A DNA stretch of 64,000 nt from Candidatus Methylacidiphilum fumarolicum (GTDB lineage Bacteria; Verrucomicrobiota; Verrucomicrobiia; Methylacidiphilales; Methylacidiphilaceae): positions 248,001 through 312,000 of the forward strand of contig NZ_OX458932.1 of the NCBI RefSeq assembly GCF_949774925.1. The letters run 5' to 3'. The position numbers and the translations under genes are program-made. Below, piece after piece: positions 1 through 64,000 of the stretch. A model generated the notes under the pieces. It had not been told where the DNA came from and did no database searches. It was given only the letters and a program-made list of their open reading frames with translations. Within the stretch, counting starts at the first letter, position 1. The number at the start of each line of letters is the position of its first letter.

Positions 1-1
1 C

Positions 2-238
2 ATTGAGCAGTTCAGACTGCATGAAAAAGACACGGGCTCTGCCGTTGTTCAGATTGCTTTGCTTACAAATAAGATTCAGCGGTTAACAACGCATCTCAAA
101 AAAAACAGCAAAGACCATAGTTCAAGAAGAGGACTTCTTCGGATGGTGAATAGGAGACGGAAGCTCCTGAATTATCTGAATCGAACAGAGCCGGAAAAGT
201 ATCGTGAAATGCTAAACCGGCTTTCACTGAGAAAATAA
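2..238 (+). CDS. rpsO: 30S ribosomal protein S15 (5' end outside window)
   Basis: The frame is open from base 2 and ends with TAA at 236-238, giving 78 codons of the usual 88-89, so only about ten N-terminal residues are missing. The visible protein has the S15 signatures DTGS near the start and SRRGLLRMVNRRRKLLNYL in the third helix, which contacts 16S rRNA in the 30S platform. The gene is followed after 53 bases by pnp, the classic bacterial rpsO-pnp order, where S15 and PNPase are commonly co-transcribed. Identification rests on the conserved helix and on the neighbour. Confidence 0.96.
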   Translation: MEQFRLHEKDTGSAVVQIALLTNKIQRLTTHLKKNSKDHSSRRGLLRMVNRRRKLLNYLNRTEPEKYREMLNRLSLRK

Positions 239-291
239 CAAAGCTCGCTGTTTCTAGCTTCAGCCGTCGAGTGTAGACTCTGTAGATACTT

Positions 292-2421
292 ATGCCAGAA
301 TATGTAAATGTAAAGAGAAATATTGGAGATCAGTCAATCATCTTTGAAACGGGCAAACTCGCAAAAATGGCTGATGGATCTGTGACGGTGTCCTATGGGG
401 AAACGGCCGTTTTGGTAACGGTGGTATCTGTAACGGAATTAAAAGAAGAGCAGGATTTTTTACCATTACAGGTTGAGTATAGAGAAAAAGCGGCAGCAGC
501 GGGAAGATTCCCAGGCGGCTACTTTAGAAAAGAAGGGAGGCCAACTGATAAGGAAATTTTGACTTCTCGAATGATAGATAGGCCCTTGCGCCCTCTTTTC
601 CCAACAGGCTATTTTTACGAAACACAAATCTTAGGAACCCTGCTTTCAGCTGATGGACAAAATGACCCTGATATTTTAGCGATCAATGGAGCTTCGGCCG
701 CTTTGATGCTTTCGGATGTGCCTTTTAACGGTCCGGTTGGGGCTGTGCGTATCGGTCAAATTGATGGTCGCTGGATCCTCAATCCCACGCATCGAGAAAG
801 AGAGATAAGCGATGTGGATCTCGTTTATGTCGGTAGTGAACATTATCCGCTAATGATCGAAGGCAGTGCTAGAGAGTTTCCAGAAGAAGAATTTATCAAA
901 GCCTTGGCATTCGCGCATCAGAGCATTCAAGATTTAATCTCTGCACAGAAAGAGCTTGCGGAAAAGGCGGGGAAACCTAAAAGGCAATGCGTCTTGTTTA
1001 AGGAGAATGTGGAAATAACGAAGTGGATAGCTGATCTATTTTCCCATCAAATTGAAGAAGCTTTGTATGTTCCTTCTAAGACTCTGAGACACAATAGCTT
1101 AGCAAAGATCAAGCAAGAAATTACTGAAAAAATTATTCAGAGCTTCCCTCAAGCTACTCCAATGGAAATTAGTTGGTCTTTTGATCTTCTTCAAAGAGAA
1201 ATTTTCCGGAGGAATGTCTTAACGACACAGAAGCGGTGTGATGGTCGAGGACTTGAGGATATTAGACCGATTACAATTGAGACTTCTATTTTTCCCCGTT
1301 CCCATGGATCAGCCTTATTTTCTCGAGGAGAAACTCAGGCCCTTTGCATGGCAACTCTTGCTTCATTGAATGAAGCGCAGGAACTAGACGCTTATGGAGG
1401 AGGGGAACAGAGCAAGCGATTTTTACTCCATTATTTTTTCCCCCCCTTTAGTGTAGGAGAGGTAGGAAAAGTATTTGGTCAGAGTCGTCGAGAAATCGGA
1501 CATGGCGCTTTGGCTGAGAGGTCTTTAGTGCCTGTAATTCCTTCAGAAACGGATTTCCCCTATGCTATTAGAGTAAGTTCTGAAATATTGGAATCGAATG
1601 GCTCCACGTCGATGGCAACGGTCTGTGGGGGGAGTTTGGCGCTAATGGATGCGGGTGTGCCTCTCAAAGCTAATGTCGCTGGGATTTCTGTAGGATTGGT
1701 CAAAGGTGGAGAGGATGATTTTGACTGGTCTCATTACTGTCTTTTGACAGATATCATTGGTCTTGAAGATCATTATGGGGACATGGATTTTAAAATAGCG
1801 GGCACTAAAAAAGGGATAACCGGCTTTCAGTTGGACTTAAAACTCAAAGGTATTCCTTTGGAGGTGATGGAAAAAGCTATATTTATGTCCAAGAGGGCTC
1901 GCCTGATCATACTCGAACACATGGATAAAGTCATTAATGTGGCTCGGCCAGAAATTTCAAAACATGCGCCACGGATAGAAAAGATAAAGATTCATCCGGA
2001 TAAAATCGGTCTTTTGATTGGACCTGGAGGAAAGACTATCAAGAGGATTTCTGCGGAATCTGGGGCCGAAATCACTATTGAAGATGATGGGACGGTGTTG
2101 ATTTACAGCTCTTCAGCAGAAAGTTTAGAAAGCGCAAGAGCGATGATCGAAGATATGGTTGGGGAAGTGACAGTAGGGGGATTGTATAGAAGCAAGGTTG
2201 TTTCGGTGAAGGATTTTGGATGTTTTATTGAAATAAAGGGAAAAGGAGAAGGATTGGTCCATATCTCTGAGCTATCGGATACACCGGTTCGCAGAGTGGA
2301 TCAGGTGGTGAGAGTGGGAGAAGAAATTTGGGTAAAATGTATAGGGGTCGATGAGAAAGGCCGGTATAAATTCAGTAGGAAAGCGGCAATGAAAGAGCTG
2401 CAAGCCAAAGGAATTGGATAA
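292..2421 (+). CDS. pnp: Polyribonucleotide nucleotidyltransferase (PNPase)
   Basis: The 709-residue protein has the full PNPase architecture: a first RNase PH domain (about 10-140), the alpha-helical linker, a second catalytic RNase PH domain starting near CDGRGLEDIRPI (about 315), a KH domain (about 555-620) with the GxxG loop in LLIGPGGKTIKRIS, and an S1 domain (about 627-697) with VKDFGCFIEIKGKGEGLVH. Family role is 3'-5' phosphorolytic RNA decay as a trimer in the cytoplasm. The length is normal and nothing is truncated. No strong Shine-Dalgarno sequence precedes the ATG. The close rpsO gene suggests one transcription unit, and PNPase often autoregulates such leaders; I see no obvious RNase III hairpin here. 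Confidence 0.98.
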   Translation: MPEYVNVKRNIGDQSIIFETGKLAKMADGSVTVSYGETAVLVTVVSVTELKEEQDFLPLQVEYREKAAAAGRFPGGYFRKEGRPTDKEILTSRMIDRPLRPLFPTGYFYETQILGTLLSADGQNDPDILAINGASAALMLSDVPFNGPVGAVRIGQIDGRWILNPTHREREISDVDLVYVGSEHYPLMIEGSAREFPEEEFIKALAFAHQSIQDLISAQKELAEKAGKPKRQCVLFKENVEITKWIADLFSHQIEEALYVPSKTLRHNSLAKIKQEITEKIIQSFPQATPMEISWSFDLLQREIFRRNVLTTQKRCDGRGLEDIRPITIETSIFPRSHGSALFSRGETQALCMATLASLNEAQELDAYGGGEQSKRFLLHYFFPPFSVGEVGKVFGQSRREIGHGALAERSLVPVIPSETDFPYAIRVSSEILESNGSTSMATVCGGSLALMDAGVPLKANVAGISVGLVKGGEDDFDWSHYCLLTDIIGLEDHYGDMDFKIAGTKKGITGFQLDLKLKGIPLEVMEKAIFMSKRARLIILEHMDKVINVARPEISKHAPRIEKIKIHPDKIGLLIGPGGKTIKRISAESGAEITIEDDGTVLIYSSSAESLESARAMIEDMVGEVTVGGLYRSKVVSVKDFGCFIEIKGKGEGLVHISELSDTPVRRVDQVVRVGEEIWVKCIGVDEKGRYKFSRKAAMKELQAKGIG

Positions 2422-2465
2422 TTTCTGTTTGTGTTTATTTTATTACTATACAAGGAGGAAAAGTT

Positions 2466-2951
2466 ATGGCACTGGCAGTTGGTAGTCTGGCTCCTGATTT
2501 TACCCTTAGTTCCAAATACCCAGAGGGAATTAAACAAGTTCATTTAAAGGAAGAGCTTGCTCAAAATAATGTCGTGTTGCTCTTTTTCCCAATGGCCTTT
2601 ACTCCCGTTTGCACCCAGGAGATGTGCACTATGACCGCCTCTATCAATGAGTATGCACAGCTCCAGGCGAAGGTTTTTGGAATAAGTGTTGATAACCCTT
2701 TTGCTCAGGAAGCGTGGGCAAAGCATGAGGGGATCAAAATTCCTTTGCTTTCTGATTTGAACAAAGTGGTTTGCAAAGCTTATGATGTTTTGTTACCTGG
2801 CTTAATAGGTATTGGAGATGTGGCAGCCCGTGCTGTCTATCTTATCGATAGGAATCAGCAGATTCGATATGTGGAAGTGACTCCAACACCTCTTGAGTTG
2901 CCTAGCTTTGAGCGGTTAAAAGACGCCTTGAAGACTGTTGCTTCCCAGTAA
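2466..2951 (+). CDS. Peroxiredoxin, AhpE/Bcp-like thioredoxin-fold peroxidase
   Basis: The 161-residue protein has the peroxiredoxin active site FFPMAFTPVCTQEMC, where the Cys after TPV is the expected peroxidatic cysteine. A second Cys five residues later could resolve it, but I cannot tell a 1-Cys from a 2-Cys mechanism by eye. The later part (LLSDLNKVVCKAYDVL, AARAVYLIDRNQQIRY) fits the AhpC/TSA fold. The family reduces H2O2 or organic peroxides in the cytoplasm; no signal peptide is present. The start is fixed by a strong ribosome site (AAGGAGG) 8-10 bases before the ATG. It stands between pnp and pfkA and is probably expressed on its own. Confidence 0.9.
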   Translation: MALAVGSLAPDFTLSSKYPEGIKQVHLKEELAQNNVVLLFFPMAFTPVCTQEMCTMTASINEYAQLQAKVFGISVDNPFAQEAWAKHEGIKIPLLSDLNKVVCKAYDVLLPGLIGIGDVAARAVYLIDRNQQIRYVEVTPTPLELPSFERLKDALKTVASQ

Positions 2952-3035
2952 CTAAGAAAGCCATCCATTCTTTAGAAAAGGGATTTGTGCGTGGCTAATG
3001 ATCCGCCTGTAAATCAATAATATAAACGGTGCTAA

Positions 3036-4127
3036 ATGAAACGTTTTAGAATAGGAGTGCTGACAAGTGGAGGAGATTGTCCAGGACTGAATGCGGCTAT
3101 AAGAGCCGTGGTGTGTTCTGCGGAGCTCCTTGGATGGGAAGTGTATGGGTTTATTGACGGATTTGAAGGGCTTATTTCACCGGTTCGGTATCAAATTTTA
3201 CATGAAGAAGATACCCAGGGCATCGTTGCATTGGGGGGGACCATTCTTGGAACAACGAATCGAGGCAGATTCACAACAAAGACGGGGATTGGAGAGGTCT
3301 TAAGGTTGCCCAAACATCTCATTGATGAGGTTAAAGAGACCCTTGAGGGACTGGAAATAGGAGCACTCATTTGTGTTGGTGGGGATGGGTCTTTGACGGC
3401 TGCACAGCAACTATATGAGGAAAGAGTACCCATTGTGGGAGTCCCTAAAACTATTGATAATGACTTATCGGCAACGGATTATTCTTTTGGATTTTATTCG
3501 GCTGTGGAATTTGTGTGTCGAGCCATGGATAGGCTACGGACCACAGCGGCGAGTCATAGGCGGGTGATGGTTGTCGAGGTTATGGGCCGGTACACAGGAT
3601 GGATAGCGCTCTATGGAGGGCTTGCAGGAGGGGCCAATGTGATATTGATTCCTGAAATACCATTCGAATACGAAAAAATAGCTTATCATATCCGCAGGCG
3701 AATTGCTGAGGGCAGCCATCAAACAATGATCGTCGTGGCCGAAGGGGCGCATCCCAAAGATGAACAGTATTATATTCTAGAGGAAGAAGCCAATATAAAG
3801 AAGGAAGCTCGATTTGGAGGCATAGGCAGGCATCTAGAAAAAGTCATCATGAAAATGACCGGCCAGGAAACTCGAGCTGTTGTCCTTGGGCATCTTCAAA
3901 GAGGAGGGGAGCCGACAGCCTTTGATAGAAACTTAGGCATGATGTTTGGAGCGGCTGCTGTCGATTTGATCAGAGAAAAAAGGTTTGGCTACATGGTCAG
4001 TTACAGGCATGGGAAGATTGGTTCTGTGCCTATTTATGAAGCTATTAAAGTATTGAAAAAGGTAGATTTGAACTGCTCAGAAATTAAGACGGCCAGGGCT
4101 CTTGGTATCTCTTTTGGTTGCGAATAG
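3036..4127 (+). CDS. pfkA: 6-phosphofructokinase (PfkA family)
   Basis: The protein has 363 residues, slightly longer than E. coli PfkA (320). Visible motifs are TSGGDCPGLNAAIRA at 10-24, GGDGS at 115-119 (nucleotide site), PKTIDND at 137-143 (catalytic base region) and MGRYTGWIALYGGLAGG near 188. It phosphorylates fructose 6-phosphate at C1 in glycolysis. The fourth residue of GGDGS is Gly, as in ATP enzymes, whereas pyrophosphate enzymes normally have Asp there. The residue before TIDND is Lys, which is commoner in pyrophosphate-type and mixed clades. ATP is the likelier donor, but donor use is an inference. The ribosome site before the ATG is weak. Confidence 0.94.
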   Translation: MKRFRIGVLTSGGDCPGLNAAIRAVVCSAELLGWEVYGFIDGFEGLISPVRYQILHEEDTQGIVALGGTILGTTNRGRFTTKTGIGEVLRLPKHLIDEVKETLEGLEIGALICVGGDGSLTAAQQLYEERVPIVGVPKTIDNDLSATDYSFGFYSAVEFVCRAMDRLRTTAASHRRVMVVEVMGRYTGWIALYGGLAGGANVILIPEIPFEYEKIAYHIRRRIAEGSHQTMIVVAEGAHPKDEQYYILEEEANIKKEARFGGIGRHLEKVIMKMTGQETRAVVLGHLQRGGEPTAFDRNLGMMFGAAAVDLIREKRFGYMVSYRHGKIGSVPIYEAIKVLKKVDLNCSEIKTARALGISFGCE

Positions 4128-4489
4128 CCTTCTTTTTAATAAAGAGGGGTGATTTTCTTTCCCATCTAGTGTCAGGCTGGAACCGTTTCCAAAGGTAGAA
4201 AGGGTTATGTCCTTCTAAATATTGGCTTTTTTTTACTATGGTTTTGACAAAATGAATAATTATTTTAAAACAGTCAAATCAGCTTGTTCTGATCCGGACA
4301 TCAATTGCCTCAAGAAATGGAGCGGTGGAGGAAGAGGGCTACCACCTTCTGCCAAACAAACGCCATAACTATAGAGGCTTTGAGAGGGGAAAGGGAGCAA
4401 TGGATAGGAAGGTAAATAAAGAAGAGAGCAGGCTTTTGACTATATAACGGGGGTAGGGAGTGGGTCAGTGCCTTTAATGTGGAAACACC
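4128..4489. other. Intergenic region between pfkA and the membrane protein gene
   Basis: These 362 bases hold no supported gene; reading frames on both strands are short and lack family motifs. An isolated TTGACA at 4244-4249 is followed by A/T-rich sequence but no well-spaced TATAAT. The stretch may hold the promoter of the downstream membrane protein, but I cannot place it. Confidence 0.5.
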
Positions 4490-5038
4490 GTGAACGAATT
4501 CAAAGACTTTTTGGAGACGCTTAAACAGCCTGAGTATGTTCATGTGCTACTGAATCCTATACCGATTTATGGATTAGGGTTAGCGCTTTTGACTTTTATC
4601 ATTGGCTCGGTAATGAAATCTAGGGGAGTGCAAGCGGTAGGGTTAGTGTTGATCATTTTGACTTGTGCCTCAGGCTGGCTTGTGGAGAGTTATGGAGAAG
4701 AGGGATATGATCGGGTCGAAGCAATGGTTTCAGACAAGGAGAAAGCCTGGCTTGATGCGCATAAGGAAAGAGGAGAGCGGGCAGTCTGGGTGCTTTATGC
4801 GGAAGGACTTTTTGCCGTTCTTTCTTTGGTGGCTTTGGGGATATTTCCTAAAGGAATGAATTTTTTAGGTACGGCAACTATTATCATTGGCTTTGCGGCG
4901 CTATTTATGACCATTTGGACAGGGCATGCTGGAGGCAAGATTAGACACAAAGAATTCTATGAAGGGCCTCCTCCTGGATATGAGAAAGCAAAACCGCAGG
5001 AGCCCAAAACAGATGCGCCTCTTCCTAAATTAGATTGA
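4490..5038 (+). CDS. Four-helix integral membrane protein, DUF2231-like
   Basis: The 182-residue protein starts at GTG 4490. It has four hydrophobic segments: about 24-42 (IYGLGLALLTFIIGSVM), 48-65, 97-120 and 125-145. The last one runs into WTGHAGGKIRHKEF, a GHxGG motif resembling the C-terminal signature of DUF2231-type cytoplasmic membrane proteins, some of which are linked to respiratory chains. A charged loop rich in Glu/Lys joins helices 2 and 3, and the tail is Pro/Lys-rich. No transporter motif or metal-binding cysteine is seen. Function is unknown and the family link is tentative. It precedes ispH by 60 bases and may share its transcript. Confidence 0.72.
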   Translation: MNEFKDFLETLKQPEYVHVLLNPIPIYGLGLALLTFIIGSVMKSRGVQAVGLVLIILTCASGWLVESYGEEGYDRVEAMVSDKEKAWLDAHKERGERAVWVLYAEGLFAVLSLVALGIFPKGMNFLGTATIIIGFAALFMTIWTGHAGGKIRHKEFYEGPPPGYEKAKPQEPKTDAPLPKLD

Positions 5039-5098
5039 TCACTGAAAGAAGTTGGCTTGTATAGTGGAGAGTGGTATAGAAAAAGAAAAGGGGCAGCA

Positions 5099-6334
5099 AT
5101 GACTGAAAAGATTCAGCAGAAAACATCAAAAGTCAATTTAAGAACTCCAGAGGTAATGAACCTTGTAAAGGCGGAGGTCGAAAGCCATTATCGTAGCCCC
5201 CTTGTGGAATATTTGCGCACTACGGGTCGGTATCTTTCCGGAGGGGGTATTACAGTCAAACTAGCCAAGGCCTTTGGATTTTGTTATGGGGTCGAAAGAG
5301 CGATTGATCTGGCCTATGCCACCACAAAAGTATTCCCTACCAAACGGATCTATTTGCTTGGTGAAATTATCCATAATCCCGAAGTCAACGATCAGCTGAC
5401 AGCTATGGGGATAAAAAGGCTGCAGGCCGTGCAAGGCCGGTATTCTTTAGATGGGCTCACAGCCGATGACGTAGTGATTATCCCCGCATTTGGTGCGGAA
5501 GTAGAAACGATGAAAAGAATTCAGCAGATAGGCTGTCAGATCGTTGATACGACTTGTGGGGATGTTATGACTGTCTGGAAACGAGTAAGACAGTATCGCA
5601 ATGAAGGGGCGACTTCGATTATCCATGGCAAGGCTTGGCATGAAGAAACAAAAGCGACCGCTTCTCGAGCCATAGGAGAAGATGGTAACGGTCAATACCT
5701 TGTTGTTTATAACCTGGAAGAAACCGATTATGTTTGCAACTACATCCGTTACGGAGGGGATAAGCAAGAGTTTCTGCAAAAATTCAAAGGGGCTGTTTCT
5801 CCTGGTTTTGATCCCGATATCCATCTGCGTCATGTAGGGGTGGCCAATCAGACGACCATGATGCGTGGAGAAACAGAAGAGGTGCAACGTCGGATCTGTA
5901 AAGCCATAGAGGACAGGTATGGGAAAGAAAATCTTCATAAGCATTTTCGGTTCTTTGATACCATTTGTGGTGCGACTCAGGAAAGACAAGATGCTTTGTT
6001 GGATATGCTTGATCGGGAGAAACTCGATCTGTTGATAGTGGTGGGTGGCTATAACAGTAGCAATACGTCTCATTTAGCTGAAATTGGGGAGGGGAGGCTG
6101 CCAACCTATTTCATAAAAAATGCTGAAAAATTAATCTCATCCCAGCAGATTCGACATTGGAACTTGCATGAAGGCAGAGAAGTGATTACGGAAGGTTGGC
6201 TAGGTGAAGGAGAAATCAATGTCGGAATTACGGCTGGGGCTTCTTGTCCCAATAATTTGATCGAAGAAACAATTCAAAGACTCTTTGAACTCCGTGGGAT
6301 TGGAGTCGAGTCCCTACTGGCTAACTCTAAGTAG
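5099..6334 (+). CDS. ispH: 4-hydroxy-3-methylbut-2-enyl diphosphate reductase
   Basis: This is the last enzyme of the MEP isoprenoid pathway, an Fe-S reductase making IPP and DMAPP from HMBPP. The three cluster cysteines are recognisable in AFGFCYGVERAIDLAY, DTTCGDVMTVWKRV and TAGASCPNNLIEE. HNPEVNDQL and GGYNSSNTSHLAEI give substrate-site residues. At about 411 residues it is of the long cyanobacterial/plant type rather than the 310-residue E. coli type. The frame extends upstream to a TTG at 5057, but the ATG at 5099 is preceded by AAAAGGGG and begins with plausible sequence, so I prefer it. pepA follows 29 bases later. Confidence 0.96.
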   Translation: MTEKIQQKTSKVNLRTPEVMNLVKAEVESHYRSPLVEYLRTTGRYLSGGGITVKLAKAFGFCYGVERAIDLAYATTKVFPTKRIYLLGEIIHNPEVNDQLTAMGIKRLQAVQGRYSLDGLTADDVVIIPAFGAEVETMKRIQQIGCQIVDTTCGDVMTVWKRVRQYRNEGATSIIHGKAWHEETKATASRAIGEDGNGQYLVVYNLEETDYVCNYIRYGGDKQEFLQKFKGAVSPGFDPDIHLRHVGVANQTTMMRGETEEVQRRICKAIEDRYGKENLHKHFRFFDTICGATQERQDALLDMLDREKLDLLIVVGGYNSSNTSHLAEIGEGRLPTYFIKNAEKLISSQQIRHWNLHEGREVITEGWLGEGEINVGITAGASCPNNLIEETIQRLFELRGIGVESLLANSK

Positions 6335-6363
6335 AGTCTCAAAGGACAACAAAGGATGCGGCT

Positions 6364-7803
6364 ATGAATTTAAGTCTAAAGAAAGAAGTGGAAAACAGGG
6401 GGGATAGGATTGTTTTTGTCGAACAGGATAAGTTTCAAAAGGAGGGAGTCAGTCCGCAGGAATTCGATGGCAAAAAACTTACTGGGCTTTTATGGAGGGA
6501 GCCTTGGGGCAGAGTTTTTTATGTGGGAGTAGGCAGTCATCCCTACAGTGGAGAGACGTTTCGAAAGGCCGCTGGCTTTGGCGTCAAATCGCTTTTGAAG
6601 ATTGGAGCAACAGAGATCTCGATCGATTTTTCAAAGCAACCCGACTTTTTGCCTTTTGTTGCGGCTGTGGTAGAAGGAGCGATTCTGGGTTCCTACCGTT
6701 TCGAAGAGTTTAAAGAAGAGAAGGCAAAAAGGAAGAATAAACTCGAGATTTTGAATATTATAAGTGGAGACATTGTAGAATCACACTATCAACAGCTAGA
6801 AAAGGAACTGCAGCAAGGGGCGACGCTAGCCGAAGCCGTTAATTATGTCAGAAGCCTAGGCAACATGCCAGCGAATCATGTCAATCCCGAAGTGCTTGCT
6901 TTAAAAGCGATGGAGTTAGCGCAGACAAGGCAGGGGCTAAGGGTCGAAGTTTTTGATGGAGAGCGGCTAGAAAAAGAGGGTTTTGGGGGACTAACAAGTG
7001 TAGGAAAAGGCTCTGCTAATGAACCACGGCTGATAGTTCTGGATTATCAGCCAGCCAGTCCATTGCAGCCTGTGCTGGTGGTAGGGAAGGCTATAACTTT
7101 TGACAGTGGGGGCATATCGATAAAGCCAGGGGAACATATGGACGAGATGAAGTATGACAAAATGGGAGGGTGTGCCGTTTTAGGCATTATGGAAGCGGTT
7201 AGTAAGCTAAACCTGCCGATCAGAGTTGTTGGTATATTGGCGGCTGCAGAAAATATGCCTAGTGGTAAAGCTTATAGACCTGGAGATATAATCCGGATCT
7301 ATGGGGGAAAGACCGTGGAAGTTCTGAACACCGATGCCGAGGGCAGAATCGTGTTAGCAGACGCATTGGCCTACGGCATTGATCGGTTCAACCCAAGGCT
7401 TGTATTTGACTTGGCAACTTTAACAGGAGCCTGCATTGTGGCCCTTGGTAAACAGAAAGCAGGACTTTTTAGCAATAGAAAAGAGTTAGCTGATTTTCTG
7501 TGGAAAAACAGTGCGGACTATGGGGATCCTTTATGGCCACTTCCGCTGGGAGAAGAGTTTGATGAGGCCATTACTAGTGATGTAGCATTGGTTAAAAACG
7601 TGGGAGGGAGGGAAGGAGGAGCCTGTACGGCCGCTGCCTTTTTACAAAAATGGATTGGAGATATTCCATGGGTGCATTTGGATATAGCTGGGCCGGCGTG
7701 GATCACTAAAGAATTGCCCTATTTAGAAAAAGGGGCTACGGGCTTTGGAGTCAGATTGATATGCCGGTACCTACTCGAACAGTTAAAAGGAAAAGCTCCA
7801 TAA
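6364..7803 (+). CDS. pepA: Leucyl aminopeptidase (M17 family)
   Basis: The 479-residue protein is a cytosolic two-metal aminopeptidase. Its C-terminal catalytic domain shows VGKAITFDSGGISIKPG (metal Asp and catalytic Lys), MDEMKYDKMGG (metal Asp) and the M17 signature NTDAEGRIVLADAL (metal Asp and Glu plus catalytic Arg). The N-terminal 150 residues match the macro-like PepA N-domain. Length is normal for the family. In some bacteria PepA also binds DNA; nothing in the sequence decides that here. The ATG lies after an AAAGGA-like site, and a secreted protein gene begins 12 bases after the stop, so the two are probably co-transcribed. Confidence 0.97.
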   Translation: MNLSLKKEVENRGDRIVFVEQDKFQKEGVSPQEFDGKKLTGLLWREPWGRVFYVGVGSHPYSGETFRKAAGFGVKSLLKIGATEISIDFSKQPDFLPFVAAVVEGAILGSYRFEEFKEEKAKRKNKLEILNIISGDIVESHYQQLEKELQQGATLAEAVNYVRSLGNMPANHVNPEVLALKAMELAQTRQGLRVEVFDGERLEKEGFGGLTSVGKGSANEPRLIVLDYQPASPLQPVLVVGKAITFDSGGISIKPGEHMDEMKYDKMGGCAVLGIMEAVSKLNLPIRVVGILAAAENMPSGKAYRPGDIIRIYGGKTVEVLNTDAEGRIVLADALAYGIDRFNPRLVFDLATLTGACIVALGKQKAGLFSNRKELADFLWKNSADYGDPLWPLPLGEEFDEAITSDVALVKNVGGREGGACTAAAFLQKWIGDIPWVHLDIAGPAWITKELPYLEKGATGFGVRLICRYLLEQLKGKAP

Positions 7804-7815
7804 AGGAAAAATGGC

Positions 7816-9174
7816 ATGTCTGGTTCTCTGCGCCATTGGTTCTATAGCCTCACGATCTTTTGCTCTATTTGTCTTGCGTTTTCTTCTCTATTTTGTGCGT
7901 CACGACAACTGGTGACTGTTCCCTTGGCGCAAGGTCAGATTAAGAAAGCCTACGATCTCTACATCGCATCGAATGGGGAGATATATCTTATTTTTGCGCG
8001 GGAAGCTAAAAAGCCTTTTGCAGGCGCTTCCTATCTATGGAAGATCGTTTTGGCCAAATGGGATAAGAACGGCAGAGAGCTTTGGGAAAAACCTGTGGCT
8101 GATTGTTATGGCATGGACAACCGGTTTTCGCTCTTTTCAGGGGATTCTAAAGAAATATTTATTAGGGGCGTTATCGAAAACAAGTTTATCTTGTGGAAAT
8201 TTGGAGCGCAAGGAGAAGAGCAATGGAAAATAGAGAGTCAAGCGGTCTTCTCGCTACCAGAAAGAATAGCGATCGGTGATGGAGCAGGAGGAGCGTATGT
8301 CGTTGTTCCAACTCCCCTAATCCTTTCTTTGGATAAAAAGAGTGTCAGTCCGTTGGATATCATCCATTATGCAGCGAATGGAAAGGTCATAGACAGTTTT
8401 CCCCTTGCTTTTGGGAAAAGCCCTGAAAATAGCTGGTTGCCTTCTGGTCCTGAGACGCTTGATACCTTGGAGGGAATCTGCTCTGCGTCTCCCCAGGAAC
8501 TTTTGCTTTATGGCTATTCTGCTGGATTTGGACCATATGCTGGCAATGTTGGTCACACCATGGACTATGGATGGTTAAGTGCTCCGCTTATAGTAACTCA
8601 TGTCCATATTTTTCTTAGGAAATGTGACACTAGAGGCAGAACCTTATGGAATGTATTGATTCCTGGAAATTGGAACAATCTAGTGGCTTCGGTTTTTGCT
8701 GGGAAAAAGGGGGAGCTTACCGTCTGTGGGGTATCTGGCAGTTTTTCCTGTCCAGAGGAAGAAGGACGATCCCCTAGGGATCTGTATAGCCTTCAGACCT
8801 TTGTTTTTCGCTACTCTTCTAGGGGAGAGCGGCTTTGGTGTAAACAATTTGGTTCTGGTGTGTCTCTCAGTCCTGTTGCGGTAGAGTCTGATAGTCAAGG
8901 CAACTGCTATGTGTTGGGAGAAATCAAAGAGGTCTATCCCCAGCAAGCTCCTTCTAGGCAAAAGCCAAAAAGGGTTTTCTTTGCCTCTTTAAGTTCAAGC
9001 GGAGATTTTTTATGGATAAAAACATTTGGTAGTGCAGTAAGTACGCCTTTTCCATGCCTTAGAATAGAAGATGGTTCAGGAGTAGTGGCTTTTGGTTTAA
9101 AAACGGCCCGGTTTGATACTGCCCAAAGCCCACAAGAGGATGTCTGGGTGCTACGGTTTATGCCAGGTTCGTAA
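7816..9174 (+). CDS. Secreted protein with repeated LW motifs, probable beta-propeller
   Basis: The 452-residue protein starts with an N-terminal signal-like segment (charged start, hydrophobic 10-28, ending in FCAS) and is probably exported. The mature part contains recurring blades with a Gly-x-x-Leu-Trp core: GRELWEKPV, GEEQWKIES, GRTLWNVLI, GERLWCKQF and GDFLWIKTF, each followed by a Gly-rich strand. That spacing resembles PQQ/SBBP-type beta-propeller repeats. No catalytic residues or lipobox are evident. It directly follows pepA. Function unknown; a periplasmic or surface binding/scaffold role is only an inference. Confidence 0.68.
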   Translation: MSGSLRHWFYSLTIFCSICLAFSSLFCASRQLVTVPLAQGQIKKAYDLYIASNGEIYLIFAREAKKPFAGASYLWKIVLAKWDKNGRELWEKPVADCYGMDNRFSLFSGDSKEIFIRGVIENKFILWKFGAQGEEQWKIESQAVFSLPERIAIGDGAGGAYVVVPTPLILSLDKKSVSPLDIIHYAANGKVIDSFPLAFGKSPENSWLPSGPETLDTLEGICSASPQELLLYGYSAGFGPYAGNVGHTMDYGWLSAPLIVTHVHIFLRKCDTRGRTLWNVLIPGNWNNLVASVFAGKKGELTVCGVSGSFSCPEEEGRSPRDLYSLQTFVFRYSSRGERLWCKQFGSGVSLSPVAVESDSQGNCYVLGEIKEVYPQQAPSRQKPKRVFFASLSSSGDFLWIKTFGSAVSTPFPCLRIEDGSGVVAFGLKTARFDTAQSPQEDVWVLRFMPGS

Positions 9175-9399
9175 GATGTTTAATGGCAACTAGATTGTGG
9201 GAATGATCTATTTTTTCTCTAGAAAAGGGACTAAAAAGTTGAAGAAAGCTTGAACTTTGTCATTGAAAAATATTGAAAATGGGTTTAGATGAGCTTTGAG
9301 TAGATTAGAAAAAGGGAGCAATATAGTATTTTTGTGTATGCAGATGGGAAGAAACCTTGGAAGGAATAAAAAGAAGAAAGAGAGGAGCATTCATTAGTT

Positions 9400-10227
9400 A
9401 TGATTAAGCATCGTTTGACTCTACCTTTGCAGAGCAAAGGCAATGTTGGGAAATCCACGCAGGCATCCTTACAGATTTTCTGGATGAATGCAAGAAATGT
9501 AGCCTGGCAGGCTTATGATCTAGATAATGATAATCAAACCCTATCGCGAGCCATACCCGAATCAAGATTAGTAACGTTATCTGAGGAGCCTGAAGCAGAC
9601 TTTTTAAAAATATTTCGATCGATCCCTGAAAAATCCGTGACGGTCCTAGATCCCCAAGCTCATTTTTATAGAGTGTTGTTGCATTCGTTCGATTTTGCCC
9701 ATTTTTTAGATTGGAGTAAGGAATCGGGGATTCGGACGACGGTCTTTCTCTTTCCCGTTGATGACTTGAGTGTCATGGACGAACTGGCAGAGATTGTCGA
9801 AAAGTTTGGGGATAATGTCGATTACCTGGTGATAAAAAATAGGGCTAAAGCACCAAAAACGCGGATGTTTGATGGCAGTCAGCTAGAAAAAGAACTGGCG
9901 ACATTAGGTGCAGCTACCTTGGAATTACCTGCCCTCCTCTCTGATACCCGCAATTATCTGTCTCTGCTTGAAATCGAATTACAAAGACCCTTAAATCTTT
10001 TAGAGATTATATCGGATAAAAAAATCAAGATGGATCTTTTCCATCGGGTGATACTGGAAGATTGGATAAAAAAGATCTTCGAACAGTACGATCGGCTAGC
10101 TTCCTATTTGCTGCCTGATGAAGAGGCAAGGCGAGTGATGGAAAACTGGAAGAAACCTTCCTTGGAAAACAAAGAATTTACACAAAAATCCAGGGGTTCT
10201 AAGGTTAATTTATCGAATCTTCAATGA
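9400..10227 (+). CDS. ParA/TraL-like P-loop ATPase with altered Walker A
   Basis: The N-terminus carries QSKGNVGKSTQAS at 11-23, a deviant Walker A box in which the usual KGGVGKST has Asn for the second Gly. It is followed by YDLDNDNQTLSRA near 38-52, similar to the D-D-N switch region of ParA/MinD and of the conjugal TraL/MobD ATPases. The C-terminal 100 residues are charged and helical. Length (275) fits. It overlaps the next gene by four bases (ATGA at 10224-10227), indicating translational coupling with a membrane-anchored partner. A cargo-positioning or transfer-related role is possible, but no relaxase or ParB is seen nearby. I cannot assign a gene name. Confidence 0.6.
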   Translation: MIKHRLTLPLQSKGNVGKSTQASLQIFWMNARNVAWQAYDLDNDNQTLSRAIPESRLVTLSEEPEADFLKIFRSIPEKSVTVLDPQAHFYRVLLHSFDFAHFLDWSKESGIRTTVFLFPVDDLSVMDELAEIVEKFGDNVDYLVIKNRAKAPKTRMFDGSQLEKELATLGAATLELPALLSDTRNYLSLLEIELQRPLNLLEIISDKKIKMDLFHRVILEDWIKKIFEQYDRLASYLLPDEEARRVMENWKKPSLENKEFTQKSRGSKVNLSNLQ

Positions 10228-10940
10228 AACCTTTCAAAACAACTTGGTCTGTTCCTCCCAAACCTTCCTTTGCTTTTCCGACACAGAAAGGTTCGATCCC
10301 CGTTGGAAAAGAGCTTAAAACGCCGGTAGAACAGCCAATTGCTAATGAACAAAAACCCAATGCCACTCCTCTTCCTGTAAATGGCCAGTCCGAGAGCTTA
10401 TCGGATCCTCATAGGTATTGGAAAGCAGCAATTTCTAGACTACCCCCTGAAAAAAGGGAGCTTGCATGGGAATGGTACATGGAGCATTGTCAGGGGGAGA
10501 AGCCTTTGGATACCCTTCCTGGTCTTTTGCTTTTGCTAGAAGCCAATGCGGCTTATTTAGATACGATCCCTAAGGAAGTTAGCCGCTTACTTCAATCCTT
10601 GCCTACGCAAACATCGACAAAGGATGAAGAAAACAGGGAGGCAATGAAAAACTTTATTGCCTATCTAGAAAATTATCAAAAACAGATTGAAGAAATTATT
10701 CATACGCTTGCGGATAGTCATCAAGAAATCACGAAAATAGTGGTTGAAGAAAGCAAGAAAAGCAAGAGTCCTTCCAATCAGGATGAACTACTCAAAAGGT
10801 TATTGAGCATCGTTGAGACGTTGGAGAAAAAAAAGCATCTTTTGAGAATCTGGGCAGTCTGGTTCCTCTTGGGTATAGGTTTTTTAGGTGGAGCCTCTCT
10901 ATTTTTCCTTCTTAAGATTGTTTTCCCGAAAATTTTTTGA
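10224..10940 (+). CDS. C-terminally membrane-anchored coiled-coil protein
   Basis: The 238-residue protein has a Pro-rich start (residues 1-60), then a helical region around HRYWKAAISRLPPEKREL, a probable coiled coil (about 130-195, rich in Glu/Lys/Gln), and one hydrophobic segment at the end (WAVWFLLGIGFLGGASLFFLL, about 212-232). This suggests tail anchoring with the bulk in the cytoplasm. Its start codon overlaps the stop of the upstream P-loop ATPase, so the two proteins are likely made together and may interact. The layout recalls mobilisation gene pairs such as mobD/mobE, but sequence alone does not prove this. Confidence 0.58.
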   Translation: MKPFKTTWSVPPKPSFAFPTQKGSIPVGKELKTPVEQPIANEQKPNATPLPVNGQSESLSDPHRYWKAAISRLPPEKRELAWEWYMEHCQGEKPLDTLPGLLLLLEANAAYLDTIPKEVSRLLQSLPTQTSTKDEENREAMKNFIAYLENYQKQIEEIIHTLADSHQEITKIVVEESKKSKSPSNQDELLKRLLSIVETLEKKKHLLRIWAVWFLLGIGFLGGASLFFLLKIVFPKIF

Positions 10941-10974
10941 AGCGGTCCCTATAGGCTAAGTTTGCTAATAATTC

Positions 10975-11425
10975 TGTCCCGAAAAACTTACTTGGGACTT
11001 GCTTATGCCTGCCCCACGTTCATTCTTTGCGTCTTGGTTTTGTGCCGAGTTGTCTCGGGACTGCTAAGCCCGTTTCGTTCTCCAGGGTAGCAGACTAGAA
11101 TTAGCATGTCATCTTAACTATCACCCAAAGACACAAGAAAATTCTTTCTCTTGTAGTTTAGTCCGCTTGCTTTCCATCCTCCAGCCGTTCGGCTACCGTT
11201 TTGCCTTGGGCAAGAGAAACTTTCTAGCGCTTCCCACTGGTCCTTCAGAGCCCCCCTTTTGTCCGGTGCTACAGACTTTTGTGTAGGCGCTCGTGCGGTG
11301 CTCTCAACATCTTTCGCTACTGCGTGCTTACGCTCCGACCGGTCAGTACGCCAAACTTCTTCAGCGAATATAGGTTTGTCTTGCCTTTTTATAATTAGAT
11401 TGGCAGGGCAATAGCATTAACAATT
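10975..11425 (-). mobile_element. Internally deleted TnpB (IS1341-type) element, MITE-like
   Basis: Read on the minus strand, this stretch begins with the same end as two other elements in the window (GCTATTGCCCTGCCAATCTA, then a GGTCGGAGCG block) and finishes with the same right end (GGCATAAGCAAGTCCC, then a T5 run). In between, only about 300 bases of the tnpB N-terminal region and the last 60-100 bases remain, joined near a shared GATGACA-GCTAATTCT. It is therefore a non-autonomous derivative with both ends and no transposase. It lies between the membrane-anchored protein gene and the Rrf2 regulator and fills most of a 560-base gap. Confidence 0.75.
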
Positions 11426-11503
11426 CATTAGTCTTTTAACTTTAAGGGGCGGTCGAAAACCAGAAAGGGGCCAAGGGCAGAAAAAAGTTCTTAAGACTTT
11501 TTT

Positions 11504-11968
11504 CTAAATTTCAAACACAAAGCCTTCGGTAGCTTCTGCTTTGAGTTTATTTTCTCTTTGTAAGAGTTCCTGCAAGGTCGTTTTGTCTAAAACCGAGGCT
11601 ATGACATCGCGAGTTTCTTTCATCAAATATCGGATGACACAGGTTTTTTCATCCAAGCAATCCTCACAGGGCGCGTATGCCGACTGGCTAACGCAGCGAA
11701 CTGGCGCAATGGGTCCATCGATGAGCCGAATTACTGAGCCTATCGAAATCTTTTCTGGGGAATACTCCAGAGCATAGCCCCCACCTTTGCCTCTGCGACT
11801 ACTTAAAAGCCCGTTATTCTTGAGTTCTAGAAGAATAGATTCCAGAAATTTTTTTGGTATCTTCTCTTTTTCTGCTATTTCTTGGATCAAGATCGTTCCT
11901 CTTGCCTGTTCTCTTGCTAGAAAAAGCAGGGCCCGCAGCGCATATTTACTACGTTTCGTTAAAAACAT
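11504..11968 (-). CDS. Rrf2-family transcriptional regulator with four cysteines
   Basis: The 154-residue protein has the Rrf2 winged helix: LTKRSKYALRALLFLA at 3-18, a recognition helix IPKKFLESILLELKNNG, and the RRGKGGGYAL wing. The C-terminal part contains C92, C101, C104 and C110 (C-x8-C-x2-C-x5-C), the position where IscR, NsrR and RsrR bind an Fe-S cluster. Regulation by cluster state, nitric oxide or redox is thus plausible, but the spacing differs slightly from IscR. No isc or suf genes are in the window, so the targets are unknown. An AT-rich region at 11970-12020 separates it from the next gene. Confidence 0.88.
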   Translation of the reverse strand: MFLTKRSKYALRALLFLAREQARGTILIQEIAEKEKIPKKFLESILLELKNNGLLSSRRGKGGGYALEYSPEKISIGSVIRLIDGPIAPVRCVSQSAYAPCEDCLDEKTCVIRYLMKETRDVIASVLDKTTLQELLQRENKLKAEATEGFVFEI

Positions 11969-12031
11969 ACTCTAATGATAAAATTATCTTATACTATATT
12001 CTCTAGAAAATAAATAGGGATATAAAATTTT

Positions 12032-12862
12032 CTATTCGTTTTTGTATTCTTCGAGCAAAGGCAACTCCTCCATCATGTAATTTTTGGGTGGTTCTATCCA
12101 TGTATTATTCGATAGCACTTCTTTACGGATAAGGAACAGTTGCAAGGATTTGTTTTCTTGCGTCCAATAGGTTTCCACTGGAATTCCTAAGTTTTTAGGC
12201 AGGGAACTCCATAAATCTAAGGCTTTAGGAGGCCAGGCATACTCTCCCAAGAGAAAAGAAAGGATTTGGCAGACTTTCCTTAATGTGCCAATGCTTTGAT
12301 CCCAATTTTGGATTTCGGAGTCTGAAAAAGAGCCTAGCCAACAGACAGATTGCGCCTCCGTATTTTTCGCAATCCATTGGGAAAGTTCTCCATAGGGGGA
12401 GCTGCGGGTTAGGGAGCTTTTATCCCATGGAATTTGGGGAGGAGGATTAAAAGGTTCATATCTGCCATAATGAGTAGTCAGTGGGGGATTTAGAATATCT
12501 TCTATACTCTGTTCGATAGGATCAGTAAAAGGATCACTTTTGATTTTATAGCTACTTTCTTTTGTTTTTTGAACGGCTTTTTGAATTTGTGGCCAGGAAA
12601 ACTTCCAGTATCTTCCATCTCTGTGCTCTATGCCAAGAAAGGAATCTTCCCGTTCGTTATAAATAATAGAAAAAAGGTCCTTAGGCCGATCGATTCGAAA
12701 ATAGGGAGGTTGAATCTTTATGGAAAGCTCCTCTTTTGTTTTCCCATCAATGAAAAGAAAGGTATAAGAAAAAGTGTTGGAAGTACTTTGAGAAAAAAGA
12801 GTGTAAGTCCATAAAAGGGTGAAAGCGAGAGAAATAAGCAAAAGAGGTCTTTTCAATTGCAA
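12032..12862 (-). CDS. Exported protein of unknown function, downstream of yggS
   Basis: The 276-residue protein begins with MQLKRPLLLISLAFTLLWTYTLFSQ, whose residues 6-24 form a signal peptide or anchor. The mature part starts with a strand-rich section (FSYTFLFIDGKTKEELSI, PPYFRIDRPKDLFSIIYN) that resembles outer-membrane-lipoprotein-type domains reporting on a 'DGKTKEE' ligand loop, followed by a long helical region. I recognise no catalytic motif. It starts 12 bases after the yggS stop and is almost certainly in the same operon. Periplasmic location is inferred from the leader. Confidence 0.6.
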   Translation of the reverse strand: MQLKRPLLLISLAFTLLWTYTLFSQSTSNTFSYTFLFIDGKTKEELSIKIQPPYFRIDRPKDLFSIIYNEREDSFLGIEHRDGRYWKFSWPQIQKAVQKTKESSYKIKSDPFTDPIEQSIEDILNPPLTTHYGRYEPFNPPPQIPWDKSSLTRSSPYGELSQWIAKNTEAQSVCWLGSFSDSEIQNWDQSIGTLRKVCQILSFLLGEYAWPPKALDLWSSLPKNLGIPVETYWTQENKSLQLFLIRKEVLSNNTWIEPPKNYMMEELPLLEEYKNE

Positions 12863-12874
12863 GACTCCAGTTCC

Positions 12875-13615
12875 TTATAGCAAAGTCTTGGTGTCTTCTT
12901 TTTTAAGAAAAGGGCTTGAGCGCGGACCAAGAAGAAAGGTTCCTATTCTAATCATTGTGGCTCCTTCTTCTATTGCCACTTCAAAGTCCTGACTCATTCC
13001 CATAGAGAGAATTGGCAAACGAAGATTGGTGTTGGTTTCTATCTGGTCTCGTAGCTTTCTTAGAAGACTAAAAAAGGGTCTAGCTTTTTCAGGCTCCTTG
13101 AGTAAAGGCGCAATGGTCATGAGCCCTAAAAGTTCGAGTCCAGGCAGTTCATTGATGGCCAAACACAAAGCTTGAGCCTGCTCAGGAGTAGTGCCATGCT
13201 TAGTGGATTCTCCAGAAGTATTCACCTGCACTAACACTTTCAATGTTTTCCCAATTGCCTTTGCCACATGAGATAGCAAAGTAGCTTCTTCCAAAGAATC
13301 AAGCGAGTCAACCCAGTCAAAAAGATGGGCTGTCAGTTTTATTTTGTTTTTCTGAAGATGCCCTATAAAATGCCAAATCCCTTTTTCACCGATTATCTCT
13401 TTTTTAATGCGAGCTTCTTGCACCCGATTTTCTCCAATATGAAGGATCCCCTGCTTGAGCAGCGTTTCAATAATTTCAGGACCAAATCCTTTAGTAACGG
13501 CTACCACCGTAATCGCATCAGCTCTTCTGCCACTCTTTTGGGCAGCCTTTTCTATTTTTTCTTGAAGTTTTTCTAACCGTTCTTGTATTGCAGAAGCAGA
13601 AAAAGAAAAATTCAT
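12875..13615 (-). CDS. yggS: YggS/PLPBP-family pyridoxal-phosphate homeostasis protein
   Basis: The 246-residue protein has the conserved PLP lysine in ITVVAVTKGFG, followed by HIGENRVQEA, WHFIGHLQKNK, VQVNTSGE-KHG, and LSMGMSQDFEVAIEEGATMIRIGT, which binds the PLP phosphate. This is the single-domain alanine-racemase-like fold without catalytic activity of its own; the family keeps free PLP and amino-acid pools in balance. Length is normal. It is transcribed away from the LysR gene, with only 40 AT-rich bases between the start codons, so their promoters must overlap. Confidence 0.94.
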   Translation of the reverse strand: MNFSFSASAIQERLEKLQEKIEKAAQKSGRRADAITVVAVTKGFGPEIIETLLKQGILHIGENRVQEARIKKEIIGEKGIWHFIGHLQKNKIKLTAHLFDWVDSLDSLEEATLLSHVAKAIGKTLKVLVQVNTSGESTKHGTTPEQAQALCLAINELPGLELLGLMTIAPLLKEPEKARPFFSLLRKLRDQIETNTNLRLPILSMGMSQDFEVAIEEGATMIRIGTFLLGPRSSPFLKKEDTKTLL

Positions 13616-13655
13616 AATTTGACAAATTATTAGTTTTACTTAAAAATTTTTTTTG

Positions 13656-14588
13656 ATGCAAATTGAAACATTGAAAGCTTTTAGAGATCTTGTAGAAAGC
13701 CGCAGCTTTAGCAAAGCTGCCCAACTCAACAAGATCAGTCAGTCTGCTGTCAGTCAACAAATCCGTTCTTTGGAGGAACGCTTTGGGGTACCCTTGATTG
13801 AAAGGGGAAGCCGGAAAGTTCAGCTGACCAAAGAAGGGGAGATTCTTTATCATGCTTCGAAGGAGATTGTTGACATTTATTTAAAAATAGAGGCGAAGAT
13901 CTCTGAAATCAAGGCTTCTATTTCAGGGCTTATTCGGGTTTCAGCTATTTATAGTGTGGGGCTGCATGAATTGCCTTATTATTTAAAAAAATTTCTTAAA
14001 CTCTATCCGGAAGTCAATGTGCGAGTGGAATATCGGCATTCCCGTCAGGTCTATCAAGATATAGCCGAAGGCCACAGCGATATTGGCATTGTGGCCTATC
14101 CATCGCCTAGGAAGTTGATTAAAATAGAACCATTCCGAAAGGATCGATTGGTAGTGATCTGTAGTCCAAGCCACCGGTTTTCAAATCTTAAAGAAGTAGG
14201 GCTCGAAGAAATATCCAAGGAAGGTTTCATCGCCTTTAGTTCAGACATGCCTACACGCAGGGAGCTAGACAAGCTTTTCAGGGATCGTGGCCTTGAGTTT
14301 CGTCCTGTAATGGAGTTTGATAACGTGGAAACAGTGAAAAGGGCTGTGGAAATAGATGCGGGGGTTGCTATCGTCCCGATGGCTACCATTACCCAGGAAC
14401 TCAAAAACGGAACGTTGAGAATGTTAGAGCTTTCTGGTCCTCCCTGTTACCGGCCGATAGGCCTCCTTTATAAATCTGGGAGAATGTTGACTCCCGCCAT
14501 GAGGAAATTCATAGAACTTCTTCAAAAGGAGGAAATCCCTATAGAGCCAGTGGACGTTTTGAAAATCAAAAATGGGGCACCAGCTTAA
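13656..14588 (+). CDS. LysR-type transcriptional regulator
   Basis: The 310-residue protein has an N-terminal winged helix-turn-helix (residues 2-60; SFSKAAQLNKISQSAVSQQI, then RSLEERFGVPLIER) and a periplasmic-binding-like effector domain (about 90-295, with SVGLHELPYYLKKFLKLYPEV and ETVKRAVEIDAGVAIVP). A TTG immediately precedes the ATG at 13656; I use the ATG. LysR proteins usually act on a divergent neighbour, here yggS and the exported-protein gene, but the short 40-base gap leaves little room for a full operator, so the real target may be elsewhere. Effector unknown. Confidence 0.9.
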   Translation: MQIETLKAFRDLVESRSFSKAAQLNKISQSAVSQQIRSLEERFGVPLIERGSRKVQLTKEGEILYHASKEIVDIYLKIEAKISEIKASISGLIRVSAIYSVGLHELPYYLKKFLKLYPEVNVRVEYRHSRQVYQDIAEGHSDIGIVAYPSPRKLIKIEPFRKDRLVVICSPSHRFSNLKEVGLEEISKEGFIAFSSDMPTRRELDKLFRDRGLEFRPVMEFDNVETVKRAVEIDAGVAIVPMATITQELKNGTLRMLELSGPPCYRPIGLLYKSGRMLTPAMRKFIELLQKEEIPIEPVDVLKIKNGAPA

Positions 14589-14738
14589 TGGGCAGTGTTT
14601 TGGTTTGATGGGGGAATAGCCCAGGGTCTTTGAAACGTTTGTTTCCTCTAAAAATAGCAACAGGTTTGTCTTTTGGAAGGAATCAACACATTCAGCTCTG
14701 CCTATAGTTGAAAAAAATAGGACAGGGAAAAAATAGGC

Positions 14739-16718
14739 TCATTCCAGCTCAAGCAGGTTGGAACTAGCTTTTAGGAAAATCCGGTTGTATTCAATCTCTA
14801 GATAGGTAGATCTTCTGAGCCCCTGTTCGTAAAATTCCAAAAGCCTCATTCCCTCATTAGGTTTGAGAAGGTTTTGCTTGATCGCATAATCCACCTGGCT
14901 CTTCATGGCGTTTTCAAGGATTTTAGGTTCATATTGAACCGAACTAAGGGCTTCTCCTATCGTCAGGGCTGGTATCGTTTCTTCAATGTAGAAGCCATCC
15001 GGCTCATCAGGATCAATGAACACATGGGCTTCATTGACTCTACCGAAAAGATTGTGCAGATCCCCCATAATATCTTGATAGGCGCCTACAAGAAAGATGC
15101 CAAGCAAATAGGGCTTGGAGTCTAAACTATGCAGAGGGATAGAAGACTGGTGTTTTTCTTCGCCAGTCAGAAAAGAGCAAATCTTTCCATCGGAATCGCA
15201 GGTAATGTCAACTAGAAAGCCGCGGCTATCTGGTTTTTCATGGAGCATCGTGATAGGAACGACCGGAAAAATTTGACCTAAGCCCCAGTGATCTATCAAG
15301 GATTGGAAAACTGAAAAATTGCATAAGTATTGATCGCTTAGCGACTCCCGAAGCTTACGAATTTCTTCGGGCACCTGCTTAGCCCCATTGTAAAGATTGA
15401 CCACTTCTTTGCATATTTCCCAATACAAGGTCTCAATTTCAGCTTTCGTTTGCAAATCGAGTAGCCCAAGATCAAACATCGACTGAGCGTCCTCTTTGAT
15501 CTGAAGAGAATCGTGATAGTTCTCTAGCCGATTTTTTTTATTCAGTAAGGCTTTGATCTCCAAAAGATCCTGAACAAGCTTGTGCTTGGATTTGATGCTA
15601 ATGGACTGTTGGGAAGGTGGTTTGACTTTTTGAATCGAACCGAGGACATCGACAATCAAGACAGAATGATGCGCAACGACCGCTCTCCCACTTTCAGACA
15701 CAACCGTTGGATGGGGCACTCTTTCCTCATTACAGATTTCTGCGATATTATATACTACATCCCGCGCATATTCCTGAAGCGAATAGTTAATACTGGACTC
15801 CGTAGAACGACTGCCGTCATAGTCCACGCCGAGTCCTCCCCCCACATCGATGTACTGAATCGGAAAGCCAAGCTGATAGAGCCTAGCATAATACCTAGCT
15901 GCTTCTCTAACGGCTCTTTTAATTGTTAGAATATCGGGGATTTGTGAACCGATATGGAAATGGATGAGCTGCAGACAGTTCGATAGCCCATTTTCTTTCA
16001 GTCGCTGGATAACCTGTAGCAGTTCGGCTGTTGTGATCCCAAATTTGGCCTCTTCTCCGCTTGAGTAAGCCCAGTGGCCTCTTCCTTTAGAGGCTAACTG
16101 GAGACGGACTCCAATGATAGGATCAACCTTAAACCGGCCCATGGCATCAATGACCAGATCTAGTTCTTCCATTTTTTCAAGCACCTGGACTACTTTTTTC
16201 CCAAGTTTCCGTCCCATAAAAATGGCATCCACAAAAAGCTTGTCCTTGAATCCGTTACAAATGAGCAAAGCTTCTGGATCCTTCAGCATGGCCAAGGCAG
16301 CGAATAATTCAGCTTTACTCCCAGCTTCCAGTCCATGATGAAATGGCAGTCCTGCATCGATAATCTCTTCGATGACTTCGCGGAGCTGGTTAACTTTTAT
16401 TGGGAAGACTGCCCGGTATTTGCCTTTGTATCCAGCCTCTTCGATCGCTTCATTAAATGCTTGGTTAAGGTTCAGGACTCGGTGGCGTAATAGATCTTGG
16501 AAGCGGAGTAGGAGGGGAAAATTTAATTTTCTGGTAAAGGCTTGCTGGACCACCTTGTACAAGTCTAATTCCGGGCCTGCATCCTGCACGGGTCTCACAC
16601 AAATGTTCCCTTCTTTGTTGATAGAAAAGTAGCCTGCTCCCCATCTAGGTATCTGATAGGTATTGAGAGCTTGACTGATTTCCCATGCGTTCTTCGCTTG
16701 CATTACCGTGGAACTCAC
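14739..16718 (-). CDS. speA: Biosynthetic arginine decarboxylase
   Basis: The 659-residue protein is the size of SpeA (about 630-660) and converts arginine to agmatine for polyamine synthesis. The PLP-binding lysine is in RAVFPIKVNQ near residue 100; HFHIGSQIPD, YIDVGGGLGVDYDGS (phosphate-binding glycines) and PTVVSESGRA belong to the alanine-racemase-like barrel. The C-terminal sheet carries LVDITCDSDGK, whose Cys-Asp pair completes the active site of the neighbouring subunit. It is transcribed from its own promoter region at 16719-16800, divergent to the BFN gene. No agmatine-processing gene is in the window. Confidence 0.96.
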   Translation of the reverse strand: MSSTVMQAKNAWEISQALNTYQIPRWGAGYFSINKEGNICVRPVQDAGPELDLYKVVQQAFTRKLNFPLLLRFQDLLRHRVLNLNQAFNEAIEEAGYKGKYRAVFPIKVNQLREVIEEIIDAGLPFHHGLEAGSKAELFAALAMLKDPEALLICNGFKDKLFVDAIFMGRKLGKKVVQVLEKMEELDLVIDAMGRFKVDPIIGVRLQLASKGRGHWAYSSGEEAKFGITTAELLQVIQRLKENGLSNCLQLIHFHIGSQIPDILTIKRAVREAARYYARLYQLGFPIQYIDVGGGLGVDYDGSRSTESSINYSLQEYARDVVYNIAEICNEERVPHPTVVSESGRAVVAHHSVLIVDVLGSIQKVKPPSQQSISIKSKHKLVQDLLEIKALLNKKNRLENYHDSLQIKEDAQSMFDLGLLDLQTKAEIETLYWEICKEVVNLYNGAKQVPEEIRKLRESLSDQYLCNFSVFQSLIDHWGLGQIFPVVPITMLHEKPDSRGFLVDITCDSDGKICSFLTGEEKHQSSIPLHSLDSKPYLLGIFLVGAYQDIMGDLHNLFGRVNEAHVFIDPDEPDGFYIEETIPALTIGEALSSVQYEPKILENAMKSQVDYAIKQNLLKPNEGMRLLEFYEQGLRRSTYLEIEYNRIFLKASSNLLELE

Positions 16719-16820
16719 AATATAAAATTAGAAAAATAATTCGCAAAGATTGTCTAATATTTTTTATTTTTTTTCTTTCAATCCCTTGCAAAGTGTTCAA
16801 AACCGGATTAAGAAAAGAAT

Positions 16821-17321
16821 GTGAGAAATGATGTTATTCCTATTGAGGTTAAAGGGATTTTACCAAGTAGCCCTAATGGATATGCTATATTTTTAGGAAA
16901 CGAAGAGAAGGTTTTTGTTATAAACGTTGATAGCTATGTTGGCCGGGCAATTGCCATGGCGATTAGAGGAGAAAGAAACGAAAGGCCTCTAACGCATGAA
17001 CTCATGGCCATGATTTTTGACTCTTTTTCGATCAATGTCGAAAGGGTCGTTATTAACGAATTAAGGAGTAATACCTATTTTGCCAGGCTCCTTTTGCGTG
17101 CCGAAAATGAGGTCCATAAAAAAATCATTGAAATCGATGCCAGGCCCAGTGATTGCCTGACCTTAGCATTGCAGTATAAATGTCCAATTTATGTTGCCGA
17201 AGATGTTTGGGAAGAAGTCGAGGATATGTCTGAACTTCTTGAAAAGATGAGAGAAGTCCAAAGAAAACAGCAACAGGAACCTCCTGAAGAACCTCCCTTC
17301 TTCGGTGAAGAATCTAAATAA
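16821..17321 (+). CDS. Bifunctional nuclease (BFN/DUF151) domain protein
   Basis: The 166-residue protein begins at GTG 16821. Its core (about 5-135) has the DUF151 pattern: ILPSSPNGYAIFLGNEE, VINVDSYVGRAIAMAI, RPLTHELMAMIF, INELRSNTYFARLLL and EIDARPSDCLTLALQ, the last holding the conserved D-RPSD-ALAL motif. The C-terminal tail is acidic with Gln/Glu/Pro runs and is probably flexible. Family members have been reported as nucleases in Thermotoga and plants, but the physiological substrate is poorly known. It stands alone between speA (divergent) and terC (convergent). Confidence 0.9.
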   Translation: MRNDVIPIEVKGILPSSPNGYAIFLGNEEKVFVINVDSYVGRAIAMAIRGERNERPLTHELMAMIFDSFSINVERVVINELRSNTYFARLLLRAENEVHKKIIEIDARPSDCLTLALQYKCPIYVAEDVWEEVEDMSELLEKMREVQRKQQQEPPEEPPFFGEESK

Positions 17322-17478
17322 GTACGGATAGTTTTTAGAGAATTCCTGGCGATGGAATCAACCAAAGCGGTCTATTGTTTTGGTTAATAGCGACTTGAGA
17401 GCAAAGGAGGAGAGGGGGGGGACGCGGCTTCCTAGCTTTGGCTTGAGCTCCCAAAAAAACCTTTTTAGAGCGGCTTTT

Positions 17479-18385
17479 TTATTTTGTCTTATTTTTTGCT
17501 TTCCCTATGCCTTTTATCAAACCATAGGCTAAACACAAGCTAAGGATGCTGCAGAAACTATAGAATGGGGAAATTTCTAACCAGGGTTTTAGGAGGAGTT
17601 CTATTCCCATCAGGACCAACAACAGGGCAGAGAGCGTATTAAAAGAAAGAAAGGTTTTGGCTGTTCTTTCTACTAGAAAGTAGAGGGAACGCAAACCAAA
17701 CACACCACAAATATTACCACTGATGAGAAGAAGAGGATCAGTAGTAATAGCAAAGGAAGCGGGGACAGAGTCTAAAGCAAAAAGGATATCAGTGGTTTCA
17801 ATTGCAAGGAAGGTGAGGGCAAGAGAACCAAAACCTATCCTGGCACCGTCTTTGAAAAGAAATTTAGTTTTTTCAGCTGGCTCATAGACAAAAGGCCCAA
17901 AGAAAAATTTTTTATCATACCCAAGGAGCCGAGGCGGCTTATCTTTTTGAGGCCGAGCAAGCCGATAGGCTGCAAAAAAAAGAAAAAGCCCAAACAGAGG
18001 AAAGATCATAGCCCATCTGCTGGCAACAAAAAGACCAAAGACAATGAGCAGGATACGAAGAAATAGGGCTGAAAAGATCCCGAGGCTAAGCAGTTTGTGG
18101 CGAAAGGATTCAGCTGTTTGCGAAAATTCGAAAATGACATGAAAAAGGATTAGATTATCGATGCTAAGGAGATATTCGATCCAGAAATACCGCAAAAAAA
18201 CCAAAGGCCTTTTCAATCCCCTTGCTTATGCCAAGCCATAACCCAAGAAAAAGAATGAAAAACACCCACAGTAGAGAATGTAGCGTACTTTCCCGTAGGG
18301 ACCCAGTCGAAAGAAAGGAACCAAAAACTTGAGCAATAAGTCCTAAGAGCAGTAAAGAGAAAAAAAGAATATAAAATAGATCCAC
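17479..18385 (-). pseudogene. TerC-family membrane protein, split by a frameshift in a homopolymer
   Basis: Two overlapping minus-strand frames make one TerC protein. The N-terminal part (18385 down to about 18200) has a hydrophobic segment plus STGSLRESTLHSLLWVFF, matching the TerC first helices. The C-terminal part (about 18200 down to 17479) starts with WIEYLLSIDNL and contains ETTDILFALDSVPA, the two acidic signature motifs of the family, followed by more helices. The frames meet at seven A residues (18194-18200; T7 in the coding strand). Removing one base from that run joins them as FGFLRYFWIEYLLSIDN with no other change. TerC proteins are linked to metal-ion export. It may be a sequencing error, a slippage-regulated gene or a recent mutation. 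Confidence 0.82.
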
Positions 18386-18776
18386 AAGAAAACATTAAAC
18401 CTACATCACCGTTTGTTGATTAAAAAAGGAGTTCTGGTATTTTGCCAAGGACGCTAAACAATACAGTTTTTTCAATGCCCCATGCTTTTTTGTTTCTTCC
18501 ATACACAACAAAGAAAACCACTCATGCATTCTTCTAACAGTTGACAGGGAAAAGACAAAGCGAAAAATTATAATGCGCAGTCAAAATGCTCGCTCAAGCA
18601 GAAAAAAACTATAGGCATGGACTAATATTTTTATCCCTCTACCTACCGCCTATATGAATATGAAAAAAAAACGTAGCTCTTTTTTCTCTTTTGTTTGTGG
18701 AAAGCCTTCTTCTTCAGTACAGAACCTTTTTTATAGGTTCCAAAGAGATAGGCTTTTTAGATAAAAGGGAGTAGAT
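18386..18776. other. Intergenic region between terC and panC
   Basis: These 391 A+T-rich bases separate divergent genes and must hold both promoters. A TTGACA at 18541-18546 and a TATAAT at 18569-18574 are present but 22 bases apart, too far for one promoter. A small 36-codon frame from ATG 18657 has no supporting motif. A GAACC/GGTTC hairpin lies at about 18722-18740, just before panC. An AGGGAG ribosome site precedes the panC ATG. Confidence 0.45.
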
Positions 18777-19553
18777 ATGATAGAAATTTTTGATCCTTCC
18801 ATAATGCAAAGCTTAGCGACCCAGTGGAAAAAAGAGGGGCAGCCAGTTTGTCTTGTCCCGACTATGGGGGCTTTGCATAAAGGGCATATTGCATTGATTC
18901 AGGAAGCTAAGAAACAAGCAGGCCTAACGGTTGTAAGTATTTATGTAAATCCCACGCAATTTCTTCCCACCGAAGACTTTGCCATCTACCCAAGAAATTA
19001 TCCCATGGATAAACAAATTTGTGCGGAGAATGGAGTCGATGTTCTGTTTGCCCCAAAGGGACTTTATTCTGAGGATCATTCTAGCTGGATAGTCGAAGAG
19101 GATATTTCCAATGGCCGTTGCAGCAAAACAAGGCCAGGCCATTTTAGGGGGGTGGCCACAGTACTCATGAAACTTTTTTGGCTGATCCATCCCACTAAGG
19201 CTATTTTTGGATGGAAGGATGCCCAGCAACTTGAACTGGTGCGTCGAATCGTGAGGGATTTTTATGTACCAATAGAAATTATTGGAGTCGAGACAGTGAG
19301 AGAAGAAAATGGGTTGGCCTGTAGTTCAAGGAATGCCTATCTGACTGAAGAGCAGAAAAAGATCGCTTCCCTTTTCCCAAGGATATTAAAAGAAGCATCC
19401 ATGATGGCGGAGCCAGAGGCTTGGGCACGGAGGGAACTGGAGAAAATTTCTTGTTTTACAGTCGATTATGTGGAAAAAGTAAACGGCAGGTTGTGTGGAG
19501 CCATTTGGATAGATAAAATAAGATTGATAGATAACTTCCCATGCGCACGCTAA
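18777..19553 (+). CDS. panC: Pantothenate synthetase (pantoate-beta-alanine ligase)
   Basis: The 258-residue protein makes pantothenate from pantoate, beta-alanine and ATP for CoA synthesis. It has VPTMGALHKGHIALI (the HIGH-like ATP site, here HKGH), SIYVNPTQF, RPGHFRGVATVLMKLF (substrate site) and GWKDAQQLELVRRIV. SSRNAYLT is the KMSKS-like loop. It is 20-30 residues shorter than most PanC proteins, the C-terminal dimer region being reduced. The last 13 bases overlap the start of the amidase gene, suggesting translational coupling of two functionally unrelated enzymes. A good AGGGAG ribosome site fixes the start. Confidence 0.95.
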   Translation: MIEIFDPSIMQSLATQWKKEGQPVCLVPTMGALHKGHIALIQEAKKQAGLTVVSIYVNPTQFLPTEDFAIYPRNYPMDKQICAENGVDVLFAPKGLYSEDHSSWIVEEDISNGRCSKTRPGHFRGVATVLMKLFWLIHPTKAIFGWKDAQQLELVRRIVRDFYVPIEIIGVETVREENGLACSSRNAYLTEEQKKIASLFPRILKEASMMAEPEAWARRELEKISCFTVDYVEKVNGRLCGAIWIDKIRLIDNFPCAR

Positions 19554-20572
19554 GCATACTGTTCTTGTTCATTCTCTTTTTAGGTCTTCCGTTGACCAAT
19601 GCCCAAGAGTGGCATCTATCGACTTTTGGTAAAAGCCAATATGTGCCCTTAGAAGATTTTTGTCACTTTTATCATTTCCCTGAGTTGCCTTATAGCCCAG
19701 GGACAGAAGTTCATCTTTCGAATGGGTTGGTGACCTTGGATTTTAAACCAAACTCTTCGGTCGTTTTCATTGATGGGGTCAAGCATTGGCTTTCTTTTCC
19801 GATTATTGAAAGGGGAGCCGAGATATGGATTTCTAGAACGGACCTTTCCTGCTTGTTTGATCCAATCTTGCGGCCAGAGAGGATTTCTAAGAGTCGACTC
19901 TATCGTGGGGTGGTCATTGATCCTGGGCACGGAGGATCGGATAAGGGGGCGACTTCCAGAAGGGGAACAGAAAAAAATTATGCGCTGGATACGGCCCGGA
20001 GGCTTGCGGCCATTTTGAAAGCTAGAGGAATCCCAGTGGTCATGACGCGAAATGAGGATGTTTTTGTGCCTCTCGATCAGAGGGTACGGATGGCAGCTTA
20101 TTATCCTGATTATATATTCATAAGTATTCATTATAATCAGGCCTATGGCGGTGGACATGGTCTGGAAACCTACGCGCTTTCTCCTCGTGGCTCCCCCTCT
20201 ACGAATAGCGGCAGGCTCTATCTGACCGATTACATCGCTAGTCCGGGTAATCAAACAGATCCGCTCAATATCCTCTTAGCTCATGATATCCACAGTCAGA
20301 TCATCCGACTGCATCCTGCAGATCCAGACATGGACAGAGGACTCAAGAGAGCAAGGTTTAAGGTTCTTAGAGAAAATGTGCTGCCTAGCGTGTTGATCGA
20401 AGGCGGATTTCTTTCTAATGCTATTGAGTCTTCACTAGTGGATCATGCTATTTACCGCCAAAAATTAGCGGAAGCGATCGCTCGGGGCGTCCTATTGTTT
20501 TTCAATCAGATACATTCGCAAGGAAAGAAGAGTCGACCCAACACCTTGGCCTCTGATGGTTCGGGCCCTTAA
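19541..20572 (+). CDS. Exported N-acetylmuramoyl-L-alanine amidase (Amidase_3)
   Basis: The 343-residue protein has a signal peptide (LSILFLFILFLGLPLTNAQ, cut after NAQ or nearby), an N-terminal region of about 100 residues resembling a copper-amine-oxidase-like or AMIN-type wall-binding domain, and a C-terminal Amidase_3 domain from about 120. That domain shows GVVIDPGHGGSDKGA (zinc His), a conserved Glu in RRGTEKNYALD (zinc Glu), SIHYNQA (zinc His) and LIEGGFLSN (catalytic Glu). It cleaves the lactyl-amide bond between MurNAc and the stem peptide in the periplasm, usually for cell separation. It begins inside panC. Confidence 0.93.
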   Translation: MRTLSILFLFILFLGLPLTNAQEWHLSTFGKSQYVPLEDFCHFYHFPELPYSPGTEVHLSNGLVTLDFKPNSSVVFIDGVKHWLSFPIIERGAEIWISRTDLSCLFDPILRPERISKSRLYRGVVIDPGHGGSDKGATSRRGTEKNYALDTARRLAAILKARGIPVVMTRNEDVFVPLDQRVRMAAYYPDYIFISIHYNQAYGGGHGLETYALSPRGSPSTNSGRLYLTDYIASPGNQTDPLNILLAHDIHSQIIRLHPADPDMDRGLKRARFKVLRENVLPSVLIEGGFLSNAIESSLVDHAIYRQKLAEAIARGVLLFFNQIHSQGKKSRPNTLASDGSGP

Positions 20573-20673
20573 CGAGCAGTTATTGCTGGAAGCTTTTCTG
20601 ATAGACGGATGACAAGTTCCTATTGGAAAAATACATAAGAAAAACTTATATTTTATTGATTTTGGAAAGATCC

Positions 20674-21843
20674 ATGCGCCATTCCTTTTTAAGCAAGCTA
20701 CTGGGAAAATTTGAAAGAGTTGGACCGCATGAAATTCAGAATGTCTTTCTGCGGTTGGTTAAGGAAAAGGGTTTTCTGGAAGCCATCTTTAATTCCCTGC
20801 AAGAAGGGGTTGTGGTTTTGGACAATCGGGGAAAAATCCAGTATGCCAATATGGCTCTCCAGCGACTATTTGGCGTTAATCCTGAAGAAGTGCTTGGCAA
20901 AGAAATAAAACAGTGTGTGCCACTCATCGATTGGCCTGAGCTGATTGCTTTAGAAAAGATGGTCAGTCGTGATTTCCAGGTTTTTTATCCAGAACCGCGG
21001 TATCTGAATCTTTCGTTAATCCCTCTGGAAGAAATGGGGAATAAGAATGCGGCTTTTATAGCTATTTTTTATGATATTACGGCAAGTAGGGAGAAGACCT
21101 TAGAGGTGATTGAAACCGAAAAACTTAATCTTTTAACTATGCTTGCTGCCGGTGTGGCTCACGAATTGGGGAATCCTATCAATGCCTTAAGCATTCATTT
21201 TCAGTTACTCGAAAAAAGGTTCAAAAAGCTTCTTCAGAAAACTGAGGAAAAAGGGGAGAAGGAAATAGAAAATTCCTTTGCCGCTATTCGTTCAGAACTA
21301 CGCAGGCTGGATGGGATTATCAACCAATTTTTGAAGGCGATCCGGCCTTCTCCTCCCAAATTAAGACTTCTTTCTGTCAATCAGCTGATTAAACAGACCG
21401 TGGAATTTCTTTCTCCTGAATTTCAAAACTTGGATATTTTACTGGAATTGCATCTTGACCGGGGGCTTCCTCTGCTACGGGCGGATAAAAACCAGCTCAA
21501 ACAGGCTTTTTATAATATCCTTAAGAATGGGATAGAAGCGGTTGGCAAAAACGGTATCATTAAAATCAGCACTCATTATGATGATTCCTTTCTTACCATC
21601 TCTTTTCAAGATAATGGTGGAGGCATCCCACAAGAAGTAATGAGTCAGGTTTTTAAGCCTTATTTTACAACGAAAGCTTCAGGAACAGGTTTAGGGCTAC
21701 TCATTGTTCGGAGGATTATCCGGGATCATGGCGGTGAAGTGCAAATAGAAAGCGAAAATGGAAAAGGGACAACTGTAAAAATTCTCCTTCCTCGTGCCGA
21801 GCGGCTCGTCAGGCTGCTACCAATGGCCCAAGAAAAAAGTTAA
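20674..21843 (+). CDS. Sensor histidine kinase, NtrB-like, with PAS domain
   Basis: The protein (about 389 residues from ATG 20674; a TTG at 20623 would add 17) has no membrane segment and is probably soluble. A PAS domain (about 35-145: FNSLQEGVVVLDNRGKIQY) precedes the dimerisation helix with the phosphoacceptor in GVAHELGNPINALSIH, and an HATPase domain with N (LKNGIEAVG), G1 (DNGGGIPQ) and G2 (ASGTGLGLLIVRRI) boxes. Layout and HELGNP motif match NtrB-type kinases that phosphorylate sigma-54 activators, and the partner gene follows 14 bases downstream. The input signal is unknown. Confidence 0.93.
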   Translation: MRHSFLSKLLGKFERVGPHEIQNVFLRLVKEKGFLEAIFNSLQEGVVVLDNRGKIQYANMALQRLFGVNPEEVLGKEIKQCVPLIDWPELIALEKMVSRDFQVFYPEPRYLNLSLIPLEEMGNKNAAFIAIFYDITASREKTLEVIETEKLNLLTMLAAGVAHELGNPINALSIHFQLLEKRFKKLLQKTEEKGEKEIENSFAAIRSELRRLDGIINQFLKAIRPSPPKLRLLSVNQLIKQTVEFLSPEFQNLDILLELHLDRGLPLLRADKNQLKQAFYNILKNGIEAVGKNGIIKISTHYDDSFLTISFQDNGGGIPQEVMSQVFKPYFTTKASGTGLGLLIVRRIIRDHGGEVQIESENGKGTTVKILLPRAERLVRLLPMAQEKS

Positions 21844-21857
21844 CCAAACGCTCTAGC

Positions 21858-23243
<1,386 letters not shown>

Positions 23244-23459
23244 AGTCTCTTGGAGGACTTTTAGAAAAGATCTAAGAGCAGATGGAAAGAGGAAAAGAAG
23301 GCTAATGAAGCTCTAGCAGTATTGGCTTTCTAAATCATTACCGAACTTATCTGTTTCAAAGGGGAAAATAGCTCTACGTTTTTACTGCTTTTCCTTGAAT
23401 CAATTGGTAAAAACTGACTTTATTGCTATTTCTTGCTCCTTTTTTTGGACTCTGTTGCC

Positions 23460-25061
23460 ATGGAAAAAGTGTACGTGCTGGTTCTATCTTTTGTTTTCCT
23501 CCTTCTATTGGCCTATCCAACTATTGGAAAAGCTAGCGAAGAGGAGAATGCTTCTTCTATGGGTGAAAAAAAAGACACCACACAGCAAACAGAAGCACTG
23601 GCAGTCCCTCAGCTAGAAAAAATTCTTGAACAAGAAGGTATCGCCTTGCCTCCCCCAAAACCGGCTATCAAGCTGAGTGGTTATGTGGATGCAAGTTACG
23701 ATTACAATTTTTTTAATGCCCCCGCTTTTGGTTCTCTGCCCTCCTTCGCTTCTCAAACGATAAATGGGAAACCCACCTTTAGGCCGGCCGTCCCTACAGC
23801 ACCTTTGCGGTATGCTGACGATGGGATCCCAGGAGGAGGATTCAATCTGAATCAGCTCAAAGTGGTATTAGAAAGAGAACTATCAAAGGAAAATAAACTT
23901 GATGGTGCTTTTAGGTTTGATTTGATGCTTGGTCAGGATGCAGGTCTTGGGGTGCCGGATGCCGTGGAAGGTTTGGGGACCGCTAATTCCACGACTTTTG
24001 GCCTAAACATAGGCACGATCTTTGTCGAGCAAGCGTATGTGGCCTTCCAGATCCCTGCTGGAGAGAATCATCGGGTGGAAATCCATCTAGGCAAATTCGA
24101 AGCTCCCATAGGATTTGAAGTCCTGGAAAGGCCAGGGAACCTAAATTTTTCCTACGGCCTTTTTTTTAACAATGTCGAGCCCTTCGCCCTTGTCGGCAGC
24201 CAAATCTATTATGCAATAAATGCTTCCTGGAGAGTGAGAGGAGGACTAGTGGATGGGGGCTTTAATACTTCCCGTGGAGGGTTTCCCTATTTTGGATTTT
24301 TAGACAATATGGTGAACAGGCTGCCGACCTATTTAGTCACCTTCAACCTTGACTATGAGTCAACCAATAAAAAGCTATTAAACACTTTTGCGCTCCTTTA
24401 CGGTTTTAATGGAACCAATCCTCCTGGGTTTGGCACCTCCCCTTCGGCCGCTCTTGATTATCCTGGGGCGTATGCCAACGGGGATATTATTCCTGGTCCG
24501 TATAACAATAACGGGACGTATATGGAACTTAACGATTATGGCTCCTGGATTCCCTCCTTTGTTCCTGGGGATAAGCTTATGTTCAGTTTTGAGTTGGTCG
24601 GCGGATTTTATAACCATGCCGTAGCACCTAGTGGCATCACGGCCCTTGGAGCCTCGCAACAACAACTCCTTGGGATATTCCCTCCCTTCCCTTTTTCTTT
24701 GGGTTACGATGGACCGACCAATTGGTTTGGTGTTGGACTATACCAGGTTTATAAGTTCAACAATTATTTTAGCCTGAATTTGAGAGAACAATACCTACAG
24801 GCAAGTTGGAATTCCTATCTGGAAGGGTTCGTATTCCCAGCGAACATTTGGGAAACGACACTGACGCTCCGGTTCGATCTAGCGGATAATCTTATGGTAC
24901 GAATAGAAGGCAGGACCGATATTGGGAATAACGTGCTTGATTATTATCAACCAAATTTGCTGGTTAACCCAGCGCAGATCGGTTTGAAGGGAAATGGATT
25001 AGTCGGTTCTTCTTCTGGCCCCATCGTGTTTGGAGCCATTGAAGTCGTTTTTACTTATTAA
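23460..25061 (+). CDS. Outer-membrane beta-barrel porin, BBP2/OmpL-like, copy 1
   Basis: The protein is about 533 residues from ATG 23460. A TTG at 23433 is possible, but MEKVYVLVLSFVFLLLLAYP gives a cleaner signal peptide. After the leader comes a short charged helix (LEKILEQEGIALPPP), then the start of the barrel with LSGYVDASYDYNFFNAP. The rest is alternating strands rich in Gly, Tyr and Phe, with GGFNLNQLKVVLER, WFGVGLYQVYKFNNYF and a C-terminal aromatic strand (IEVVFTY) typical of barrel assembly. Two paralogues follow in tandem. The family is predicted as porin-like; substrate is unknown. Confidence 0.84.
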   Translation: MEKVYVLVLSFVFLLLLAYPTIGKASEEENASSMGEKKDTTQQTEALAVPQLEKILEQEGIALPPPKPAIKLSGYVDASYDYNFFNAPAFGSLPSFASQTINGKPTFRPAVPTAPLRYADDGIPGGGFNLNQLKVVLERELSKENKLDGAFRFDLMLGQDAGLGVPDAVEGLGTANSTTFGLNIGTIFVEQAYVAFQIPAGENHRVEIHLGKFEAPIGFEVLERPGNLNFSYGLFFNNVEPFALVGSQIYYAINASWRVRGGLVDGGFNTSRGGFPYFGFLDNMVNRLPTYLVTFNLDYESTNKKLLNTFALLYGFNGTNPPGFGTSPSAALDYPGAYANGDIIPGPYNNNGTYMELNDYGSWIPSFVPGDKLMFSFELVGGFYNHAVAPSGITALGASQQQLLGIFPPFPFSLGYDGPTNWFGVGLYQVYKFNNYFSLNLREQYLQASWNSYLEGFVFPANIWETTLTLRFDLADNLMVRIEGRTDIGNNVLDYYQPNLLVNPAQIGLKGNGLVGSSSGPIVFGAIEVVFTY

Positions 25062-25165
25062 TCTTTTTTTTATTCTAACTTACCCCTTTTATTGTCTTTT
25101 TGTTGATGTCCGGAGTCAGATTGTTGAGTCCTCTTTAGTCTCTTATTTCTCTTATATATCAAGAA

Positions 25166-25181
25166 TGGCATAAAAGCTGCT
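25166..25181 (+). promoter_or_regulatory. Candidate sigma-54 (-24/-12) promoter before the second porin
   Basis: TGGCATAAAAGCTGCT has the GG and GC dinucleotides exactly ten bases apart and agrees with the consensus TGGCACGNNNNTTGCW at nearly all defined positions. It lies in the non-coding gap about 110 bases before the GTG start at 25292, and a sigma-54 activator gene lies just upstream. I found no clear activator-binding inverted repeat in the gap. Confidence 0.55.
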
Positions 25182-25291
25182 TTACGCTCAATAGCCAAAA
25201 AAGCTTTCTCTCAAACAAGAATAGGGGAAAGGAGGAGGGAGACTGAGAGAAAATCTTTATTGGCCAATAACACGGAAATAGGAGGCAACAG

Positions 25292-26881
25292 GTGTTTAGA
25301 AGAACGATTCGTCAGCTGGGATATGCATTGTTACTCTTTCTTGTCGTAGGTCTTTATCCAGCTTTCAGCCAGGATGAAGGATCCTCTTCAGCGCATCCTA
25401 AAAAGAAACATTCTAAAAAGGCGGCTCAAGGCGATGATGAGTCAAACGCTGTGGAAGAGAAGAACAAGCAGATTGAGGAGCTAACCAAGAAGCTAGAGGA
25501 TCAGGGGATACCGGTGCAAGCGAACACCAAGGGGATCGTGCTGAGTGGGTATGTGGACGCCAGCTATACCTACAATTTTATCAACGCTCCGGCTTTCAAC
25601 AGAGTGCCTGGTTTTGTTCCTCCGCCGGGTTATGTAGGGCCAACCAACACGGCTGGTTTTGCCCAAGGCTATCCGGCGATTCCTGGTAGAGAGCCTGTGG
25701 ATGCGATTCCTGGGGGCGGCTTTAACATGAACGCCTTTAAGCTAGCCTTAGAGAAGCCGCTAACGGAAGAGAACCGGTGGCAGGCAGGCTTTAGGGCCGA
25801 TCTTATCGTGGGGCAGGATGCGGTAGTAGGGGCACCGGATGCGATCACTGGCTTAGGAGTTCCTTCTAGTTCCTGGTATTCGTTTAACACCTCCAGCTTT
25901 TGGTTAGAGCAAGCGTATGTGATTTTTCGGGCGCCTATAGGCAATGGGTTGGACATAAAGATAGGGAAGTTTGTGGATCCGGCTGGCTACGAGGTAGTGG
26001 AGCGGCCAGTGAACCTGGATTTTACCTATGGGCTTTTGTTTGCGAATCTTTTGCCGACCACCCTTACAGGACTACAAGCGATTTACCGGTGGGATGACCA
26101 ATGGACGAGCCGTTTTGGGATAGCCGATGGGGGCTTTAACGTGTCGAGGGGAGGGATGGAATATTTTGGCTATATCAATAACATGATCAACAATAGCGAT
26201 GCCTATTTATTGTTTTTGAACAGCCAATGGGAGGCCAAAGGGAAGAATGCGACGCTGAGCGGCACTCTAATGTATGGGTTTAATGGGGTCAATCCGCCGG
26301 GCTTTGGCGCCTCTCCGATCAATGGGGTAGCGCAGCCCTATGGGATAGCGCAGGGGATCAGGGGAGAAGGCCCCTTCAACCAGAACAATGCGTTTTTTCT
26401 TGGGGATCTGTGGGGATCATGGGCTCCGAAGTTTGCCCGGGACAAGCTCTTGTTAGGCTTTGAATTTACAGGGGGTTTTTACAACAACAATGTGACGGTG
26501 GTGCCTGGAGCCATCAGCGGGCTGCCAGTCGATTTATCGAGTGGGCCTTCGAACTGGTATGGAGCTGCCGTCCACATGAAGTACCAAATTACGGACATAA
26601 TCAGTATTGCCCAGCGTGCGGACTGGGTGGAGTCAGGATGGAATTCTATTCTTGCTGGACACAATGCCCCCACCGACATTTGGGCGTACACGGCAACGCT
26701 TGCGTTTGATCTGGCTGATAATTTCATGATCCGGCTGGAGTACAGGATGGATTGGGGCAGAGGGGTGATGGGCTACTACGGCTTTCCTTTCCAAAACCCA
26801 ACGGGCAGTCCTACCGCCCTCCTAGGAACCTCCAATGGACCGGTCTACTTCGTAGGCTTGGAATTTGTCTATAGCTTCTAA
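25292..26881 (+). CDS. Outer-membrane beta-barrel porin, BBP2/OmpL-like, copy 2
   Basis: The 529-residue protein starts at GTG 25292, set by AGGAGG at 25280-25285. A signal peptide (LGYALLLFLVVGLYPAFSQ) is followed by a Lys/Ser-rich linker, a coiled-coil helix (EEKNKQIEELTKKLEDQ) and the barrel beginning LSGYVDASYTYNFINAP. It shares with its neighbours the GGGFNMNAFKLALEKPLTEEN, NPPGFGASP and LADNFMIRLEYR blocks and the final aromatic strand (LEFVYSF). The N-terminal coiled coil may trimerise or contact the wall; that is inferred. It is G+C-richer than copies 1 and 3, so expression or origin may differ. Copy 3 starts 43 bases after its stop. Confidence 0.86.
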   Translation: MFRRTIRQLGYALLLFLVVGLYPAFSQDEGSSSAHPKKKHSKKAAQGDDESNAVEEKNKQIEELTKKLEDQGIPVQANTKGIVLSGYVDASYTYNFINAPAFNRVPGFVPPPGYVGPTNTAGFAQGYPAIPGREPVDAIPGGGFNMNAFKLALEKPLTEENRWQAGFRADLIVGQDAVVGAPDAITGLGVPSSSWYSFNTSSFWLEQAYVIFRAPIGNGLDIKIGKFVDPAGYEVVERPVNLDFTYGLLFANLLPTTLTGLQAIYRWDDQWTSRFGIADGGFNVSRGGMEYFGYINNMINNSDAYLLFLNSQWEAKGKNATLSGTLMYGFNGVNPPGFGASPINGVAQPYGIAQGIRGEGPFNQNNAFFLGDLWGSWAPKFARDKLLLGFEFTGGFYNNNVTVVPGAISGLPVDLSSGPSNWYGAAVHMKYQITDIISIAQRADWVESGWNSILAGHNAPTDIWAYTATLAFDLADNFMIRLEYRMDWGRGVMGYYGFPFQNPTGSPTALLGTSNGPVYFVGLEFVYSF

Positions 26882-26924
26882 GTAACCGTTAAAGAACAAA
26901 AAAGCTAGGCGAAGGAAAAAAACA

Positions 26925-28565
26925 ATGAAGATCAGCAAAAGCGCGATTGGATTATGGCTATTATGCCTTTTTATAGGGAGTTTGCCGGTTAGTTTTGCAG
27001 GGGAAGTGGAAGGAGAAGGAGAAAGTGGGGAGCCTGCCACCTCTCAGAGTTTGGAGCTTAATGATTCGAAGGCTATTAGTTCTTCTAAAGAGGTTGAAAA
27101 TCTAAAGAAAATTCTTGAAGAAGAAGGCATGGCTGCTGTCCAAGCGAATAATCCAGGGATTAAATTAAGTGGGTATGTGGAGGCTAGCTATACGTATAAT
27201 TTTATAGCGGCTCCATCGTTCAGCCAAATCCCGACAGTATTTGCTAACCCAGCCATTTCAGGTCTCCATGGACCGGCTGCTGCTCATCCTTATGTTCCCG
27301 CCTATCCGGCTTTGCCTCTAAGATTTACAACGGATGGGATTCCTGGTGGAGCATTTAATTTTAACCAACTTAAGGTGGCCTTGGAAAAACCTCTTACGGA
27401 TGAGAATAAGTGGCAAGCTGGATTTAGAGTGGATATGATCTTTGGGCAAGACGCAGCACTGGGTGAACCGGACGCGGTTATGGGTATTGGAAACACGTTC
27501 AATACTGGATCAGGATTTAATTCCAGTGGGATTTTCTTAGAGCAAGCCTATGTGCAGTTCAAAGCACCTATTGGGGATAAAAGCCTAGAAATCCATATCG
27601 GTCAGTTTGCTTCCCCTATAGGACTGGAGGTTATGGAAAGACCAGCAAACTTTAATTTTTCCTATGGTATTCTCTTCAATAACTTCGAACCATTCACGAT
27701 GGTTGGCGGAGAGGTGTTCTATAAATTTAATGATAATTGGACAACCCGCTGGGGACTCACCAATGGGGGTTGGAATGTGTCACGCGCTGGCTATCCTTAT
27801 TTTGGCTATACAAACAACATGATTAATAGCGGGGAAGGCATTGTGCTCTTTAATATGTGGGACTATGTCTCCAAGGACAAACTCTTTTTAAATACATTTG
27901 GCTATGCGTTTGCCCCCAATGGGGTTAATCCACCAGGCTTTGGAACAAGTCCTAATGGTAGTTATGTGGGGGCATATGACATTGGGGGAGACATCGTCCC
28001 AAGTGCTTACAATAACAACGGACTTTTCATGGAATTTAACGATTTTGGAACTTGGATCCCGAAGTTTGTTAAGGACCAAAAGCTTGAGTTTGCTTATGAG
28101 TTAGTCGGCGGCTTTTCGAACCGGATTGGTCCCTCCGGTATTGCACAACTTGGTGCCCCTACCCAAACCTCCCTCTCCATCTTTCCCCGAAATTACCCTC
28201 TTTACGGTTTTGATGGTTCCACAAGTTTTTTTGGCGTAGCCATTTATCAAATTTATAAATTCAATAAGGTCTTCAGTATGGCCTGGAGAGAACAATATGA
28301 CCATGCCAACAGAAACCAGATTTTCACAAATATGCTTTTCCCCATGGATATCTATAGTGTTACGGTGGACTGGAGGTTTGACCTAGCGGATAATTTTATG
28401 ATTCGAATAGAAAACCGGGCTGATTACGGAAAGGGGTTTATGAATTGGTATTATCCAGCGGCAGGAATAGCTCCCGCTGCCGTTGGATTAAATGGAAACG
28501 GACTGGCGCAGCCTTCCAGTGGGCCTTTTTGGTTCGTCGCTGTGGATGTCGTATATAGTTACTAA
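26925..28565 (+). CDS. Outer-membrane beta-barrel porin, BBP2/OmpL-like, copy 3
   Basis: The 546-residue protein has a signal peptide (SAIGLWLLCLFIGSLPVSFA), an acidic Gly/Glu linker, a helix ending LKKILEEEGMAAVQ, and the barrel opening LSGYVEASYTYNFIAAP. It is closer to copy 1 than to copy 2 in the middle (EPFTMVGGEVFYKFNDNW, YNNNGLFMEFNDFGTWIP). It ends in an aromatic strand (VDVVYSY). A GAAGGA-like ribosome site precedes ATG 26925. With only 43 bases between stop and start it is probably co-transcribed with copy 2. Which solutes the three barrels pass is unknown. Confidence 0.86.
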   Translation: MKISKSAIGLWLLCLFIGSLPVSFAGEVEGEGESGEPATSQSLELNDSKAISSSKEVENLKKILEEEGMAAVQANNPGIKLSGYVEASYTYNFIAAPSFSQIPTVFANPAISGLHGPAAAHPYVPAYPALPLRFTTDGIPGGAFNFNQLKVALEKPLTDENKWQAGFRVDMIFGQDAALGEPDAVMGIGNTFNTGSGFNSSGIFLEQAYVQFKAPIGDKSLEIHIGQFASPIGLEVMERPANFNFSYGILFNNFEPFTMVGGEVFYKFNDNWTTRWGLTNGGWNVSRAGYPYFGYTNNMINSGEGIVLFNMWDYVSKDKLFLNTFGYAFAPNGVNPPGFGTSPNGSYVGAYDIGGDIVPSAYNNNGLFMEFNDFGTWIPKFVKDQKLEFAYELVGGFSNRIGPSGIAQLGAPTQTSLSIFPRNYPLYGFDGSTSFFGVAIYQIYKFNKVFSMAWREQYDHANRNQIFTNMLFPMDIYSVTVDWRFDLADNFMIRIENRADYGKGFMNWYYPAAGIAPAAVGLNGNGLAQPSSGPFWFVAVDVVYSY

Positions 28566-28667
28566 GACCGTTCTTGAGGCAAGTGCGCTCGTTCCTTGTT
28601 CGGATAGAAAAAAAGTTTTTTTTAAAAAAAGTTGAACGAAATAAAAATAGAAAGCGTTTAAACTAGC

Positions 28668-28755
28668 AAAGAAAAGAATTTTTGTTTCCTCCTCCTCTAG
28701 ATATGGAAATTAAATAAGAAGGGTAGCCCGGTATGCTACCCTTCTTTTTTTTTTA
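28668..28755 (+). ncRNA. Candidate small RNA 1 with CU-rich stretch and own terminator
   Basis: A TTGAAC box at 28632-28637 with an A/T-rich TTTAAA at 28657-28662 could start a transcript near 28668. It would contain TTTCCTCCTCCTC (28685-28697), complementary to Shine-Dalgarno sequences, and end at the intrinsic terminator 28719-28755. The alternative is that the hairpin simply terminates the porin operon, 150 bases after its stop codon. The 5' end is a guess. Confidence 0.35.
28719..28755 (+). terminator. Rho-independent terminator
   Basis: A perfect nine-base-pair stem, AAGGGTAGC (28719-28727) with GCTACCCTT (28735-28743), closes a seven-base loop and is followed by a run of at least ten T residues. 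Strand is set by the T tract; the preceding As could also make it partly active in reverse. Confidence 0.9.
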
Positions 28756-28823
28756 AATCGAATGAAACGAAGAGAAAAAATTTTTTTTGAACAAATCTCA
28801 GAATTTCGTGGTATCAATATATA

Positions 28824-28910
28824 AATAACCTCTGAACGATCGTTTTCCTCCTCTGACGATTCCCGGCCGAGCGGCGCTAAAAACTAGCGCCGCTCTTCTT
28901 TTTTCTTCTT
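28824..28910 (+). ncRNA. Candidate small RNA 2 with CU-rich stretch and own terminator
   Basis: The same order as in the preceding candidate is repeated: TTGAAC at 28787-28792, an A/T-rich TATCAA at 28812-28817, a TTTTCCTCCTC stretch at 28843-28853 and a strong hairpin with T tail. The transcript would be about 85 bases. No coding frame fits. The pairing region could bind ribosome sites such as the AGGAGG of the second porin. Boundaries are inferred. Confidence 0.38.
28869..28910 (+). terminator. Rho-independent terminator
   Basis: An eleven-base-pair G+C-rich stem, GAGCGGCGCTA (28869-28879) with TAGCGCCGCTC (28885-28895), has a five-base AAAAC loop and is followed by TTCTTTTTTCTTCTT. It stands about 125 bases after the first terminator with no gene between. 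Confidence 0.9.
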
Positions 28911-28954
28911 ACAACATTTTCTTTTGCTAAAGCAACAGGTTTTTTGTAATGGAG

Positions 28955-28982
28955 TTGCTTTTTTTTCTTCGCTTGTTATAAT
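28955..28982 (+). promoter_or_regulatory. Candidate lysC promoter with palindromic -10 region
   Basis: TTGCTT (28955-28960) and TATAAT (28977-28982) are 16 bases apart, and the start codon of lysC follows 41 bases later. The -10 box is the centre of a palindrome, CTTGT-TATAAT-ACAAG (28972-28987), which could be an operator. Confidence 0.5.
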
Positions 28983-29023
28983 ACAAGTTTTTAACGAAAA
29001 AAGAGAGATTTGGGAAAGAAGCA

Positions 29024-30244
29024 ATGGCGCTTTTAGTTCAAAAATATGGCGGGACGTCTGTTGGCAGCGTGGAGCGGATAAAGAACGTAGCGGGGCGAAT
29101 TGCTGAGTTTTATAGGCAAGGGCATGATTTGATTGTAGTGGTCTCTGCGATGTCAGGAGTCACCGATCAGTTATTACAGTTAGCTTCTCAACTGCATCCG
29201 GAACCTTCGGAAAGGGAAATGGATGTTTTGCTCTCGACAGGAGAACAAACCACGATTGCCCTGCTTTCGATGGCTCTTCATGCTTTAAAAATCCCCGCTG
29301 TTTCGCTGACGGGAGCGCAGGCTGGAATTGTTACAGATGGAAAGCATACCAGAGCAAAGATCCTGAACATCAGCCCTAAACGAATCAAAGAACTACTCCA
29401 ACAGAGAAACGTCGTGGTTGTTGCGGGTTTTCAAGGACAAAACGTGGAGGGGCATATTACTACACTGGGTAGAGGGGGATCTGATCTCACCGCCATAGCC
29501 CTTTCGGCTGTCTTTCATGCCGAATGCTGTCAGATCTATACGGATGTTGAAGGGGTGTATACGGCTGATCCAAGGATTGTGCCAACGGCTAGGAAAATAG
29601 ATGAAATCAGTTACGATGAGCTTCTTGAGATGGCAGCATCGGGTTCTAAGGTGATGCAAGCCAGATCAGTAGAGTTCGCCAAAAAATTCAAAGTTCCGTT
29701 TGAGGTGCGCTCAAGTTTTACTGATGAACCAGGAACAATAGTGAAAGAAGAGATTAGTGCCATGGAAAAAGTTGTTGTTCGGGCTGTGAGTTTGGAGCCT
29801 AGTCAAGCAAAAGTGACCATTCTAGGGGTTCCTGATAAACCAGGTATTGCTGCTAAGGTCTTTTGCCGGCTTGCTGAGGCGGAGATTAATGTTGATATGA
29901 TCGTTCAAAACATTTCCGATCATGGGCTAACAGATATTACCTTTACTGTTCACAAAAATTTTCTTAAGAAAGCATTAGTGGCACTGGAGCCAGTCGTTTC
30001 AGAAATCTCCGCAAGGGAAGTTCGGGCGACCGAAGGCATAGCAAAACTCTCCGTCGTTGGGATTGGGATGCGTTCGCATAGTGGAGTAGCCGCTAAGCTT
30101 TTTTCTTCCCTTGCCGAAGCGGGGATTAATGTACAGATGATTTCTACAAGCGAAATCAAAATTTCCATCATTATCGACGAAAAGGAAGGGAAAAGGGCCG
30201 CTCAACTTGTGCATGACGCCTTCCAACTGAATAATCCCCTCTAA
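29024..30244 (+). CDS. lysC: Aspartate kinase
   Basis: The 406-residue protein phosphorylates aspartate, the first step towards lysine, threonine, methionine and diaminopimelate. The kinase domain (1-235) has VQKYGGTSVGSVERI (ATP site), VSAMSGVTDQLL, GRGGSDLTAIAL and YTDVEGVYTADPRIV. Two ACT domains (about 260-330 and 340-400; ILGVPDKPGIAAKVF, VVGIGMRSHSGVAAKLF) give feedback control, the second having the usual INVQMISTSEIKISI. This is the Bacillus LysC/Corynebacterium Ask type of about 400 residues; an internal start for a beta subunit is possible but not provable here. It converges with the TPR gene, with eight bases between stops. Confidence 0.97.
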   Translation: MALLVQKYGGTSVGSVERIKNVAGRIAEFYRQGHDLIVVVSAMSGVTDQLLQLASQLHPEPSEREMDVLLSTGEQTTIALLSMALHALKIPAVSLTGAQAGIVTDGKHTRAKILNISPKRIKELLQQRNVVVVAGFQGQNVEGHITTLGRGGSDLTAIALSAVFHAECCQIYTDVEGVYTADPRIVPTARKIDEISYDELLEMAASGSKVMQARSVEFAKKFKVPFEVRSSFTDEPGTIVKEEISAMEKVVVRAVSLEPSQAKVTILGVPDKPGIAAKVFCRLAEAEINVDMIVQNISDHGLTDITFTVHKNFLKKALVALEPVVSEISAREVRATEGIAKLSVVGIGMRSHSGVAAKLFSSLAEAGINVQMISTSEIKISIIIDEKEGKRAAQLVHDAFQLNNPL

Positions 30245-30252
30245 AACTAGGC

Positions 30253-30846
30253 TTAGGAAGAAGGAATCATTTCAAGCAGCATTTGAGCCTGGTTAGCAAA
30301 GGGACTTCTAGCATTCTGAGAAAGGAATTTCTCGAGTAGTTCTTTTGCCGGGCCATACTCTTTTTTCTGGATCCGTATCTGCGCTAACCGTAAGATGGCA
30401 AGAGCTCGATAGGCTTCGGTATCTTTTTTTTCTAAAATCCTTTGGTAAAGAAGAACTGCTTGCTGGGTTTGCCCTTGGCTTTCCAAGCATTCGCCTGCTC
30501 CGAGCATAGCCCCCGCTTCCAGGGGATGCCCTGGAAAATGTTCAAGAAAGAATTGAAAGGTAGACAAGGCCTCGGAAATCGCACCTTTTTCATAGAGGTT
30601 ACCCGCAATTTGTAAAATCCATACCGCAGCTTGTTTGTTGGAAAGATGGGCTTTGGCTATTTTTAGTTTCTCTTCATTAGTTTTGGCGGCCTGATAGCTA
30701 AGAATCACCTTCTCCCATTTGGCTTTGGAATGTTCCATAGCAAGCTTGTAGCCAAAAAGTCCTAAGGAAAGAAGAAGGAATAAGGAAACCGTTCCAATAA
30801 GGAACAAAGTGCCGGAGGGAGGTTTTCGGTTTGGAGAAGGGTTCAT
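30253..30846 (-). CDS. Membrane-anchored TPR protein
   Basis: The 197-residue protein has one N-terminal hydrophobic segment (GTLFLIGTVSLFLLLSLGLFG, about 12-33) and then helical repeats of tetratricopeptide type: WILQIAGNLYEKGAISEALS, MLGAGECLESQGQTQQAVL and ILRLAQIRIQKKEYGPAKEL. The layout resembles YfgM or other periplasmic TPR adaptors, with the repeats probably outside the inner membrane. Such proteins bind partner proteins and have no catalysis. It lies between convergent lysC and the tRNA gene. The partner is unknown. Confidence 0.8.
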   Translation of the reverse strand: MNPSPNRKPPSGTLFLIGTVSLFLLLSLGLFGYKLAMEHSKAKWEKVILSYQAAKTNEEKLKIAKAHLSNKQAAVWILQIAGNLYEKGAISEALSTFQFFLEHFPGHPLEAGAMLGAGECLESQGQTQQAVLLYQRILEKKDTEAYRALAILRLAQIRIQKKEYGPAKELLEKFLSQNARSPFANQAQMLLEMIPSS

Positions 30847-30959
30847 GGTAGGTTCTAATCCACTAAGATATGTTTAATAGAAACGAAGAAAAACCAAAAA
30901 AATAATTTTTATTTTTTCTAGAAAAAAAATAACTTCTTAAGACTGCACTCCATACAACC

Positions 30960-31031
30960 GCCGCTTTAGCTCAGAGGTAGAGCAACGCTTTCGTAAAGCG
31001 TGGGTCGTGGGTTCGAATCCCACAAGCGGCT
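30960..31031 (+). tRNA. tRNA-Thr (anticodon CGT)
   Basis: The 72 bases fold as a cloverleaf: acceptor stem GCCGCTT/AAGCGGC, D arm GCTC-AGAGGTA-GAGC, anticodon stem ACGCT/AGCGT with loop TTCGTAA (anticodon CGT, reads ACG), and T arm GTGGG-TTCGAAT-CCCAC. The discriminator base is T and the CCA end is not encoded. Confidence 0.96.
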
Positions 31032-31227
31032 CTCCTTCAAATTGGCGTTCATTCCATCTCTTTCTTTTTTATGTTTTTTTTGCTTTTTTATTTGATCATC
31101 AAATAAACCTAAAGACAACAATGCACTTAAGAAAAAAACGGAATGGTAAAAAGAATTGGCTCTATATTATTTTAGGTAGGGACCCGAAGAAAATAGAAAA
31201 AAATGCAATAATGGAGGCAAGAGTAGC

Positions 31228-31902
31228 ATGTGCGGTCGCTTTTCCCTCAGAGCTTCTCAAAGGGTGATTCAGTCTGTCTTTAAGGTAGAAAAGGTTCCTG
31301 ATTTTTCTCCTCGCTATAATATCGCTCCTTCTAGTCCTATTTTAGTCATCAGACAGGACGTAGAGAAAAGAGAAGCCCTTTTTATGCGCTGGGGACTCAT
31401 CCCGCATTGGGCGAATGAAGCAAAGACCGATTGGAGTATGATTAATGCCAGAGCTGAAACGGTTCATTCTAAACCTACTTTTAGAGATAGTTTCCGTAAA
31501 AGACGGTGTTTGATCCCTGCAGATGGGTTTTATGAATGGCAAAAAGAAGAGAAGAATAAAAAAATCCCATGGTACGTTACCCTGCCTTCTGTGGAAGTCT
31601 TTGGGTTTGCCGGGCTGTGGGACCGGTGGGAAAAAGATGGCAAGCTCATCGAATCTACGACAATTATTGTGACTGAAGCTTGCCCAGAGCTGCGGAAAAT
31701 TCATGAGCGGATGCCTGTGATAATTGATCCTCTCCATTATGACCTGTGGTTAGGAATAGAAAAGGATAGGAATTTGCAAGATTGTCTGGATCTGCTTAAG
31801 CCCTGGAATGGCAAAATCGCTTTCTGGAGAGTCAGCACAGCGGTAAATCGAGCTAACGTAGAAGGAGAAGAATTGATCAAAGAAATCCCCACTCCTCAAT
31901 AA
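31228..31902 (+). CDS. SRAP-family (YedK/HMCES) abasic-site processing protein
   Basis: The 224-residue protein begins MCGRFSLRAS; Cys2, exposed after Met removal, is the residue that forms a thiazolidine crosslink with abasic sites in single-stranded DNA. Other family motifs are YNIAPSSPILVIRQ, MRWGLIPHWAN, MINARAETVHSKPTFRD, CLIPADGFYEW (catalytic Glu) and the His in KIHERMPVI. Length matches YedK. A GGAGG site ten bases before ATG 31228 fixes the start. A decayed second copy lies at 35674-36153. The nearby tRNA may be a past integration point. Confidence 0.95.
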   Translation: MCGRFSLRASQRVIQSVFKVEKVPDFSPRYNIAPSSPILVIRQDVEKREALFMRWGLIPHWANEAKTDWSMINARAETVHSKPTFRDSFRKRRCLIPADGFYEWQKEEKNKKIPWYVTLPSVEVFGFAGLWDRWEKDGKLIESTTIIVTEACPELRKIHERMPVIIDPLHYDLWLGIEKDRNLQDCLDLLKPWNGKIAFWRVSTAVNRANVEGEELIKEIPTPQ

Positions 31903-32848
31903 ACAAAAATCTGCCGCGCTTATACTTATGGCACAAGGAGTAAGAATCAGGAAGTGATGATTCATGATAGCAATCCTTCTGGAGTGGTATCCTAAAGAAG
32001 GTTGTTTAGGTATGGGCTAATCAGTCTGACTATTGAGGAGATCCCATTAACTTGGATAGTAGGTAGTGGGACTGGTCTGGTTATGCTGGGGGAGCCATTG
32101 ACCGTCTGCTTCAGAAAATGGTATAATCAACGCGGTTTGGGAAGAGGCAGGACTCCTTCTTCGTTCTTCTTTCTTGGCACAGCGTTAATAGCGCAAACTG
32201 TTAGTTTTGTTGGGAGAAGATTGAGGGGGCCGGCGACGTTGACTAGGCAATCTGATCCTTAAAAAGTCTGTGATAGTGTAAAGAATCCCATGAGCTATTA
32301 CGTCAATACAAAAGGGGTTTATTTGGTAAGCGGTCTTTTTTCTAACTCAGCTATTATGCTGAATGCTGTAGGGGCTAGGCGCCAGATCATCAAGCTTAGA
32401 ATACTTAGCCTTGCTTAGGTCAATTTGAGTGGCATGTCGACTTTTATGGCTGAGCAGAACCTCAATCGGGATCACTGTACTTATTCAAAGGCTGTTCCAT
32501 GTCGAGGGGAATCTGCTAGTCATCCATGCGAGGAGGGAATTTGATTATTGATAAAGGGGAATCCCAACCATTTTGGCTTAAGCTAAAAGGTTTTGGGGAT
32601 CTCGAGCTTTGAGTTTCCTGTAGAGGGTGTTTTTAAAGCTCTAGGCGATTTGATTATAAACGGCAGGATCGATAATGGGAATACTTTTGTTAGCAATTGG
32701 AAAAGGAAGAAAAGGCATAGAGAACATCCATACAAAATAAAATGGAAGGAAAAAGTTATTATTTTTTTTGGTTGACAGACAGAAAAGAAAATTAAATGAC
32801 TCGAAAACGAGTATAGAAAAATTAAGAAATTATAGGAGGAAAACTAAA
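31903..32848. other. Gene-poor stretch with possible haemagglutinin-like relics
   Basis: No intact gene is seen in these 946 bases. A frame around 32650-32695 reads GDLIINGRIDNGNTFVSN, similar in style to the Asn-Gly repeats of the following exoprotein, so the stretch may be a degraded upstream copy; this is a weak case. An AGGAGG at 32834-32839 is the ribosome site of the next gene. Confidence 0.35.
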
Positions 32849-35050
32849 GTGAATAAAATATTCTTAAGAAAACTTTACAAAGCGATATTGCTTTTAGCTG
32901 CAGGACTATGGTTAAGTTTGGGACAGAAAGGTTGGGCGGGGATTCCTTTGCCAGGCACATTGCCTGGAAATGGACAAGTGGTAACAGGAACCGCATCATA
33001 TTCACTTATTGGAACAAATGAGGCGAGTTTATCAGTCATAGGCCCTACAGCGATCTTGTGGGGTTCATCGGCACCAACTTTACACAATGTTACAGGAAGT
33101 GCGCCTGGGTTTAATATTGGTTCGAGTGCCACTTTGATTATAGTTGGAAATTCAGTGTTAAACGTGGATGTGACGGGGAATCCATCCTACATCATGGGGA
33201 CCTTAAAGGCTTCTGCTACACCTGTATTTGTGGCTAATGGCAGTGGGATTATTGTCGGTCCGGGGGCAAGCATAACTGCCCCAGGAGGCATTGGGCTTTT
33301 GGGGTATGATCTTTCCAGTCAGGCTACTGGTTTTAATGGGACAGTGAGTGTGTTTTCAAATACTCCAGCAATGACTAGTTCTTCCGTCACGATTCAGTCT
33401 GGGGCAACTATAAGTACTACTCCGGGTGCTACTTATGCTTCTATTCTTGTGGCGGCGCCTCAGGTAAATATCGGGATTGCTCATCCTAACTCTATAACAT
33501 ACAGTAGACGTTTTGACGTACTTTCAGGATATGAATTTACTGGATATACCCCAGCTAATGGGAGTTACATTAAGAGCCCAACTGTGATTGATGGAAGTGC
33601 TGGGTCTATTACGATTACTGGGCCCAGTATTAGTCCTTTTATCTTTAAAAATAGTGACTATTTTGTGTCTTCTGGGAATATTACGACGAATGGGAATCTT
33701 GTACTTCCTGGTGGAGATTTTAAACCTGTACACAATACATACACAGAATGGGGATTGGGGAATAAGTCTGATGTAGCTTCGGGAGTGTTAACCAATAATG
33801 GGACACTTGCCTTTGCCTCTCCATTTGATGGTGGCCGACAAACTGGATCGCTCGTGAATAATGGGACTATTTTGGCCAATGGAGGTAATTTGTATATTTC
33901 TGTTGGCGGAAGCATTACCAACAATGGGACTATAGATGGTGGTGGCTTTAATGTGATCTTAAAGGCAGGAGTGCATGGAACTCCGATCGGTGGGGGCGGG
34001 GTAACTCCGATGGGGTATCTTATCGGGACGTATGTGATCGGAGGAGGGATTAACAACTCGGGAACGATCAGCGGGTTTAATGGTGTTACACTCGAGGCTG
34101 CTAATGTGAATCATTTGGGGCCTTATCCTTTGGGGGGCATTTCGAATACTGGAACGATTAATATTACTAATCCTAGTGGATCAACTAGTAAATCTACTTT
34201 GACTATTGATTCTGCTACTGGTTCGGTGTTTTTGTTTGGGTCTGTTCATGCAGCTGATCCTAATGGGCTGGCGAAAGCTTCCTTTACTACAAACAGGAGT
34301 GGTAATTTCGTCATGGATATGGATGCTGATGTGACGGCAGCTAAGGCTACATTTCATGTGGATAATCTAACGGGTTCTGGGGTGTTGACGGCCAGTACAG
34401 TTACTTTAGATGTAACAGGGAATGTGCGGAATGTGGTTAGTCAAACCAATCCGCTTCTTAATGGGTTTACCATAGCTAATGGGCCATCTGGTTCTACCAA
34501 TATTACTATTGATGCCGATGGGATTAGGCCGCAGATTCTTAACCTGCATGTGAATGGGAATGCGGTGATTAATTCAGGGGATACCAGTACGTTTGTTAAT
34601 AAGATAACTATCCCTACCACTGGTTTAACCACTCCGGTGGCTAATTCGGGAGGGAATCTGTTAGTCAATGCTACTGGCAATCTGACGGTAACTGGTAGCA
34701 GTCTGAGTGATTTTGCTTTGAGCACGGATATCTTAGGATTGTCTAACGCATTTGTGTTTCCGGGAGGGGTAGCGTTGAAGGCGGGGGGAATCATGACAGT
34801 GAATACTTCGATTGACAATGGGTATACGGTGCATGCTGGGCCAAACTTCCAGGGGGTGTTTTTATCAGCTCCACAGATATTTGTAAGTGGGCCCTTTGTG
34901 ACCAATGGCAATACGATTGTGCATGCTACTGGGCCAATCATCGCTTCGGTGTATGTGACGGCACCTGCTTCGACCTTTACGCCTAATGTTTACACAGCCG
35001 TGTTAAGTACGCAAAACGGGCCGGTAGTCAGCCCATTCCCTTGGCAATAA
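32849..35050 (+). CDS. Filamentous haemagglutinin-like (TPS-type) exoprotein
   Basis: The 733-residue protein is taken from GTG 32849, which follows AGGAGG; the frame itself is open from 32768. A signal peptide (AILLLAAGLWLSLGQKGWA) is followed by a two-partner-secretion-type domain: LPGNGQVVTGTASYSL, NVDVTGNPSYIMGTL and GSGIIVGPGASITAPGG match the carbohydrate-dependent haemagglutination domain. The remainder is a Gly/Asn/Thr-rich beta-helix with repeated NNGT or NSGT turns. No cysteine-rich or protease domain is seen. No TpsB-type outer-membrane transporter lies in the window, and the protein is short for an adhesin. A terminator follows at 35088. Confidence 0.82.
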   Translation: MNKIFLRKLYKAILLLAAGLWLSLGQKGWAGIPLPGTLPGNGQVVTGTASYSLIGTNEASLSVIGPTAILWGSSAPTLHNVTGSAPGFNIGSSATLIIVGNSVLNVDVTGNPSYIMGTLKASATPVFVANGSGIIVGPGASITAPGGIGLLGYDLSSQATGFNGTVSVFSNTPAMTSSSVTIQSGATISTTPGATYASILVAAPQVNIGIAHPNSITYSRRFDVLSGYEFTGYTPANGSYIKSPTVIDGSAGSITITGPSISPFIFKNSDYFVSSGNITTNGNLVLPGGDFKPVHNTYTEWGLGNKSDVASGVLTNNGTLAFASPFDGGRQTGSLVNNGTILANGGNLYISVGGSITNNGTIDGGGFNVILKAGVHGTPIGGGGVTPMGYLIGTYVIGGGINNSGTISGFNGVTLEAANVNHLGPYPLGGISNTGTINITNPSGSTSKSTLTIDSATGSVFLFGSVHAADPNGLAKASFTTNRSGNFVMDMDADVTAAKATFHVDNLTGSGVLTASTVTLDVTGNVRNVVSQTNPLLNGFTIANGPSGSTNITIDADGIRPQILNLHVNGNAVINSGDTSTFVNKITIPTTGLTTPVANSGGNLLVNATGNLTVTGSSLSDFALSTDILGLSNAFVFPGGVALKAGGIMTVNTSIDNGYTVHAGPNFQGVFLSAPQIFVSGPFVTNGNTIVHATGPIIASVYVTAPASTFTPNVYTAVLSTQNGPVVSPFPWQ

Positions 35051-35087
35051 TTGGTTAAGGGTTAGGCACTTAGGTTCTTAAAAAGAG

Positions 35088-35126
35088 AAAAAGGGAAGCT
35101 TTTTTTTATGAGCTTCCCTTTTTTTG
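35088..35126 (+). terminator. Rho-independent terminator after the exoprotein gene
   Basis: AAAAAGGGAAGCT (35088-35100) pairs with AGCTTCCCTTTTT (35111-35123) across a T-rich loop, and a T run continues after the stem. It lies 38 bases after the stop codon. Confidence 0.85.
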
Positions 35127-35399
35127 TTTTAAGGGAAGTAAAGGGTTAGAAAAAAATTTGAGTAAGGTGGTAACATTTTAGCTGATAGACAAGAAGTACA
35201 AACAAGAAAAACGAGGAGAGATAATGAGATTACGTTCATTTAGAAAATTAAAGCGTTTTTGTTTTATTCTTAAAAAACCAATTTATAATCCATTAAATAG
35301 AATATATTAATGAATTTATTATATTTTTTACTTGTACTTATTATTTTTATTCTTTTAAAGAAAGAAATAGAAAAGAATCGGATCAGGGGACAACTATAA

Positions 35400-35673
35400 A
35401 AAATACGAACCGGCCGCTTAAAAGTTCCATTTACTTTTTAATTGCCTGTGGCCTAATTTTTACAAGGCTTTCTTCTTCTTTTGCTCTTTCAGGATTTGGT
35501 CAGCTTCCTTGTCATGGCGTGGTAGCCAATGGTGTAAGTGGAGTGAGTTCTAAGCATGACAACTCCTAATCAGGCAACCCTGAGGGTATCTAGTCTATCG
35601 GCGATCCTCTGATAAAGTTCAAAAGGCAGTTTAAATGTGACTGGTTTTGGGTTTGGATTTAACGTGGGATCCT
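35400..35673 (+). pseudogene. Relic of a second haemagglutinin-like N-terminus
   Basis: In one frame the sequence reads a signal-peptide-like SIYFLIACGLIFTRLSSSFA, then GFGQLPCHGVVANGVSGVSS, matching the start of a TPS domain. After a stop and a frame change it reads LNVTGFGFGFNVGS, which corresponds to HNVTGSAPGFNIGS in the intact exoprotein at 32849. Several stops interrupt it. It breaks off at 35673, directly joined to an SRAP fragment. Confidence 0.68.
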
Positions 35674-36153
35674 AAGGTAGAAAAGGTTTCCGATCTTTCT
35701 CCTCGCTCCAATATTGATTCTTCTAGTCCTATTTTAGTCATCAGACAGGGCAAAGAGAAACTGCTTAATCCCGGCAGATAGTTTTTATGAATGGCAAAAA
35801 GAAGAGAAGAATAGAAAAATCCCCTGGTACATTACCCGCCTTCTGTGGAAGTCTTTGGGTTTGCTGGGCTGTGGGACCGGTGGGAACAAGATAGCAGGAT
35901 AATCGAATCTACGACAATTATTGTGACTGAAGCTTGCATAGCGTTGCAGGCAATTCATGGGCGGATGCCTGTGATAATTGATCCTCTCCATTATGACCTG
36001 TGGTTAGGCATAGAAAAGGATAGGAATCTGCAAGATTATCTTGATCTGCTTAAGCCCTGGAATGGCAAAATCGCTTTTTGGAGAGTCAGATGTGCGGTCA
36101 ATCGAGAGGACGTAGAAGAAGAATTGATCGAAGAAATCCCCACTCCTCGCTAA
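35674..36153 (+). pseudogene. Decayed second copy of the SRAP gene
   Basis: From 35674 the DNA matches the intact SRAP gene beginning at its codon for VEKVPDFSPRYN (31285). SSPILVIRQ is kept, then about 150 bases including MRWGLIPHW are missing, and the match resumes at the CLIPAD-FYEW region with frameshifts. From 35845 to 36153 the copy is nearly identical, ending EEIPTPR. The catalytic Cys2 is absent, so no functional protein is expected. Confidence 0.88.
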
Positions 36154-36953
36154 ACAATGAGGTGCCGCTCCCATACTAGGGAAAAAAAATTTTTCCATCC
36201 ATCAATACTACAAGGTGCTAATGGAAAGCCTTCCCTTCTTTTCATTAACAATCAAAAGCGCCTAGCATCCTAGGCTTAGGTCCCTCTAACCAACTAACGG
36301 AGGAAAAGGATCCCTTGGTCAAACGCTATCTATTGCTCCAGATAGTTTGTAGAAGAATAAACACCATAGGTGCATGAGCAGAAATACGAAGACTAGCATT
36401 ACCCTTCCCAAGTTCCTTGATCTTTTTCACTCTTTCTAAAGCGAAGGTTGCTTGGGCTCTTGCCTCAAGCTTTCAGCCTCGCTCATCGCCGTATCGTTTA
36501 CTTCGTCTAGTGCAGGCATCAGGAATAGGGCAAGATTCTTGGGCCCATGCAGGCCAGCGTCATGCCGTTTTCAGGGAGCCAAAGAATCGTATGGTATAAT
36601 AGTGCCTTTACTGATAATCTTTTAGTTGTGTTTTTTTTCTGGAGAACCGCCTCTTCTCTTTCCCTCAAATTTGTTGGGGAAGTCGTTATCCTTTTATTCT
36701 TGATTGATCCTGGAAAATATAGAAGAATTAAAAATGCTTGATATTCTATATTACGATGATCTATGGAGAAAGGGTTATAGACTTCCCTATCCATGGAAAA
36801 AAATTGGCAATCATGGGCTAAGACGCATCTTTTTTCAATAGCTTTTTATTCATAAGTAAAAACTAAAATAGATTAGTTTTACTCAACCCTTTTCTGTTAA
36901 AGAGTCAGTCTTTTCCTATAGAACCCTATCCTTACTAACCATAAATCCAGAAA
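36154..36953. other. Gene-free stretch before the glycan cluster
   Basis: No supported gene is found in these 800 bases; frames are short and without family motifs. The part at 36840-36950 is A+T-rich and probably contains the promoter of the sulfotransferase-glycosyltransferase gene, but no clear -35/-10 pair or Shine-Dalgarno site stands out. Confidence 0.5.
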
Positions 36954-39900
36954 ATGCCACAAACGGTAATTGTCATTGGGATGCATCGTTCAGGCAGCAG
37001 TGCGCTAATGCGGGCGTTGAACTATTTGGGGGTGGAATTAGGCGAAGAGCTGCTTGAGGCCAGGCCGGATAATCCAAGGGGTTTTTGGGAAGACAAGGAA
37101 CTCCTTGAGATAAACGAGTTATTGCTGAAGGCCTGCGGGCTGCGCTGGGATAGTTGTCAGTATCCCAAGGTAGATGTCTCCCAACCGGAGGTAAGTCGGC
37201 TCTGGGAGAGGGCTATAGAGCGTTTCAGAGGGAAGTTGAGCCGTGGGGAAAATTTTGGGATGAAAGATCCTAGGATGATTCGGCTTTTGGAATTTTGGCA
37301 TGGTGTCTTTCGGGAACTAGGGGTGAGACCTTGTTATGTACTTTCTCTGCGGGATCCTTTATCGGTAGCGGAATCGCTGTTCAGGAGGAATGGGTTTTCG
37401 CAGGCAAAATCGTTTTGTTTATGGCTGTCCCATTATCTTTTGCCATGGGAGGAGTATGCCCCGTTTTTGAAAGTCGTGGTTAGTTATGACCAGTTGGTGA
37501 ATCGACCGGGGGAGGAGTTAGAACGGGTAGCTCGAAGGTTGGGCTTAAGGATGGAGCCTGGGGTGGTGGAGAGGATGAAGCAAGAATTTTTAGATCCGGC
37601 TCTGAGGCATGCTTCTTATTCTGAAGAGCAGCTGAGGGAGCAGCTGGGTGGATTTAGTTTTTTGTATACGGTCTGGGAAGCTTTTGAGGGCTTGGCGTAT
37701 GGAGGGCAGGAGGAGGAAGCCAAGGAAAAGATTGGGAAGCTTTCAGGAGGGAGTGTTTCTTTGAATGAACTCTTTGGTTTTGTGGATCAATACGAAAAGC
37801 TCCTAGATGGGATAACTAGGGAGAAAAATGATTTAGAAACACATCTCAGTCAGCTCTATACCCAACAAACCCACATACAACAAGTAGTTGATGCGATGTC
37901 AGAATATATCGCAAAACAGGCGACAAAGCTATATCCCAAGCAGTTGGAAGAACAAAAACAGCTGATTTTTTTTGGATCGAAAAAGAAACCGCAACCACAA
38001 AATCCAATTGTGGATCAGGCACGATTTATTCTTGAACAAGGGATTTTTGATTTTGGTTATTACTGGAGCATTTATCCTGATGTGCGTAAAGACAGGAATG
38101 ATCCCCTCCTTCATTTTCTCCAGTATGGGTGGAAGGAAAGGCGCAATCCACATCCGTTGTTTGATACCGATTATTATTTGAAGGAGAATGAGCAGTTGGA
38201 GCAGGAAGGGATCAATCCGTTGGTACATTTTTTAGAGCGGGGATGGCGAGAGAAGAGGAATCCGCATCCGCTGTTTGATCTCGGCTATTATTTAGGACAA
38301 TGTCCGCAGCTAGAAGCGGAGGGGATAAATCCTTTGGTGTATTATCTTAAAGGAGGATGGGAAGGAGGAAAGAGTCCGCACGCACTTTTTGATTCAAGTT
38401 ATTATTTGGAGCAGAATCCCGAAGTAGGGCAGGAAGGGATCAATCCATTGGTACATTTTTTAGAGCGGGGGTGGCGGGAGAAGAGGAATCCGCATCCGCT
38501 GTTTGATCTCGGCTATTATTTAGAGCAGTGTCCGCAACTAGAAGTGGAGGGGGTAAATCCTTTAGTGCATTTTGTGAAGATAGGGTGGAAGGAAAGGCGC
38601 AATCCACATCCGTTGTTTGATACCGATTATTATTTGAGGGAGAATGGACAGTTGGAGCAGGAAGGGATCAATCCGTTGGTACATTTTTTAGAGCGGGGAT
38701 GGCGAGAGAAGAAGAATCCGCATTTGTTTTTTGATCTGAGCTATTATTTAGGGCAATGTCCGCAACTAGAAGTGGAGGGGGTAAATCCTTTAGTGCATTT
38801 TGTGAAGATAGGGTGGAAGGAAAGGCGCAATCCACATCCGTTGTTTGATACCGATTATTATTTGAGGGAGAATGGACAGTTGGAGCAGGAAGGGATCAAT
38901 CCGTTGGTACATTTTTTAGAGCGGGGATGGCGAGAGAAGAAGAATCCGCATTTGTTTTTTGATCTGAGCTATTATTTAGGGCAATGTCCGCAACTAGAAG
39001 TGGAGGGGGTAAATCCTTTAGTGCATTTTGTGAAGATAGGGTGGAAGGAAAGGCGCAATCCCCATCCATCGTTTGATGTTCAGTTGTATGAGGAAGCACA
39101 TCCAGGAGCAGTAAGGACAAATGCTTTTCTTCATTATCTAGTTAATAAGCCAGAGGACTGGCAGAGGTATTGGGTGAGGGAAGAGTTTGGAAAGAAGATC
39201 TCTGAATTAACAGGAAGTTGGAAAAATAAAAAAAAGGGTTCACTGATTTTGTTCATCGATCATGTTTTGGGAGGCGGAGCGAATTTTTATCGTCAACAAT
39301 GGATCCAGCAGTTAGAAAAAGAAAATCAGTTAATTTTTCTTTTCTATTATAATTTTTTTAAAAAAGGCTATTATGTACAGATTTTAGGTTGGGAAAATCA
39401 GCTCTTATTAAGCTGCAGCTGCCCAGATTCATTTTTTCTTCATATAGAAGCACTATGTGAGATTTTTGATCGTCTAGAAATTATTCCTAATGCATTGGTT
39501 TCATTCCCTGATCCTTTATCTATCCTTGAGTGGTGTTTACAGTTAAAAAAACAGAAGGCAGTCAAGATTATCGTTCCTATTCATGATTACTTCTGTGTAT
39601 GTCCTTCTTACAATCTTTTGAACGAGAAAGACCAGTTCTGTGGCATTCCGGCAATTGAAGAATGCAGGCGTTGTCTTGTGGCTATTGATAAAGATGAAAC
39701 TTATCCTAAAACTCTGAATATCGATTTATGGAGAAGAAAGTGGCAGGATTTTTTGGAACATGCTGATGAAATTCTCTGTTTTTCTGAATCCTCGCTTTCT
39801 CTGCTATTGAAAGCCTATCCAACTTTAGAGAAAAGCCAGATTGTTCTCAAACCCCATGCGATTGGTTCATTTCGCAAAGCAAAGCTAAGGGCTCCTCAGC

Positions 39901-40352
39901 CAAATGAGGAAGTGATTGTGGGCATTGTAGGACACATCGATACAAAGGCTAAAGGTAAGGTACTGATTAGAGAGATGACTCAAGCGATTCAGCTTGAAAA
40001 ATGGCCGATCAAGCTAGTGGTTATAGGAACGGTGGGGGATCAGGAACTAGAAAAAAAACTGCATGTGTATGGCCCGTATAGAAAAGAAGAATTAGTTTCT
40101 TTGATTGAATCTTCGATGGTCAATCTTTGTTTTTTACCTTCGATTTGGCCGGAAACTTTTTCGTATGTTACTGAAGAGTTGATGGCAATAGGAGCTCCTT
40201 TGGCCGTATTCGATCTAGGGGCGCAGGCTGAAAAAGTCAGGCGGTATAAATTAGGTCATGTCATTTCTCACATTGATCCTCGGATTGCCTGTAAGGAACT
40301 TTGTGAGTTTGCTTTACGGTTAGCGGAGTTAAAAGAATTTAAGCAGGAATAG
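36954..40352 (+). CDS. Sulfotransferase + 38-residue repeats + GT4-like glycosyltransferase
   Basis: This 1132-residue protein has three parts. Residues 1-260 are a sulfotransferase with the PAPS 5'-phosphosulfate loop GMHRSGSSALMRAL and a 3'-phosphate region SLRDPLSVAESLFRR. After a coiled coil (about 275-340) come nine 38-residue repeats plus a partial one (about 360-710) of the form FDxxYYLxxNxxLxxEGINPLVHFLxxGWxExRNPHPL. Residues about 760-1132 are a GT-B glycosyltransferase: LGGGANFYRQQW, HDYFCVCPSYNLLN, GIVGHIDTKAKGK and PSIWPETFSYVTEELM-IGAP. It probably builds and sulfates a surface glycan. The repeats recur in two methyltransferases of the cluster. Confidence 0.85.
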   Translation: MPQTVIVIGMHRSGSSALMRALNYLGVELGEELLEARPDNPRGFWEDKELLEINELLLKACGLRWDSCQYPKVDVSQPEVSRLWERAIERFRGKLSRGENFGMKDPRMIRLLEFWHGVFRELGVRPCYVLSLRDPLSVAESLFRRNGFSQAKSFCLWLSHYLLPWEEYAPFLKVVVSYDQLVNRPGEELERVARRLGLRMEPGVVERMKQEFLDPALRHASYSEEQLREQLGGFSFLYTVWEAFEGLAYGGQEEEAKEKIGKLSGGSVSLNELFGFVDQYEKLLDGITREKNDLETHLSQLYTQQTHIQQVVDAMSEYIAKQATKLYPKQLEEQKQLIFFGSKKKPQPQNPIVDQARFILEQGIFDFGYYWSIYPDVRKDRNDPLLHFLQYGWKERRNPHPLFDTDYYLKENEQLEQEGINPLVHFLERGWREKRNPHPLFDLGYYLGQCPQLEAEGINPLVYYLKGGWEGGKSPHALFDSSYYLEQNPEVGQEGINPLVHFLERGWREKRNPHPLFDLGYYLEQCPQLEVEGVNPLVHFVKIGWKERRNPHPLFDTDYYLRENGQLEQEGINPLVHFLERGWREKKNPHLFFDLSYYLGQCPQLEVEGVNPLVHFVKIGWKERRNPHPLFDTDYYLRENGQLEQEGINPLVHFLERGWREKKNPHLFFDLSYYLGQCPQLEVEGVNPLVHFVKIGWKERRNPHPSFDVQLYEEAHPGAVRTNAFLHYLVNKPEDWQRYWVREEFGKKISELTGSWKNKKKGSLILFIDHVLGGGANFYRQQWIQQLEKENQLIFLFYYNFFKKGYYVQILGWENQLLLSCSCPDSFFLHIEALCEIFDRLEIIPNALVSFPDPLSILEWCLQLKKQKAVKIIVPIHDYFCVCPSYNLLNEKDQFCGIPAIEECRRCLVAIDKDETYPKTLNIDLWRRKWQDFLEHADEILCFSESSLSLLLKAYPTLEKSQIVLKPHAIGSFRKAKLRAPQPNEEVIVGIVGHIDTKAKGKVLIREMTQAIQLEKWPIKLVVIGTVGDQELEKKLHVYGPYRKEELVSLIESSMVNLCFLPSIWPETFSYVTEELMAIGAPLAVFDLGAQAEKVRRYKLGHVISHIDPRIACKELCEFALRLAELKEFKQE
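38621..39076 (+). repeat. Tandem 228-bp DNA repeat inside the coding sequence
   Basis: Copy 1 (38621-38848) and copy 2 (38849-39076) are near identical at the DNA level and each encodes two 38-residue protein repeats. More diverged units of the same type precede them from about 38040. Copy-number change by slippage or recombination would keep the frame, since 228 is a multiple of three. Confidence 0.92.
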
Positions 40353-40361
40353 GAAAGAGTA

Positions 40362-42145
40362 AAGAATGCTTATTGCTATTGCCCTGCCAATCTAGTTATA
40401 AATAAACATAGCAAAACTCTATTCGCCGAATAAGTGTGGTGTGCTGATCGGTCGGAGCGTCACCAGGCAGTAGCAAAAGGCGTCAGCAAGGGGAGAAGCT
40501 TGCCAAATGGATTCCGACAAACCAGCGGCATTTCTCCCACGAGCCCTATCTGCGGGGGATCGGCCAAAAGACGACGAAAGCGCCGCACAAGCACGCGGCC
40601 AGAGTCCCAAGCGCCGGGCAAAAGAGGGATTTGAAGGCTCAGCGGAAAGCGCTGGCAAGGTTTTGTCTGTCCAATACAAAACGGCGGACGAACGGCTGAG
40701 GGCTTGAAAGCAGCGGATTAAACTACAAGAGAAAAATTTTCCTACGTCTGATGGAGCTGGAGGAACGGGGAGGAATCACCGAGATTGTGGAGGAAGGCTA
40801 CTCGAGCCCAAGCGGATTGCAGCCAAGAATGTGGAAGCTAGCCCTCAAAGAGGGCTAGGAAGCGATCGAACAGTGGGTGTTAGCCTCCTCTGCGATGATC
40901 AACCCAAAGATACAGCGGCGCCTGAGATGGGCAGAAGAAGCAAAGCGGATTGCTTTCTGGATATTTTACTCTCTGTAGCAGTTTGTTTCTGTGTTAGAAA
41001 AAAGAGAGAGCCTCCCGCTTCTAAAATTCACATGACAAAAGCAAGGCAAGCTACCATCCTTTTCAAGCGGCGAAAGGAATTGCAAGGTGCAATCGGATAG
41101 CCGCCAAGAGTGAGGCTGCGTCAGTCGATTGGATGCGAGCAATGAAGGTAGCAGACTTTTGAAGAGAAACGGAGGGCAGTATATCGCTCCCATGAGTCTT
41201 AAAAGTGGCAAAAAGATTGTCGTTGCTTTGTCTGCAAACTTAAAGATTCGGGACATGATTTGGCTTGTTTGAAAGGAAAAGGAGACGGTCATTCCCTACG
41301 CAGCACCAATACACATTCCAGAGAGATGATATGGGGAAGCGGTCGGGATAGAGGCTAGACATTCTGAAGTTTTCATAGATGATTACAGAAAGAAATAGGG
41401 AAGAGGGTTTGGGGAGTCAACCAAAACACATCCGCAAGCACAACCTGGGTGATATAAAGAAGGCGGCCTCGTGTGTGCAAGGAGCAAGCGAAAATAAAGC
41501 GGCAAATTCATACAAGCCTAAGCCCTCTTCTTCCATTACGCAGAGCTTCAGTAGATCATTCTTAAGGATCGACATATATATGGGAACGCTCCAAGTAAAG
41601 AGCTGTCCAAGGGCATCCTACCAATGCGCAGTTGCGTGCTTCAAGAGCGAATCGAATTTCTTTCGCCTGCGGGAGGTTCCCATCTAGAGAAAGTCAATCC
41701 ACCTATAGCTTCTCTGCTTTGTCCGAGATGTGAGTAGGGCCTCCAAAGAATCGCATGGAGGACAAGTTTGTATGCCGGCATGGCGGGTATTCGAGCTATG
41801 GAGATAGATTTGGCGTATACAACCACAAAAAAGGATCGGGGATGGGGAGATTCTTCTGTGGATGCTACAGAACTGGCTGAATGCAATGCTTTTGGAGAGG
41901 AGTATCTCTAATAGCGGGTTACCGCGCGATTGGAATCCCGATGCAGGGGACTGTTCCGGGGCAGGCGATTCTGGGCACCAGAATCATGTTGGTTGTAATG
42001 GACACGACGATGTGCAGGGTACAGCCAGCTCCCTCGGAGACCCGAAGCGGCTTGGGCATTCCCGAGTCATCCCGGTATAAACCCAAGACGAAAAAAACGA
42101 ATTTGATTCAGGCGTAAGCAGAACCCGAGTATGTTTTTAGGAATA
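40362..42145 (+). mobile_element. Decayed TnpB (IS1341-type) element
   Basis: The element starts ten bases after the stop of the preceding gene with the shared end (GCTATTGCCCTGCCAATCTA, then GGTCGGAGCG) and ends with GGCGTAAGCAGAACCC plus a T5 run. In between a TnpB-like protein can be followed in all three frames: GQSPKRRAKEGFEGSAE, EEGYSS, YIAPMSLKSGKKIVVAL and LCPRCE. Many stops and shifts break it. The RuvC-I site reads GIEAR (GAG at 41351) where Asp is expected. No tnpA is present. It separates the sulfotransferase gene from the rest of the glycan cluster. Confidence 0.82.
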
Positions 42146-42162
42146 GAAACCGTTTACTGGGA

Positions 42163-42204
42163 AAACAGTAGACTAGAGCTGAGGGAAACAGTAGACTAGA
42201 GCTG
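42163..42204 (+). repeat. Two direct repeats of 19 bp before the GT2 gene
   Basis: AAACAGTAGACTAGAGCTG occurs at 42163-42181 and again at 42186-42204, a period of 23 bases, in the short gap between the TnpB element and the GTG start at 42242. It could be a small duplication from the insertion or a regulator site; nothing decides between them. Confidence 0.8.
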
Positions 42205-42241
42205 GGCTGTTTCTATGAAAAATCGATAAAAGGGAGCTTTT

Positions 42242-44761
42242 GTGTTTAAAGCATGGGATTCCTTTTTAAAAGGACTAAGGACGAATCGATCTATTAAAAC
42301 GACTTTTATTGAAAAACCAAAGACAACGGAAAAACCAGATGCCATCCCTTTCCCCGATGAGCCGCAGAAGAGCCATTTTTGCTTGGATTCACCAATGCCA
42401 ATGGACCGGTTGATTATAAACAGCCCTGTTCTTGAAATTGACGGATGGTTTTTTGATTCTTTTGGAGAGCCTGCCCAATCGATTTGGATAGAAAAAGATG
42501 GGGTAAGTTACCCCGTGGAACCGGTGAGGAGAGAAGACGTCAAGAAGACTTACTCTTTTCTTGTGGATTTGTGGTGTGGGTTTAGAGCCAGGCTTCCATT
42601 ATCCCTTGAATTTGAAAAAATAGAAATACTGGCCTTGCATCGTAGTGGGAGAAAAGAAGTACTCTTTTCTTTTCAAGCGAAATGGAGTGGTCTTGTACAA
42701 GAGGCAGATAGCCAAGTTCGATTTGGTATTGACCAGCCGATAGCTGAGCGGATCGTAACGGATGGATATTGGATGGAGATTAGTGGATGGTGTTTTGACC
42801 AGAGTGGGAAAGCGGCCCAGGCGGTATGGTTAAGGTCATCTCAACAGCAGATTCGAGCGGAAAGAAGAATCCGGCCGGATGTTAAAAAAGATTATCCCAA
42901 GCTTCAGGATCTTGGCTGCGGGTTTTTCCTTTTTTTGCCGTTGACGGAAGAGGAACAACAATACAGCCTTGAAGCCGAGTTTTTGGATGGAACGATTTAT
43001 CCTTTGAAGACATTTTCTGCAAGACGGTTCAATCGAAAAGAAAAAGAAGAGCAGTATGCCCAGTGGCTTTTAGAAGAATCAAAATTCAAAGAACAGGATT
43101 ATCTAGCGACGATTCTAAAGGATACCCAGTTTGCTGTGCAGCCTTTTTTTTCGATCCTCGTTTTTTATGATCAACGTTGGAAAGAGGAAGATATCTACCG
43201 AGTGCTCTCAAGCTGTTTTTCTCAGTTCTATTCGCATTGGGAACTCTGGCTTTGTCCCTATGGCGCTGGACCTGTCTTTTCTGTTCAATCTTTTGGATAC
43301 CGTTGGCCAGGAGCCAAACAAAAGATTCATTTTCTTGAAAAAACCGCTACGAAAGCTGAAGCCTTGAATTGTGTTTTAACCTTAGTTCAAGGAGATTATG
43401 TTGTGTTGATAGATCCTTCGGTCCTAATTAGTAAAGAAGCTTTGTTTGTGTTTGGTGTAACAATCAATTGGCATCCTGATCTATTAATGGCTTTTTCTGA
43501 TGAAGATTCGATGGATGAGTCTGGGAGACGCTCGGATCCTATCTTTAAGCCAGGCTGGAATCCAGAGCTTCTTCGTTCGAATAATTATATTGGACTGGCA
43601 GCGATTTATAATAAGAAAGCGGTTTTGGATCGGCTAAGAATTGCGCCTTTACTGGATGGGCAAGAAGAGTGGGACCTAGCTTTAAGAATTGGAAGTTTTG
43701 ACTGCGACAAAAACGGGGTAGTGCATGTTCCTCGCATTCTTTTCCATCGCTTCTGTTCAAAGCAAGCAGTCGGTCGGAACAACAGGGAAGATAAAGAGCG
43801 GTTAGTGTTGGAAACCGATTGTCGTCTTAGAGGAAAGGATGAAGTAACAATCAAAAAAACAGAAGAAGGATGGCATCTTCGTTATTCTATTGGTTCGTTA
43901 TCTCCTTTGGTCAGCATTATTATCCCGACACGGCTTCCTTTGCCTTATGTAAAGACATGCATCGAGAGTATCCTTTCGAAGTCGACTTATCGGAAGTTTG
44001 AAATCTTGCTGGTGATTAACGGATACGGTTCTTTGGATCAAGAACAAAAGGCTTTTTTATCCGAATATTGTAGCTTAAAGCCACTCCGTTTGTTGTGGTA
44101 TGATGAGCCTTTTAATTATGCTGCGATCAACAATTGGGCCGCCAAAGAAGTAAATGGTGAGCTTTTGGCCTTTCTGAACGATGACGTGGAAGTTATTAGT
44201 CCAGATTGGATAGAAGAGATGGCTGGACATGCCTTGAGGAAAGAAGTGGGAATTGTGGGAGCAAAACTTTACTATCCGAATCTGACGATACAGAGTGATG
44301 GAATGATCCTTTGGAAAGATTACCGAAGATTCCATGGCATGAGCCGAGAATTGGCAGGGTATCTAGGCTTAGCAAAACTTTGCCAAAACTTGACTGGGGT
44401 GATTACAGCCTGTGCGCTTATGCGCAGAGAATTATTCGAACAGGTGCATGGGTTTGACGAAGAATTTGCCTACAATTGGAACGACTTGGATCTTTGTTTG
44501 CGGTTAAAAGAAAGAGGATACTGGACGGTGTGGACGCCTTTTGCTGAGCTAATTCATTATTGTTCGGTTTCCGTTGGTCAAGAATCAATCGACAAACAGC
44601 AGCAGTGGGAGAAGGAAAAAGAATTGTTCGAAAAAAAATGGAAAGAAAAATTTCCATCCGATTCTTTTTATAACCCGAACCTGAGTGATTCGCCCCCTTT
44701 TTATAGGCTTGGGACTACTCCTTGGGATATAAAGGTTTGGGAGAAGAAAAAGAATGGATAA
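42242..44761 (+). CDS. Tandem GT2 glycosyltransferase with two beta-rich adaptor domains
   Basis: The 839-residue protein starts at GTG 42242 after AAGGGAG. Two adaptor domains come first (about 54-145 and 165-262); each has a GWFFD or GWCFD strand, an RxDV motif and a CGF core. Then come two GT2 folds. The first (about 300-530) keeps SDEDSMDESGR and EEWDLALRIG, but its DxD site reads DPSVLI. The second (about 555-810) is intact: VSIIIPTRLPLPYV, LLAFLNDDVEV, GIVGAKLYYP and WNDLDLCLRLKERGY. The second domain is therefore probably the active one. It is the first gene of a six-gene same-strand run and ends three bases before the next. Confidence 0.87.
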   Translation: MFKAWDSFLKGLRTNRSIKTTFIEKPKTTEKPDAIPFPDEPQKSHFCLDSPMPMDRLIINSPVLEIDGWFFDSFGEPAQSIWIEKDGVSYPVEPVRREDVKKTYSFLVDLWCGFRARLPLSLEFEKIEILALHRSGRKEVLFSFQAKWSGLVQEADSQVRFGIDQPIAERIVTDGYWMEISGWCFDQSGKAAQAVWLRSSQQQIRAERRIRPDVKKDYPKLQDLGCGFFLFLPLTEEEQQYSLEAEFLDGTIYPLKTFSARRFNRKEKEEQYAQWLLEESKFKEQDYLATILKDTQFAVQPFFSILVFYDQRWKEEDIYRVLSSCFSQFYSHWELWLCPYGAGPVFSVQSFGYRWPGAKQKIHFLEKTATKAEALNCVLTLVQGDYVVLIDPSVLISKEALFVFGVTINWHPDLLMAFSDEDSMDESGRRSDPIFKPGWNPELLRSNNYIGLAAIYNKKAVLDRLRIAPLLDGQEEWDLALRIGSFDCDKNGVVHVPRILFHRFCSKQAVGRNNREDKERLVLETDCRLRGKDEVTIKKTEEGWHLRYSIGSLSPLVSIIIPTRLPLPYVKTCIESILSKSTYRKFEILLVINGYGSLDQEQKAFLSEYCSLKPLRLLWYDEPFNYAAINNWAAKEVNGELLAFLNDDVEVISPDWIEEMAGHALRKEVGIVGAKLYYPNLTIQSDGMILWKDYRRFHGMSRELAGYLGLAKLCQNLTGVITACALMRRELFEQVHGFDEEFAYNWNDLDLCLRLKERGYWTVWTPFAELIHYCSVSVGQESIDKQQQWEKEKELFEKKWKEKFPSDSFYNPNLSDSPPFYRLGTTPWDIKVWEKKKNG

Positions 44762-44764
44762 GCT

Positions 44765-46294
44765 TTGTTTAAAGAAAAAAAACGTTTCTATTCTTTGGAG
44801 GCCAGAAAATGGATTAAGGATATGGCTGAAGAGCAGCAAATGGACGGCGAAAAGTGGATTCAGTCTTTGATTAGCAAAGTCCACGAGCAGACTGAATGGA
44901 TGAAGCTCCAACAGCAAGCTGCTGCCTTTGCTTCTTTGGCTTATGGCAGGCTTTGGATTCAAGCTCATCAGTCTTTTGAATTGGGAAGGCAATCTTTTGG
45001 GTTCCGATCGATTTTCTCAAAGAAAGAAAACCCACAGCTTTCTATAGCTTCTTGGATAGTTGTAGCCAAAGAAATTGCGAAATCCGCTCTTTTCGATCCC
45101 GCTTATTATCTCCAACAATACCCAGATGTGCGGCTCTCTGGGGTAGATCCACTGACTCATTTTGTTTTGTACGGTGCCAGGGAAAAACGCAATCCAAACC
45201 CTTTTTTTGACGTGGAATATTACTTAGAGCAAAACCCGGATGTGGCGGAGTCCAAAATCAATCCCCTCTATCATTTTATCTGCTATGGGTGGAAAGAAGG
45301 GCGAAAGCCCCATCCTCGGTTTGATCCAGCGTTTTATCTTAACCAATATAAGGATGTTGCTGAGGCGGCCATTAATCCTTTGTCGCATTATCTATTGTTT
45401 GGCCAGTTGGAAGGAAGAATTAGTTCTCCAGAGGAAGAGCCGGTGATTGATTCTCAGCAAAGAATTCTTCTTAACGGTTCTCTTGTAGAAATTGAAGATT
45501 GGTACCCTTATGGCTTTTCTCCAAGTCCAAGGTGGGGCTACGACAAGCCTGTTCATCCGATCCTTTATTCGATAATCAAAAGATCTGAGGATCATTACCG
45601 CTCTCTTTTAACTGACTGGGTTCAGTATGCTGAGGATTTGCTTTCCTTTCCTCTTCGTGACAGTGGTTCTGAATTAGATCCTTGTTGGGAAAATAGTTCT
45701 TTCCCACCTTTAGATGCGATCGCTCTTTTTGGGATAATCGCCACCACAAAACCCGCTTTGTTTTTGGAAATAGGTTCAGGCTTTACTACCCGGTGGGCGT
45801 ATGGAGCTAAAGCGAGGTATTCCCCGCTGACGAAACTGGTGTCAATCGATCCTCACCCTAGGGTGAAAGTGGATACATTATGCCACCAGGCTTTCCGAAG
45901 GCCTCTTCATGAAGTCCCTTTAGATATTTTTGAGCAGTTGGAAGCAGGGGATATCCTTTTTATTGATGGGACTCACCGGATTCTGCAGGGTTCTGAGGCA
46001 ACTATTTTCTTTCTGGAGATCTTGCCTATACTAAAGGCTGGAGTGATCATTCATCTTCATGATATTTTTCTACCTTTTGATTATCCACCGCACTGGCAGA
46101 AAAAATTTTATTCCGAACAGTATGTGCTTGGGTCGATCCTTTTGGTTGCCACCGAAAAATATAGAATTCTTTTCCCAAGCTTTTATGTGAGTCAGCATCA
46201 GGAGCTTTTAAAGATTTTGGACCCACTTTGGACAAATCCCAAGCTTCAGAGTCTAAAGCCAAAAGGGGGTTCTTTCTGGTTTGTTAAGAATTAA
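44765..46294 (+). CDS. 38-residue repeats + Methyltransf_24-like methyltransferase
   Basis: The 509-residue protein starts at TTG 44765, three bases after the previous stop; an ATG at 44822 is an alternative. A helical N-terminus is followed by three repeats (about 110-225: FDPAYYLQQYPDVRLSG, FDVEYYLEQNPDVAES, FDPAFYLNQYKDVAEA) of the type seen in the sulfotransferase protein. The C-terminal 270 residues have a class I SAM site FLEIGSGFTTRWAYGAK, the acidic SIDPHPRV, and DILFIDGTHRILQGSEAT with LHDIFLPFDYPP, as in Methyltransf_24 proteins. A role in methylating a glycan or its precursor is inferred from context. Confidence 0.82.
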   Translation: MFKEKKRFYSLEARKWIKDMAEEQQMDGEKWIQSLISKVHEQTEWMKLQQQAAAFASLAYGRLWIQAHQSFELGRQSFGFRSIFSKKENPQLSIASWIVVAKEIAKSALFDPAYYLQQYPDVRLSGVDPLTHFVLYGAREKRNPNPFFDVEYYLEQNPDVAESKINPLYHFICYGWKEGRKPHPRFDPAFYLNQYKDVAEAAINPLSHYLLFGQLEGRISSPEEEPVIDSQQRILLNGSLVEIEDWYPYGFSPSPRWGYDKPVHPILYSIIKRSEDHYRSLLTDWVQYAEDLLSFPLRDSGSELDPCWENSSFPPLDAIALFGIIATTKPALFLEIGSGFTTRWAYGAKARYSPLTKLVSIDPHPRVKVDTLCHQAFRRPLHEVPLDIFEQLEAGDILFIDGTHRILQGSEATIFFLEILPILKAGVIIHLHDIFLPFDYPPHWQKKFYSEQYVLGSILLVATEKYRILFPSFYVSQHQELLKILDPLWTNPKLQSLKPKGGSFWFVKN

Positions 46295-46361
46295 AAGGGA
46301 TGCTAAAGAGGATTTGAAAAAAAGAAAATTGTTTCTATCGGTCCAGCTTTTTGGATAAGTG

Positions 46362-47558
46362 ATGAAGAACAGGAGGGATTATTGTTTTGCCGTGGAAAAA
46401 CCAGCTTTTCCTTTTCTTTTTCTAAAAGGAAGAAACATAAAAATCGAAGGCTGGTTTTTAGGGCCTAATGGACAGAAGGCTAAAAAAATTTGGGTTCAGC
46501 TCAAAAACCATATTTATATAGCCAATTGCACGAGACGGGAAGATGTAAGAGAAAAGTTTTTGCAGTCGGGAAAGAAAGTCGATTCGAATTGTGGGTTTGA
46601 GGTGGAGATCGAGTTAAGCAGAGGGATGAAAAACCTCGTTCTTTCGGCAGATATAGGCTCAGGCAAAAGGATCGACATAGCCAGGTTCGTGGTATTTGTA
46701 AGCAGAAAAGCCAAAGAGTGTGAATCAAAAAAAATGGATAATAATCTAGAGCCAATCGAAGATTGGTATCCTTATGGAGCAACATTGGAATCCAGGTGGG
46801 GTTACAGCAAAGAGCCCCATTCGATCCTGTCGAATATCCTGGAATCGGGCTATGAAACCTATCAAAAGTTCTTGCTCGATTGCAAAACTTATCTGCCTGA
46901 TTTGCTTTCAATCGAAACAACTCCTAGGACCCAAACGGATCCTTTCTGGATGAACGGATGGTTCGATAGCCTGGATGCCTTAGCGTTATATGGAATGGTG
47001 GCTTTAAAAAAACCAAACGTTTTTTTGGAGATCGGTTCTGGGCATTCAACTCGGTTTGCTTATCTGGCGAAGAAAAGATGTTCGCAGTCAACAAAAATTG
47101 TTTCCATAGATCCAGCTCCCAGGTCTGAAATTGACCAGTTGTGTGATGAAGTCTATCCTCTTCCCTTACAGCAAATGGGCCTGTTGATGTTTGAGCAGTT
47201 GGAAGCAGGCGACATCCTTTTTTTTGATGGTTCTCATAGGCTCTTGCAAGCTTCCGATGTAACTGTATTTTTCCTCGAAGTCTTGCCCATCATCAAGCCT
47301 GGAGTTATCATCCACCTCCATGACATATTCCTTCCCTTTGACTATCCCCCTCAATGGGCAAAAAGGTTTTATTCAGAAGCATACGTCTTAGCTGTGCTCT
47401 TTGCTTTTGCTGCCGAGAAGTTTGAGATTCTTTTCCCATCGGCTTTCGTAGCAACCAAGCCCGAACTAACGACTATTTTTAATGAACTTTGGCAGAAGTA
47501 TGGATCGAATGGATTAAAACCGCATGGTGGATCTTTTTGGTTTATGAAAAAGATCTAA
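46362..47558 (+). CDS. Beta-rich adaptor + Methyltransf_24-like methyltransferase
   Basis: The protein (398 residues from ATG 46362; a GTG lies one codon earlier) is a paralogue of the upstream methyltransferase over its last 260 residues: EDWYPYGAT, FLEIGSGHSTRFAYLAK, SIDPAPRSEI, FFDGSHRLLQASDVT and LHDIFLPFDYPP are shared. Instead of the 38-residue repeats, its N-terminus carries one adaptor domain (about 10-120: IKIEGWFLGPNGQKAKKIW, RREDVREKF, CGFEVEIELSRGMK), the kind found in the GT2 proteins. The pair thus shows the same catalytic module joined to either adaptor. Substrate unknown. Confidence 0.82.
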   Translation: MKNRRDYCFAVEKPAFPFLFLKGRNIKIEGWFLGPNGQKAKKIWVQLKNHIYIANCTRREDVREKFLQSGKKVDSNCGFEVEIELSRGMKNLVLSADIGSGKRIDIARFVVFVSRKAKECESKKMDNNLEPIEDWYPYGATLESRWGYSKEPHSILSNILESGYETYQKFLLDCKTYLPDLLSIETTPRTQTDPFWMNGWFDSLDALALYGMVALKKPNVFLEIGSGHSTRFAYLAKKRCSQSTKIVSIDPAPRSEIDQLCDEVYPLPLQQMGLLMFEQLEAGDILFFDGSHRLLQASDVTVFFLEVLPIIKPGVIIHLHDIFLPFDYPPQWAKRFYSEAYVLAVLFAFAAEKFEILFPSAFVATKPELTTIFNELWQKYGSNGLKPHGGSFWFMKKI

Positions 47559-47723
47559 TGAAACATTACTTAGCTTTTTAGCTATCAAGGTTGGTAAGTG
47601 GTTCGCAGAACGGCTAATATAGTAGCAAAAATGTTAGAGGAGCTACTTATATAAAAGAGAATTTTATTGACGGGACGGTTTGCAGAGTTATTAGATACAG
47701 TCATTTTAATCAGTTTAATTTGG

Positions 47724-50179
47724 ATGTCTCCAATTGGTAAAATTTGTTTTTCTCTTGAAGAGCCTAAAAAGAGGTTATTTTTTTCGAAAGAAAGAAAAAT
47801 TTGTTTTCGAGGCTATTTTTTCGATTCATTTGGAAGGAAAGCCAAGCAGGTTATTCTCCAATACAAAAATGAAAGGATATTAGCTGGTTCGCAGCATAGG
47901 GAAGATATCCAAAGGTGGTATGCCAAATCGAATATCCAGATTGAAAAAGAAGTCGGCTTTGAAGGCTGGATCGAATTAAGCCGCGGATTAAAAGAAATCG
48001 ACATCTTAGCTGAACTCTCTGGCGGCCGAACCCTCCGGCTAGCTCGCTATTATAGCTTCGTTTATGGAGCAGCAACACCCCACTCAAAGATTGAGCAACA
48101 AGCAAATCCGGTTTGCCTTCCGTCCGCATACTTTTGTCTTGATGCCCCTCAAGCTGAAGAGCTGATAATAACAGAAGATATTTTTCTTGAAGTTAGGGGT
48201 TGGGTTTTTGATACAGAAGGCAATCCTCCAAGTTCTGTAATAGTAAAAAACCCAGCGCGAGTGTTCCCCTGCAAAGCAATCGCTCGCAGCGATGTGAAAG
48301 CGGAGCATCCAATTTTAAAAGATATCTGGTGTGGCTTTTTGGGCAGGATGCCCTTAGATGAAAATCTCTTTGAATACATTGTGGAAGCAGAGTTTCCCAG
48401 TGGAAAGAAGCTTGAGATTGGCAAGTTTTCTGCCCGTTCTTTCAATAGAGAAGAAAGAGAGAAATGGAATCAGGATCGCTACAAGGAGTGGTTTGTCCAG
48501 TATGGTCAGTTTGTGGGCAGAGAAGAGGAGCTATTGAGGCGGCGGATTAAGGGGTTTGCCTACAAGCCAATCTTTTCGGTTGTGATGGTGGTGGGGTTAG
48601 GGGATAGGCTAGAGGGAGTGTTAGCGACAGTACGGTCCGTAGTAGGGCAGTGGTATGAGCAGTGGGAACTGCTTTTGGTGTTGTATGGGGGTAGGAAACT
48701 GACCGTAGAGGAGCTTAGGGGTGTGGGAGGAGAAGGTAAGCTAAGGGTAATAGAGGTGAACTCTTCAGAGAAGGGGAAGGCAAAGGAGGTGGGGGTAAGG
48801 GAGGCATGTGGGGAGTACTGCCTGCTATTGGACAGTGGGGAAGAGCTAGTGGCGCATGCGTTGTATGTATTTGTGGAGGCGCTTCAGGAGGATAAGAGGT
48901 TGGATTTACTTTTTGGGGATGAGGACCAGCTGAGTGATGGGGGAGAGGTGCACAGTCCGGTATTCAAGCCTGGGTTTAATTATGATTTATTGAGATCGGT
49001 GAACTATTTAGGAAGGCCGGTGGTTTTTAGGAAGCAGAAGGCGATGGAGGTGGGAGGGTTTGACGAGGGGCTAGAGGGGGCAGAGGAGTGGGATCTTTAT
49101 TTAAGGATGACGACTGACAGGGTGGATGGGCATGGGGTCTGTCATCTGCCTTATGTGCTGTGTCATCGGGGAGGGGAGGCGGTGGCTAGAGGGGGTGTGG
49201 TGAAGGAGGAAGTGGAGCGGGAGGTGGTGTGGAGGGATTGTACGCGACGAGGGGTAGGAGTGGAAAGGATAGAGAGGCTTAAGGGAGGGTGGCGGATACG
49301 GTATGGGATAGGGGAGGCGAAGCCACTGGTGAGCATCGTGATGCCCTCGAAGTGTCAGCTTACTTATCTTAGGCCCTGTGTAGAGAGTATAATGAGCAAG
49401 ACGAGCTATGACCGCTACGAGTTATTGTTAGTGGTGAATGAGAAGCGGCTGAGGAATGCGGAGGTGAGGCAGTATTTGGAGGGGTTGAGTGGGGGGGAGG
49501 GGAAGGTGCGGCTGGTGGTGTATCCGGATGAGCCATTTAACTATGCGAAGATTAACAATGCGGCGGTGAGGGAGGCGCGGGGGAGGTATTGGCGTTGTTG
49601 AATGATGATTTAGAAGTGATTACAGGGGATTGGCTTGAGGAGATGGTAGGGCATGCGATGCGGGCTGAGGTGGGGGCGGTAGGGGCGATGCTTTACTATC
49701 CGGATGGGACGATACAGCATGCTGGGGTGATATTAGCGGAGCGGGGGATTCCGGATCATAGGCTTAGGAATGTGAGGAAGGAGGAGGCAGCGGAGGGGGG
49801 CTATCTTTGGTATGAGCAGAATTTGAGTGCGGTGACGGCGGCCTGTGTGGTGATGAGGAAGGCCTGTTTTATGGAGGTGGGGGGCTTTGATGAGAGTTAT
49901 GCGATAGATTTAAACGATATAGACTTATGTTTACGATTGAGGCAGAGGGGCTATTTGATAGTGTGGACGCCTTTTGCTGAGTTTTATCATTACGAGTCGG
50001 TCTCGAAGATGGCGGACATAGCGGAGCAGTATGCGCTGTGGTCGGAAGAAAATTCGAAGTTTATAAAGAAATGGCTGCCTGTTTTCCCGCTGGATCCTTA
50101 TTACAACCCTAATTTGTCTTTTAAGCCGCCCTACTATAAACTCTCTTTCCCACCAAGGGTTAAACCTCTTATTCGTTGA
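47724..50179 (+). pseudogene. Tandem GT2 glycosyltransferase, frameshifted by loss of one G
   Basis: The gene starts at ATG 47724 (a TTG at 47667 is also in frame). Two adaptor domains (about 15-110 and 150-260) precede a G-rich tandem GT2 part. The frame breaks at a five-G run (49579-49583): it reads AAVREARGRYWRC and stops at 49601, while the next frame continues ALLNDDLEVITGDW to 50179. The sister gene at 50513 has six Gs at that place and is uninterrupted. The first GT2 domain has DSGEEL where DxD is usual, and the second, with NDDLE, is now in the wrong frame. It is a recent mutation, a phase-variable tract or a base-call error. Confidence 0.88.
48504..50160 (+). repeat. 1.66-kb duplicated GT2 module, copy A
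   Basis: This segment matches 51275-52932 with no gap except one missing G. Homology begins abruptly at GGTCAGTTTGTGGGCAGAGA and ends at CACCAAGGGT. Outside these limits the two genes are clearly diverged. Both copies are strongly G-rich and C-poor on the coding strand. Confidence 0.93.
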
Positions 50180-50512
50180 TTATAATAGTCATTAAGGTTC
50201 TACTTAGGATTGAATGCTTTATACCAATCCTTTCCCATTAATTCATTACTTGGAATAGGCTCACAATGTAAATAGGCTTACAATGTACTGCATTTGAAGA
50301 TGATTTGGAAAAATCAACTGCCACTTAATAGCAGGATTGCAGGCAGGAATAACCCTTAGCTTTCCAGATCAAAAAATTAGACAAAAGATTTTTTTTCGTT
50401 TTTTATTTTTAACTTAGAGCGGATAGCATTTATTCTTAAGCATTATAAACAGTCAATTTTGTTCTTATTATTGACTCATTATTTATAATTTCTTCCAAAT
50501 GATTCGGAATCG
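50180..50512. other. Intergenic region between the two GT2 copies
   Basis: These 333 A+T-rich bases have no gene. A 17-base tandem repeat is present: AATAGGCTCACAATGTA (50254-50270) and AATAGGCTTACAATGTA (50271-50287), with one difference. The A+T-rich end may hold a separate promoter for the gene at 50513. Confidence 0.55.
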
Positions 50513-52969
50513 ATGAACCAAAACCGAAGCTGTTTCTTTTCGATCGAATCCCCAAAGCATCGATTTCTTGTCTTAGGAGAAAGAAAAATCTGCTTTAGCG
50601 GCTATTTTTTTGATTGCTATGGCAGAAAAGCTAATCAGATCCTTATTAAGTGGGATGATAAACAGGTTATTGTAAATAGGTTAGACAGAGAGGATGTCCA
50701 AAGACTTTATGCTCAAAAAGGGATTGCGGTAGAAAAGGCGGTGGGTTTTGAAAGCTGCATTGAATTAAGCCGTGGCTTAAAAGAAGTTGACGTGATTGCA
50801 GAACTCTCTTGTGGAGAGAAGATAAAGCTAAAGAAATTTTTTTTCTATATTTGGTCAAAGAAGTATTGCTTAGATCCGCTCTATGATAATCAGCAGCAAT
50901 TAGTTGGATATTATAATATTGAGAAGCCTCTTGAAAAAGAAGTCGTTTCAACCCAGCACTATCTCGAAGTGAGTGGTTCTGTCGTAGACAAGGATGGGTA
51001 TCCACCTCGATTAGTCCAGATTAAAACATCTACTAGAAAATATCCTTGCCAGCAGATTTGCCGAAAAGGGATTCAGAAAGATTACCCGTTTATCAAAGAT
51101 AATCGTTGTGGGTTTGCAGGCTACGCTTTTTTAGAAGAACTACCAAAGCAATACAGCATAGAAGTAGAGTTTCTATCTGGACAAGTGGCTGAATTAGCAA
51201 CGTTCTTTGCAAGTCTAAAAGTTCAGGAGGACAGAAGAGAAAAAGAACTCTATAAAAAATGGTTCAGCAGCTACGGTCAGTTTGTGGGCAGAGAAGAGGA
51301 GCTATTGAGGCGGCGGCTTAAGGGGTTTGCCTACAAGCCAATCTTTTCGGTTGTGATGGTGGTGGGGTTAGGGGATAGGCTAGAGGGAGTGTTAGCGACA
51401 GTACGGTCCGTAGTGGGGCAGTGGTATGAGCAGTGGGAACTGCTTTTGGTGTTGTATGGGGGTAGGAAACTGGCCGTAGAGGAGCTTAGGGGTGTAGGAG
51501 GAGAGGGTAAGCTAAAGGTAATAGAGGTGGACTCTTCAGAGAAGGTGAAGGCAAAGGAGGTGGGGGTAAGGGAGGCATGTGGGGAGTACTGCCTGCTATT
51601 GGACAGTGGGGAAGAGCTAGTGGCGCATGCGTTGTATGTGTTTGTGGAAGCGCTTCAGGGGGATAAGGGGTTGGATTTACTTTTTGGGGATGAGGACCAG
51701 CTGAGTGATGGGGGGCAGGGGTACAGTCCGGTATTCAAGCCTGGGTTTAATTATGATTTATTGAGATCGGTGAACTATTTAGGGCGGCCTGTGGTCTTTA
51801 GGAAGCAGAAGGCGATGGAGGTGGGAGGGTTTGACGAGGGGGTAGAGGGGGCAGAGGAGTGGGATCTTTATTTAAGGATGACGGCTGGCAGGGTGGATGG
51901 GCATGGGGTTTGTCATCTACCTTATGTGCTGTGTCATCGGGGAGGGGAGGCGGTGGCTGGAGGGGGGGTGGTGAAGGAGGAAGTGGAGCGGGAGGTGGTG
52001 TGGAGGGATTGTACGCGACGAGGGGTAGGAGTGGAAAGGATAGAGAGGCTTAAGGGAGGGTGGCGGATACGGTATGGGATAGGGGAGACGAAGCCACTGG
52101 TGAGCATCGTGATGCCCTCGAAGTGTCAGCTTACTTATCTTAGGCCGTGTGTAGAGAGTATAATGAGCAAGACGAGCTATGACCGCTACGAGTTATTGTT
52201 AGTGGTGAATGAGAAGCGGCTGAGGAATGCGGAGGTGAGGCAGTATTTGGAGGGGTTGAGTGGGGGGGAGGGGAAGGTGCGGCTGGTGGTGTATCCGGAT
52301 GAACCATTTAACTATGCGAAGATTAACAATGCGGCGGTGAGGGAGGCGCGGGGGGAGGTATTGGCGTTGTTGAATGATGATTTAGAAGTGATTACAGGGG
52401 ATTGGCTTGAGGAGATGGTAGGGCATGCGATGCGGGCTGAGGTGGGGGCGGTGGGGGCGATGCTTTACTATCCGGATGGGACGATACAGCATGCTGGGGT
52501 GATATTAGCGGAGCGGGGGATTCCGGATCATAGGCTTAGGAATGTGAGGAAGGAGGAGGCAGCGGAGGGGGGCTATCTTTGGTATGAGCAGAATTTGAGT
52601 GCGGTGACGGCGGCCTGTGTGGTGATGAGGAAGGCCTGTTTTATGGAGGTGGGGGGCTTTGATGAGAGTTATGCGATAGATTTAAACGATATAGACTTAT
52701 GTTTACGATTGAGGCAGAGGGGCTATTTGATAGTGTGGACGCCTTTTGCTGAGTTTTATCATTACGAGTCGGTCTCGAAGATGGCGGACATAGCGGAGCA
52801 GTATGGATTGTGGTCGGAAGAAAACTCGAAGTTTATAAAGAAATGGCTGCCTGTTTTCCCGCTGGATCCTTATTACAACCCTAATTTGTCTTTTAAGCCG
52901 CCCTACTATAAACTCTCTTTCCCACCAAGGGTAACGCTTCTGCCTGAGGATTGGGAAACAGAGAAGTAG
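50513..52969 (+). CDS. Tandem GT2 glycosyltransferase with two adaptor domains, intact copy
   Basis: This 818-residue protein is the uninterrupted sister of the frameshifted gene at 47724. Adaptor domains lie at about 5-110 (ICFSGYFFDCYGRKANQI, REDVQRLYAQ, VGFESCIELSRG) and about 145-245 (YLEVSGSVVDKDGYPP). The first GT2 domain (about 270-500) has FSVVMVVGLGDRLEG, LLLDSGEELVAHAL with a changed DxD, FGDEDQLSDGG and EEWDLYLRM. The second (about 530-790) has VSIVMPSKCQLTYLRPC, ALLNDDLEVITGDW, LYYPDGTIQHAG and NDIDLCLRLRQRGY, consistent with activity. It probably adds a sugar to a surface polymer. It ends 11 bases before the ATG of the next GT2 gene. Confidence 0.9.
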   Translation: MNQNRSCFFSIESPKHRFLVLGERKICFSGYFFDCYGRKANQILIKWDDKQVIVNRLDREDVQRLYAQKGIAVEKAVGFESCIELSRGLKEVDVIAELSCGEKIKLKKFFFYIWSKKYCLDPLYDNQQQLVGYYNIEKPLEKEVVSTQHYLEVSGSVVDKDGYPPRLVQIKTSTRKYPCQQICRKGIQKDYPFIKDNRCGFAGYAFLEELPKQYSIEVEFLSGQVAELATFFASLKVQEDRREKELYKKWFSSYGQFVGREEELLRRRLKGFAYKPIFSVVMVVGLGDRLEGVLATVRSVVGQWYEQWELLLVLYGGRKLAVEELRGVGGEGKLKVIEVDSSEKVKAKEVGVREACGEYCLLLDSGEELVAHALYVFVEALQGDKGLDLLFGDEDQLSDGGQGYSPVFKPGFNYDLLRSVNYLGRPVVFRKQKAMEVGGFDEGVEGAEEWDLYLRMTAGRVDGHGVCHLPYVLCHRGGEAVAGGGVVKEEVEREVVWRDCTRRGVGVERIERLKGGWRIRYGIGETKPLVSIVMPSKCQLTYLRPCVESIMSKTSYDRYELLLVVNEKRLRNAEVRQYLEGLSGGEGKVRLVVYPDEPFNYAKINNAAVREARGEVLALLNDDLEVITGDWLEEMVGHAMRAEVGAVGAMLYYPDGTIQHAGVILAERGIPDHRLRNVRKEEAAEGGYLWYEQNLSAVTAACVVMRKACFMEVGGFDESYAIDLNDIDLCLRLRQRGYLIVWTPFAEFYHYESVSKMADIAEQYGLWSEENSKFIKKWLPVFPLDPYYNPNLSFKPPYYKLSFPPRVTLLPEDWETEK
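51275..52932 (+). repeat. 1.66-kb duplicated GT2 module, copy B
   Basis: This is the partner of 48504-50160, with six Gs at 52350-52355 where copy A has five. Scattered substitutions are few, which points to a recent duplication or ongoing gene conversion. Confidence 0.93.
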
Positions 52970-52980
52970 GAATTGGACAG

Positions 52981-55098
52981 ATGATAGGAACGAGTATGAT
53001 GATGGGTTCGGTAAGCAAAGCACATAATGTGCATTACGTGATAGAAAATCCCAAAAGCGCGGTGTTGTTTCTAAAGGATAGGCTATTGTATGTTTCAGGC
53101 TGGTTTTTGGGACCGGAAGGCAAAACGGCAAAAAAAATAATTGCCCAGAGCAAAAATAGCGTATTTGAAGCTGAAATAATTGAAAGACCGGATGTAGAGC
53201 AGCGGTATTCCTCGCGGGAAGTGTCAATACGAAGGGATTGCGGTTTTGAGATTTTCTGTGATCTGAGTCGAGGTGTCAAATATGTCGTCATTAAAGCTCA
53301 AGAAGATTCGGGGAAGTGGATTAAGCTTGGAAGTTTTATTGTTATTGTTCAAAAAACGGAAAGAAAAAAAACCATCGATTCCTATTATCAACATTGGCTA
53401 GAGCTTTTTGATTCGATTTCACCAAAAGACCAAGAAAAAATAAAAGCGAGGATTACAAAATTATCGATTCAACCACTCTTTTCGGTTTTAATGCCCGTTT
53501 ATAATACGCCAGAAAAATATCTTATCGAATCGATTGAGTCGGTCAGAAATCAGATCTATCCGCACTGGGAGCTATGCATATCTGACGATGCTTCATCAGA
53601 TCCAGCCATTCGGCGAATTTTGGAAGACTATCGGAGGAAAGATCCAAGAATCAAGGTAACGTTCCGAGAGACCAACGGTCATATGAGCGCAAATTCAAAC
53701 AGTGCACTGGAACTAGCAGAAGGAGAATTCATTGTACTTCTAGACTCGGACGATCTTCTTGCACCACATGCCCTTTATATGGTTGTGGAAGAAATTAATC
53801 GATTCCCCGAAGTCTGTATCCTGTATAGTGATGAAGATAAAATTGATGAAAAGGGCAAGCGGTATAGTCCTTTTTTTAAACCTGATTGGAATCCAGATCT
53901 TTTCCGATCTCAAAATCTCATTAGTCATCTTGGCGTCTACCGAAGGGATGTGGTAAAGAAGGTTGGAGGGTTTCGAATTGGTTATGAAGGGGCGCAAGAT
54001 TGGGATTTAGCGTTGCGGGTATGGGAGCAGGTCGGAGATAAAGCTATAAGACATATTCCTTATGTTTTGTATCATTGGCGTGCGGTATCGGGTTCAACAG
54101 CTTTGGACATCAACATAAAACCGTATGCTGCAAAATCGGCAAGGAATGCCATAGTGGATCATCTAGCACGAAAACAGATCAAGGCAATAGTTCTTCCGGC
54201 GGGGCCATATTTCGAGTATCATCGGATTCTTTACGATATTCCAAAACCGTATCCCAAAGTCAGTTTGATCATGCTTTCAGCCTTCAAACATTCCTTGGTA
54301 AAAGATTGCATTGAAAGTATTCTTTTTAAGACCGATTACAAAAATTTTGAGCTTTTAATTGTTGTAAATGGTCCTAATTGTACTCGTCCAGAGATCACAA
54401 CCTATCTGGATCACCTGCAAAAGAGAGCGCAGCTTAGGGTATTGTATGACGACCAGAACGCTTTTAACTATTCGAAGCTGAACAATTGGGCTGCTGAACA
54501 GGTGGATTCGAATATCATTGGATTTATTAACGACGACTTAGAAGTTCTCCATCCCGATTGGCTAACTGAATTAGTGAGGCAGATCTGCCGGCCTGAGATA
54601 GCGGCTGTGGGGGCTAAACTCTTTTATCCTCACGGTACGATCCAGCATGCTGGGGTAGTGTTGCTCGTAGGAGGAGTGGCTACTCACAGATTTTCTGGCT
54701 TTAGCAGAGAATATAGCGGATATTTTTCCAATGCCTTGCTCCAACAAAATATTGGCTGTGTGACTGCTGCCTGTATGTTGATCAAAAAAGAAGTCTTTGA
54801 AGAAGTAGGGAAGTTTGATGAAAATTTATCAATCGATTTTGGAGATGTGGATTTATGCTGCAAACTGATCAGTAAAGGCTATTGGATTAGCTGGACACCT
54901 TATGCCGAATTAATTCATCATGAGTCAAAATCTAGAGGCCGTCAAGCTAGCGAGCATTCCAAAAAAGAATGGATATATTGGCGGGAAAAATGGGGGAAAG
55001 TGATTAACGAGGATCCTTTTTATAATCCCTGCCTTTCTCTAGAATGTCCGTATGCTTTAGCCTTTCCTCCTAGAAGGAAGAATCCTTGGAATCAATAG
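52981..55098 (+). CDS. Tandem GT2 glycosyltransferase with one adaptor and two intact GT folds
   Basis: The protein has about 705 residues from ATG 52981; the frame opens at TTG 52951, which would overlap the previous gene. One adaptor domain comes first (about 10-125: YVSGWFLGPEGKTAKKI, RPDVEQRYSS, CGFEIFCDLSRGVK). The first GT2 domain (about 160-400) is complete, with SVLMPVYNTPEKYL, CISDDASSD, VLLDSDDLLAPHA and YSDEDKIDEKG. The second (about 425-690) has INDDLEVLHPDWL, LFYPHGTIQHAGV and FGDVDLCCKLISKGY. Both DxD sites are present, unlike its paralogues. Its composition is ordinary rather than G-rich, so it resembles the ancestral form of the group. Confidence 0.9.
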   Translation: MIGTSMMMGSVSKAHNVHYVIENPKSAVLFLKDRLLYVSGWFLGPEGKTAKKIIAQSKNSVFEAEIIERPDVEQRYSSREVSIRRDCGFEIFCDLSRGVKYVVIKAQEDSGKWIKLGSFIVIVQKTERKKTIDSYYQHWLELFDSISPKDQEKIKARITKLSIQPLFSVLMPVYNTPEKYLIESIESVRNQIYPHWELCISDDASSDPAIRRILEDYRRKDPRIKVTFRETNGHMSANSNSALELAEGEFIVLLDSDDLLAPHALYMVVEEINRFPEVCILYSDEDKIDEKGKRYSPFFKPDWNPDLFRSQNLISHLGVYRRDVVKKVGGFRIGYEGAQDWDLALRVWEQVGDKAIRHIPYVLYHWRAVSGSTALDINIKPYAAKSARNAIVDHLARKQIKAIVLPAGPYFEYHRILYDIPKPYPKVSLIMLSAFKHSLVKDCIESILFKTDYKNFELLIVVNGPNCTRPEITTYLDHLQKRAQLRVLYDDQNAFNYSKLNNWAAEQVDSNIIGFINDDLEVLHPDWLTELVRQICRPEIAAVGAKLFYPHGTIQHAGVVLLVGGVATHRFSGFSREYSGYFSNALLQQNIGCVTAACMLIKKEVFEEVGKFDENLSIDFGDVDLCCKLISKGYWISWTPYAELIHHESKSRGRQASEHSKKEWIYWREKWGKVINEDPFYNPCLSLECPYALAFPPRRKNPWNQ

Positions 55099-55138
55099 TA
55101 ACAAGTTCCACAAGAATAAAAATAATAGACTAGTAGTC

Positions 55139-56095
55139 TTAATCCTGATTTTTTTCCATAACGCAGAGATATTGGCCACATCGAGACCGATCGTTGTAGA
55201 TCAGTTGCATCTCTAACATTTGGGCATATTCTTTAAATACCTCTGGAGTTAGGTAAAGATCCAATAAGAGTGCATCTTTTCCCTGTTCAATGGAGTTGAC
55301 TCGCTCGATAAACATCTTTCTATGGTTGTCATCTAAAATGCTTAGATAGCTGCATAGAATTCTACCATCTTTTTTAAGCACTCGTTTAGCTTCTTTTAAG
55401 AAAATGAAACCTTCTTCTTCCAATAGATGGGTCAGGACAGAAAAGAACACGACTAGATCAACTGAATTGTCTGCTAAAGGGAATTTATACTGGTTATTAA
55501 ACAAAAATTCCCAGCCTGGTCGATTACATCTATCTCTTGCGTATTCTAAAAGTTCGGGAACAATATCCATTCCTATATAATGCACCTGCTCAGCCAGTTC
55601 GGATCGAGCTAATGCGTAAGCTAATCTTCCCGATCCACATCCTACGTCGAGGATCATTTTGCCTTTTCTCAATTTGCCCCACTGGATGGCCAGATCTAAT
55701 AGGATATTCCCCATTTCTATATATTCAAATTCACTTCCTACGGCTAAAGCCATTGCTCTTTGCCTGTCAAAGCTTTTTAGTAAATTGGCTATGTATTTTG
55801 GATAATCTATTCTAGTGTTCCAAATAAAATTGGGAACAGGATTTCTTCCTTCGAAAATCCCCCATTCAAGATAATGGACTAGAGGATTGACTCCGCTATT
55901 TGCTACATCTGGATTATTTTGTAAATACCAGCTTGTATGAAATAAAGGGCTCGGGTTTTTCCCCTCTTTCCATCCTATTTCCATATAGTGCTCGAAGGGA
56001 GTTTTCCCAGAATGAGTGACTTCCGGATAGTTTTTTAAGTAATAGTCTTTGTCGAAATAGCCAAAGCGGATTATTTTTTCTTCAATTAGGTTCAT
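55139..56095 (-). CDS. 38-residue repeats + class I methyltransferase
   Basis: The 318-residue protein begins with two repeats (about 8-90: FDKDYYLKNYPEVTHSGKTP, SWYLQNNPDVANSGVNPL) of the kind found in the sulfotransferase protein. A linker leads to a class I SAM domain with ILDVGCGSGRLAYALAR (motif I), GMDIVPELLEYARDRC and LVVFFSVLTHLLEEEGF. It is a different methyltransferase type from the two upstream Methyltransf_24-like ones. It is on the opposite strand, converging on the GT2 gene with 40 bases between. Methylation of a glycan is the natural guess; the acceptor is unknown. Confidence 0.85.
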   Translation of the reverse strand: MNLIEEKIIRFGYFDKDYYLKNYPEVTHSGKTPFEHYMEIGWKEGKNPSPLFHTSWYLQNNPDVANSGVNPLVHYLEWGIFEGRNPVPNFIWNTRIDYPKYIANLLKSFDRQRAMALAVGSEFEYIEMGNILLDLAIQWGKLRKGKMILDVGCGSGRLAYALARSELAEQVHYIGMDIVPELLEYARDRCNRPGWEFLFNNQYKFPLADNSVDLVVFFSVLTHLLEEEGFIFLKEAKRVLKKDGRILCSYLSILDDNHRKMFIERVNSIEQGKDALLLDLYLTPEVFKEYAQMLEMQLIYNDRSRCGQYLCVMEKNQD

Positions 56096-56335
56096 TCTAT
56101 AAGGTTTCCCCTCGAAGCTCTAAAAATTCTAAAAAGCCATTTTACTTTAGAATGTTGGTAGGTGGTTTATAAAGAATTTTTTTTCTTCAAGTCTATAAAC
56201 ATGGCCATTTAATAGGCTCCATTTTAGGACCATGCTTCTCCTAAGCTACATAGCAAAATAGAGTCAAAAATTAAGCAATTCATTGTTATCTCTGCGAGGC
56301 AACCTGTATGTATTTTGTACAAAGTCTCCTTTACG

Positions 56336-58819
56336 ATGCGATTTTTTTTAACTCCTCCTTTAATTTTTCTTTGCCTGTGTTATTTTTCTTTTTCCAATTC
56401 GCTCCTCCAAGCTCAACAAGCTTCCTCTCTTTCCGAAGCTGTAGAAACCCTTCCTGAAGTGACAGTCATAGCTTCTCCAGAACAACCTTCCTCCCTTCCC
56501 AAAGCTTCTACTACCGCACCTGTCTATGGACCAGATCTTTCCCTTATCGACATTCCTAGAGATGTGTTAGTGGTTTCTAAAGAACAGCTAAAAACGGTAA
56601 TGCTACAATCGGTCAATGATCTAATGGCCTTTAGCCCTTCAGTTAACCCCACTCAGGCTACAGGCAATGTGGTGAGCGAACCGGTGGTCAGAGGCCTGCC
56701 TGCGACAGCGTTTCGAAATGGAATGCTTGTTGGCTTTTCAAGCGGAGGCAATTGGGGCCCTCTTCTGAATGTGAACGCTGATGATTCGATGGATTTAGTC
56801 ACTGGTCCAGTCAGCCTGGTGTATGGGCCGCAAGAGTTTGCTGGAGGCTATCTCAATGAAGTGACCAAGCAGCCCTTTTTTGATCGGTTGCATGCGGATG
56901 CTTATTATACCATTGGAATGTATGGGAGCAATTTTTGGAATTTGGATGTAGGAGGGCCAATCAAGAACGATAAACTGGCTTACCGGTTAGATTATTTCGG
57001 GCAGGAAGGCTATGGACCGTTTAACTATTATAACGGCTCTTACTTAAACCGCCAATGCGGGTATTTGGCATTAAGCTGGAAACCCATGGAATCCGTCCGT
57101 ATCGATTGGAATGGGGAAATAGACTGGAATAGCTTTTTGCCTTATGCAGGAATCAACAGGCCAACTCAATCCCTTATAGATTCTGGTTTGTATCAGAGCG
57201 GATCCTGGATCGGTTATTATACTCCTCCGGTTGGCCCTTCGGCTCCATTCGGTCAATTTCATCCGGGCAGAGGCACCCCGCCTCCAGGCTTTGGTTATGC
57301 CATCGACTGGGGGCCATTGGTTCCAATCAGTAGCCGGACTAATCTTTTTGATACCCCTTTGGATTTTACCAAACAGCTTTATGCCGTAAGTCAGGCCATA
57401 ACGAGGGTGCAGTTGACTGAAGATCTTTCTTTGGCAAACAACACCCTTTTTGAATTCTATCAGGCCAACTCTGCCCAACCGGTTCCGGATCCAACGTGGG
57501 TCGTTATGCCCTATGGATATAATGTAGAAGATCGGTTAGAACTGCTTTTTACCGAAGAACCATCGGGTAAGGTGTGTTGGCACAATGTGGACGTGGGATT
57601 GGCTTTTCGGTTTTTAACGGACTTGGAATATAGTGGAAGCTGGCATCCAACCAGTAATCAGGCCAACTTGCTCCAGCCATTAACCCAAGCGCAGGCTTCA
57701 GCGATCGTTCCCTATGCGCTGGCCATAAGCCCAGCTTATAACAATCCATTCCTTACCGATCTTCCCATACCAGGCTACCCGGGAGAATTTTTTAACGTAG
57801 ATAATTTTGCTTCCACCCAGTGTAATTTTTATGAGATTTCTCCATTTTTACAGGACATCATTCACATAGGGGAAAAGTTTAATCTCTTTTTAGGTGGCAG
57901 GTTAGACGCTTATTTCGTTAATGCGCAACCACCATCTGGTACGCCTGCCGAACTTCTTTATCCCTTCACGTCCTATGAAGCTACGTCCATGAGTGCCTTG
58001 CTCCCTCAGCTTACCATCAGCCCTACCTATAGACCGTTTCCTTGGATGAACTGTTATGCGACTTATTATTTTGGTCAAACGACAGCTCAATCGATCTTTG
58101 GCAGCTTTGCTCCAGAATTTACTTCCACCTATTACCATCAGACGCAATCCCTTTATGAAGTAGGGACGAAGTTTAATCTGCTTCACGACACTCTCTTTTT
58201 AGGCTTATCAGCTTACGCGCAAACCGGGTTCATCCCTGCTTTTGTGTTGCCTGGAGGAACGACTCCTACGGTCTCCGCTACCGTAGAAGGCATTCAGCTT
58301 CAAGGAAATTATCAGCCGACTCGCCGGTTTTGGGCAAGTTTTGGATTCAATTATATGCAGGGCTACGAAAACTGGACGAACACGAATGGTGTCGGTCCGA
58401 CAACTTTCACCCCTTATTCGGCATCAGTGGCAGCCCTGTATGGATTGCCGGTAAGCACGATCGTTTCTCTTGCTCCAGGAGTCTATCCTTTTATTGGTTT
58501 CCCCAAAGAATACGGCAATCTCATGGTCAGCTACAAATTTGATTGGGGTCTTGGAATTTCTCTCTGGGCTATTGCTCAAGGAGGACAATTCCTTTCATAC
58601 GATTATTCGGTCCGTGCTCCCGCTTGGTATACGCTCAATGCCAGTATCTTTTATACTTTCTCTAACTGGGAAGTAGGAATCTGGTTCTACAATTTTACGA
58701 ATAATCATTATTGGATTGCTGGGGCTCCTGGATTTACTCCAGCACGGACGGCAAATCTTGAATATGCAGCTTTTCAAATGCCTTTTTGGGTGCAGGCGAT
58801 GATTCGTTATTCGTTTTGA
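56336..58819 (+). CDS. TonB-dependent outer-membrane receptor
   Basis: The protein (827 residues from ATG 56336; a TTG lies at 56315) has a signal peptide (FFLTPPLIFLCLCYFSFSNS-LQAQ), a plug domain (about 60-180: LSLIDIPRDVLVVSKEQL, SEPVVRGLPATAFRNGMLV, VYGPQEFAGGYLNEVTKQP) and a 22-strand-type barrel rich in Tyr/Phe/Trp. It ends in the aromatic strand AMIRYSF. LPEVTVIAS near residue 40 is a TonB-box-like sequence. Size and plug resemble siderophore receptors, but the ligand cannot be told; no tonB, exbB or uptake operon lies nearby. The 240 bases before it separate it from the divergent methyltransferase. Confidence 0.93.
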   Translation: MRFFLTPPLIFLCLCYFSFSNSLLQAQQASSLSEAVETLPEVTVIASPEQPSSLPKASTTAPVYGPDLSLIDIPRDVLVVSKEQLKTVMLQSVNDLMAFSPSVNPTQATGNVVSEPVVRGLPATAFRNGMLVGFSSGGNWGPLLNVNADDSMDLVTGPVSLVYGPQEFAGGYLNEVTKQPFFDRLHADAYYTIGMYGSNFWNLDVGGPIKNDKLAYRLDYFGQEGYGPFNYYNGSYLNRQCGYLALSWKPMESVRIDWNGEIDWNSFLPYAGINRPTQSLIDSGLYQSGSWIGYYTPPVGPSAPFGQFHPGRGTPPPGFGYAIDWGPLVPISSRTNLFDTPLDFTKQLYAVSQAITRVQLTEDLSLANNTLFEFYQANSAQPVPDPTWVVMPYGYNVEDRLELLFTEEPSGKVCWHNVDVGLAFRFLTDLEYSGSWHPTSNQANLLQPLTQAQASAIVPYALAISPAYNNPFLTDLPIPGYPGEFFNVDNFASTQCNFYEISPFLQDIIHIGEKFNLFLGGRLDAYFVNAQPPSGTPAELLYPFTSYEATSMSALLPQLTISPTYRPFPWMNCYATYYFGQTTAQSIFGSFAPEFTSTYYHQTQSLYEVGTKFNLLHDTLFLGLSAYAQTGFIPAFVLPGGTTPTVSATVEGIQLQGNYQPTRRFWASFGFNYMQGYENWTNTNGVGPTTFTPYSASVAALYGLPVSTIVSLAPGVYPFIGFPKEYGNLMVSYKFDWGLGISLWAIAQGGQFLSYDYSVRAPAWYTLNASIFYTFSNWEVGIWFYNFTNNHYWIAGAPGFTPARTANLEYAAFQMPFWVQAMIRYSF

Positions 58820-58950
58820 ATGAAAGAATCGAGTCGGGAGATGCTAAAAGACTGTTGCATTCCCTAAGTCCCCTTTGTATGGCTTGTTATCCGGATGAGG
58901 CCTTAGGCCAAAAGCATAGACACTCTTTTTGACTCCATCCTTTTTAGGTT

Positions 58951-59364
58951 TCATTGATCGGCATTTTTTAGTTTTTTATTGAGGAAGGGAGGCGGCCAGA
59001 TCACTTGCATATGCACATCGACTACTCCCTCCTTCAACATGCCCAGCCGCCAGGCGGCCCTTTTGGATAAATCCAGGCAACGCCCTGCGACATAAGGCCC
59101 CCTGTCATTAATTCTGACAAGAACCGTTTTATGGTTCCGTATGTTTTTCACAACGACATAGCTACCAAGAGGAAGGGATTTGTGAGCAGCGGAAAGCGCC
59201 AAAAAATCATAATGCTCCCCAGAAGCCGTAAGACTGTCTACATACCATGAGGCTTTGCAGTGGAAAATGGGTAGTCCAGGAAAGAAAAACGGCTCTGTTA
59301 CATAGTATAAAAGAAAACCAAAAGTAAATATCAAAAGCAAAAGAATTAATGAGAGCAAGCGCAT
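58951..59364 (-). CDS. rlpA: RlpA-like double-psi beta-barrel protein
   Basis: The 137-residue protein has an N-terminal hydrophobic segment (LLSLILLLLIFTFGFLLYYV), either signal peptide or anchor, and a single RlpA domain: CKASWYVDSLTASGEHYDF, ALSAAHKSLPLGSYVVVKN, VLVRINDRGPY and GRCLDLSKRAAWRLGM. The Glu of ASGE, the His of AAH and the Asp of NDRGP match residues needed by the lytic transglycosylase RlpA that cuts peptide-free glycan strands. It lacks the C-terminal SPOR domain of longer RlpA proteins and any lipobox Cys at the start. It converges with the TonB receptor gene. Confidence 0.87.
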   Translation of the reverse strand: MRLLSLILLLLIFTFGFLLYYVTEPFFFPGLPIFHCKASWYVDSLTASGEHYDFLALSAAHKSLPLGSYVVVKNIRNHKTVLVRINDRGPYVAGRCLDLSKRAAWRLGMLKEGVVDVHMQVIWPPPFLNKKLKNADQ

Positions 59365-59610
59365 AAAGAATTCATTTTAGAGAGGAAAAATGTTTCTATT
59401 CTTTTTTGTTTTAAAATCATACAGAGGTATAAAAAAGCTGTCATTAGTCTATTTTAAAAGACTAAAGCAACTGTGTTGCAATGTTATCGATCCGGTTTTG
59501 GCAGCTCCCTTTTTTCTATTTTGCAGACAAGAAAAAGTTGGCCTTTGTTGCTTTGTTTTGCTTGCGGATCCCTCAATTGTAAAGCGCTCAAGGCTCATGG
59601 GCGCATTTTC

Positions 59611-60648
59611 TTATTCATGGGCTTCTGTATAGGAAAAGGTAGGCAAAAAGATATTTTTACCTATCGCATCCAACGGTTTAGCCCAAGGCTTTAGTTCTGT
59701 CCATTGATCTAGAGATTCTTCATCGCTATCTATTCTCCTTAAGTTATTCAAGTCATAACGCTCGTAATAAAGTGGAGTTTCTTCAGCAAACGAACAGAGT
59801 ACGATCCCGCGGCCTTCCTTTTCAAAATACCAGTTTTTCAGTTTCTGATATTTCCCAAAGATTCTAGAGATTATTTTGCCTTCCTTATAGATTTCTACAA
59901 AAGATCTATCCGTTTCTTTGGATATCCGTATCCAACCAACCGTCCCATTTCTTGCTACTTTAGCTTCTAAGCATTTTCCTGGGTTTTCCAGGATAGTTCT
60001 TTGTCCGCTTTGCAGAATAATAGTAATTATTGTTTTTTTAGTATTATATTTCGTTTCCACTCTTACTGGATCATCCTTTCCGCTGCTCTCATGACGAATG
60101 CAAAAAGGAAGGAAATCGACGTCTGCTCTTAAAAGCTGTTCCCATGCTTTGGTTCCAAAGGCTAATTCTTGGCTACTTTCTGTTTTTATGAGTTTTCCAT
60201 TTTCTAGATCGAAGACTTCTACTCTTCTATCCTCTCCGCTTGCATTTCGAGACCGAACGGCAGCAACCATATTTCCAATATCTTCTATCTGGCATAGAAC
60301 CCATGCTTCAATGAAAGGATAGCTACTATGGATTTTTAGGGTTTTAGGATTTGATGCTTTTTTTTCTCTTATTATCAGAGTATCGTCTGCAAAATCGACA
60401 AAATTACCGATTCCTTTATGTGTTCCTTCAATCCATCCAATGAACCGGTCTGTTTCAATAGGACAAAGTCCCAACTGACTTAGCAGCAAGGAAGATTGCA
60501 GTATTTTCCCATGAATCCACCGTGATGAACAGTTTGGATAGGAACAAGGTACATTCGTCGTCAAAAGATGAGCAGAAAGAATGAGAGCCTGTAAAAAGCA
60601 AAAATAGAATGATATCAAAAAAAATGGATATCGAAAAACTATGAGCAT
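59611..60648 (-). CDS. Exported protein of unknown function
   Basis: The 345-residue protein has a hydrophobic N-terminus (VFRYPFFLISFYFCFLQALI, about 4-24) that is probably a signal peptide. Several strand-loop units follow (FIGWIEGTHKG, VEVFDLENGKLIKTESS, VARNGTVGWIRISKETDRSFVEIY, IVLCSFAEETPLYYERYDL), suggesting a beta-propeller, but repeats are not regular enough to name. Three cysteines near the start of the mature part (PCSYPNCSSRW, GLCPIE) could form disulfides. No enzyme motif is seen. It lies in a minus-strand group between rlpA and the sugar kinase. Confidence 0.62.
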   Translation of the reverse strand: MLIVFRYPFFLISFYFCFLQALILSAHLLTTNVPCSYPNCSSRWIHGKILQSSLLLSQLGLCPIETDRFIGWIEGTHKGIGNFVDFADDTLIIREKKASNPKTLKIHSSYPFIEAWVLCQIEDIGNMVAAVRSRNASGEDRRVEVFDLENGKLIKTESSQELAFGTKAWEQLLRADVDFLPFCIRHESSGKDDPVRVETKYNTKKTIITIILQSGQRTILENPGKCLEAKVARNGTVGWIRISKETDRSFVEIYKEGKIISRIFGKYQKLKNWYFEKEGRGIVLCSFAEETPLYYERYDLNNLRRIDSDEESLDQWTELKPWAKPLDAIGKNIFLPTFSYTEAHE

Positions 60649-60699
60649 CTAGTGCCTATTCCTTCAAGGCTGAACAGCAAGCGTTCTCTGTTGAGTTTT

Positions 60700-61620
60700 T
60701 TAATGATTTTCATAAAAAAGGGCGCTTGCTCTTATCTTTTTTAGCTTGCTCTCTACTTCTTCTTTTGTTGGGAAAGAGGTCCTTGCCCCTTTTCGTGTAC
60801 AACTTAAAGCAGCTGTTACGGTCGAAAAAAGGAGAAGTTCTTTCCAGTCAAGTCCACGAGCTAGTCCCAAAGAAAAAGCTCCATGAAAGGCATCCCCTGC
60901 CCCATTGGTGTCCACAGCTGTGATTGGCAAGCTTTTCATCTTACCTTCTTGCCCTTGGTATTTCCACATTAACCCTTTTTCACCAAGCGTCAGTACAAAA
61001 TTTTTGTATTCTTTTGAAACCTGTTCGAATGCAGTCTGGGAATTGTTGGAAGATGTTTTTTGTAATACAAACTTTTCTGAGGCAACGACATAATCTACTT
61101 CTGGAGCAAGGACTCTTGTGCCTTCGTGGAATGAGCCAGCATCCAGCACAGTCGGGATTTTTTCTTTCTTGGCTAATTTTAGAAATTCTTGAGAAGCGGC
61201 CAGCTCATGTCCATCAAAAAGGATGACTTTAGGCTTAATCAATGTTGTGTTGATGCCTTCACCAGAAAGCTGAGGGGTCGATTTTTTGTAGTTAATGACC
61301 GCTCTTTGGCCATCGGGTTTAACGAAACAACAAGCAACCGGAGTAGGTGCGTTCCCCCGTTGGACCAAGCTTGTATCCACTCCTTCCCGCTTGAATTCTT
61401 CAAGGATTTTTTCTCCGAAATCATCCCTACCAACATACCCACAGAATGCCGATGTGCCGCCTAGTCTTCTAACAGCCACCGCGGCATTTGCTCCTGGGCC
61501 TCCCCCACAAATAATGAGGTCTGTGGCAAAGATTTTCTCATCGCTCTTGGGGTCTTTTTCTACATAAAAAGAAAGGTCGTAACAACTGTGTCCAACTGTT
61601 AGCACATCCATTAGGTTCAT
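60700..61620 (-). CDS. PfkB-family carbohydrate kinase
   Basis: The protein has about 306 residues from the ATG at 61620; a TTG fifteen codons upstream is less likely. It has the PfkB/ribokinase signatures: GGGPGANAAVAVRRLGG near the N-terminus, GYVGRDDFGEKILE, ATPVACCF-type lid strand, and the DTNGAGDAFHGAF motif with the catalytic Asp and anion hole. These enzymes phosphorylate sugars or nucleosides; substrate cannot be predicted. The N-terminus MDVLTVGHSCYDL is typical. It is divergent from nadK and separated from the secreted-protein gene by about 50 bases. Confidence 0.92.
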   Translation of the reverse strand: MNLMDVLTVGHSCYDLSFYVEKDPKSDEKIFATDLIICGGGPGANAAVAVRRLGGTSAFCGYVGRDDFGEKILEEFKREGVDTSLVQRGNAPTPVACCFVKPDGQRAVINYKKSTPQLSGEGINTTLIKPKVILFDGHELAASQEFLKLAKKEKIPTVLDAGSFHEGTRVLAPEVDYVVASEKFVLQKTSSNNSQTAFEQVSKEYKNFVLTLGEKGLMWKYQGQEGKMKSLPITAVDTNGAGDAFHGAFSLGLARGLDWKELLLFSTVTAALSCTRKGARTSFPTKEEVESKLKKIRASALFYENH

Positions 61621-61681
61621 CGAAAGAAAATCTTTTAAGAAAGATTTTCTAAAGGGAAAGCTCAATTTAGAAAAAAAAACA

Positions 61682-61831
61682 ATGGATAAAGCTGACTATT
61701 CTTTAGTCTTTTTTGAAGTTAAACATACGGATAAAAAGATTGCGGTTACAAGAGAACAACTTATTGTGCTAATAAGAGAGGGAAAATCTTCTATTAGCTA
61801 TGTCTCTATTACGTGTTGGTCTTTTCGTTAA
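61682..61831 (+). CDS. Possible small protein overlapping the nadK start
   Basis: A 49-codon frame from ATG 61682 to TAA 61829-61831 overlaps the first 32 bases of nadK in another frame. The peptide (MDKADYSLVFFEVKH..., ending CWSFR) matches nothing I know, and no ribosome site precedes the ATG. It may be a leader frame or chance. Confidence 0.2.
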   Translation: MDKADYSLVFFEVKHTDKKIAVTREQLIVLIREGKSSISYVSITCWSFR

Positions 61832-62669
61832 CAAAGAAAAAAGAGGGGCTTTTGAACTTCTTTTGGAGCTTGTGGAATATTTTAATAAAGAAAAGATAGC
61901 TTTTTTATTGGAGGATTCCACTGCTAGGCTTATTGGGCAAAGAGGCATTTCTATAAGCCGATTTTCTGAGGAGGTGGACCTGATTTTGGTTGCTGGGGGG
62001 GATGGAACCATTATCAGAATAGCCCATGAAATCTTTCCATCTCCTGTGCCTATTCTAGGAGTGAATACTGGTAGTTTAGGATTCCTTACGGCTGTTTCCA
62101 GAGAAGAAATTCTGCCGCAGCTACCCAATATCTTGCAAGGCCGTTTCAGAAAAAGCCCTAGAATGGTGCTTAAGGCCGTCGGCTGTGCTTACGGAAATAA
62201 TTTTGAAATTCCTTGTTCTTTGAACGATATTGTCCTTTTTAGAGGAGCTTTTTCCCATATGGCGACAATTGATGTTTTTGCCCAGGGAAACCTCGTGACC
62301 GAATTTCAATCCGACGGTCTTGTTGTTTCCACTCCTACCGGTTCCACAGCCTATGCTTTGTCGACGGGAGGTCCAATTATTATGCCTGAATCTGAAGTTT
62401 TCACTCTTAATCCTATTTGTCCTCATACGTTGACAAATCGGTCATTGGTGTTTCCTGAAGAGGTCACTTTGCGTTTTTCTATACCACTGGGCGGAGGGCC
62501 AGTACGACTTGAATATGATGGGATTGCCTATGGAGATCTCCATCCTGGGGATTGGCTTGAAATTGAGGCAAGCCCCAAGAAAGTAATTCTGGGATTTCTT
62601 GAGGAGAGGAATTTTTTTGAAATTTTAAGAAGAAAACTGCGTTGGAGCGGAGCAACCGTGGAGGAATGA
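61800..62669 (+). CDS. nadK: NAD kinase
   Basis: The 289-residue protein phosphorylates NAD to NADP. It has LILVAGGDGTIIRIA (the GGDGT catalytic motif), ILGVNTGSLGFLTAV, CSLNDIVLFRG (NDxV, here NDIV), DGLVVSTPTGSTAYALSTGGPI (substrate loop) and NPICPHTLTNRSLV, covering every conserved block of the family in order. Length is normal. The start ATG 61800 lacks a strong Shine-Dalgarno sequence. The stop codon is followed at once by the left end of a TnpB element, so the insertion lies exactly at the gene's 3' border. Confidence 0.96.
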   Translation: MSLLRVGLFVNKEKRGAFELLLELVEYFNKEKIAFLLEDSTARLIGQRGISISRFSEEVDLILVAGGDGTIIRIAHEIFPSPVPILGVNTGSLGFLTAVSREEILPQLPNILQGRFRKSPRMVLKAVGCAYGNNFEIPCSLNDIVLFRGAFSHMATIDVFAQGNLVTEFQSDGLVVSTPTGSTAYALSTGGPIIMPESEVFTLNPICPHTLTNRSLVFPEEVTLRFSIPLGGGPVRLEYDGIAYGDLHPGDWLEIEASPKKVILGFLEERNFFEILRRKLRWSGATVEE

Positions 62670-62673
62670 ATGA

Positions 62674-64000
62674 TTAATGCTATTGCCATGTCAATCTAGT
62701 TATAAACAGGCATGGCGAAAGCTTTTCGCTAAAGAAGTTTGACGTGCTGATCGGTCGGAGCGTAAACACACTGCAATGAAAGGCAGTGGGAAAAACAATT
62801 GATGATTAAAATTTCATATTTCTTAAGAAAGGCAAAACGCAATTCTTTTTTGATTATGTAAGGATTTACAAAAGGCAGTCGGGAATCTTCGAGGAGTGAA
62901 GTTGAGATATTCTATAAGCTTTGATGAATGTATGTATCAGAATTTTGAAAAGAAGGGGAGGCAGTATATCCCTCTCATGATTCTTGAAGGTGGCAAAAGG
63001 ATTGTCATACCTTTGTCAGCGAACTCAAAAATTCAGGGCATGATTTGCCTTGTTTTAAAGGAAAAAAAGGCGACAATTCCCTACGCAGCGCTACTAAAAG
63101 TTCCGAAGCGATTATATGGGGAAGCGGTCGGGATAAATGCTAGACTTTCTGAATTTTTTACAGATGACCACGGAAAGAAATATGGGAGGGGTTTTGGGGA
63201 ACTGCTAGCTAATTTATCTAAATTTCATAAGGAGAAAGGAAAGAAGCGGCAGAACCTTCAGGTGATTGATAAGAATCCAGGGAAGGCAGCTAAAGCAAGA
63301 CGCATCCGCAAGCACAACTTAGAGAAGAAAAAGCGACTGCCTCGTTTATGCAAGGCTTGGGTAGAAATAGAGAGACGGATACACACAAGCCTACAACAAC
63401 TTTTTAAACTACGAATCCCTTCTGTAATCGCTTCTGAATCCTTAGTTTTCCGCCTGAATGTTCCAAGCAAAGATCTTTCCAGGCGCATTATACAACTGCG
63501 CAGCTATGTGCTTCCAGAGCGAATCGAATTGCTGGCGCCTGTGGGAGGTTCTCGTCGCGAGAAGGTCTATCCGGCCTGTAGCTCTGAGCTTTGTCCGCGG
63601 TGTGGGTATGTCCATTCTAAGAATCGCTCTGGGGATAAGTTTATGTGCCGGCATCGCGGGGATGCGAGCTATGCGGAATCGGTTGGCGCATACCACCTCA
63701 AAAAAAGGATTGGAGATCGAGAGATTTTTTCGTGGAGGCCGCAGAACCGGCTGCATGCGATGCTTTTGGAGAGGTTTGCCCGTAATAGCGGGCTGCCGCC
63801 TGATTGGAATCCCGAGGAGGGGGACTGTACTGGAATGGACGACTCAAGGCAGCGGGAAGATGTCCTCTTTGATTGTCAAGATGACAGGCTAATTCTATCC
63901 CGCTTTTCCGAAGAACGAAATGGCCATGGCGATACCCGGGCATCCCAGTTCAAAACCATGGCGAAAAAAAACGGACTTGGATCAAGCGTAAGCAAATCCC
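62674..64000 (+). mobile_element. TnpB (IS1341-type) element, running off the window
   Basis: The left end (TTAATGCTATTGCC, TCAATCTAGTTATAAA, GGTCGGAGCG) matches the other two copies and starts five bases after nadK. About 450 bases of the tnpB N-terminal region present in the 40-kb copy are missing after 62790. The right end region (CGTAAGCAAATCCC) is reached at the last bases of the window. In TnpB systems this end encodes the guide (omega/reRNA) scaffold; here it keeps the conserved AAACC..GCGAAAAAAAACGG block. No tnpA accompanies it. Confidence 0.82.
62854..64000 (+). CDS. TnpB-like protein with altered RuvC and zinc-ribbon residues (3' end outside)
   Basis: The frame is open for 382 codons from 62854 to the window end; starts at GTG 62896, TTG 62902 or ATG 62932 are possible. 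Family features: GRQYIPLMILEGGKRIVIPL, GEAVGINARLSEFFTDD (RuvC-I), ARRIRKHNLEKKKRL, SVIASESL (RuvC-II Glu kept), CPRCGYVHSKNRSGDKFMC (zinc ribbon) and ESVGAYHLKKRIGD (RuvC-III). The RuvC-I Asp is Asn (AAT 63136), the fourth zinc Cys is Arg (CGC 63655), and the RuvC-III Asp is Glu (GAA 63676). Nuclease activity is thus doubtful. The N-terminal part of a full TnpB is missing. It could be a dying copy or a retained nuclease-dead form. Confidence 0.7.

Follow-up and report, generated by a model that had tools for sequence, protein, structure and literature searches.

The locus considered here raises the question of what two add-on modules, a 38-residue repeat (rep) and a beta domain of about 100 residues (BETA), do for the enzymes to which they are fused. 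Methylacidiphilum is a methane-eating hot-spring bacterium, and the stretch of DNA analysed (64,000 nucleotides in all, referred to as the window) is part of a complete 2.48 Mb Methylacidiphilum chromosome. Among named relatives, Methylacidiphilum sp. Yel stands closest, and one of its contigs matches the cluster at 91-93%. Within positions 36954-56095, eight genes in 19 kb, one of them frameshifted, have catalytic parts fused to rep or to BETA. The original prediction treated both modules as adaptors that dock the enzymes on a common scaffold or on the glycan. The features of the locus are listed below.

32768-35050, + strand: FHA-like exoprotein, predicted secreted; TIGR01901-like N-terminus, below cut-off
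36954-40352, + strand: p1, Sulfotransfer_3 (36966-37556), possible coiled coil, rep solenoid, Glycos_transf_1/GT4 (39897-40265); 1132 aa
38046-39149, + strand: p1 rep solenoid, nine 38-residue units and a partial tenth; fold taken from the model of the related p3 array
42242-44761, + strand: p2, BETA-BETA-GT2-GT2, 839 aa; first GT2 without DxD
42371-42700, + strand: p2 BETA domain 1
42716-43039, + strand: p2 BETA domain 2, sequence modelled (pLDDT 95.8)
44765-46294, + strand: p3, three rep units and Methyltransf_24 (45764-46066), 509 aa
45092-45433, + strand: p3 rep array, sequence modelled (pLDDT 97.1)
46359-47558, + strand: p4, BETA and Methyltransf_24 (47025-47327), 399 aa
46380-46703, + strand: p4 BETA domain
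47667-50179, + strand: p5 (with p6), BETA-BETA-GT2-GT2, a single gene split at about 49577-49590
47742-48071, + strand: p5 BETA domain 1
48126-48449, + strand: p5 BETA domain 2
50513-52969, + strand: p7, BETA-BETA-GT2-GT2, 818 aa
50531-50860, + strand: p7 BETA domain 1
50903-51226, + strand: p7 BETA domain 2
52951-55098, + strand: p8, BETA-GT2-GT2, 715 aa; first GT2 keeps DSDD
53029-53352, + strand: p8 BETA domain
55139-56095, - strand: p9, two rep units and Methyltransf_11/31 (55322-55669), 318 aa
55829-56056, - strand: p9 rep array, two units

Open reading frames and Pfam matches place all eight genes where they had been predicted, with the predicted catalytic types (sulfotransferase, GT4, tandem GT2 and two kinds of methyltransferase) and both modules. 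The list of eight proteins is correct as to the genes present, but the frames at 47667-49601 and 49589-50179 make up one GT2-GT2 gene. The gene order is sulfotransferase-rep-GT4; BETA2-GT2-GT2; rep3-Methyltransf_24; BETA-Methyltransf_24; BETA2-GT2-GT2 (split); BETA2-GT2-GT2; BETA-GT2-GT2; and, on the opposite strand, rep2-Methyltransf_11. Pfam assigns Sulfotransfer_3 and Glycos_transf_1 to the product of 36954-40352, Glycos_transf_2 to the 42242, 47667/49589, 50513 and 52951 proteins, Methyltransf_24 to the 44765 and 46359 proteins, and Methyltransf_11/31 to the 55139 protein. BETA is present in eight copies on five of the proteins. The 19 kb hold eight of the nine BETA domains and three of the four rep genes of the 2.48 Mb genome, and the clustering is therefore not due to chance; the remainder of the genome contributes one BETA gene (GT2-GT4) and one rep gene (Mt24).

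The split in the 47667 gene lies in a G tract that differs by one base from that of the paralogue, with five G in place of six (sites at 49557-49610 and 52328 in the window, and at 8355 and 11107 in L094). It is common to this genome and G149, and in the latter a second G tract splits the 50513 homologue too. Slippage or decay may account for these length differences; for phase variation of the classic kind, tracts of this length are short. The tandem-GT2 parts of the two genes are nearly identical (48501-50174 and 51272-52932), with a GC content of 0.485 against about 0.42 in their neighbours, consistent with gene conversion or recent duplication. The canonical DxD has been lost from the first GT2 of the 42242, 47667 and 50513 proteins, which have DPS or DSG there, and the first GT2 of the 52951 protein retains DSDD; judged by this motif, the three DxD-less modules may be non-catalytic. 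Between p1 and p2 lie 1.8 kb without a long ORF (40361-42180), in which no inverted repeats were found. This spacer is missing in G149 and in strain Yel, where the p1 and p2 homologues are adjacent.

Pfam and NCBIfam contain no model for either module. The rep units align over 38 columns with a mean column identity of 66% and with F1, Y6, P20 and G28 invariant. The p3 array, when modelled alone, forms a confidently predicted solenoid in which each 38-residue unit contributes three helices. A Foldseek search of the PDB gave no match beyond a meaningless one (E 8), no sequence match was convincing, and PDB sequence searches with rep and with BETA returned nothing useful. The VIA-align comparison of rep covered a single chain, and a relative among the known alpha-solenoids, TPR-like or other, may well exist. 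The rep fold does match, at 24-42% identity, stretches of giant-virus proteins, among them GT2, GT1, glycosyltransferase, FkbM methyltransferase and DUF5672 proteins, and glycosyltransferases carrying such stretches occur in Hyperionvirus, Fadolivirus and Harvfovirus. These glycosyltransferases resemble the cluster proteins in this respect but are viral rather than bacterial, and the repeat is absent from their description in PMC10117803. A plasmid or viral origin for the cluster was considered and set aside, as there was no plasmid match and the repeat has no relative in IMG/VR. As modules, rep and BETA appear to be undescribed, and an earlier description under another name is possible outside the open-licence literature.

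One BETA domain of p2, modelled alone, is an Ig/FnIII-like sandwich, and it resembles the Ig/FnIII accessory domains of glucodextranase (Z 10.3), mannanases (about 8-9) and CbhA (FnIII, 8.5). Many such domains belong to glycoside hydrolases. The general fold is the same, but those modules sit on secreted, degrading enzymes, whereas BETA is found on biosynthetic and presumably cytoplasmic ones. Wzt_C is also an Ig-like beta sandwich, and in Pseudoxanthomonas yeongjuensis (L033) BETA takes the position of Wzt_C (PF14524) on an ABC ATPase. BETA differs in being about 100 aa long and mostly N-terminal on GT2 enzymes, and no sequence or profile relation to Wzt_C was detected: there was no Pfam PF14524 match, and hhalign gave a probability of 0.2% against four Wzt_C domains, so that a Wzt_C relation by profile was rejected.

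Both modules lie N-terminal, central or C-terminal to catalytic parts, which speaks against their being mere extensions of a catalytic fold. Fusion is promiscuous, with partners that include GT2, GT4, methyltransferase, sulfotransferase, RgpF and ABC-ATPase domains and are overwhelmingly glycan-active. Rep was found with GT2 (26), GT4 (21), sulfotransferase (10) and methyltransferases (14), and BETA with GT2 (31), Mt24 (5), GT4 (3) and one ABC ATPase, on which it is C-terminal, in the place of Wzt_C in canonical Wzt. BETA occurs in up to three tandem copies. The labels for partners and domain order come from HMMs built from few seed proteins and were confirmed by Pfam on a subset; the counts include some unmerged ORF fragments as well as orthologues in sister species, and so are not independent events. 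Among 73 rep and 56 BETA ORFs, the two modules were never found on one protein. In all eight rep proteins that combine a modifier with a glycosyltransferase, the order is modifier, rep, glycosyltransferase.

Over 273 residues, p3 and p4 match at 54% identity in their catalytic parts, upstream of which the two proteins have only their different add-ons; the prediction that these Methyltransf_24 paralogues share a catalytic part, with rep on one and BETA on the other, thus holds. In the methyltransferase tree, a single clade with 99/97 support contains enzymes with BETA (four genomes), with rep (three genomes) and with neither (G549). A frame-broken remnant of BETA lies upstream of the open methyltransferase frame in G549, indicating that the module decayed there while the frame stayed open. 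Rep and BETA are therefore interchangeable on one enzyme family. The Mt11-Mt11 protein has five repeats in G149 and no rep in G069 and G549. Elsewhere in the genus, a conserved Methyltransf_24-rep protein of 828-851 aa stands alone, with a domain order opposite to that of p3 (L027 7710-10193, L127 7473-10025, L124 7095-9617). Taken together, the confident isolated models, the placement before or after many kinds of catalytic domain and the exchange within one methyltransferase family bear out the view of rep and BETA as modules that probably fold independently, and not as parts of one enzyme family or outgrowths of its catalytic fold.

The expectation that the two modules would form one paired system was not supported. 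Across 241 genomes of the phylum, rep was detected in 29, BETA in 24 and both in seven (p 0.014, with sister species counted); counted per genus, the figures are 15, 18 and four of 132, with 2.05 expected (p 0.12). Outside the genus Methylacidiphilum, both occur in three of 237 genomes against 2.1 expected (p 0.35), which is no better than chance. Among 35 rep genomes from many phyla, a BETA match was present in five, in the same cluster in one of them, and 30 were without BETA. Shared clusters elsewhere do exist, which supports the view of rep and BETA as independent modules. The P. yeongjuensis locus is a close parallel to the Methylacidiphilum cluster, with ABC-BETA, Mt11-BETA, rep-RgpF-Glyphos, Sulf-rep and rep-GT2-GT4 genes within 11 kb, and in L098, from another verrucomicrobial family, a BETA gene and a rep gene are adjacent. 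These last two genes were considered as a further adaptor exchange and rejected, since they encode different enzymes (TOD1_MUCI70 and a weakly Anp1-like protein) that are not detectable paralogues. Six other verrucomicrobial genomes have between four and seven BETA matches each (six or seven in genomes such as G072, G152 and G057), which lie mostly in a single region, and gave no rep match; in Gammaproteobacteria BETA is rare (two of 274), and most clusters outside the genus use one module only. Because the modules recur on many bacterial sugar enzymes, and one of them in giant viruses, they look like general parts of surface-glycan assembly.

The best explanation overall, to which we give not quite an even chance, is that cytoplasmic enzymes build and decorate one surface glycan, with rep as a spacer or tether and BETA as a glycan holder. 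The GT2 and GT4 domains would build the chain, the sulfotransferase would sulfate it and the methyltransferases would methylate it, on a single glycan that is probably common to the cluster. The alpha-solenoid of rep would space or tether the catalytic modules, a putative role comparable to that of the coiled-coil spacer in WbdD/WbbB-type proteins, although docking would also fit; BETA would hold the growing glycan in the manner of a carbohydrate-binding module, and glycan binding is its most likely role by fold resemblance and analogy. With these roles, the enzymes would all work on one chain and would not need to share an add-on. Polymerase-terminator enzymes of O antigens that depend on ABC transporters have a layout of modifier, coiled-coil spacer and glycosyltransferase, and Klebsiella O7 ORF6 consists of a methyltransferase, a coiled coil and GT2 domains, plus an Ig-like domain interpreted as a CBM (PMC11231755). 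WbdD-WbdA, WbbB and ORF6 thus resemble the cluster proteins in joining a modifier (methyltransferase), a spacer and glycosyltransferase modules in one chain or complex. In p1, modifier, spacer and glycosyltransferase are indeed found in one chain, with weak coiled-coil-like matches at residues 258-338. The differences are that the spacer here is a solenoid of 38-residue repeats and theirs a coiled coil, that BETA is spread over many proteins of one cluster, that p1 has a sulfotransferase in the place of the modifier, and that the genome is without a Wzt_C protein. None was found in the genome of the window, and two control genomes gave matches; in L106, L108, L121 and L058, canonical Wzt_C ABC ATPases do have BETA or rep genes in their neighbourhood. 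From the modifier-rep-glycosyltransferase order in eight of eight proteins, the terminator-like layout and these nearby ATPases, we infer spacing or tethering for rep and glycan holding for BETA. The Wzt_C-free genome and the cluster, in which no exporter was seen, count against this explanation, as does the lack of profile similarity between BETA and Wzt_C, and an O-antigen route is at most putative here.

The reading that comes nearest to it concerns the FHA-like exoproteins, whose link to the cluster the original prediction had overlooked. Homologues are encoded in all five genomes of the genus. Four of these assemblies are unfragmented, and in them no exoprotein locus is more than about 12 kb away from rep or BETA genes; the fifth is fragmented. 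The gene is single in the window, and in sister species it forms tandem arrays, with partly broken copies, beside rep or BETA genes (L093 2571-13005; L123 4213-9015; L125 859-5367; L136 223-2379 and 11669-17912). G069 has a second locus, with exoproteins at 1486-1495 kb and Sulf-rep at 1498 kb, and G549, which was checked after the pattern had emerged, agrees with it (exoproteins at 1916-1934 kb, with BETA at 1915 kb and Sulf-rep-GT4 at 1923-1925 kb). G149, G069 and G549 all preserve one gene order, namely exoproteins, Mt11-Mt11, Sulf-rep-GT4. This linkage suggests that the exoproteins carry the glycan, and attachment of the cluster glycan to them is possible. The fuller proposal, a dedicated system in which the glycan is built, sulfated, methylated and attached to these exoproteins, would account for the proximity at all loci and for the kept order, but we consider it unlikely, though not remote. 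No exoprotein homologue was seen in rep or BETA loci outside the genus, and the Aneurinibacillus locus L041 has an SLH protein nearby. N-glycosylation sequons are mildly above expectation (18 against 13.4), the Pfam matches of the cluster include neither an oligosaccharyltransferase nor an HMW1C-type enzyme, and a neighbourhood of surface genes would be expected even without a substrate relation.

It is less probable still that BETA serves for homodimerisation, with rep as a passive linker, both having spread by tolerance of fusion and neither gathering enzymes nor binding sugar. The best Foldseek E-values for BETA are to sulfite-oxidase C-terminal domains, whose role is dimerisation, at scores about equal to those of the sugar-enzyme domains; with so generic a fold, dimerisation is equally compatible with it. 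The decay of BETA in G549 beside an open methyltransferase frame agrees with such a dispensable part. Against it, a glycan-related role is indicated by the tandem copies, by the ABC ATPase on which BETA occupies the Wzt_C position, and by the almost exclusive occurrence on glycan enzymes in several phyla. A common protein scaffold that docks both adaptors in one complex for sugar addition, sulfation and methylation is the least probable of these rivals: the modules are on all cluster enzymes, alpha-solenoids often mediate protein contacts and L033 and L098 combine rep with BETA, but no candidate scaffold protein was recognised, co-occurrence across genera does not exceed chance, and the BETA-rich genomes lacking rep and the rep genomes lacking BETA stand against it. 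Glycan binding or spacing is at least as good a fit.

The widest claim, which we regard as improbable in its entirety, would be that glycan assembly uses rep and BETA as a pair of undescribed but widespread targeting codes, with rep a new repeat fold that assembles sugar-building enzymes in bacteria and giant viruses, and that in Methylacidiphilum both serve a sulfated, methylated glycan coat on FHA-like exoproteins. The two modules are markers of glycan-assembly enzymes in many phyla, and one of them is also a marker of giant-virus glycosyltransferases. With their aid, surface-glycan clusters now read as generic GT2/GT4 could be recognised and grouped. The linkage to exoproteins offers the first testable substrate for the cluster, and, should rep prove to be a spacer and BETA to hold the glycan, the module changes that have arisen naturally within one methyltransferase family would be a ready-made test of modular glycan assembly.
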